Origin: an uncultured Ignavibacteriales bacterium
GTDB taxonomy: Bacteria; Bacteroidota; Ignavibacteria; Ignavibacteriales; Melioribacteraceae
Assembly (NCBI GenBank): GCA_947311785.1
Contig: CAMZLW010000008.1
Coordinates: 1-35,322, forward strand
DNA: 35,322 bases
Reading direction: 5' to 3'
The stretch's first letter is position 1; the number at the start of each line of letters is the position of its first letter. Position numbers and translations under genes: made by a program. Under the pieces are notes generated by a model. The model made no database searches, was not told where the DNA came from, and saw nothing but the letters and a program-made list of their open reading frames with translations. Shown piece by piece: positions 1 through 35,322 of this stretch.

Positions 1-120
1 CCCGCCTTAGCTGGAGTTAGGGATGAGAACCGTTTAGGTTAATGGATTATTGTTATCATCCCTTACTCCAACTTGAGCGATTCAGCATTTGTGCTTTTCT
101 AATGCTGAATTTGGGATAAA
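1..120. repeat. Left-edge copy of a two-hairpin intergenic repeat
   Basis: Bases 22-120 match the reverse complement of 35224-35322 at 97 of 99 positions; the mismatches are at 27 and 116. The element folds into two hairpins. Arm 10-30 pairs with 52-72 (18 of 21 pairs, 21-base loop), and arm 80-89 (ATTCAGCATT) pairs perfectly with 101-110 (11-base loop). Bases 1-21 continue the first hairpin, so the element probably starts at or before the window edge. It carries no ORF. It looks like a dispersed REP/MITE-type intergenic element, and the window may be a contig that broke at two copies of it. Confidence 0.85.
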
Positions 121-203
121 TCATGTTTAATAACTTTCGAGCAATTTTAATAATTGTAGTGTATGCTATTATTTTATAATTTTATAATTAAACTATTTGA
201 GTA

Positions 204-208
204 AAAGG
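204..208 (+). promoter_or_regulatory. Ribosome binding site of the GT39 gene
   Basis: AAAGG lies four bases before the ATG at 213 and supports that start. Upstream (about 170-190) the sequence repeats TTTTATAA twice. This could supply a -10 element, but no convincing -35 is seen. Confidence 0.5.
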
Positions 209-212
209 TACT

Positions 213-1718
213 ATGTTGATTTTGAACCAAGCATTTCTTTCATCCAAAAACAATTTTTATAAATTTATTGGAATTTTATTTGTAGCAAAACTGCTCTATC
301 TTTTCTTTATTCCTATAACTCCGCAAGAAGCTTATTATTGGTTTTATTCTCAAAATTTGGACTGGTCATATTTCGACCATCCACCAATGGCAGCCTACTC
401 AATATGGCTTGGAACAAATGTTTTTGGCGATAATATTTTTGGCGTAAAGTTTATGGCTGTTGTTTGGTATTTGCTTACAAATCTTCTGCTTTACAAAACT
501 GTTTTGCGATACGTTGAAAATTATTTGCCAAATCAAGATAAAAATGTATTAGCTTTTTTATCTGTTCTGTTGCTAAACCTTGCCTTGTTTACACATATTT
601 ACGCAATAACAATTGTGCCAGATACTCCACTAATTTTCTTTTGGTTGCTTGTTGTTTATGCAGTTCAAGAGAGGTTAATTAGTGGAAATAAAAACTGGTG
701 GTTGCTTGTTGGTGTTGCCCTTGGGTTAGCATTGGTAAGCAAATACACGGCTGTTGCAATTATTGGAGCAATATTTTTCTTCTTCCTTTTTTCATCAAAG
801 CACCGAAAAGAGTTGCTTTCCCCATACCCTTACTTGGCAATTATAATTGGCTTTGCAATTTTTGCTCCTGTTATTTATTGGAATTACGAACGTGGCTGGG
901 CTTCGTTTCTTTTTCAATCGGCAGAACGTGCAAATACAGTAAGCTCTTTACGCATTACATATATTTTGCAATTGTTTGCAAGTCAGTTATTTATGCTAAC
1001 CCCACTTCTTTTTGTTTATCTATTTAAAAGTTTTTCAACAGTAATTAGAAACTGGAAAGCTAAAGAAAATCTTCATCTTTATTTTTGGAGTGCAATAATT
1101 ATTATTGGTGGATTTACCCTCGTTAGCCTTACATCACTGGTTAAAATGAATTGGTTGCTTCCTGGGTTTCTTCCAATAATTGCAATTGTAGTTATAGTTT
1201 ACTCTAACTCATTTTTGAATCCAACCAAATTAATTAGAGTTGGTATTTGGTCATCTTTGGTTTTAGTTGTTGTTGCACACTTGGTAATGGTTGTTCCAAA
1301 CATTACACTTGGCAACGGAAACACTTGGAGCGGATGGGAAGACGCAGCCGATAAAGTATATAAAATTCAACAAGAACGTGGTGGCAACGAAAAAATCTTT
1401 ATATTTAGTAACGGATATAAAGCTGCATCGTTGATGAAATTTTATCTGCCCGACCAGCAAAATACTTATGCCGAAAATATTTACGGCAAGCGTGCATTAC
1501 AGTTTGATTATTGGGGAATTCCCCAAAGCCTAATAGGCAAAGATGCACTTTATGTGCGAAGCAACAGAACAGAATACGATGCTGACTTAAAAGAAATTAG
1601 AAAATATTTTGACTCTGTTGAAGAATTAGAAACTTTCGATTATAAATTTATTGATGGAAAATCAGCAAGAAAAATAATTTGTTATTATGCTAAAAACTAT
1701 AAAGGACAAAATAGATAA
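213..1718 (+). CDS. GT39/ArnT-like polytopic membrane glycosyltransferase
   Basis: A 501-residue integral membrane protein with about ten hydrophobic segments. The N-terminal loop after the first helix reads PQEAYYW (acidic residue 39), followed by YFDHPP (55-58). A PDTPLIFFW stretch follows near residue 135. This arrangement is typical of the PMT_2/ArnT-like family (GT39/GT83), in which an acidic residue in the first extracytoplasmic loop is catalytic. Such enzymes move a sugar from an undecaprenyl-phosphate carrier to a lipid, glycan or protein on the outer side of the inner membrane. The C-terminal ~130 residues form a soluble extracytoplasmic domain. The gene overlaps the next one, a GtrA-like protein, by 32 bases, which fits a carrier-sugar flippase plus transferase pair. 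The acceptor and the sugar cannot be read from sequence. Confidence 0.85.
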   Translation: MLILNQAFLSSKNNFYKFIGILFVAKLLYLFFIPITPQEAYYWFYSQNLDWSYFDHPPMAAYSIWLGTNVFGDNIFGVKFMAVVWYLLTNLLLYKTVLRYVENYLPNQDKNVLAFLSVLLLNLALFTHIYAITIVPDTPLIFFWLLVVYAVQERLISGNKNWWLLVGVALGLALVSKYTAVAIIGAIFFFFLFSSKHRKELLSPYPYLAIIIGFAIFAPVIYWNYERGWASFLFQSAERANTVSSLRITYILQLFASQLFMLTPLLFVYLFKSFSTVIRNWKAKENLHLYFWSAIIIIGGFTLVSLTSLVKMNWLLPGFLPIIAIVVIVYSNSFLNPTKLIRVGIWSSLVLVVVAHLVMVVPNITLGNGNTWSGWEDAADKVYKIQQERGGNEKIFIFSNGYKAASLMKFYLPDQQNTYAENIYGKRALQFDYWGIPQSLIGKDALYVRSNRTEYDADLKEIRKYFDSVEELETFDYKFIDGKSARKIICYYAKNYKGQNR

Positions 1719-2115
1719 GAATTTTATAATTAGGTTTATAAAATTTGGAATTGTAGGAACAAGCGGAATAGCAGTAAACACTGGCGTTCTGTGGTTGCTA
1801 AAGGGTTTGCTGGGCGTTCCACTTTCTGTAGCTCCAATTTTTGCCATTGGCACAGCGGTGTTTTCTAATTTTTTGCTTAACAATTATTGGACTTGGAACG
1901 AAAGTAAGCAAATCCGAAAACATAGTTTCATTCACAGATTGTGGCGTTACTATTTGGCAGCTTCACTTGGTGCTTTAATAAATTATATTACACTTTTATC
2001 TCTAACTAATTATTTAGATATCCATTATTTAATTGCAAACTTGACTGGAATTTTTCTTGGAATGGCATCTAATTTTATGCTTGGTGAGTTTTGGGTTTTT
2101 AAAGAGGAAGAGTAA
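1687..2115 (+). CDS. GtrA-like family membrane protein (probable polyprenyl-phosphate-sugar flippase)
   Basis: A 142-residue protein with four hydrophobic helices, the usual size and topology of GtrA (PF04138). Family hallmarks are RFIKFGIVGTSGIAVNTGVL near the N-terminus and a NFLLNNYWTW segment at the end of the second/third helix region. GtrA proteins are thought to flip undecaprenyl-phosphate-linked sugars so that a GT39-type transferase can use them outside the cytoplasm. Its start lies inside the upstream transferase gene (32-base overlap), suggesting translational coupling. No other Met precedes the conserved RFIKFG segment, so this start is preferred despite the overlap. Confidence 0.85.
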   Translation: MLKTIKDKIDKNFIIRFIKFGIVGTSGIAVNTGVLWLLKGLLGVPLSVAPIFAIGTAVFSNFLLNNYWTWNESKQIRKHSFIHRLWRYYLAASLGALINYITLLSLTNYLDIHYLIANLTGIFLGMASNFMLGEFWVFKEEE

Positions 2116-2154
2116 GTGCTAAGAATTTTTGGCATTGTGAATACAAAGGTTTTT

Positions 2155-2174
2155 GTTGAGTGAAGCAACTTTTT
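2155..2174 (+). terminator. Weak hairpin plus T-run after the GtrA gene
   Basis: GTTG (2155-2158) can pair with CAAC (2166-2169), followed by TTTTT. The stem is only four to five pairs, so this is a weak candidate. It sits 40 bases past the GtrA stop, between convergent genes, where a terminator is expected. Confidence 0.25.
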
Positions 2175-2284
2175 GATATAACAGGACACAATTTTTGTAG
2201 ATAACTTCATTTTCCTTTGTGGGTTAGCAACAACTAATTACTAATTGAAAATTATCGTTCTAAATAATTGGATACTCCGCAATT

Positions 2285-4705
2285 CTAAAATGCCAATGAG
2301 TTTATTCCAACAACAAATCTATTTTCGTTTGTGTGGTTTAGTCGCCAAGTGAATTCTATTTTTAATGGAAGTAGCTGATGCCCAATGCCAAAGCCAAGTT
2401 CGTATAGTGGCTCTATAAATTGTGGAAAAGAATTTTGGAATGAAATAGTATTCAAATTCTTTGATTCTTCAGAAATAGATAGCCAAGCAACATTAAAGTG
2501 AACATCCAAACTCAAACGAGCATCCTTTAAAAGTGGGATACGCAACATTTTAAAAAGTTCATCGTTAAACTTATACTGCGATGTAATTGTAAAAACCCTA
2601 TCGCCAAGCGAGCTAAAAATATTTACAGTTCTGAAAGAATAATCTTTTCCTAAAGGGGAAATGTTACCAGGTAGTGCCGTAATTAACTGGTAGGGAATTG
2701 CATTAGATGAATAAAATCCCTTAGCGTTAATAATATATTTTGTTGATTTGAATGAGTTAATATGGGCGTACAAATTAAGTTTGTAAATCTGAAAATTGAG
2801 ATTGCTACTCATTTTTGATTTGTTGCTAAACACAATTTCGCCATCAATAGTAAAATAGGATTTCCCCTGCGAAGTCCGTCTTCTGTAGTATCCATCTTCA
2901 ATATATTTTCTAAAATCTAATTTGAAATTTGTGGAGAGTGTTACAACTGTTCCTTCAAAAATTTGTTTGCTTGGCTCGTATAAATCATCTCTTTTGAAAA
3001 ACGAAAACTCTGTATTAACAAAACTATTTTTATCAGTTCTATTTTGGAAACCAAATCCTAAATCGAGAACTGGAAAAACGGCTCCAGTAATATTAAAATT
3101 AAAGCCATTGGAGTAGAAATAATCTCTAAAATCGTAGTGAGCAAAAAGTGATGTTAGCGTTGATAGAAAATTCCCATATTCATCCGATTCGCTAAATAGA
3201 ATATCTAAATTATTAAATACACTTAGTGAAATTTTTGTTGTACGGTATTTGCCAAGTAGATATTTGGCAGAAAAATTCCACTTAAATTTTTTATCGGAAA
3301 ACCCATAGTTAAAATAAATTGTACTTGAAAGTCTTTTGTTTAGTGGGTCTTTGTAGTATAAGCCTCCATTTAATGCATGCCCTTCAACTTTGTTAAAATG
3401 ATATAGGGTTAAAGTTCCTATTGTGGAAAAATTTTCATTTAACCATGTTTTAGTTGAAAGCCACGAAAATCTGTTGCTAAATGTTTGAGGTATAGCTTCG
3501 GTGCTATCAATTCGGTTATATGCTTTTACCTCTTCTAGCGAGTTAGGAATTTTTTGATTATTACGCCAATAGCTCGAATCCATTTTGTCGGCATTGGGCA
3601 AAATTTTAAGAACCACCATGTCGAAATAATCGTCATCAATTGTTGTATTAATATTGTAGTTGTATAAAACAGATTCAATATCAAAACCAAACTTTGCCAT
3701 ACCTAAAACATTTCCACTAACAAAAAGGCGGTAATCGATAGGCATATAAATTGAATTTTGATAAGGTAGATATTGCTGAATTATATTTACGTGTGAAAAA
3801 ATTCCACCAGGATTTGCAGCATCGTTTAGCTGAACATCAAGTTTAATTAAATTAAATGTGCTATCGGTAATATATAAAAATCCGTAAAAGCCTGGGTTGG
3901 ATTTGTAATCTGGCTCAAACTGAATTTTAAATATTGCTTTATTATCTATTGCAAGAGTATCTTTTATTAAGTAGTAATAATAGTCCAAAGCATTATCTGC
4001 TATTGGGCTTACAAGTTCTCTTCCAAAAAACTGGATATCGTCCGAGTAAAAATTTTGAATCATTTTTCCACCAGTTAGCAAATTAACTGATGAAGGAAAA
4101 TTTGCAGATTGTTTTTGAGCCACAATTTCTTCTTTGTAATTGTTTGGCTTTTTAAAAAAGCCTCTACTTTCATTTTCTAAAATTCCAGTAATTTTTAATT
4201 GAGCAGTATCCTTTATTCCAAGTCCAAGAGTTACATTGTTGGACCCAGCAGTTATATCTTGGGTAGTTTTAATTATCCCTTTTGTATAAGCATCAAACTG
4301 ATACGAATTTATTTTTTTGTTTCGTTGGTGTTTTGTGTTAATTGTTCGTCTAATAATTTCGAGAGCAGGATTTTCTTGTGGCAATACTGTAACTTCCTTT
4401 AGCTCTACCGAAGTACGATTTAGCTTAAAGTTTATTGGAATATTCATATTTACATGAAGCGAAATGGTATCTGTTTTATATCCAATGTAGGATGCAACTA
4501 ATTTGTATTTTCCCTTTTTGAGGTGTAGTAAATATTTGCCATCCACGTTTGCTGAGGTACCTTGTGTAGAATTTAATATTTGAATATTTGCAAAGGCTAA
4601 CGGACGCTTTGCATTTCTATCGGTAATAGTGCCTTCAATTGTAAATAACTGACCAAATAGAATTGTTGGAAGTAGAATTATGCAAATTGATAAGAGTTTA
4701 ATCAT
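2285..4705 (-). CDS. DUF5686-type outer-membrane protein with N-terminal carboxypeptidase-regulatory-like domain
   Basis: An 806-residue protein. Residues 1-19 are a signal peptide ending in LFGQ. Residues ~22-105 form a CarboxypepD_reg-like beta-sandwich, with a TITDRNAKRPLAFANIQI stretch and later ASYIGYKT, as in TonB-dependent receptors and DUF5686 proteins. The rest is rich in alternating aromatic/hydrophobic strands and ends in ..GINSLAF, a C-terminal Phe as in outer-membrane barrels. This layout matches the DUF5686/carboxypeptidase-regulatory family of Bacteroidota, whose role is not established. It is monocistronic: convergent with the GtrA gene and separated from the pilin-like operon behind it by 335 bases. 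The family call is confident; the function is unknown. Confidence 0.8.
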   Translation of the reverse strand: MIKLLSICIILLPTILFGQLFTIEGTITDRNAKRPLAFANIQILNSTQGTSANVDGKYLLHLKKGKYKLVASYIGYKTDTISLHVNMNIPINFKLNRTSVELKEVTVLPQENPALEIIRRTINTKHQRNKKINSYQFDAYTKGIIKTTQDITAGSNNVTLGLGIKDTAQLKITGILENESRGFFKKPNNYKEEIVAQKQSANFPSSVNLLTGGKMIQNFYSDDIQFFGRELVSPIADNALDYYYYLIKDTLAIDNKAIFKIQFEPDYKSNPGFYGFLYITDSTFNLIKLDVQLNDAANPGGIFSHVNIIQQYLPYQNSIYMPIDYRLFVSGNVLGMAKFGFDIESVLYNYNINTTIDDDYFDMVVLKILPNADKMDSSYWRNNQKIPNSLEEVKAYNRIDSTEAIPQTFSNRFSWLSTKTWLNENFSTIGTLTLYHFNKVEGHALNGGLYYKDPLNKRLSSTIYFNYGFSDKKFKWNFSAKYLLGKYRTTKISLSVFNNLDILFSESDEYGNFLSTLTSLFAHYDFRDYFYSNGFNFNITGAVFPVLDLGFGFQNRTDKNSFVNTEFSFFKRDDLYEPSKQIFEGTVVTLSTNFKLDFRKYIEDGYYRRRTSQGKSYFTIDGEIVFSNKSKMSSNLNFQIYKLNLYAHINSFKSTKYIINAKGFYSSNAIPYQLITALPGNISPLGKDYSFRTVNIFSSLGDRVFTITSQYKFNDELFKMLRIPLLKDARLSLDVHFNVAWLSISEESKNLNTISFQNSFPQFIEPLYELGFGIGHQLLPLKIEFTWRLNHTNENRFVVGINSLAF

Positions 4706-5040
4706 ATCTTTTTTTTTGTTAAAATAAATTATTGCTTTGTCTTAAACTTTGAAAATAATGAATATTTTGTATCACCCAATATACGAGTTCTCTATAAAAA
4801 AGCTATATTAAAAGGCTTTGCAGAACCCCAAAAGTTATTCTGAATTTTTACGCTAAGTTCATCCAAGTATATTTCAGAATTTTCATTTATAGCATGAATC
4901 TGTGCTAACAGATGCTGAAATACTTCAACAAGTTTAGCACACCGCATTTTGGCAAACTCACTTCGAGAGCCTCAGTGCAACACAATGCACCGCAAGTTCA
5001 ATATGACGCATTTTCTTTGGTTATGTAAAACCTTATATTA
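4706..5040. other. Gene-free stretch with clustered hairpins
   Basis: No credible ORF is present. Three inverted repeats cluster here. ATTCTGAA (4837-4844) pairs with 4873-4880. TGTGCTAA (4901-4908) pairs with 4934-4941 and encloses a second stem, 4913-4919 with 4924-4930 (six of seven pairs, 4-base loop). GTGCA (4975-4979) pairs with TGCAC (4986-4990). The stretch lies upstream of the DUF5686 gene (5' region on the minus strand) and downstream of the pilin-like operon. It may be decayed dispersed-repeat material, a terminator region or a structured RNA; sequence alone does not decide. Confidence 0.5.
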
Positions 5041-6438
5041 TTATTGTCCAGGCTTAATTTTCTTTTTTTCTAACCAAGTTACAACTTCCCATTTTTTTGT
5101 ATCAGGGAAAAATGGTGCAACAAATCTTTGAACACGTTCATCGTAATCTTGTACAAAGCGGTATCCTTCGTACGGACCAGAAGAGTGGTAGTGTGCAGTA
5201 ACTCTTACCGTTTTAGATGTAATTCCACCCAGAATTTTCCAACTAGCAAGGTGGTGATCGTTAGTAACCAAGTTGGCATCGGGACCTACGTTACCGTTAA
5301 GTGCAAACATTGTTGCTTGTGTAGTAATATCGTTATGCCTTGTGTCGCTATTATATTGTAGCCTTATATTTTCTTCGGCAACTAAGCCTAGCATATCATC
5401 GGGCAGTGGATAGGTTGATGGATCGTCGTTATAGCTATAAACTATATCATCTGTTTGATAAATTGTGCCACATCCAGACTTACCACGCTTACTTGCAACA
5501 ACTGTTGCCTGCCCATTTAGTACCCCTTTTACAAACACATTCCCTCGTTCAACAAAAATCATCCCATTTGGCGATAATGTTGTGAGTGGAACAGTAGATT
5601 CGGCAGACCAACTACCAGCACCAATTTTTTGTTGGAATTTAACATCGCCAGTTGCCAAAAATTCGAGCCTAACTTGAGTTTGTTGATTAGTGTTTGTAGT
5701 ATCCGTAAATACTCTACCGTTAGAAACCGCAGCAGCGTGCATGCCAGTAGTATCAAATTGTAGTGGAATATCAACTCCAGTATTGTAACCACCTTGAAAT
5801 TCGGGAGGTGGGGGATTATTGTACGTTGTTAATCCATTTTGCGAAGTTACTTTTCCTGTAAAAACTGGTGAACCCCAAGTTTTAAGAACACCTTGTGCAT
5901 GGAATGGACCGCTGAAAGTATCGCCTGTAGCTGGAATTGCTGTAATTTGATTATAAAAATTTCCATACTTTGCAAAAGAACTTGGTCTTAAAACAATAAC
6001 TACTTCATTTTCTAAAATATCTTTATCGGGCATTGATGCAGTAATTGGTGTAACACCATTAATGTGATAACGCGATTGTGCGTATATTGCAACTAGTTTG
6101 TTCAAAAATGGATTTTCAACTTCATCTCCGTTTGGAAGGGTTAATACTGTATCTGAAGATGTAGGAACAGTTGATGTTCTAATTGTTTTAATGGTATAAT
6201 CGCCACCATTAAATTGAACTTTTTCATAGTTATTATTATCTGTCCAGTTTTTATCCAAAAAAAGTTTGTTTGCGGCAATGTTTGCAGCACTAACTGCAAT
6301 GTTATACGATTGTGCATTGGCAATATACTCCGACACATTATCAATTGTTCTAGTTGAAAGAGAGTTATATCTATGCCCAAACATCAAAAAAATAGTACTG
6401 AAAGCTAATACTAATAAAATTGCTCCTTTTCCACCCAT
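5041..6438 (-). CDS. PilX/DUF4900-like pilin-type protein
   Basis: A 465-residue protein starting Met-Gly-Gly-Lys-Gly, then one hydrophobic helix (about residues 5-20), then a long soluble region. The helix-to-head transition (IANAQSYNIAVSAANIAANKLF) resembles PilX-type minor pilins. Residues ~150-330 carry the look of DUF4900: GPFHAQGVLKTWGSPVFTGK, then a FVERGNVFVKGVLNG stretch, then IYQTDDIVY and DDMLGLVAEENIRL. DUF4900 proteins often sit with type IV pilus genes. The head is predicted to be beta-rich. There is no standard pilin leader; if a prepilin peptidase acts, the leader is just Met-Gly. It is the last gene of a three-gene operon, nine bases after the preceding stop, with GGAG eight bases before the ATG. 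Confidence 0.6.
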   Translation of the reverse strand: MGGKGAILLVLAFSTIFLMFGHRYNSLSTRTIDNVSEYIANAQSYNIAVSAANIAANKLFLDKNWTDNNNYEKVQFNGGDYTIKTIRTSTVPTSSDTVLTLPNGDEVENPFLNKLVAIYAQSRYHINGVTPITASMPDKDILENEVVIVLRPSSFAKYGNFYNQITAIPATGDTFSGPFHAQGVLKTWGSPVFTGKVTSQNGLTTYNNPPPPEFQGGYNTGVDIPLQFDTTGMHAAAVSNGRVFTDTTNTNQQTQVRLEFLATGDVKFQQKIGAGSWSAESTVPLTTLSPNGMIFVERGNVFVKGVLNGQATVVASKRGKSGCGTIYQTDDIVYSYNDDPSTYPLPDDMLGLVAEENIRLQYNSDTRHNDITTQATMFALNGNVGPDANLVTNDHHLASWKILGGITSKTVRVTAHYHSSGPYEGYRFVQDYDERVQRFVAPFFPDTKKWEVVTWLEKKKIKPGQ

Positions 6439-6447
6439 GATAAACTC

Positions 6448-7032
6448 CTATCTTTTATTCCTATTTCTGGATGACATTCTAATTTGTCTCCATGCAGTTT
6501 TCGAGTATGTTGTATCGTAGCCGTATGCATCTTCTATTTCTATATCAATTTGTATAGTTTCAATATTGCCTAACCCAACTGTTACTGGGGTTGTAATGGT
6601 ATCTCCAAAAATAGTAAAGTATGATAATTCAAATTTTGTAATTCCCATATTGGAAGATAATGGAGTACTGCCGTTTACACTTCTGTATAATAATCTGTCT
6701 TTAGGATTTGGGGTGTTAGGTAGTTCGCTTGCAGGGCCTATTGTATAGTTAATAGTGTCTCCATCAACCAAAAAAGAGATTGATGTGCTATCGGCTAAAG
6801 TAATTGCAGGAGCGGAAGGGTCGGCATTAGCCCAATCGGAGGTATATCCCATTTGTCTAAAATCGAATTCAATTAATTTAACTACATCAACAAGGTTATT
6901 TTGTAAAACTGCATCGCCAGTAAAAATATACGAATTTCGCACACTTGCATCGTTTAACCTAAGCAAAATCATAAGTAGTAAGCCACCTATAACGGTAGAA
7001 CCTAAAATATCTAAAAGTGTACTAAATCCCAT
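6448..7032 (-). CDS. PilW-like minor-pilin-type protein
   Basis: A 194-residue protein. The N-terminus MGFSTLLDILGSTVIGGLLL resembles a pilin start (Gly, then Phe, then an acidic residue near position 5-6, here Asp, then a hydrophobic helix). The next part reads LQNNLVDVVKLIEFDFRQMGY, closely recalling the PilW pattern in which a conserved D-[IF]-RQ-A/M-GY follows the first helix. The remainder is a beta-rich head ending in an Arg/Lys tail. Classical pilins have Glu at +5, so this protein is divergent. A GAGG ribosome site precedes the ATG, and the gene is nine bases from both neighbours in the operon. Confidence 0.6.
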   Translation of the reverse strand: MGFSTLLDILGSTVIGGLLLMILLRLNDASVRNSYIFTGDAVLQNNLVDVVKLIEFDFRQMGYTSDWANADPSAPAITLADSTSISFLVDGDTINYTIGPASELPNTPNPKDRLLYRSVNGSTPLSSNMGITKFELSYFTIFGDTITTPVTVGLGNIETIQIDIEIEDAYGYDTTYSKTAWRQIRMSSRNRNKR

Positions 7033-7041
7033 TATTTCCTC

Positions 7042-7587
7042 TTAAAAAGCAAAATTACTTTGAATAACCGACATAATAATTGTATCAGGAGTAGCTTTGT
7101 AGGTAGTGTTAGCCATTACTTTGGATGTAATTTTTACAATCAATTTTTTATGCCAAGTTTTACTGGCAACATAAACACTTGGATTATTTGAATTTACATA
7201 CCCAACTTGGCAGTTAACATCAAAATAATCTGAAAACATACCACGAAAAGGATTTCGTGAAATTAAAGTATCTTGAGTGTTAAAGCTTAATCCGTTAAAA
7301 TCATCAAAATCATTAAATGTCTTATAGGTCTCTCCAGTTTCTGGACCTAAAGTGGAGGAAAGATCGCTCAAGTTAGTAATTACAACCGTTGTATCTACAG
7401 AATATTCATCAAAAGCTTTGCCAATAGCTTCTTCAATAATTGATGCAGCCACAGAAATGCCTTGCAGTTTAACCTTAGATTCTAAAAGAACATTATCTGT
7501 TAATAGAAATCCGTTAGTAACCCTAAGAACCACTAGTGAAAGTAACACTAATGCAGCTAAAGTTATCATCATTTGTCCAGTTCCCAT
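7042..7587 (-). CDS. Pilin-like protein with Met-Gly start, first gene of the operon
   Basis: A 181-residue protein. MGTGQ is followed by a hydrophobic helix (about residues 6-26) and a soluble domain with VASIIEEAIGKAFDEYS, then alternating strands. It shares the Met-Gly plus hydrophobic-helix layout with the two downstream genes, which is why I group it with them. It lacks the Glu-5 of classical type IV pilins and has no other family signature I recognise. It begins the operon facing the intergenic region that also precedes the giant-protein gene on the other strand. It could be a major or minor pilin-like subunit, or simply a small anchored protein. Confidence 0.5.
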   Translation of the reverse strand: MGTGQMMITLAALVLLSLVVLRVTNGFLLTDNVLLESKVKLQGISVAASIIEEAIGKAFDEYSVDTTVVITNLSDLSSTLGPETGETYKTFNDFDDFNGLSFNTQDTLISRNPFRGMFSDYFDVNCQVGYVNSNNPSVYVASKTWHKKLIVKITSKVMANTTYKATPDTIIMSVIQSNFAF

Positions 7588-7941
7588 CTCACAATCTCAT
7601 TGTTTAATGTAAGAGACTATCAATTATCGTGCTAAACATATTATAGGTTTTCTACTACTAATTACAGAGTAATTTTCAATTTCAATTATCAAAATCTTCC
7701 TAAATATTAAAGATATCGGAAAATAATTTTGAGGAATAACAATTATCTACTGGCTACAGAAAGACTTTTGGTTTTTAACATAAGTTTAAAAGTAGATGTG
7801 GTAAAAACTAGATGTAATTTTTACAAGTTTGCAGGAAAATATTTCTGATTGGGATTTTTAATAACGCATTATCTTGTGTTATGCAAAGCCTTCAATCCGA
7901 TTTAAAACAAAGAAGCTGCTAATACGCGAATAAAAGCAATC

Positions 7942-7961
7942 CGTGAATTAGTGGCTTTTCT
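7942..7961 (+). repeat. Dispersed intergenic phrase, copy 1
   Basis: CGTGAATTAGTGGCTTTTCT here closely matches CGTGAATTGGTGGCTATCT at 30110-30128. Fifteen of the first 16 bases are identical, and both lie in non-coding sequence. This looks like a short repeat family scattered between genes. Confidence 0.5.
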
Positions 7962-7999
7962 ATTCTAAAATGTGCTTTTTCATAAAAGCGATATATCTT

Positions 8000-8025
8000 C
8001 AATTCTCAATTCTCAATTCTCAATT
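8000..8025 (+). repeat. 7-base tandem repeat (CAATTCT)
   Basis: CAATTCT occurs three times in a row (8000-8020), followed by the partial copy CAATT. It lies about 185 bases upstream of the giant-protein start. It could vary in copy number by slippage. Confidence 0.8.
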
Positions 8026-8207
8026 AGTTCCTTGTGTCCTAAATCACTATTTTATTGTATCACATCAATATGGGATTGATATTCAAAAATCATTGTTATA
8101 ACTTGCTATTGTAAACGAATATATAAAGTTTAAAATATTAAACAGTGATGGTTTTACTAATGAAAAAAAATAAAAAACATTTAATAATAGATAATGGACT
8201 AAATAAA

Positions 8208-11200
8208 ATGAGACGTATCATATTTATGTTATTTCTAACTTTTAGCTCACTCTTTTCGCAAGATCCTAATTGGAACTCATCAATCATCTTCCCACAATAT
8301 CCTTCTCCATATTTTTCCGATTGGGAAAGGAATCCTAATATTGGAACTTTCACTTTAAATTACTTTGGTACTGCTCCAGTGGAGTTTTACTTTGAAGTAA
8401 TAGTAAATGTGGATGGATACGGTGAAGCCATTAAAGGGCGAACTGCAATGAGGGAGTATTTGTCGGGACCTCAGATGCAGGTATTGTCGTTTAATGATAT
8501 TTCAGATTGGGAGAGTACAACATATAATAAAGATTTAGAGCGTATTGTTGCCCAAAGTGGGAAACTGCCCGAATCTACTTATTCTATCTGTGTTACTACA
8601 CATGCAAAGGATGGAACTCCACTAACAGATGCATGCATAGATTTTGATATTGCACTACCAAATCCTCCACAATTAATATCACCAGATAATGAAGGCTCAA
8701 TTGAAATTGCACAACCAACTTTAATGTGGAACCCTGTTTCAACCCCACCTGAAATAGTAGTTTACTACCAACTTAAAATTGTTGAAATGCTTGATGGACA
8801 GTCAGCATATAGAGCTATAGAAGCAAACATTCCTGTAGTTGAAACAGAAATACCAGTTGAGAATTTGTATGTATATCGTTTGGATGATTATCCACTTAAA
8901 CAAAACCATTCATACGCTTGGCAAGTTCAAGCCACAAATAGTGAAGGAGTTCCTGTTTCTACTAACGAAGGTTTTTCAGAAATATGGCAGTTTACTTATG
9001 GAAGTCCTGCGGGTGAGTTAGGAATTGATACGCTTGTTCTAATTGAAGACTTTGCATATTTGTTTGATTTAAATCAGCTAAACATTACTGATAACAACTC
9101 ATTTTTAAACCTTGATGGTTCTTGCAGAATGTTGCTTAAAGGTCTAGATGGTGTTGATAAATATGTTGATGTGTTTGCTCAAAACCTAATGTTGCAAAAG
9201 GATGAAGAAAGCTACGAAAAGCCCGTGTTCCTTGGGGGGAATGTTCTCGGCTCAATTTATGATGAACTATTTAGCAAAGATATTACGGGAGAATTTTTCA
9301 AACCGACTGAGTTAGAGTTTACTCCTCCAAATCAATTTAATATTGGTGGAAATTTTTATCTTGGCGAGCAAGTTGACCTTCCGTTAAATGGAAAGTTAAG
9401 TTACATTGATGGAGAATTATCGGGCGAACTATTGCTAATGGGCGATGCAGCTTCACCAGTTTTTGGGCTTGGTGATGATTCGTTTAAACTGAATATCACT
9501 TCGCTATCACTATCTTATCCAAGTATTGAAACAAATTTACAAGGTGGTTTAACAGTCTTTGGAACTCCATCTGCTTGTAATGTTGATAAAATTAATCTTA
9601 AAAAAGATGGCACATATAATGCAAAAATTTCTTGCGACATAAATCAAGAAATTGCTATGCTACAAGGTTCATCTCTTTTTGTTTTAAATGTAAATAGTGT
9701 TGAGGGGGGTATAAAAGGAAATTTGCTAACCGATGAAATTGATTATAAAGTTGTAGTTAACGGTGGCTTAAACTTTAATGTAAATCCAGAGAATGCTTTT
9801 GGTGCTGATGTCGTTTTTGAATTAATGCCAAATAAATTTAACTTAATTTCTTTTGAGCCAACTGCCGATGTTGATGCCTCTGTTATAGATTTTGGCTGGG
9901 TTAAATGGGATATGCAAAATATTAGATTGAATAATTTGGAATATCAAAATAGCAATTGGGACTTTAATTTGGCAATGGATATAGATTTATCGTTCCCAGA
10001 TTTTACAGATGAAAAACTTCCTACAATTTACAATATTGCATTTACTCCAAACGGATTTGAATTCCCTAACATAAAATTCAACAATTTCTCAATTCCAAAT
10101 ATAGATTTCAAAGCATTTGAACTTGAACTCTACGGAATTTCAATTCCTAAGTTTACTTTCGATTTAAGGCAATACACACCAGGTTCTATTGCTCAAATGG
10201 CTTTTGCATGGAATGTGAAATTCAGTATGCCAAATCTTCCAAACGGAACAGATGAAAAATTTAAATTTCCAAAATGGGATTTAAAAGCAAGTATAAATAA
10301 TGGAAATTTTAATGTTGAATTACCAAAAATAAATTTCCCAAATCCAAATGGGGTTAATATACCTATGCCAGGTGGGGCAAAATTTGTGGTTAATACTTTT
10401 GAAGGAGTATTAAATACAAATTACAATGGTTCGCTAATGAGCTTTTTGCCCGATGTAAAAATTGGTGGCGAACTCACCTTACCTGAAGCACTACAATGTA
10501 CTGGCAAAAAAGGAAGTCTAAAATTAGAATCTGCAATTACACTTAATGGCAACGGAAGTATTACTGGCATTATTGAGGATGTAGTTCCCACATGCCCTAT
10601 AAACATTGGGCTTGCTTCACTTTATATGAAAAAATCTAAAATAGAATTTAAAAATGAAGACGGACAAAAAATATATTTAGATGGAAAAGCCGGGATTAAA
10701 TTTACATCCAATCCTAACGAAAAAGAGGTTGGTGCAATATCTGTTATTTACGAAGTTATAAATAATAAAGTAGTAAAAGCAGAAGGGGAGATAAACGAAA
10801 ATTTCACTTGGGATTTAGTGGGCGATAATCCAACATTTTCGTTTGGAATAGAGGAAGCACAAATTAAAGAAGGAAAACTAATTATTGATGGTCGTTCTGA
10901 GTTGGAACTTAGCAAAGGGGAAAAACTCGGAGTTACTTTTGATAAGTTCACAATAGATTTAGACCAATACAGAGTTGAAGATGGAAGAGTAATTTTTGAC
11001 GATACTTTTGCAATGGTTATTAACGGCATTGAAAATGATGAAGTAAACTTTAAGGCTGTCAGTAAGGGCGATATACCCGAAAGCGAAAATTATCTTTACT
11101 ACGAATTGCCCGAAAAAATTTCACTCGATAAAAATGGTTTTACAATTCAAGGTAAAAGTAAAGCTCTACTAAAACATCAAGGAAAAAAACTTGGCGATTT

Positions 11201-14200
11201 AACAACCGAATTTAGTAATGACTTTGCATTCTCGTTAAAGCCATTCAAGGTTGCAAAAGGTAAATGCGATATTTTTTATAAGGAAGATAGAGTTGCATAT
11301 TTTAATGCCGATGGCTTTTTCCCTGACCCAACATATTTCTTAAATCGCGTTGTACCCGATAGAATTCCTTTGCCAACATTGGAGATTGCATATCTTCAAA
11401 TTAAACGCGATGATAATTTGTTAATTGATTTAAGAACAGAAGGGAACTCAACCCGCTTTAGTACAAGAGATGGAGAGCCAGTAGAATTAGTATTCCCATC
11501 TATGCAATTCGATTTACCAGAAGCTCCAAAAATACTTGTAGATTTTGATATTTCAATTGATGATGTAACAGGCGAAGTTACCGATGGATTTATTCGTGGA
11601 GTAATTCCCGAAGAGAGCATTCCTTCATTCGATTTATCTCGTGTTGGAATTCCCTACACAATCTACTCGGTTTACTACGGCAACATTGATGGAATTAATA
11701 AATTCCGTTTAACAGGAAAAGCAAAACTATTTGATACCGAAGTTGCTTGCCACGATTCAATGACATTAACACTTTCGCAAAATGGAATTCTTGAAGGGAA
11801 TGTTGCTTGTGATGTTGAAAAAATTATTCCTTTAATTCCTGATAGCGACAAACTAAATTTACACATCAATACTGTTTCGGGTAGGTTTAATGCGGACTTG
11901 CTGAATGTTGCCCGTAACTTCGATTTTGAGTTACAGTTAGATTCCGATGTACGTTTTAATTTCAACGAAAATGAATCGTGGGGCGTTTGGACTTTGCTCG
12001 GGTTAGATTTTGACGGCTTACAGCTTCTTGATTCTAGAATAGATGATGTAGCAATTCCTAAAATAGATTTGGAGCATTTTAAAATAGGAATAGAAAATTT
12101 AAATCTTGGAAGATTAGAATATAATTCTACTCCGGATGCTGATGGCAACAGCGGTTGGGATTTTGAATTTGGAATGGATTTGGATTTAGAGTTCCCAGAA
12201 CTTGGAATGGAAATTCCTAACATTCCTAATGTAATATTAAACAGAACCGGCTTTCACACAATGAACAGAATTTCTGTTCCCTCCTTCCCTGATAGTTTGG
12301 CTTTTGAATTTGAAGGCATTCAATTAAAACCACTTGCTTTCCGTATGCCTCGCTTAAACTTTAACTGGTTTAACCCAATGGGAGGTGGCTATGGCAGTGA
12401 TTGGAATTTTGATATCGATTTTGAAATTAATTTTCCAAATATGGAAAGTAGCTCAGGCGAAATGCGTTACCCACATTTAACTATGCTTGATGCAAGTTTC
12501 TTAAACGGAATGATTATAGGAAATGTTGAACCAATAAATTTTGATTTAGGTGATGGCTTAAAATTAAACTTTGGCGATGGCTTTGGTTTTTCTGTAACTG
12601 AAATATCAGGCGGTCTCTTTGATGATAATGGTTCGCAAGGTGTTGGTTTCAATTTTAATGGTCATCTGGATTTACCCGAATATATGCGTTGCGATGGTGA
12701 AGAGACTTCGGTTGACTTAACCGACATTTCATTTTCGTTAGATAGCAGAGGACACATTGCCGGCGTTGTGGATAATTTTGTTCCTCGTTGCCCAATAGAT
12801 TTAGGCTTTGGTCATTTTGTTGTTACTTCTTCTTCAATCAATTTTTCTGTTGCCGATTCTGGTCAAGTTGCAATACTCGATATGACTGGCGACTTGGTTA
12901 TTGATACTGGCGATGGTAACACAGTTACGGCAAATGGTGTTCTGCAAATGAATCTATTGACCGGAGAAATTATTGATGGCTCAATAACTATTGAAGAACA
13001 ATTTGTTTGGGCAATTCCAAATGATAAGCCAGTACTTCGTTTTACAATTAACAGAGCTGTACTCGATATGGATGGCTTAACAATAGATGGCGATAGTGAA
13101 TTGTTATTGCCTGGCGGACAAACAAGAAATGCACATTTCAGAAATTTTAAGTTCGATTACAGAAAATATAAAGTAAAAAGTGGTAGCCTCGAAATTGATG
13201 CAGATTTTGCCATTAAATTTGCTATGCAAGATGGCGAAATAGTTTGGACTGCAATTCCAGCAGATGAGCCATTAACCGAAAATCAAACTGCTAAGATTGG
13301 ATTTACATCTAACCTTACTTTGGATGTTAATGGCTTATCCGTAGGGGGAGAAGCAGTTGCAGCAATACGTTGGGATGATGACCCCGCACATCAGTTTGGT
13401 AATTTGTTAATTAGATATACAAACGATTTCAAATTTTCACTCCGCCCATTTATGGTTTCGGAAGGACATGCCGATTTAATACACGTGCAAGGTGGTGCCG
13501 AAACTGTTATTGCAACACTATCACATGATGGATTAAACCTTGGAGATATTTTTGGAATACTCCCTCTGCCCGAAATTATTCCGTTGCCAACAAGAGATAT
13601 TGCATATCTGCGAATTAAAAACGGAGACAATGTTTTAGTTCAATCGGAAGTAGTTGATGGTAATTTTAGAATTATCTCTACAGCAGAGAACCCTGCTGCA
13701 TTAGTTATTCCTTCACTTAAACAAGACGGTACTCCTGTAGATTCAATAGATGCAATATTTGATATTGTAATTAGTCCTACAGCACAAATTGTTGAAGGCG
13801 AAATAACTCTTGTAAAAGGAGATTCCCTCTCTATTATTAATTTGCGTGATAGAGGAATTCCTGCAGATATATTTAAACTAAATATCAAACGAATTGGTGG
13901 CGAAAATACGCTAACTGCCGATGCACAAGTTGATTTGCCCGGAATTATGGATGGACTTCCAATTAAAATGCGAAAACTTCGCTTTAACAGAAACGGACTT
14001 TCGGGCAATATCGATTTAGGAATTTATTCCGAAGTGTATTTGCTTGCCAATAATTGCCCTAACAACGAGTTACCTTCATTGGGCAATGCAGATTTAGGAA
14101 CTCAAGCAATAATAACGCTTGAGGGTGTTGATGTTTCTTTTGGCGATAACAATTCGGTTGGATTCTCCGGTAAATTTGTTCCACTTATGTTTGGTGGCAA

Positions 14201-17200
14201 TGATGCAATTGATATTCAATATGCAGCAAACTGGAATAATGAAGAACGCAAATTTACATTCTCTTTCGATTTTAAAGATGGCGAAGTTTTCGATTTTGGC
14301 ATTGGTACGTTTACGCCTACTGGCATTGCAGGCAATCCCGCAATGCAGCTAACACTTACCGAAGATGATTTTGAATTATTAATTAGCGGATTATTTGAGT
14401 CGGAACAATTTGGAGATGATTTTAGCATTTCTATTGAAGGACTAAAAATTACCAAAAATAATGTATCTGCCGAAGCAATCTCTAAACCTCAGGCACATCC
14501 AATGGAGTTTGAGCTTTTCAAATCGCAATTTAGAATTTTTGATAAAGATAGAGACCACAAAGCCATACGCTTTACTTACAACGATAATGTTCTTAAACTA
14601 ATACTAAATGGAGATATTACTCTATTTGGTAGAGACGATAAAGTTGCATTTTCTAATTTAACAATAGGAACTGATGGTTCGTTTTCAATTGATGAAGCAA
14701 ATTTCTTAAATAGAGATTTATCAATTATTGAAAACTATCTTGCACTTAACAACCTTGGTATTGTGCAAGAGGATAACATATACAAACTTGCAGTTGGCGG
14801 TTGGATTAAACTCCCCGAGCCGGTTGGAAACGATACACAATTCGATTTTGGTTTTAACATTGCTCCAAATGGAACAATTTCTGCCGACCAAAGAATTGGA
14901 AACCAAATTGTATTTATTAATGAATCAGGGCATAATATTGGAGGCGGAGACCAATCGGAATACGATTTTTGGAAAGCTAAATTTGATGTTACATATCTTG
15001 CACTCGATTTAAATTTTGATAGAATTGCCCAAAGTGCTGTTAAAATGAATGCCGATATTTATTGGGATAATGATAGGAATAAAAGAGTTGAGCTTGGCGA
15101 TAATAGTACTCCCGGACTCACAATTCCGTTTAACGGAAATTTAACTTGGGGTTCCGCTTCGGCAAACGGAAGTATTATAGATTTTGAAGAAGATATGTTC
15201 AAGATTAAAATAAGCACAATTCAATTAACTTCCGACAGAAATAACAATTTAACTTTTGGAATAGGTGGCGAATTTGGTTTAAATTTTGATGCTGTTGAAG
15301 GAGGTCTCGGACTCTCTGGTTTCCAATTTAATAAAACAGGAATAGTTAGTGTTGGAACAATTACCAAAGGGAGTTTATCAATTGAAGATGTTGGTTCTCT
15401 TGAGTTACAGGATATAGGATATAGCCCTGATGAAACTACTATCCAGGTTAATGGTGGCGAAATGCCTGGTGTTAATAGTGGAAATGCAACCTCTTCCACA
15501 CAAAGCATAACGGTTAATAGCTATCTAAGTTTCGGTGGAAAAATTACTATTGCCAATTTTGTTACTGCTGGTGTAGAAAGATTTCTATCTTATTCTACTA
15601 CAAACAATGGAGTTACCTCAAATACACTTATTGTAAAAAATGCTACCTTTGAAACCGATGGTTTTAGCGGTTCAATGGATTTACTCTACTATAGTGGTGG
15701 TGATGATTTCTTAATGCGTGTTGGTGGTTCGGCAAATTTCAAAGGTAAAAGTGCCTCGATGGTGGGTAAAATTGCAAAAATTAGGGGGGATATAAGCTTT
15801 GGTCTTTTCTTAACTTTTAGTACTAAAATACAAGTAGGACCAGTAACCATAACCGAAGTAGGAGGAGGCTTTTTCTACAGACCAACAGCAGATGATATTT
15901 TAACAGTTAAACGTGTTGCACGCGTTGGTACAGCAGAAGGTAATATTGAAGTACAAGGGGGAACTTTTGCAATATTCTTATTTGGTGAAGCCGTTATTGT
16001 TGATAGAGTTTTAATTAAAGGTAGAGTTTTACTAACGGTTACCGATAAACAATTTATGCTGGATGGCAGGGTTATTCTGCTAAATAGAGATACCGAAATA
16101 ACTGGCGAAGCTCATTTACTAGTTCAGTGGGACCCAAATTTTAAAGCAGAAGGTGAAATAACAGTTGATATTGATGCGGCACGCGTTGTAAAAGGAACTG
16201 GACGAGTTGGTTTTTATGTTTATAGCCAAAACCAATGGGCAATATATGGTGAAACAGATCTGAAATTGTTTAACTATCTAGAATCGAGTAGTGAATTTTT
16301 TGTTGGTAACTCTGGCTTTATGCTTGGTATGAGTTCAAGTGTTGACTTTGATATTTGGATAATTGAAGTTGGTGCGGGCATTGAAGTTAAAGTTTGGTAC
16401 ATCAAAGATAAATCTTGGGGTGCGTATGCCGAAGCTTATGTAAAAGCCGAAATTCTTTGGGGAATTGCAAAAGCTAAAGGCTGGCTAAAATGTGCATTAA
16501 TTGGTAGTGGTGGGCATACTATTTTATATGGTCAAGCAGGTTTAAGAATACGCACATTCATAAAAGATTGGGATGGCTCTGCCTGGGCAAAAATTGATAA
16601 TGGAAGGCTTAGTGGAGGGCGTGGAAGTGATTCCGACATGGATGCTTTAATTGCCGAAGCCGCTGGGCAATCGGCACAAGCAGAAGAAGAAATGAACGAT
16701 ATGAAAAACTCTATTGAAAATAGAGTTGAAGCGGGTGTTAGTTTTAGCAACGAAGATTTAGAAGCTGCATTTACATCACTTACCGAATGGGGTACAAAAT
16801 ACAAATATGGTACACCTGCTGAAAGAAATGCAGCTGAAGATTTTTTTGCTGAACTTAGAGATATCGAATCGCTACATTTTCGTTTCCCTTTTGGTATAGG
16901 TAACATTAACTATAACCCACCTGGTAGAGAAAGAAACCTTTATACATGGATAATTGAGAATATATACCAAGGAGAAGAGGCTCCCAATTTATCTGGATAC
17001 AATACACAAAGAAGAGGTGTTTTAGAAGCTATTCAAAGTTATGATGATAATAAAAACAGACTTATCCCCACGTTAGATGAGGCTATGGAAGTTATTAGCA
17101 GTGTTGAAAACGAAGTGGAACAATCAGCTGATGACCCAACAAAAAACACAATATTCCCTACTTATTCAAGAGATGCAGAAGGTAATTACACCAAGCTTAC

Positions 17201-20200
17201 TGATCCAAGTATGAATGTTGATGAAGATCTCGCTAACCAAAACAAAAGTAATCTAAATAATGGAATTGCTTCAATAATTGCATACAGAAATCAGGTTAAT
17301 GATGAATATGAAAAATTGAATGATAACATTAATATTTTAGAAACAGCACTTCGTGGTAGAAATGGAAATTCTGGTGCAGAAGGCTTTTCAAATTCCTATA
17401 CAAATTTAATTACCGAAGTTAATAGAACATATTTGCACGAGTATTTATATTACAAAAGAACACATACATGGGCATCTTCTATGCATTTTCAATTGATTAG
17501 TAAATATGGAATTGTTGTAAATGTTATGAATGCTAAAGCAGAGAACCTTTATAACAGAGGTTCGGTAGGGTATCTAATTTTACGAGAAATAAATGTAAAA
17601 AGAGTTGAAGCTATTGCAAAACTGAGAGGCGACGACGAAGCTGCAGCGATAGCAGAAGGAAGTACTGAAAGAAGTGCATGGAACTCTAATGCTTCTTTAT
17701 CGGAGGAGGCTCGCAGAGAGTTTGCCATTCGGCAATCTGTAGATATTGGAAAGGCTTTATGGTACAGAATTTCAATTAACGGATTAAGTTCGCTTATAGA
17801 TTCTTCCAATGCAATAATTAGCACAAGGCAAAATGAGAAGAATGAGACCGTAGAGGCTATGGGAGAACTCCAAGCCGAGTTTACAACTAAAATGAATAGG
17901 ATATATGCTACACTTGCTAGTATGTCAGAAACAAAATATGATATTCTTTCTAAGCTAATCAAGTGGGAAGAAAATACATTTCATCTTGAGCTTAGAGATA
18001 TTTATGATATTCGTGGAGGAGTTGGTCTCTCTGGAAAAGCTGGAGCTTCTAGACTTTCAATATTGCGTTCAGAAAAATCACTATTGGAACAAAAAATGAC
18101 TGTTCCAGTTATTACTCAACTTATAACAAGAAACTTTGATAATGGAATGTACGCCATTAACAGAATTCGTTGGAATGTTTCTGGACCAAGAGCTAACAAA
18201 ACAACATATATGATAGATTATTCTAGTCGCCGACCAAATATTAGCCGTCAAGGATTTCAATCTGTAGGAAATAGAAAAATGATGTACCTTTTCTATTCAC
18301 CAACAATTGGTCAATCTACATTTGGTAGAACAAATTTTAGGTTAAAAGCAAGAAATGAAATTGGATATACAATTCATAGAAATCTTTCATTTACTCCAAC
18401 ATTCTCTAACATTGACGAAGATATTTACGCATATACTGTTAACGAAACAAGTTACGACGAAGATGTAACACCACCTACAATTAGGGAATATTTATCCTAT
18501 GCCTATATACGTCAAGATGTTGAAAATGAAGATGATGTATATAAATATTATGTTAGTGATAAGTCTAATATAACTGCAAGTTGGTATGGCATTGATAGGG
18601 AAAGTGGAATTCAAGAGTACAGATATAAACTTGTAAAAACCCAAGATCCAGAGAGAGAACTGACACAATTTGTCCTTAATAGTAGTGTTACAGGGAATAT
18701 GAGTGTTAACAATAATGTTGTTCAAAATGCGGGTAATTATGTTCAAAATGCAGGGCAAAATATGAGTGACGAAAATGATGGTGAAGTTCGAGCATTTCAA
18801 CCAGACGAACTTTGGATTCAGAATTATGGACGAAATGATGTAGTAATTAATGATTTAAATATGGAAGACAGAGATGTTTACCAGATATACGCAATAGCAA
18901 AAAATGGTGATGGTCTCTGGACAGAAGAACCAGCAGGAACTAAACAATATATAATTGCCGATTTAACACCACCAACCGCTCCTCGTAGGTTATCTCAACT
19001 TAGAAATCCGGAAATTACTGTTAATGATAGAATGAATGGTATAAATCAGGAAGTTGAATTACCCGCACCAGTTTATAACCCATACTATATGCAATTTTTC
19101 CCAATGTTGGATAACTCTGAAGCATCATTAACTTTTAGATATGGTGCTTCTACCGATGAGGAATCTGGAATAAGTGGATATGAAATATTTATTTCTAAAG
19201 TTGGTGATAATTCGGTAATTACCGATAGAATATATCGTGGTCCTGTTACTGGAAATTATATTACATTAAGCAATAATAGAGATAACATTCTTGACGGAAT
19301 TTTAAACTATGTTGATTCCTTTTATGTTGATATACGTGCTATAAACAAAGCTAAAAACCGTAGTGAGTTTTTAAGATATAAAATGCAGCCATTTGATGAT
19401 ACTCCACCAAGTAAACCAGAAGTTAACTTTGCATATTCGAATGATTATCAAAGAGCCTATATTGTTTTTGATACTCAATCAGTTGATGAACAATCTGGTA
19501 TTAAGTATTATGAAGTTGGTATTGGTAGTTCCTACTACAATGGCAATTTAACTTATGATGATTCTATCAGAATCTATCCGCAAGATATAATGTTGAACAA
19601 AACTGCATTATTACCAGTATTACCCGAAAGAACAAGAACCTGGTTTACTGTAAGGGCAGTAAATGGGCAAGGTGCTAGAGGTCAAGTTTGTAGAACAGGT
19701 TCATTCAAACAAGACGATTCACCACCTATCACACCAATAGTTGCTATTACAAAAAGTGTAGTTAGTGGTAGAGGTACATTCTTAAACCTATTGTTTGGAA
19801 ATGTTAGAGATTCTCAATCGGGGATAAGAAAAGTTGAGTATCAAATTTTAAAACAAGCTCCTAATAGTAATATTTGGTATTATGCTCGTAGATGGACTGA
19901 ATCTCCAAATAATCGTAGTCTAAGTCTTCTATTAAGTGCAATAAATGTTAACTTATCGCACAAAGTAAAAGTTAAAGTTAGAACAACAAATTATGTTGGT
20001 TTAGTCTCTGCTATTGGAGTGCAAGAGTACGTGTTAGATACAACACCTCCTATAACACCAGATGTAAATGTTTCGTATTCAAGTACAGTTAGAGACCATA
20101 GTAGCAATTTAAGTTTGTCGTTTGTTGTGGATGATCCTGAAACAGGTATTGAAAAAATTGAATATAAAGTAGCACAAGAGCAAAGGATGTTTGCAGGTGT

Positions 20201-20399
20201 TTCGGTAGCTGGAAGACCATCCTATAGAACCTATTATTTACCTGCAGTATGGCGAAATAATGGAACGAGTACATCAAAGAGGTTTACTTATTCTGAACTG
20301 GGGTATAATTCTGGAGATAGAATAAGAATTAGTATAAGAACAACAAATAGACGTGGCGTTGTATCACAAATAGGTACTAGAAATATTACATTACCTTAA
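8208..20399 (+). CDS. Giant secreted modular protein (4063 aa; TANFOR-like N-terminus, tandem 730-aa repeats, helical rod, Ig/FN3-like tail)
   Basis: The ATG at 8208 is chosen because a clean signal peptide starts there (MRRIIFMLFLTFSSLFSQ, residues 1-18). The same frame is open back to a GTG at 8145, but that start would bury the signal. Residues ~19-280 resemble the TANFOR-type N-terminal region: LPESTYSIC, NPPQLISPDN, then an Ig-like sandwich. Residues ~496-1220 and ~1221-1954 are tandem copies of one beta-rich unit, with more beta-rich sequence to ~2800. Residues ~2810-3300 are mostly helical and charged. From ~3310 come Ig/FN3-like modules marked by D-x-T/S-PP at 3419, 3585, 3730, 3836 and 3944. 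No T9SS C-terminal domain, LPXTG or autotransporter barrel is seen. It is the first gene of a four-gene run. The role is unknown; a surface fibre, adhesin or matrix protein is inferred. Confidence 0.85.
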   Translation: MRRIIFMLFLTFSSLFSQDPNWNSSIIFPQYPSPYFSDWERNPNIGTFTLNYFGTAPVEFYFEVIVNVDGYGEAIKGRTAMREYLSGPQMQVLSFNDISDWESTTYNKDLERIVAQSGKLPESTYSICVTTHAKDGTPLTDACIDFDIALPNPPQLISPDNEGSIEIAQPTLMWNPVSTPPEIVVYYQLKIVEMLDGQSAYRAIEANIPVVETEIPVENLYVYRLDDYPLKQNHSYAWQVQATNSEGVPVSTNEGFSEIWQFTYGSPAGELGIDTLVLIEDFAYLFDLNQLNITDNNSFLNLDGSCRMLLKGLDGVDKYVDVFAQNLMLQKDEESYEKPVFLGGNVLGSIYDELFSKDITGEFFKPTELEFTPPNQFNIGGNFYLGEQVDLPLNGKLSYIDGELSGELLLMGDAASPVFGLGDDSFKLNITSLSLSYPSIETNLQGGLTVFGTPSACNVDKINLKKDGTYNAKISCDINQEIAMLQGSSLFVLNVNSVEGGIKGNLLTDEIDYKVVVNGGLNFNVNPENAFGADVVFELMPNKFNLISFEPTADVDASVIDFGWVKWDMQNIRLNNLEYQNSNWDFNLAMDIDLSFPDFTDEKLPTIYNIAFTPNGFEFPNIKFNNFSIPNIDFKAFELELYGISIPKFTFDLRQYTPGSIAQMAFAWNVKFSMPNLPNGTDEKFKFPKWDLKASINNGNFNVELPKINFPNPNGVNIPMPGGAKFVVNTFEGVLNTNYNGSLMSFLPDVKIGGELTLPEALQCTGKKGSLKLESAITLNGNGSITGIIEDVVPTCPINIGLASLYMKKSKIEFKNEDGQKIYLDGKAGIKFTSNPNEKEVGAISVIYEVINNKVVKAEGEINENFTWDLVGDNPTFSFGIEEAQIKEGKLIIDGRSELELSKGEKLGVTFDKFTIDLDQYRVEDGRVIFDDTFAMVINGIENDEVNFKAVSKGDIPESENYLYYELPEKISLDKNGFTIQGKSKALLKHQGKKLGDLTTEFSNDFAFSLKPFKVAKGKCDIFYKEDRVAYFNADGFFPDPTYFLNRVVPDRIPLPTLEIAYLQIKRDDNLLIDLRTEGNSTRFSTRDGEPVELVFPSMQFDLPEAPKILVDFDISIDDVTGEVTDGFIRGVIPEESIPSFDLSRVGIPYTIYSVYYGNIDGINKFRLTGKAKLFDTEVACHDSMTLTLSQNGILEGNVACDVEKIIPLIPDSDKLNLHINTVSGRFNADLLNVARNFDFELQLDSDVRFNFNENESWGVWTLLGLDFDGLQLLDSRIDDVAIPKIDLEHFKIGIENLNLGRLEYNSTPDADGNSGWDFEFGMDLDLEFPELGMEIPNIPNVILNRTGFHTMNRISVPSFPDSLAFEFEGIQLKPLAFRMPRLNFNWFNPMGGGYGSDWNFDIDFEINFPNMESSSGEMRYPHLTMLDASFLNGMIIGNVEPINFDLGDGLKLNFGDGFGFSVTEISGGLFDDNGSQGVGFNFNGHLDLPEYMRCDGEETSVDLTDISFSLDSRGHIAGVVDNFVPRCPIDLGFGHFVVTSSSINFSVADSGQVAILDMTGDLVIDTGDGNTVTANGVLQMNLLTGEIIDGSITIEEQFVWAIPNDKPVLRFTINRAVLDMDGLTIDGDSELLLPGGQTRNAHFRNFKFDYRKYKVKSGSLEIDADFAIKFAMQDGEIVWTAIPADEPLTENQTAKIGFTSNLTLDVNGLSVGGEAVAAIRWDDDPAHQFGNLLIRYTNDFKFSLRPFMVSEGHADLIHVQGGAETVIATLSHDGLNLGDIFGILPLPEIIPLPTRDIAYLRIKNGDNVLVQSEVVDGNFRIISTAENPAALVIPSLKQDGTPVDSIDAIFDIVISPTAQIVEGEITLVKGDSLSIINLRDRGIPADIFKLNIKRIGGENTLTADAQVDLPGIMDGLPIKMRKLRFNRNGLSGNIDLGIYSEVYLLANNCPNNELPSLGNADLGTQAIITLEGVDVSFGDNNSVGFSGKFVPLMFGGNDAIDIQYAANWNNEERKFTFSFDFKDGEVFDFGIGTFTPTGIAGNPAMQLTLTEDDFELLISGLFESEQFGDDFSISIEGLKITKNNVSAEAISKPQAHPMEFELFKSQFRIFDKDRDHKAIRFTYNDNVLKLILNGDITLFGRDDKVAFSNLTIGTDGSFSIDEANFLNRDLSIIENYLALNNLGIVQEDNIYKLAVGGWIKLPEPVGNDTQFDFGFNIAPNGTISADQRIGNQIVFINESGHNIGGGDQSEYDFWKAKFDVTYLALDLNFDRIAQSAVKMNADIYWDNDRNKRVELGDNSTPGLTIPFNGNLTWGSASANGSIIDFEEDMFKIKISTIQLTSDRNNNLTFGIGGEFGLNFDAVEGGLGLSGFQFNKTGIVSVGTITKGSLSIEDVGSLELQDIGYSPDETTIQVNGGEMPGVNSGNATSSTQSITVNSYLSFGGKITIANFVTAGVERFLSYSTTNNGVTSNTLIVKNATFETDGFSGSMDLLYYSGGDDFLMRVGGSANFKGKSASMVGKIAKIRGDISFGLFLTFSTKIQVGPVTITEVGGGFFYRPTADDILTVKRVARVGTAEGNIEVQGGTFAIFLFGEAVIVDRVLIKGRVLLTVTDKQFMLDGRVILLNRDTEITGEAHLLVQWDPNFKAEGEITVDIDAARVVKGTGRVGFYVYSQNQWAIYGETDLKLFNYLESSSEFFVGNSGFMLGMSSSVDFDIWIIEVGAGIEVKVWYIKDKSWGAYAEAYVKAEILWGIAKAKGWLKCALIGSGGHTILYGQAGLRIRTFIKDWDGSAWAKIDNGRLSGGRGSDSDMDALIAEAAGQSAQAEEEMNDMKNSIENRVEAGVSFSNEDLEAAFTSLTEWGTKYKYGTPAERNAAEDFFAELRDIESLHFRFPFGIGNINYNPPGRERNLYTWIIENIYQGEEAPNLSGYNTQRRGVLEAIQSYDDNKNRLIPTLDEAMEVISSVENEVEQSADDPTKNTIFPTYSRDAEGNYTKLTDPSMNVDEDLANQNKSNLNNGIASIIAYRNQVNDEYEKLNDNINILETALRGRNGNSGAEGFSNSYTNLITEVNRTYLHEYLYYKRTHTWASSMHFQLISKYGIVVNVMNAKAENLYNRGSVGYLILREINVKRVEAIAKLRGDDEAAAIAEGSTERSAWNSNASLSEEARREFAIRQSVDIGKALWYRISINGLSSLIDSSNAIISTRQNEKNETVEAMGELQAEFTTKMNRIYATLASMSETKYDILSKLIKWEENTFHLELRDIYDIRGGVGLSGKAGASRLSILRSEKSLLEQKMTVPVITQLITRNFDNGMYAINRIRWNVSGPRANKTTYMIDYSSRRPNISRQGFQSVGNRKMMYLFYSPTIGQSTFGRTNFRLKARNEIGYTIHRNLSFTPTFSNIDEDIYAYTVNETSYDEDVTPPTIREYLSYAYIRQDVENEDDVYKYYVSDKSNITASWYGIDRESGIQEYRYKLVKTQDPERELTQFVLNSSVTGNMSVNNNVVQNAGNYVQNAGQNMSDENDGEVRAFQPDELWIQNYGRNDVVINDLNMEDRDVYQIYAIAKNGDGLWTEEPAGTKQYIIADLTPPTAPRRLSQLRNPEITVNDRMNGINQEVELPAPVYNPYYMQFFPMLDNSEASLTFRYGASTDEESGISGYEIFISKVGDNSVITDRIYRGPVTGNYITLSNNRDNILDGILNYVDSFYVDIRAINKAKNRSEFLRYKMQPFDDTPPSKPEVNFAYSNDYQRAYIVFDTQSVDEQSGIKYYEVGIGSSYYNGNLTYDDSIRIYPQDIMLNKTALLPVLPERTRTWFTVRAVNGQGARGQVCRTGSFKQDDSPPITPIVAITKSVVSGRGTFLNLLFGNVRDSQSGIRKVEYQILKQAPNSNIWYYARRWTESPNNRSLSLLLSAINVNLSHKVKVKVRTTNYVGLVSAIGVQEYVLDTTPPITPDVNVSYSSTVRDHSSNLSLSFVVDDPETGIEKIEYKVAQEQRMFAGVSVAGRPSYRTYYLPAVWRNNGTSTSKRFTYSELGYNSGDRIRISIRTTNRRGVVSQIGTRNITLP
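9693..11867 (+). repeat. Internal repeat unit 1 of the giant protein (~725 aa)
   Basis: Begins near VNSVEGG and matches unit 2 in order throughout. Paired landmarks are PEALQC (Cys764) with PEYMRC (Cys1495), SNDFAFSLKPFKV with TNDFKFSLRPFMV, and IPLPTLEIAYLQIK (1053) with IPLPTRDIAYLRIK (1791). Offsets are 724-738 residues. Boundaries are approximate. Confidence 0.8.
11868..14067 (+). repeat. Internal repeat unit 2 of the giant protein (~735 aa)
   Basis: Begins near INTVSGR and follows unit 1 directly. Cys1495 and Cys1528 (31-32 residues between them) correspond to Cys764 and Cys796 in unit 1. A second pair sits at each unit's leading boundary: Cys457/Cys476 and Cys1181/Cys1201. A degenerate third start follows at ~1940 (NTLTADAQVDLPG..), where the boundary pair is lost. 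Boundaries are approximate. Confidence 0.8.
18720..18761 (+). repeat. 21-base in-frame direct duplication
   Basis: GTTCAAAATGCGGG (18720) recurs as GTTCAAAATGCAGG (18741), giving VQNAG twice in the protein. It sits in a low-complexity Asn-rich loop within the C-terminal module region. Confidence 0.6.
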
Positions 20400-20492
20400 A
20401 AAATATTTAGTATGATAGAGCTGTGTACTGAACATCTCTATTAAAATTAGGAAATTATTATAATATTTGTAGAATAGAATACTTTGTAATTC

Positions 20493-20497
20493 AGGAG
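20493..20497 (+). promoter_or_regulatory. Ribosome binding site of the FN3 protein
   Basis: AGGAG lies five bases before the ATG at 20503, one of the clearest Shine-Dalgarno sites in the window. The 103-base gap behind the giant gene shows no strong terminator. It does hold AATATTTG (20462-20469), one base off a TAnnTTTG element, so an internal promoter is possible. Confidence 0.6.
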
Positions 20498-20502
20498 AAA
20501 AA

Positions 20503-22464
20503 ATGAAAAAAACATATTTGATAATTTGGTTACTATTTTTATTGGTAATTTCATCAAATGCTCAAAAAAAGAGAGACTTTTTTACAATGGTTAAAGGTGG
20601 TGAATTAGCCATATTTTTAACCGAGCCTCTTGCTGCAAACGAGGTTTACAATGTATATCGTAAATCGGATACAGGTTTTATCTTGTTAAATAAAGATGAG
20701 CCGATACGAGCAATCCTAAATCCTGCAGAGGCAAAAGTTGTTTTAGGTAAGGATTGGGATTTAATTTCCAATGCTGTGGATAGTGAAAATGATGTTGAAA
20801 TTACTAGGGCTATAAGGTCTAAAACCTTCCGTGGTGCTTTGCTCTCGCTGGTTAGCAATAATGCGGCTAAAGTTGCTGGCAGGTGGTTTTTGGATAAAAA
20901 TATTAAAAGAGGTAATTCATACACATACAAAATAATATTTGAAACTATTTCAGGAGAAAAAACAGATAGCCTTCAAAAAAATGTGAAAGCAATAGAGATA
21001 ATTCCTAATGCTCCTGATAATTTAGAATTAATTGCAGGCAATAAACAAATTAAATTAAAATGGAAATATCCTCAATGGAGTGGTGATTTTTCCGATATTG
21101 GTTTTACCTATAATGTATATAGAAAAAAAGGGAATGGTAAATTTGAAAAAGTAAACGAAAACATCATTATCCGTGATGATGCTTCAACACCAGAGTACGA
21201 TGACTTATGGCTTGATGAAGGAATAAAATATTCCTACAAAGTTACAATTTTAGACCCCATTGGTAACGAGAGTAAAACATCTAATATTGCAGAGATTCTT
21301 TTGTTGGATAAAACTCCACCCGCTATTGTTCGAAATGTTATGTCAGAAGCATATAGAAATGGAATGAAAATATCGTGGAATATGAATACAGAACTTGATG
21401 CTGTTAGTTACAATGTTTATCGTGCAAGAAGTTTAAAAGGACCATTTAAAAAAATAAATAGAACACCAATTGCTGTAGAGACTCCATTTTATATGGATAG
21501 CACAATTGTAGAAAAAAAACAATTTTTCTACACAATTACTGCATTGGATAAATCTGGTAACGAAGGAAAACAGAGTAACCCAAGTTCAACATATCTTGCA
21601 GATAACTTTCCACCCGATGCACCAACAAACTTAACCTACAAAGTTGTAAACAACAAAGTTGAGTTAAGTTGGATAAATGCTAAAGCAAAAGATATTCAGG
21701 GATATAATATTTACAAAAGTGAACGCCCAACAGGAATGAAATCACGATTAAATTTAACTCCGTTCAAAGGAAATATATTTAGTGATACGGGTGAAAAGGA
21801 TAAAGGCTTTGGGTACGGAGCAAAATTCTACTACACAATTACTGCACAAGATAGCTCACGAAATGAGAGCGATTCATTAAATATTATTGTTTATGTACCA
21901 GATGTTGAAGCCCCATTCCCTCCGGTTAATTTTAATGTTGTTACTAAAGGGGATTATCTTTTTGTCTCTTGTGGAATGTCTCCTTCGGTTGATGCAGATA
22001 AATATTTGCTATACCGCTCAACAACAAATAATAAAAAAATAAAACTATCGGAATTTAGCAAAGCTCCATTTAGTTTTAAAGATACAACAATTGTTAAAGG
22101 TGCCAACTATATTTATTCTGTTTCGGTAATAGATACAGCAGGAAATATTAGTAAAACATCAGTTCAAGATACAATTATGTTTGCCGATTTTTCTCCGCCA
22201 CCTGCACCACGTAATGTAAAAGCAAAAGCAGTAAATGGAAAAGTAGAATTAACCTGGGTTAAATCAATTGATTTTGATATGGCAGGATATAATGTGTATC
22301 GTTCCGATTACCCAACGGGAACATTTGAATTATTAAATAAAAATATTATTACTAAAACTAATTACGCTGATAATAATGGAAACAAAAAATCTTATTACAG
22401 AATTAAAGCTATCGATACCTCAGGAAATGAAAGTAAATATGATAAAACAGTTTCTCCGAAATAA
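20503..22464 (+). CDS. Secreted protein with five fibronectin type III modules
   Basis: A 653-residue protein. Residues 1-20 are a signal peptide ending in SSNAQ. An N-terminal region (~21-165) of unrecognised type comes first; it contains VYRKSDTGF and a short helical part. Five FN3 modules of about 100 residues follow, starting near 167, 269, 367, 467 and 561. Each opens with a P-rich linker (DKTPPA, DNFPPDAP, VEAPFPP, ADFSPPPAP) and carries a VELSW-type B strand, a YNVYR/YNIYKS-type C strand and a late Y-x-I/V core. These features are typical of bacterial extracellular FN3 repeats in adhesins and polysaccharide-binding proteins. The linkers resemble the D-x-TPP joints at the end of the preceding giant protein. 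The TPR gene starts inside its last codons, so the two are co-translated. Confidence 0.8.
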   Translation: MKKTYLIIWLLFLLVISSNAQKKRDFFTMVKGGELAIFLTEPLAANEVYNVYRKSDTGFILLNKDEPIRAILNPAEAKVVLGKDWDLISNAVDSENDVEITRAIRSKTFRGALLSLVSNNAAKVAGRWFLDKNIKRGNSYTYKIIFETISGEKTDSLQKNVKAIEIIPNAPDNLELIAGNKQIKLKWKYPQWSGDFSDIGFTYNVYRKKGNGKFEKVNENIIIRDDASTPEYDDLWLDEGIKYSYKVTILDPIGNESKTSNIAEILLLDKTPPAIVRNVMSEAYRNGMKISWNMNTELDAVSYNVYRARSLKGPFKKINRTPIAVETPFYMDSTIVEKKQFFYTITALDKSGNEGKQSNPSSTYLADNFPPDAPTNLTYKVVNNKVELSWINAKAKDIQGYNIYKSERPTGMKSRLNLTPFKGNIFSDTGEKDKGFGYGAKFYYTITAQDSSRNESDSLNIIVYVPDVEAPFPPVNFNVVTKGDYLFVSCGMSPSVDADKYLLYRSTTNNKKIKLSEFSKAPFSFKDTTIVKGANYIYSVSVIDTAGNISKTSVQDTIMFADFSPPPAPRNVKAKAVNGKVELTWVKSIDFDMAGYNVYRSDYPTGTFELLNKNIITKTNYADNNGNKKSYYRIKAIDTSGNESKYDKTVSPK

Positions 22465-24445
22465 TCTAATTGTTTTACTGCTGATTTTATCAGCTAATAC
22501 ATTAGTTGCTCAAGACGTTTTTACAAACGGTGTTATTGAATATAATAATAAAAACTACAAAGATGCAGCCAAAGCATTTGAACAATTTATATCTACTAAT
22601 CCGTTTGAGGTTGCTCCGTACGAGTATCTTGTTAATTGCTATATCGAATTATCCGAAAATGATAAAGCTATTGAGTTGATAAAAAAAACGAATAAGAAAT
22701 TTCCTACAAATACAAATCTTAAAAAAACTCTGGGTAAGCTATACGTAAATAAAATGCAATTTAGTAAAGCCGAAAAAACATTTCTTGAAGTATTAAAAAT
22801 AGAACCGACAAACCAAGAGATAAAAGGATATTTAGCGAAAATATATTTTAATATGGCAGTATTTGCATTCCAAAAAAATGATTTTAAAACTGTTATAAAA
22901 AAACTTGATACATCATTAAAGTACGATGATAATAACAAAGATGTATATGCACTAAAAGCAAATTCATTAATTCAGTTAAAGAAGTTTGAAGAAGCAAAAA
23001 AGGTTATTGCAAAAGGACTTAAAAAATTTCCGAACAATGACCAATTACTAATTGATAACTCTCTTATTCTTATTAGTCAAGAAAAATATAGTGAAGCAAT
23101 TACAAAGCTAAAGCCAGTTTGGAAACGTAACAAAAATAATTTGCAAATAGGGTTACAATTAGCACAGTTGTATAGGATAAAAAACAGAATAGAAGAAGCG
23201 TTTGCTATATACGATTCGTTATTAAAAAAATATCCTAAAGAAAGAAAAGTTTATGATGAAATGTTAGACTACTTTACTGCTACAGGAAAGTTGGAAGAAA
23301 AAAGAAAAATTTATAAAAAAATGGAAGAAGTATTTCCAAACGATAAAGAACTAACGCTTTCAAAAATTAAAACTTATGTTCTTGAAAATGAAGATTCCAC
23401 AGCAATAGCAGAGTATTTCCAATTTGTGAATAATAATCCCAAGCTATTAAAGGGCTATATCGAATTAGGAAAATTGTATAATAAAAAGGCAATGTATGAA
23501 GATGGCATTGCCTTGATGAACAAAGCACTAGCTAATAAGCAGAATCAAAAAGAAATATATTTTTACTTGGGTAAATTTTATAGTAAAAATAATCAGCTTA
23601 AATTATCTCTTGAAACATATTTAAAATATTCAAAATTAAAACCCAATGACTATCAAGCATATTATGAAATAGGGTCAATCTATTTGGAACAAAACCAATT
23701 AGATTTGGCAAAGCTAAATTTTGAAAAGGCTATAAAACTAAATAAGAATGATGCACTATCATTTGCAAAAATATCTAAAGTCCATAGGCTACAAGGGGAT
23801 AAAGAAAATGCCGAAAGATATTATGTGAAATCTTTCGTGAAAAATATAATAGCACTTCAGCAAACTCAACAAATGCTTTTGGGTAGCATTAACGAAACTA
23901 AAAACTTAGCCAAAGTTGAAATTGATGATGAAAGTGAAAATTTAGAATTGTTTCAAGACAATATTGATGAAGCAGATAAATATCTTGTTGCTAATTTATC
24001 GAACACTAAATATCTCGAAATGATTAATAGATTGTTAAAACACTATACCCAGTCTGCGTTGCTCCTTTATTATAAAGCACTATACTACGAACGAACTAAC
24101 AATTATAAACTGGCGTTGAAATATTATGAACGTGTAATTTCTAGAAGCTCAAAAGTAGAAAAAGCTCATATAAGAATGGCAGAAATTTATTATAAACAAG
24201 GAAACATAAAACAGACAATTCTTGCTTACAAAAGAGCATTGTCGCTTAGCAATAACCGAGAAATTTATAAAAGACTAACAGAATTGTACCGAGAAGATAA
24301 TAGGTTAAATACATTGTGTAACGAGTGGTTGAACATATATGCAGCTCAGCCAGATAATAAATTGTTGGAAGAGTACTTGATTATAGCCTTACACAAAGCG
24401 GGAAGAATAGAAGAGGCGAAAGAAATAATAAACAAAAGTGAATAA
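22439..24445 (+). CDS. Secreted/periplasmic TPR-repeat protein
   Basis: A 668-residue protein from the ATG at 22439. This start gives a clean signal peptide (MIKQFLRNNLIVLLLILSAN.. cleaved after LVAQ) and has AGGAAATGAAAG just upstream. A start at 22376 would add 21 polar residues before the signal. The gene overlaps the FN3 gene by 26 bases. The mature protein is an almost continuous array of about 15 tetratricopeptide-type helical pairs, e.g. APYEYLVNCYIELSENDKAI, QAYYEIGSIYLEQNQLDLAK and KAHIRMAEIYYKQGNIKQTI. A less regular acidic insert (VEIDDESENLELFQDNIDEAD) falls near residue 500. TPR arrays hold protein partners; given its neighbours, a scaffold or assembly role in the periplasm or at the outer membrane is inferred. 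Confidence 0.8.
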   Translation: MIKQFLRNNLIVLLLILSANTLVAQDVFTNGVIEYNNKNYKDAAKAFEQFISTNPFEVAPYEYLVNCYIELSENDKAIELIKKTNKKFPTNTNLKKTLGKLYVNKMQFSKAEKTFLEVLKIEPTNQEIKGYLAKIYFNMAVFAFQKNDFKTVIKKLDTSLKYDDNNKDVYALKANSLIQLKKFEEAKKVIAKGLKKFPNNDQLLIDNSLILISQEKYSEAITKLKPVWKRNKNNLQIGLQLAQLYRIKNRIEEAFAIYDSLLKKYPKERKVYDEMLDYFTATGKLEEKRKIYKKMEEVFPNDKELTLSKIKTYVLENEDSTAIAEYFQFVNNNPKLLKGYIELGKLYNKKAMYEDGIALMNKALANKQNQKEIYFYLGKFYSKNNQLKLSLETYLKYSKLKPNDYQAYYEIGSIYLEQNQLDLAKLNFEKAIKLNKNDALSFAKISKVHRLQGDKENAERYYVKSFVKNIIALQQTQQMLLGSINETKNLAKVEIDDESENLELFQDNIDEADKYLVANLSNTKYLEMINRLLKHYTQSALLLYYKALYYERTNNYKLALKYYERVISRSSKVEKAHIRMAEIYYKQGNIKQTILAYKRALSLSNNREIYKRLTELYREDNRLNTLCNEWLNIYAAQPDNKLLEEYLIIALHKAGRIEEAKEIINKSE

Positions 24446-24447
24446 GC

Positions 24448-26160
24448 ATGAAACTATCTTTACTAACTTACATAGTATTAATCCTATCTTTAAGTTTATC
24501 AATTGTAAACGGACAAGTAAAAGACAGCTCTGAAGTTGACCTAAGTATTAATAATCAACTCTCACAATATGTAGCACCCTCCATATTTTCTATCAGTGGA
24601 GACGCTGGAGCTTATGGAGAGTTGTATTCAACATCACGCGATGTAGCTCGCCGTCCGGGAGCAACTGGACGCTTGTATCTTCGCCCAACTTTTACATTCT
24701 TAAATAATTTTTCTATCTCGTTGGATTTATTTGTTTCAACAGAAGGTAACGATGCCCGTCAGCAGATAAATCGTTTTGCCCTACATCCAGAGTGGAGTTG
24801 GGGACAAGCCCACATTGGGGATTTTAACCACAAGTTTTCCGATTACTCATTGAATGGAATAAATATTAGAGGCGGTGGGGTAGAGATAAATCCGGGCTGG
24901 TTTCGCTTTCAAGTAATAGGCGGACAAACACGCCGAGCAATAACTGCTTCGCCTTACTCATCGGTTTATAGCCAAAATATGGGAGCCTTAAAAATAGGAA
25001 TAGGAAAAAAGGGGAAATCATTTTTTGATTTAAATATAATGCTGGCTCGTGATGATAGTAACTCGGTTGCCAAAAGCACATTTATAACAGATACTACTAG
25101 CACTGGAGGAAATACACAAGTAGGGATAACTCCACAAGAGAATTTACTTATTGGTTTTAACACAGACTTAAAAATAATTAAAAATATGCTACGCTTACGT
25201 GGAGAAGCCACAGCCTCACTATTTACGCACAATACATATTCAGATGAGGCAGATATAGATGACGTTCCAAGTTTTATGGATGGAATCTTTACGCTAAGAA
25301 ATTCCTCTAATGCTGATTTTGCTTATAAGGGAATATTGGATTTTAAGTATGACTTTTTTAATACATCACTAAAATATCAAGTAATCAATCCTGGATTTCG
25401 CTCGTTGGGTATGACTTCTGTAATAAATGATAAGCGAAAGTATGGAGCCAATATGGGCTTTAGATTATTCAAAAATGTTTTAATGGTTCAACTCCGCTAC
25501 GATGCCCAAAATGATAATTTACTTGACCAAAAGAAATTTACATTGGAAAGAAATACATTTGGTTTTAATGTTGTGGTTCGTCCCATCCAGAGTTTATCAA
25601 TAATGTTTAATGCAATACATAATAAAATGTTCAATGATTCGGTAAGTGATACCGTTAGGATTGATAGTAAAGTATCAACCTTTGCCACCAATGTATCGTA
25701 TCAATTTCCCGCTTTTGGCTTACGTAACTCAGCAATGTTGGGCTACTCACATCAAATTTCAACGAACTATAACTTTTACTTGGGCGGAGATAACGAAGTA
25801 ACAGTAAAGAACATATTCGGAAATATTAACACCACAATAAATTCAATGTGGTCGTTTGCTCCTGGCTTTACGGCAGTAATAATAGATACATGGACTGGAG
25901 TAACAAATCAAACACTTACCTTAAACTTACGAGTTAACGGAAGGTTCTTCAACTCGAAGTGGAACAATGCTTTAACAATGTCAATGTCTAACTCAGATTA
26001 CACAAAAGTGATGCAACTAAATTTACAAAGTGATTACCGCATTACTAGTTCCGATATGATAAAGTTGAAAGTCCGCTACTCCCTCACAAGTTACAATGCC
26101 AATAGCACAAACAACTTTTGGGAAAACATTGCAAGTGTTAGTTATGTGCATCGGTTGTAA
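24448..26160 (+). CDS. Predicted outer-membrane beta-barrel protein
   Basis: A 570-residue protein with a signal peptide (residues 1-23, ending IVNGQ). The body is built from many 9-12-residue alternating strands such as NFSISLDLFVST, FRFQVIGGQTRR, TLNLRVNGRFF and MIKLKVRYSLTSY, with short polar turns, which is typical of Gram-negative outer-membrane barrels. An N-terminal motif SGDAGAYGELYSTS..RDVARRPGATGRLYLRP stands out as a possible family signature. The C-terminus ends ..SVSYVHRL, without the usual final Phe. It starts two bases after the TPR stop, so it is tightly coupled to it. It may anchor or export the giant or FN3 protein. That role is inferred from position only, and I cannot assign a named family. 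Confidence 0.6.
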   Translation: MKLSLLTYIVLILSLSLSIVNGQVKDSSEVDLSINNQLSQYVAPSIFSISGDAGAYGELYSTSRDVARRPGATGRLYLRPTFTFLNNFSISLDLFVSTEGNDARQQINRFALHPEWSWGQAHIGDFNHKFSDYSLNGINIRGGGVEINPGWFRFQVIGGQTRRAITASPYSSVYSQNMGALKIGIGKKGKSFFDLNIMLARDDSNSVAKSTFITDTTSTGGNTQVGITPQENLLIGFNTDLKIIKNMLRLRGEATASLFTHNTYSDEADIDDVPSFMDGIFTLRNSSNADFAYKGILDFKYDFFNTSLKYQVINPGFRSLGMTSVINDKRKYGANMGFRLFKNVLMVQLRYDAQNDNLLDQKKFTLERNTFGFNVVVRPIQSLSIMFNAIHNKMFNDSVSDTVRIDSKVSTFATNVSYQFPAFGLRNSAMLGYSHQISTNYNFYLGGDNEVTVKNIFGNINTTINSMWSFAPGFTAVIIDTWTGVTNQTLTLNLRVNGRFFNSKWNNALTMSMSNSDYTKVMQLNLQSDYRITSSDMIKLKVRYSLTSYNANSTNNFWENIASVSYVHRL

Positions 26161-26244
26161 AAACTGCACCTAATTTTAGTCCAAATATTTAATGAAAATT
26201 TAGTTTAGAAGAGAAAATAATATTAACTTTGGCTTTCTTTTTTG

Positions 26245-26273
26245 TGCTAAATGTTAGCATTTTCTCATTTTTT
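26245..26273 (+). terminator. Rho-independent terminator of the giant-protein operon
   Basis: TGCTAA (26245-26250) pairs with TTAGCA (26254-26259) around a 3-base loop. It is followed by a T-rich run (26260-26273) and preceded by a T/C-rich run. It sits 85 bases past the barrel gene stop, ending the four-gene run. Confidence 0.55.
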
Positions 26274-26393
26274 AAAAATAATATTTTAATTAAAAAAACT
26301 AATTTTATGAAACGAGCATGTAAGAGTCTTTACACACAAGTGGGTGATTATAATGCGAGTTCCATCTGACAAAAAACAAACAATTATAAATAG

Positions 26394-26732
26394 ATGAAAT
26401 ACGCAAAAGAAATATTTATGGCAGTAGCTGTAATTTTTACAGTTGTAGTCCTTTTTGTAGATACCTCAAATAATGTAGAACAATCAACAGATGAAACAGC
26501 TTTTAACAATTGGGCTTTTAGTGTAATTGATGCTGCAAAAACTGACTCAACTTATACAAGAATTCCACTTAATTCCAAAGCCGATCAACGGTGGTTTATG
26601 GAAATTATGTTTGATGCTTGGAGTGGGAAAATATCCAAAAGCGAATTTGTTAGAAAAGGGTTAGAAAAATTTCCGAATAGTGAAAAATCATTTCTATTTG
26701 TAGCTGATAGGTTCCCTAAAAACAAACAATAG
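26394..26732 (+). CDS. Small membrane-anchored protein of unknown function
   Basis: A 112-residue protein. An N-terminal hydrophobic segment (IFMAVAVIFTVVVLFV, about residues 7-22) looks like an uncleaved anchor or a signal. It is followed by an ~85-residue soluble part rich in aromatic and charged residues (WAFSVIDAAK, RWFMEIMFDAW, KGLEKFPN), probably helical. I recognise no family. It stands alone, 230 bases after the barrel gene and behind the terminator, with no obvious Shine-Dalgarno. The coding call rests on its length, clean composition and a protein-like pattern. Confidence 0.55.
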   Translation: MKYAKEIFMAVAVIFTVVVLFVDTSNNVEQSTDETAFNNWAFSVIDAAKTDSTYTRIPLNSKADQRWFMEIMFDAWSGKISKSEFVRKGLEKFPNSEKSFLFVADRFPKNKQ

Positions 26733-26813
26733 TTAAGCAATTGATTTATTAATTGAAAATTATATAAATATTTCAGTAACTTGTTGTAAACAAATTCTAA
26801 CAAATAGATACTT

Positions 26814-27185
26814 ATGATTGAAATTAGGATACCAACAAGTGCCGCAGTTCTTCTTCTGAAGGAGAAAATAGTTTTAGAATTAAAAGCCCTTCAAAAAGCA
26901 TCAATTTTCCCAGAGGAAATTAGTATTTCCGATTTATCCGATAACGAATTATTAAGTATTGTAGAATCAGCCGCTCTCGATTTAATTTATACCTTACCAG
27001 CCGAAATTTATGTAGCCGATAGTAACATTGCCGATATTATTTATAGAGCAATTAGAACTTTTGCATTGGAACAACAACGAAGTGCATTTGATAATTATAC
27101 AAAAGAGAGAGCCAAGAGTTTGGTAAAACCAATTAAAAAGTTATTCGAAATTTCGGGTGAAAAGGAAATTTATAGTCGAAACTAA
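26814..27185 (+). CDS. Small cytosolic protein of unknown function
   Basis: A 123-residue protein without a signal peptide. Its pattern is mainly helical: KEKIVLELKALQKASIF, ISISDLSDNELLSIVESA and IIYRAIRTFALEQQR. The acidic and hydrophobic spacing suggests a small folded protein, but no family is recognised. It follows the 112-residue gene by 81 bases on the same strand and is convergent with recQ. Nothing in the flanks indicates its role. Confidence 0.5.
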   Translation: MIEIRIPTSAAVLLLKEKIVLELKALQKASIFPEEISISDLSDNELLSIVESAALDLIYTLPAEIYVADSNIADIIYRAIRTFALEQQRSAFDNYTKERAKSLVKPIKKLFEISGEKEIYSRN

Positions 27186-27209
27186 TTGGCAAACCTTAAG
27201 TTAGTTACA

Positions 27210-27245
27210 TGTCATTGCAAAGAGTTTTTTCTGAAGCAATCTGCC
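27210..27245 (+). repeat. Decayed dispersed hairpin repeat between convergent genes
   Basis: GTCATTGCAAAGAG, then a T-run, then GAAGCAATCT. ATTGC (27213-27217) pairs with GCAAT. The wording resembles the common bacterial intergenic phrase GTCATTGCGAG..GAAGCAATCT, here eroded. It might also serve as a terminator for the two converging genes. Confidence 0.4.
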
Positions 27246-27275
27246 AAAGGCATTCTTACAGAAGTGGCAAAGGTT

Positions 27276-28748
27276 TTATTCTCCACTCTCTTTGTTACAA
27301 CAATCACAATTTCCACAAGGTTTTTCGCCAGCAAATCCAAAATAATCCGATATAAAAACTCGTCTGCATTTTTCTTCTTTAAAATAATTTACCATTGCTA
27401 GTAGTTTTTTATTATCGTTCATTAATTTATTTTCTAATCGTTTCTCATTTTCTAAGTTTGGATGTAGCTCTGAAATTAATTTAATATTTGAATTTTCAAC
27501 ACTTCCCTCTGTAACTCCGTATCTATCGAGCATTGAGAGAACGGTTTCAACTCTAAAATCACTTCTATCCTTAAAGCTCATTTCCTCGCGGATAAAATCG
27601 ATACCCATTGAGTTAATCTTATCGGCATCTTTTCGCAAAATATTATAAACACGGTCGTAATAATCGGCAGAAGGGTTACTCCATTTTATGAACTCCATTT
27701 GTGTGTATAAATCGGATGGGTCGTAAAGCAGAAGGCAAAGCGAATCTTTTCCATCACGTCCAGCTCTACCAATCTCTTGGTAATACGATTCAATAGAGGA
27801 TGGAATTTCTGCGTGAATTATCAAGCGAATATCCGCTTTATCTATCCCCATCCCAAAAGCATTTGTTGCAAGAATTATTTCTCCGTGGGATTCTGCGGAA
27901 TTATTGTTCTCCATAAATTGTCGCTGAACTTGTTTTCTCTTCTGTGGCTCTAACTTTCCGTGATAAACAGAATGTCCAATATTTGCTTTATACAAATATC
28001 CAGAAAACTCATCCAATGTTTTTATTAACGAAAAATAAATAATTGTGCTACCCTTGTATGTTTGTAGAGCATCAATTATTTTTTCTAATTTATCGTCGTA
28101 GCCCCAAATGTCTTTAGCTTCAAGTCGCAGATTTGGTCGCTGGATTCCTTGATGAAAAAGTTCAATTTCGCTTTCATTCAAATTCATTTTTTTGATAATA
28201 TCTTTTTGAACATCCAAAGTTGCAGTAGCAGTTAAGGCAACAGTAAGCGGATTTCCGATTAGCTTACGGAACTCACCAATGCGTGAGTAATCTGGACGGA
28301 AATCGTGTCCCCACTCGGAAATGCAATGAGCTTCATCAATTGCCAACAACGAAATTTTCGCATTTTTAATTTTTGCAATAAATTCTTTTTTACGGAAACG
28401 CTCTGGAGTTACATACAAGAGTTTAATTTTTCCATCAACAAAATTTTGTAAACGCTTTTCACGGTTTCCCTTTGAAACAGTGGAGTTTATAAATTCTGCT
28501 GGAATATCTCGTTTTTTTAAAGCATCAACCTGATCTTGCATCAAAGCAATAAGTGGAGAAATTACAATTGTTCCTCCATCAAATATCAGTGCAGGAATTT
28601 GATAAATAAGCGATTTGCCTCCGCCAGTTGGCATTAAAACAAGTGCGTGTTTTTTCTTTTCAACAAGCGTGTTAATTATTGTTTCTTGTAATCCACGAAA
28701 TTCATTGAATCCAAAATATTGTTTTAATATTTCTATTGGTTTTTTCAT
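27276..28748 (-). CDS. recQ: Short RecQ-family ATP-dependent DNA helicase
   Basis: A 490-residue superfamily 2 helicase. Q-motif region FGFNEFRGLQ (13-22), Walker A PTGGGKS (40-46), motif Ia SPLIALMQDQ, motif II DEAHCISEWGHDFRP (the RecQ-specific aromatic loop follows DEAH), motif III ALTATAT, and motif VI QEIGRAGRDG are all present. The C-terminus carries a winged-helix-like stretch and a zinc site (C-R-R, then PCGNCDCC), after which the protein ends. E. coli RecQ (about 610 residues) continues into an HRDC domain, absent here. RecQ unwinds 3'-5' in recombination and fork repair. The gene is divergent from the WYL regulator over a 180-base region with a strong inverted repeat. Confidence 0.93.
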   Translation of the reverse strand: MKKPIEILKQYFGFNEFRGLQETIINTLVEKKKHALVLMPTGGGKSLIYQIPALIFDGGTIVISPLIALMQDQVDALKKRDIPAEFINSTVSKGNREKRLQNFVDGKIKLLYVTPERFRKKEFIAKIKNAKISLLAIDEAHCISEWGHDFRPDYSRIGEFRKLIGNPLTVALTATATLDVQKDIIKKMNLNESEIELFHQGIQRPNLRLEAKDIWGYDDKLEKIIDALQTYKGSTIIYFSLIKTLDEFSGYLYKANIGHSVYHGKLEPQKRKQVQRQFMENNNSAESHGEIILATNAFGMGIDKADIRLIIHAEIPSSIESYYQEIGRAGRDGKDSLCLLLYDPSDLYTQMEFIKWSNPSADYYDRVYNILRKDADKINSMGIDFIREEMSFKDRSDFRVETVLSMLDRYGVTEGSVENSNIKLISELHPNLENEKRLENKLMNDNKKLLAMVNYFKEEKCRRVFISDYFGFAGEKPCGNCDCCNKESGE

Positions 28749-28759
28749 AGTTAGATTTG

Positions 28760-28794
28760 AGATTTAGAGACGTGAGACACAAGACTCTAAATCT
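28760..28794. promoter_or_regulatory. Perfect 9-base inverted repeat between recQ and the WYL regulator
   Basis: AGATTTAGA (28760-28768) is the exact reverse complement of TCTAAATCT (28786-28794), with 17 bases between. It lies 12-46 bases upstream of recQ. It could be an operator, a hairpin in the recQ leader or part of a dispersed repeat (the interior reads GACGTGAGACAC). Function is not shown. Confidence 0.45.
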
Positions 28795-28929
28795 GTTGTT
28801 TCATTGTTAAAATTTTAATCTCCAAAGATATTGTTTTCTAAAGTTGATAACGTTAAAAATATTTTTAATAATTAGAATTATAGCTATTTTAAAAGCTAAG
28901 GAAGAACTATTAATACTATAATGTAAAAA

Positions 28930-29631
28930 ATGGAAAACCCAAACAACATACCTCGCTTATCACGGCTCTCCGCAATACTTACACTCTTGCAATCTAAAAG
29001 AGTAATTACTTCAACTGAAATTGCAAACAAATTTGGAGTAAGTAAACGGACTGCGTATAGAGATATTAAGGCTTTGGTCTTATCAGGCATCCCAATTTTT
29101 ACAGAAGAGGGGAAAGGCTACTCGTTGGTTGAGGGCTACACGCTTCCGCCAATAATGTTTACCGAGCAAGAGGCAAATGCTTTGATGACTGCCGAAGAGT
29201 TGATTTCCAAAAACAAAGACAAATCGTTAATAGACAATCATAGCAGTGCAATTTCAAAAATAAAATCTGTTTTAAGATTCAGTAAAAAAGAGAAGGCTGA
29301 AATTCTATCCGAAAGAATTGCCTACTTTAATAATTTTGCAAAAGAGATTACAAGCGATAATCTTTCAACAATCCAGATTGCAATTACTAATTTAGAATTA
29401 GTGAAAATAAAATATTTATCGATAAGTAAAAACGAATTAACCAAAAGAGAAATAGAGCCACAAGCACTTTACCACTCTAACGAAAATTGGATTTTAATTG
29501 CATGGTGCAATTTGCGAAACGACTACAGAGAATTTCGTTTAGATAAAATTGAAACATTAGAGGTTTTGAATAAGCATTTTCTTAGCAGAAACTTCAACTT
29601 AATAGAATATTTTAAATCGTATAATCAATAG
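28930..29631 (+). CDS. YafY-type HTH plus WYL-domain transcriptional regulator
   Basis: A 233-residue protein. The N-terminal winged helix-turn-helix (about 8-62) shows RLSAILTLLQSKRVITSTEI and FGVSKRTAYRDIKAL, the DeoR/HTH_11 pattern. The C-terminal half holds a WYL domain (about 150-215): IEPQALYHSNENWILIAW, with the tripeptide as W-I-L, then YREFRLDKI. Such regulators sense ligands, often nucleic-acid related, and commonly control stress or DNA-repair genes. An in-frame stop (TAA at 28924) fixes the start at or after 28930. The best AAGGAAG site (28898-28904) is 25 bases away, so initiation is probably not Shine-Dalgarno driven. Its target could be the divergent recQ or the adjacent membrane gene; this is inference. 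Confidence 0.88.
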   Translation: MENPNNIPRLSRLSAILTLLQSKRVITSTEIANKFGVSKRTAYRDIKALVLSGIPIFTEEGKGYSLVEGYTLPPIMFTEQEANALMTAEELISKNKDKSLIDNHSSAISKIKSVLRFSKKEKAEILSERIAYFNNFAKEITSDNLSTIQIAITNLELVKIKYLSISKNELTKREIEPQALYHSNENWILIAWCNLRNDYREFRLDKIETLEVLNKHFLSRNFNLIEYFKSYNQ

Positions 29632-29647
29632 ACCCCTTGCCATAGGG

Positions 29648-29678
29648 TTGACAATTGCCCTTTTTATATTTGCATAAC
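29648..29678 (+). promoter_or_regulatory. Promoter candidate for the small membrane protein
   Basis: TTGACA (29648-29653) stands upstream of TATATTTG (29665-29672), an exact match to the Bacteroidota -7 element TAnnTTTG. Spacing to TTG is 14 bases, shorter than the usual ~19. CATAAC (29673-29678) is an alternative -10. It lies only 16 bases past the regulator stop. Confidence 0.4.
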
Positions 29679-29693
29679 AATCATCAAAAAAAA

Positions 29694-29698
29694 AGGAG
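29694..29698 (+). promoter_or_regulatory. Ribosome binding site of the small membrane protein
   Basis: AGGAG within an A-rich leader, six bases before the ATG at 29705; it fixes this start. Confidence 0.65.
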
Positions 29699-29704
29699 AA
29701 AATT

Positions 29705-30073
29705 ATGAAAGCTAAAAGATTAACTATTGCAACCTTGTTAGGTTTGTTGTTTGGATTTGTCTGCTACGGTCTTGCCTCAAGCGGTGCGTATGAAGTTTCG
29801 GGAATGTTGGCAGTAAGTATTATACTTGGCAGAACTCTTATTGGGGTTGCTATTGGAATAAGCAAATTTCCCCTAAAACATTGGGCTTTGCACGGAATTG
29901 TTATGGGATTTTTGTTTAGTTTGCCTGCAGGATTTGGAGCAATATCGGGTTCTGAAAATCCAGAGTTTACACATAAAGCAATGTTTATTTCTACAATTGT
30001 TGCTGGAATGGTTTACGGATTTTTAATTGAATTTATTACAACTATTTTGTTTAAGGCAAAACAACATGTATAG
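29705..30073 (+). CDS. Small four-helix membrane protein of unknown function
   Basis: A 122-residue protein with about four hydrophobic helices: TIATLLGLLFGFVCYGLA, MLAVSIILGRTLIGVAIGI, WALHGIVMGFLFSLPAG and TIVAGMVYGFLIEFITTIL. It ends in a basic tail. The glycine-rich helices suggest a compact bundle, but I recognise no named family. It has its own promoter candidate and a good ribosome site, 73 bases after the WYL regulator, so it may be regulated by that protein. Confidence 0.75.
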   Translation: MKAKRLTIATLLGLLFGFVCYGLASSGAYEVSGMLAVSIILGRTLIGVAIGISKFPLKHWALHGIVMGFLFSLPAGFGAISGSENPEFTHKAMFISTIVAGMVYGFLIEFITTILFKAKQHV

Positions 30074-30109
30074 AAAAGTAATTTAGCTTTATTTTATTGT
30101 TGTATAGTT

Positions 30110-30128
30110 CGTGAATTGGTGGCTATCT
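30110..30128 (+). repeat. Dispersed intergenic phrase, copy 2
   Basis: CGTGAATTGGTGGCTATCT, matching the copy at 7942-7961. It sits between the small membrane protein and the acetyltransferase. Confidence 0.5.
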
Positions 30129-30171
30129 GCTTTGCTTTTAACCGCTATATTTTATAATAAGGAAATTATTT

Positions 30172-30930
30172 ATGAATGAATTGAAAATTAAAAAACTAAC
30201 GGAAATAAATATTACTGAGGAACATATCTGCTGTGCAATATCCTATAAAAAATGTGTTGATGGCTATAATGCCAAAAAGGATTGGCTTAAAAATCAGTTC
30301 AAAGATGGATATGTTTTTAAAAAATTAGATGTAAGAGGAAAAGTATTTATCGAATATGTTCCTGCAGAAAAAGGCTGGGTGCCTATTGATGCCCCCAACT
30401 ATATGCTAATAAATTGTTTCTGGGTTTCGGGAAAGTATAAAGGACACGGACATGCAAAAGAACTTTTAAGAGAGTGCGAAAAAGATTCAAAAAACATGAA
30501 TGGAATTGTTGTAGTGGTTGGAGAAAAGAAGCAGCCATTTATGTCGGATAAAAAGTTTTTCCAGAAACAAGGTTTTGAACTTTGCGACAGAGCTGAACCA
30601 TATTTTGAACTTTGGTATAAACCATTTAAGAAAAATGCACCAATTCCAAAATTTAAAGATATTGCAAAAAGTGGCGAATGTAATGTTACGAAAGAGCTTA
30701 GTGTTTACTACACAAACGCTTGTCCGTTTACGGAATACTATGTAAACACTGAGCTAAAACGCATTGCAAAAGATAGAGGAATGAACATTAAAATTATAAA
30801 GTTGAAAACAAAGGAAGAAGCTCAAAACCATTTTGTGCCACACACAATTTATTCTGTTTTTTATAATGGAAAGTTTGTAACGCAACATATATTAAATGAA
30901 AAATCTTTCGATAAATTTATTGAAGTATAA
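30172..30930 (+). CDS. GNAT N-acetyltransferase with C-terminal YoaP domain
   Basis: A 252-residue protein. The GNAT core spans about 1-160, with the acetyl-CoA loop as KYKGHGHAKELL (near 87-98), followed by a NGIVVVVGEKKQPF beta strand and FFQKQGFELC. The C-terminal part shows YYTNACPFTEYY (a Cys-Pro-Phe motif near 185-190) and ends in the YoaP signature PHTIYSVFYNGKFV. Domain order and length match Bacillus YoaP-type proteins (about 250 residues). The natural substrate of the family is unclear to me. It stands as its own unit, with a terminator candidate behind it. Confidence 0.85.
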   Translation: MNELKIKKLTEINITEEHICCAISYKKCVDGYNAKKDWLKNQFKDGYVFKKLDVRGKVFIEYVPAEKGWVPIDAPNYMLINCFWVSGKYKGHGHAKELLRECEKDSKNMNGIVVVVGEKKQPFMSDKKFFQKQGFELCDRAEPYFELWYKPFKKNAPIPKFKDIAKSGECNVTKELSVYYTNACPFTEYYVNTELKRIAKDRGMNIKIIKLKTKEEAQNHFVPHTIYSVFYNGKFVTQHILNEKSFDKFIEV

Positions 30931-30990
30931 TTCGTAAGAACGTAAACCGAAAGTCGTAAATCGTAAGTGTAAAATTGTTTCTTCCGTTTT

Positions 30991-31022
30991 ATCCCGCAAA
31001 AATAGTGGGGCGGATTTTTTTT
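30991..31022 (+). terminator. Terminator candidate after the acetyltransferase
   Basis: CCGC (30994-30997) pairs with GCGG (31010-31013), extended by AT/AT across a bulged C, followed by eight T (31015-31022). A longer inverted repeat encloses it: CGAAAGTCG (30948-30956) and CGACTTTCG (31024-31032). Confidence 0.45.
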
Positions 31023-31080
31023 GCGACTTTCGATTCTCGAATTACGGAAAATAAGAATTCGAAAACCAACAACATAAAAA

Positions 31081-31881
31081 ATGAATTACAAAGAAATAAA
31101 CAAAACCCTTTGGAACAACAAAACGGATGTTCATATAAATTCGGAGTTCTACGATAACCAAACTTTTATTGAAGGACGGAACTCTTTAAACTCAATTGAA
31201 ATTGAATTGCTCGGAGATATCAAAGGAAAATCAATTCTCCATCTGCAATGCCACTTTGGGCAAGATACAATTTCGCTCAGCAGACTTGGGGCAAATGTAA
31301 CTGGAATTGATTTATCGGACAAAGTAATTAAAAGAGCAAAGGAACTTGCAACTAAAACAAATTCAGATGCTACATTTATATGTTGTGATATTTACGATCT
31401 TCCAAAATATTTGGATGAAAAATTTGATTTAGTATTTACGAGTTACGGCACAATTGGCTGGCTACCAGATTTGGATAAGTGGGCGAAAATAGTTTCTCGA
31501 TTTCTAAAACCAAATGGGAAATTTATTTTTGCTGAATTCCATCCAGTGGTTTGGATGTTTGATGACAGTTTCACAAAAATTGAATTTAACTATTTTAATG
31601 ATGCTCCAATTGTGGAAGCAGAGGAAGGGACTTATGTAGATAAAAATGCACCAATAAAGAATAAATCCATTTCCTGGAATCACAGCATTAGTGAAGTGAT
31701 AAATAGTTTACTACAAAACGGACTTGAAATAATTTCAATGAACGAGTTTGATTACTCACCTTATAATTGCTTCAATAATACAGTTGAATTTGAACCCCAA
31801 AAATTTAGAATAAAACATTTGGGAAATAAAATTCCGATGGTATATTCAATTGTTGCAAATAAGATAGTTCCAGCAAAATAA
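31081..31881 (+). CDS. Class I SAM-dependent methyltransferase
   Basis: A 266-residue protein. Rossmann motif I reads ILHLQCHFGQDTISLSRLG (about 52-70), with the Leu-Gln-Cys-His-Phe-Gly-Gln-Asp variant of the glycine loop. Then come VTGIDLSDKVIKRAKEL (motif post I, acidic Asp binding the SAM ribose), ATFICCDIYDLP (motif II) and FDLVFTSYGTIGWLPDL (motif III). The C-terminal third contains FAEFHPVVWMFDD, typical of this small-molecule methyltransferase subgroup. The substrate cannot be told. The start follows a 150-base repeat-rich gap with no clear Shine-Dalgarno. Confidence 0.88.
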   Translation: MNYKEINKTLWNNKTDVHINSEFYDNQTFIEGRNSLNSIEIELLGDIKGKSILHLQCHFGQDTISLSRLGANVTGIDLSDKVIKRAKELATKTNSDATFICCDIYDLPKYLDEKFDLVFTSYGTIGWLPDLDKWAKIVSRFLKPNGKFIFAEFHPVVWMFDDSFTKIEFNYFNDAPIVEAEEGTYVDKNAPIKNKSISWNHSISEVINSLLQNGLEIISMNEFDYSPYNCFNNTVEFEPQKFRIKHLGNKIPMVYSIVANKIVPAK

Positions 31882-31899
31882 ATTCCAACAATAAAACCC

Positions 31900-31953
31900 G
31901 ACTATTGTGCAAGTATTTGCATAATAGTCTTGATTATTATGCAAACTTTTGCA
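31900..31953 (+). promoter_or_regulatory. Twin palindromes upstream of the DUF4143 ATPase gene
   Basis: TGCAA-4-TTGCA occurs twice (31908-31921 and 31940-31953), with centres 32 bases apart, close to three helical turns. The first lies inside a longer inverted repeat, 31900-31912 with 31917-31929 (12 of 13 pairs plus one G-T), which also could act as a hairpin terminator for the methyltransferase gene. A paired operator is the more specific reading; no regulator is known. Confidence 0.45.
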
Positions 31954-31965
31954 ATATTTACACCC

Positions 31966-33126
31966 ATGAAGCGTTATTTATATGAAAATATTCTGAAAGA
32001 TTTGCAGAAAAAGATGGTTCTTCTTACTGGTCCTAGGCAAGTTGGCAAAACCTACCTCGCTAAACAGATGATGGAAGAGTTTAAAAATCCAGTTTATCTG
32101 AATTACGACAATATTACAGACCAAAAAATTATTAGAACGCAAACTTGGCGTAAGGATTCTGGGTTATTAGTATTTGATGAAATACATAAAATGCCAAATT
32201 GGAAAAATTATATTAAGGGTGTATTTGATACAAAAACGAATGAACAAAAAATTCTTGTTACTGGTAGTGCAAGATTAGAGACCTTTCGAAAAAGTGGCGA
32301 TTCTCTTGCAGGGCGATATTATCATTACCGACTAAATCCCATAACTATTGATGAAGTAAAAACTAAATTATCAGAATATTCAATTTTGAAAAATTTTAAT
32401 CACTTTGGTGGTTTTCCCGAACCATTTTTGAATAGTATAAATTTGGAAGAGAGCGAAGCAGAAAAGGAACTTATTCGCTGGCAGAAGCAATATTATTCAA
32501 GTTTAATACGTGAAGATATTTTAGACTTTAGCAGAATTCAAGAGATATCAACAATTAGATATCTGTTGGAGTTGTTACGCACCAGAGTTGGTAGTCCAGT
32601 TTCATATAAAGGGCTTGCGGAGGATTTACAAAAATCACCCAATACAATAAAAAAATATGTGGAAATTTTAGAGAGTTTATACATTATTTTTCTTATACGA
32701 CCCTATCATAAGAGGATAAATCGTTCCTTACTGAAAGAGCCAAAAGTTTACTTTTACGATACTTCTTTCGTAAATGGAAACGAAGGGATTCTTTTAGAGA
32801 ACAACATTGCAGTTAGTTTGCTAAAGCACACTCAATATAAACAAGATTCAGAGGGTAAAGAAATTGAGTTAAAGTATGTTAAAACAAAAGAGAAAAAGGA
32901 AGTCGATTTTGTTTTGGTTAAAAATGAAACACCAAAAATGTTTTTAGAAGTGAAGCTATCCGATAGAAAAATTTCAAAGCAGCTTTATTATTTCCAATCA
33001 AAATTTCCCGAATCCGAGTTTATTCAACTTGTGCAGAACTTACAGCAAGAGGAAGATATAAAAAATATTAAGTTAAGAAAAGCTGCTGAGTGGATAGGAG
33101 ATATAGATAACAAAGAATTTTTGTAA
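31966..33126 (+). CDS. AAA_14/DUF4143-family ATP-binding protein
   Basis: 386 residues from the ATG at 31966. The frame stays open to a TTG at 31930 and an ATG at 31939, but these fall in or beside the palindromes, and MKRYLYENILKDL looks like a natural start. Walker A is GPRQVGKT (about 22-29), Walker B LLVFDEIHK (near 67-75), and a sensor-like LVTGSARL follows. The C-terminal half is DUF4143-like: SPVSYKGLAEDLQKSPNTIKKYVEILESLYIIF, then PKVYFYDTSF and a nuclease-like KEVDFVLVKN..PKMFLEVKLSD stretch (D..ExK). Family members are widespread ATPases of unclear function, often near mobile or toxin genes. The stop is only two bases from the convergent uvrB stop. Confidence 0.85.
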   Translation: MKRYLYENILKDLQKKMVLLTGPRQVGKTYLAKQMMEEFKNPVYLNYDNITDQKIIRTQTWRKDSGLLVFDEIHKMPNWKNYIKGVFDTKTNEQKILVTGSARLETFRKSGDSLAGRYYHYRLNPITIDEVKTKLSEYSILKNFNHFGGFPEPFLNSINLEESEAEKELIRWQKQYYSSLIREDILDFSRIQEISTIRYLLELLRTRVGSPVSYKGLAEDLQKSPNTIKKYVEILESLYIIFLIRPYHKRINRSLLKEPKVYFYDTSFVNGNEGILLENNIAVSLLKHTQYKQDSEGKEIELKYVKTKEKKEVDFVLVKNETPKMFLEVKLSDRKISKQLYYFQSKFPESEFIQLVQNLQQEEDIKNIKLRKAAEWIGDIDNKEFL

Positions 33127-33128
33127 AC

Positions 33129-35141
33129 TCATTTAATCAACTTTTGCAATTTTTCAATTTCATCTCGTAGGAATGTGGCTTTTTCAAATTCTAAATCTTT
33201 TGCTGCAGTTTTCATCTCTTCCGTCATTTCTTCAATGAGGTCTTGGCGTTGGTCGTTGCTCATATATTTAATAATTGGTTCTGCCACTTTTGTAAACGAT
33301 GCTTCTTCGAACTTATCCTTTTTACGCATATCTGCAATGGATGTAGATTGCATAATTTCATCGCGAGATTTGTAGATTGTTTCTGGAGTAATTCCGTGTT
33401 TCTTATTATATGCTTTTTGGATTTTTCTTCTTCGGTTAGTTTCGTCAATTGTTTTCTTCATCGATTTTGTAATTTTATCGGCATACATAATTACTAATCC
33501 GTGGGCATTACGTGCAGTTCTACCTGCAGTTTGCATTAAGGAGCGTTCACTTCTGAGGAAGCCTTCTTTATCGGCATCAATAATTGCAACGAGTGAAACC
33601 TCTGGTAAATCTAAGCCTTCGCGTAAAAGGTTAACTCCAATTAGAACATCAAAATCTCCGATACGCAAATTTCTAATAATTTCTACACGTTCAAGTGAAT
33701 CAATATCGCTGTGGATATATTTTACACGGACCGCAAGATTCTCTAAGTAGTCGGCTAAATCTTCTGCCATTTTTTTTGTAAGTGTTGTAACAAGTACACG
33801 TTCTTTTTTTGCTGCACGAGATCTTATTTCGCCAAGTAAATCATCAATCTGTGTTTTTATTGGGCGGATAACAATCTTGGGGTCGAGCAAGCCAGTTGGA
33901 CGAATAATTTGCTCAATATAAACTCCTTCGGTCTTTTCAAACTCGTAATCACCTGGAGTTGCTGATACATAAATTACTTGGTTTGTTAAGTTTTCATATT
34001 CATCAAATTTAAGTGGACGGTTATCTAAAGCAGATGGAAGGCGAAAACCATATTCCACTAAATTCATTTTCCGTGAACGGTCGCCGTTATACATTCCGCG
34101 TATTTGTGAAGCTGTAACGTGCGATTCGTCAATGATAAGTAGGTAATCCTTAGGGAAGTAATCAAAAAGGCACGAGGGACGTGAGCCTTCTGCACGTCCA
34201 TCCATGTGGCGTGAGTAGTTTTCAATTCCAGAGCAGTATCCAATTTCGCGCATCATTTCAATATCGTAGCGTGTGCGTTGCTCAAGGCGTTGGGCTTCAA
34301 CGTATTTTTCATCATCCCAAAAAGTTTGTAAGCGTTCTTTTAATTCTGCCTCAATAGTTTTTATTCCAGCATTAACCTGCTCTTTTGTTGTAACAAAATA
34401 TTTTGCAGGATAAATTGCAGCTGACTCAACCTCTTTTATAGTATCGCCAGTTAACGCATTTATTATTGAAACACGTTCAATTTCATCATCCCAAAACTCA
34501 ACACGTATTGCTTCTTCATATTGATATGCGGGAATTATTTCAATTACATCTCCTCTTGCTCGGAAAGTTCCTCGCGTAAATTCAACATCGTTGCGTGTGT
34601 AATAAATATCAATAAGTTTACGCATAAATTGTTTTCTATCAAGCTCATCACCTTTGCGAATAAAAGTAATTTGCTGTGCATATTGTTCTGGTGCACCAAT
34701 TCCGTAAATACAACTAACACTTGCAATAATTATTACATCGTTTCTTCCTTCAATTAAGGATGTTGTTGTTTTGAGGCGTAGCCTATCAATCTCTTCGTTT
34801 ACAGAAAAATCTTTTTCAATGTACAAATCGCGCTTAACAACATAAGCCTCTGGCTGGTAGTAATCGTAGTAGCTTATAAAAAATTCCACGGCATTATTGG
34901 GGAAGAAGGCTTTAAACTCAGAATAGAGTTGAGCCGCAAGGGTTTTGTTGTGTGATATTATTAGCGTTGGTTTATTTACGTTTGCAATTACATTGCTCAT
35001 TGTAAATGTTTTTCCACTACCAGTAACCCCTAATAGAACTTGATGTTTCTCACCATCAAGAACGCCTTTTGTAAGTTCTGCAATAGCTTGTGGTTGATCG
35101 CCAGAAGGTTTGTAATTTGAAACTAATTGAAATTTTTCCAT
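33129..35141 (-). CDS. uvrB: UvrABC system protein B, excinuclease subunit
   Basis: 670 residues from the ATG at 35141. A TTG at 35162 is in frame, but [20 protein letters not shown] is the usual UvrB opening. Walker A GVTGSGKT, the [11 protein letters not shown] beta-hairpin used for damage checking, [17 protein letters not shown] (motif II), [21 protein letters not shown] and the QTAGRTARN motif VI are all present. The C-terminal UVR domain ([20 protein letters not shown]) binds UvrC. Length is normal (about 660-680). UvrB verifies lesions delivered by UvrA and recruits UvrC in nucleotide excision repair. A minus-strand TATAAT (35194-35199) lies about 53 bases upstream, and the terminal repeat begins just beyond. 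Confidence 0.97.
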
Positions 35142-35223
35142 CAGGCAAAATAGTGTGAGCAATGTTTACATTCAAGAAAAAATGATGTGTGGAATTATAT
35201 TTGGTGTTTATTTTTTAGAATAA

Positions 35224-35322
35224 TTTAACCCAAATTCAGCATTAGAAAAGCACAAATGCTGAATCGCTCAAGTTGGAGTAAGGGATGATAACAATAATCC
35301 ATTAACCTAAACGGTTATCATC
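35224..35322. repeat. Right-edge inverted copy of the two-hairpin repeat
   Basis: Reverse complement of 22-120 with two mismatches. In this copy the inner part of the first hairpin is perfect (GATGATAAC with GTTATCATC). The window ends within the element. It lies directly upstream of uvrB. Confidence 0.85.

Follow-up and report, generated by a model that had tools for sequence, protein, structure and literature searches.

The plus-strand operon of the window (the whole 35,322-nucleotide stretch of DNA analysed here, contig C8 of a source assembly of 2.85 Mb in 181 contigs) encodes a giant secreted protein, an FN3-repeat protein, a TPR protein and an outer-membrane barrel. Judged from gene order and profile homology, these proteins form one conserved system in which the TPR protein is optional. 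Our most far-reaching reading, at a probability of roughly 0.45, is that this is an unrecognised, T9SS-independent outer-membrane export or display system that extends across Bacteroidota and Gemmatimonadota. Giants and polymorphic toxins would be addressed by a TANFOR-type domain to a dedicated barrel of ~26 strands with the aid of an FN3 helper. In the proposed mechanism, all four plus-strand proteins would cross the inner membrane by Sec and the TANFOR-type N-terminal domain of the giant would dock to its own dedicated barrel. The FN3 protein, joined in the source genome by the TPR protein, would assist the docking, and the barrel would carry the giant to the cell surface or anchor it there without a need for T9SS. 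The same apparatus would handle different cargos, either a colicin-type DNase toxin (one case read) or a beta-rich giant of 3500-6800 residues. We infer that domain and barrel physically dock, that the giant is exported or anchored at the surface and that the window giant serves as an adhesin or scaffold. The odds that the giant needs the barrel to be exported or anchored are, in our view, about even.

The exit route of TANFOR toxins has been open, with T9SS as the published guess, and a conserved barrel can now be named as a candidate partner. Very large secreted proteins, some of them known toxins, are made by many Bacteroidetes-related bacteria and come with their own unnamed barrel and helper even where T9SS is lacking. 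Because the barrel is found fused to a TANFOR-type domain and is present in genomes without T9SS, the export question is directly testable. If export does run through the barrel, the system would be of a new kind rather than a variation on TANFOR loci.

Gene organisation and conserved linkage

The ORF map contains all seven genes, in two divergent runs, that the initial annotation had described. Three pilin-like genes occupy the minus strand and the other four the plus strand. The giant gene (8208..20399, 4063 aa) was delimited by the ORF map, the start used by relatives and profile self-comparison. Its start is probably the ATG at 8208 (MRRIIFMLFLTFSSLFSQ) and not the GTG at 8145, because the same start is seen in relatives. 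The giant gene is followed by the genes for the FN3-repeat protein (20503..22464), which has its own conserved N-terminal part, the TPR protein (22439..24445) and the barrel (24448..26160). The tight coupling described earlier was confirmed: the TPR gene starts with an ATG at 22439 and the FN3 gene stops at 22464, an overlap of 26 bases, and a gap of 2 bases separates the TPR and barrel genes (24445/24448). Inspection of the N termini agreed with a Sec-type signal peptide on all four plus-strand products. The FN3 and TPR assignments were borne out by Pfam (fn3 and TPR); a match of the TPR protein to TPR_Slam was generic and under the cut-off. The Pfam search of the window proteins returned no family for the giant, the barrel or the two small pilin-like proteins, and searches of PHROGs and of PDB sequences with the window proteins gave no usable matches.

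Homologue searches and gene-order comparison showed that the giant, FN3 and barrel genes are not scattered but are kept as a unit. The closest named relatives of the source genome belong to the Melioribacteraceae. The four plus-strand genes retain their order and strand across the genus, family and order and beyond, although the TPR gene is missing or inverted in some relatives and is an accessory of some lineages only. Linkage was surveyed with an N-terminal domain profile (A4) and a barrel profile (A5) in the same 296 genomes of the phylum, and N-terminal-domain proteins of at least 900 aa were taken as giants (n = 92). A barrel gene was located within 15 kb of the giant in 81 of the 92 cases, with about 1.7 expected; all 81 were on the same strand and 70 were within 3 kb. 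The linked loci span 36 genera and 22 families, and 67 loci in 29 genera and 20 families are left when the seed genomes are removed. All 10 genomes with unlinked giants have a barrel elsewhere, and the reverse count linked 86 of 97 strong barrels to an N-terminal domain. Of the 18 loci that were read completely, 14 have the FN3 gene next to the giant; two of the remaining four are incomplete. Antisense ORFs hid genes in the ORF maps of some high-GC loci (L083, L086, L160 and L170), and counts from these maps are therefore lower bounds.

The N-terminal domain and the barrel form a single polypeptide of ~870-1020 aa in nine genomes (G007, G037, G045, G053, G055, G034, G046, G221 and G239). At three loci (L175-L177), such a fusion protein is encoded alongside an FN3 protein and a further N-terminal-domain protein. 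Distances between domains correlate with distances between barrels (Spearman 0.72, a value reached in 0 of 2000 permutations), a correlation that shared ancestry alone could give. In genome G052, one of the three operons has its closest counterpart in the operon of G049, for the domain and the barrel alike (57% each), and not among its own paralogues, a pattern that is more telling about inheritance of domain and barrel as a unit. The conserved same-strand linkage and the domain-barrel fusion together make the barrel the best candidate exporter or anchor. The earlier proposal that the barrel and the TPR protein export or anchor the giant therefore retains its first partner, and the second is reduced to an accessory.

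The TANFOR-type domain, T9SS and alternative roles

Proteins with the TANFOR domain (TIGR02542) form a class of polymorphic toxins in Bacteroidetes, and FN3 neighbours are enriched around their genes (PMC7073777). Export by T9SS has been hypothesised for them: more than 95% of the genomes with TANFOR have T9SS, and CTD proteins are enriched nearby (PMC7073777). The TIGR02542 model did not match the N-terminal domain of the window giant (8208..9104) at E values up to 10, and a second search with it gave no match on contig C8. TIGR02542 was rejected as a direct marker; it is too narrow and misses the whole branch of the window giant. A profile of the Ignavibacteria N termini did match proteins positive for TIGR02542 in six genomes of the phylum, with E values of 1e-20 to 1e-29, and the sequences were aligned. 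A homologue of the window FN3 protein was close by in all six TIGR02542 loci read (E 1e-64 to 1e-90), and a homologue of the window barrel was present in four of them (E 1e-25 to 1e-74). Because homologues of the N terminus, the FN3 protein and the barrel all occur at TIGR02542 loci, the window operon is assigned by profile homology to a branch of the TANFOR-type loci whose cargo lacks a recognisable toxin, and the N-terminal domain of the giant is regarded as a remote branch of the TANFOR domain. This domain is the sole part common to all cargo proteins. The cargo at locus L144 has Col-Pyo_DNase, the colicin/pyocin DNase domain, at its C terminus (E 3e-42).

The window giant resembles the published TANFOR toxins in having a signal peptide, a large size, an adjoining FN3 gene and an N-terminal domain homologous to theirs. 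It differs from them in that it is unmatched by TIGR02542, consists of conserved beta units and carries no recognised toxin, and its downstream genes encode the FN3, TPR and barrel proteins with no recognised immunity gene among them. A barrel partner has also not been reported for the published class. The initial description of the locus as a candidate undescribed one stands where the barrel and the full-length giant are concerned. It does not extend to the N-terminal domain, which falls in the published TANFOR class, or to the FN3 neighbour, which was already reported (PMC7073777). No description of the barrel or of the giant Melioribacter proteins was found in the open-access literature, subscription papers being outside the scope of the search. 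The TANFOR toxins and the FN3 genes next to them are already known. As far as that literature shows, there is no earlier description of the barrel and its fusion to the domain, of the family of beta-rich giants, of the branches in Ignavibacteria and Gemmatimonadota or of an occurrence without T9SS.

The published association of TANFOR genes with T9SS and CTD proteins would suit a model in which T9SS exports the giant and the other TANFOR-type proteins, and the barrel has no role beyond that of a surface anchor, receptor or attachment partner. The initial annotation saw no standard machine, which is correct for the window, but elsewhere the source genome encodes SprA and 59 T9SS sorting domains (Por_Secre_tail, PF18962), as well as T4P/T2SS-type ATPases. 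Export by T9SS is nonetheless unlikely. The giant lacks a C-terminal sorting domain (0 of the 59 genome matches are on contig C8), and three Gemmatimonadetes MAGs that encode the whole system, with giants of 4031-6807 aa, an FN3 protein and a barrel, have no SprA and zero sorting domains, with MAG incompleteness as a caveat. SprA was found in the other five genomes tested for it, and T9SS-bearing genomes have 48-59 sorting domains each; zero against 48-59 is hard to explain by gaps in the MAGs. Because giant, FN3 protein and barrel occur there without SprA and sorting domains, T9SS appears not to be required in these three genomes. The window-type system and T9SS are encoded in the same genome, and T9SS provides outer-membrane export in the same phylum. 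They differ in the missing sorting domain of the giant, in the occurrence of the window-type system without T9SS in Gemmatimonadetes and in the barrel, which is unrelated to SprA by profile. A motif likeness had suggested the barrel as a SprA relative; this candidate was rejected because hhalign, run with an alignment of partial SprA sequences, gave a probability of 0.6%.

The source genome also contains a paralogous cassette in which FecR and a CHASE2 cyclase accompany a barrel of 798 aa and a short N-terminal-domain protein of 364 aa. Sensing has to be considered because this related barrel sits with FecR and a cyclase. The barrel would then be an outer-membrane gate with the N-terminal-domain proteins as partners in the periplasm, and the giant would act as a sensor that spans the periplasm or sits at the surface. 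Such a signalling role is improbable for the window operon, which contains neither FecR nor a cyclase. The cargo that ends in a DNase toxin domain fits delivery better than sensing.

Architecture of the giant and the barrel

The giant is composed, in order, of the TANFOR-type N-terminal domain, two long all-beta units, a middle beta region, a helical stretch and C-terminal Ig/FN3-like repeats. Profile self-comparison with hhalign, numbered from position 8145, located the two long repeats at residues 434-1155 and 1156-1956, mostly with a probability of 98-99%. They correspond to unit R1 (9444..11609, 722 aa) and its repeat R2 (11610..14012, 801 aa). AlphaFold2 predicts R1 to be all-beta (pLDDT 86.1), and a structure search with the model of the beta unit found no clear match in the PDB (best Z 5.4). 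The middle beta region (14013..16784) is common to the Gemmatimonadetes giants of L083, L084 and L086 (E 2e-91 to 2e-176). The Ig/FN3-like repeats (18552..20399, residues about 3470-4084 from 8145) contain no recognised toxin domain, and the last 400 residues of the giant match no Pfam family. Giants with this complete arrangement are also present in other Bacteroidota families (L157, L159, L160, L161, L166 and L170), in L082 and in the same three Gemmatimonadetes MAGs; the L166 giant has three long beta units. These proteins reveal an ancient family of beta-rich giants, roughly 3500-6800 residues in various bacteria, that is common to two phyla.

Long all-beta units of the kind predicted for R1 and R2 might instead make the giant a periplasmic or surface conduit for lipid or polymer, with the barrel as exit pore in a TamB/TamA-like operation. 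The structural resemblance of the units to TamAB and apolipoprotein B is weak, with a Z of 4.7 that is noise level by the structure tool's own note. No inner-membrane anchor was seen, and unrelated passengers are found behind the N-terminal domain as well, which together make a conduit very improbable. The giant as an AsmA/TamB-like lipid bridge was rejected, its structural support not rising above noise.

The barrel assignment made initially is upheld by an AlphaFold2 model built from 32 sequences, which has ~26 strands (pLDDT 82.5), and by structural matches to outer-membrane barrels. The best solved match is MtrB (PDB 6r2q_B), with a Z of 19.1 over 443 residues, an rmsd of 5.6 and 12% identity, followed by AlgE and ushers at a Z of about 15. 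A shared barrel shape of this kind does not show function. Neither Pfam nor NCBIfam has a model for the family, and a Pfam search of 27 members found no POTRA/Omp85 match of the type expected for two-partner secretion. Unlike the MtrAB electron conduit, the window operon has no cytochrome, and none of the four plus-strand proteins contains a CxxCH motif. The barrel may be of the large MtrB type by its structural match, but it has no sequence family match. Chaperone-usher pores (PapC/FimD) are likewise large barrels for surface proteins, but the window operon has no chaperone or pilus subunit genes and no Pfam usher match. Slam/type XI secretion also combines TPR and a barrel for surface proteins; in the window the TPR protein is separate and optional and the barrel is much larger.

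The pilin-like cassette

The locus is two units, a pilin-like cassette and the plus-strand giant operon. The three pilin-like genes (minus strand, 5041-6438, 6448-7032 and 7042-7587; 465, 194 and 181 aa) had been proposed to contribute to the giant's machine, which was not borne out. The largest member, which has a sub-threshold Pfam match to DUF4900, is present in 47 of 58 related genomes, many of them without the giant operon. In G001, G003, G004 and G032 the trio and the operon occupy separate contigs, and the first three genomes have other genes upstream of the giant. A single surface-assembly machine built from both, as the initial annotation modelled it, merits next to no credence, since the two are divergent neighbours in the source genome only. 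The pilin-like genes are not linked to an ATPase and a platform protein as in a T4P or pseudopilus locus. T4P/T2SS-type ATPases and a T2SSF protein are encoded on another contig of the source genome, C121, and the trio could therefore belong to that apparatus. A second copy of the trio is present in the source genome (L119). The DUF5686 gene of the window (2285..4705, minus strand), which is also outside the giant system, accompanies the pilin-like cassette within the genus and adjoins the trio in G001 and G004.

Fusion of the TANFOR-type domain to the barrel

A single polypeptide combines the N-terminal TANFOR-type domain, common to all cargo proteins, with the barrel at loci L024, L025, L026, L027, L028 and L174-L178. 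Some of these fusion genes cluster with FN3 genes and genes for additional TANFOR-type proteins.

Variation in the giants and their loci

The count of long beta units differs from giant to giant, and a 6423-aa relative at L166 has three. At L068, one barrel gene is flanked by two giant genes, each with its own FN3 gene, and the single barrel may serve two cargos. The giant of genome G032 (L049:15770-19000) has an in-frame stop that separates the N-terminus from the remainder, which reflects either gene decay or a sequencing error. The operon at L074 lies on a contig assigned to Candidatus Zixiibacteriota with a barrel identity of ~40%, and this placement could represent a misplaced bin or a transfer.

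Separate cassettes

The window's own genome contains a paralogue set on a second contig (L149:4293-10763; G000:C11) that encodes a short TANFOR-type protein (364 aa), a FecR protein, a 798-aa barrel of the same superfamily as the operon barrel and a CHASE2-cyclase. This cassette looks like an outer-membrane signalling module. Its gene order recurs in genome G002 (L117), and barrels of ~800 aa are frequent among relatives.

The pilin-like trio (window 5041-7587, minus strand; also L118, L119 and L123) is an unnamed pseudopilin-like cassette of Ignavibacteria. The leaders are very short (MG...) and the usual Glu5 is absent. The trio often occurs in duplicate, with the copies arranged in tandem or divergently, together with an adjoining DUF5686 gene.
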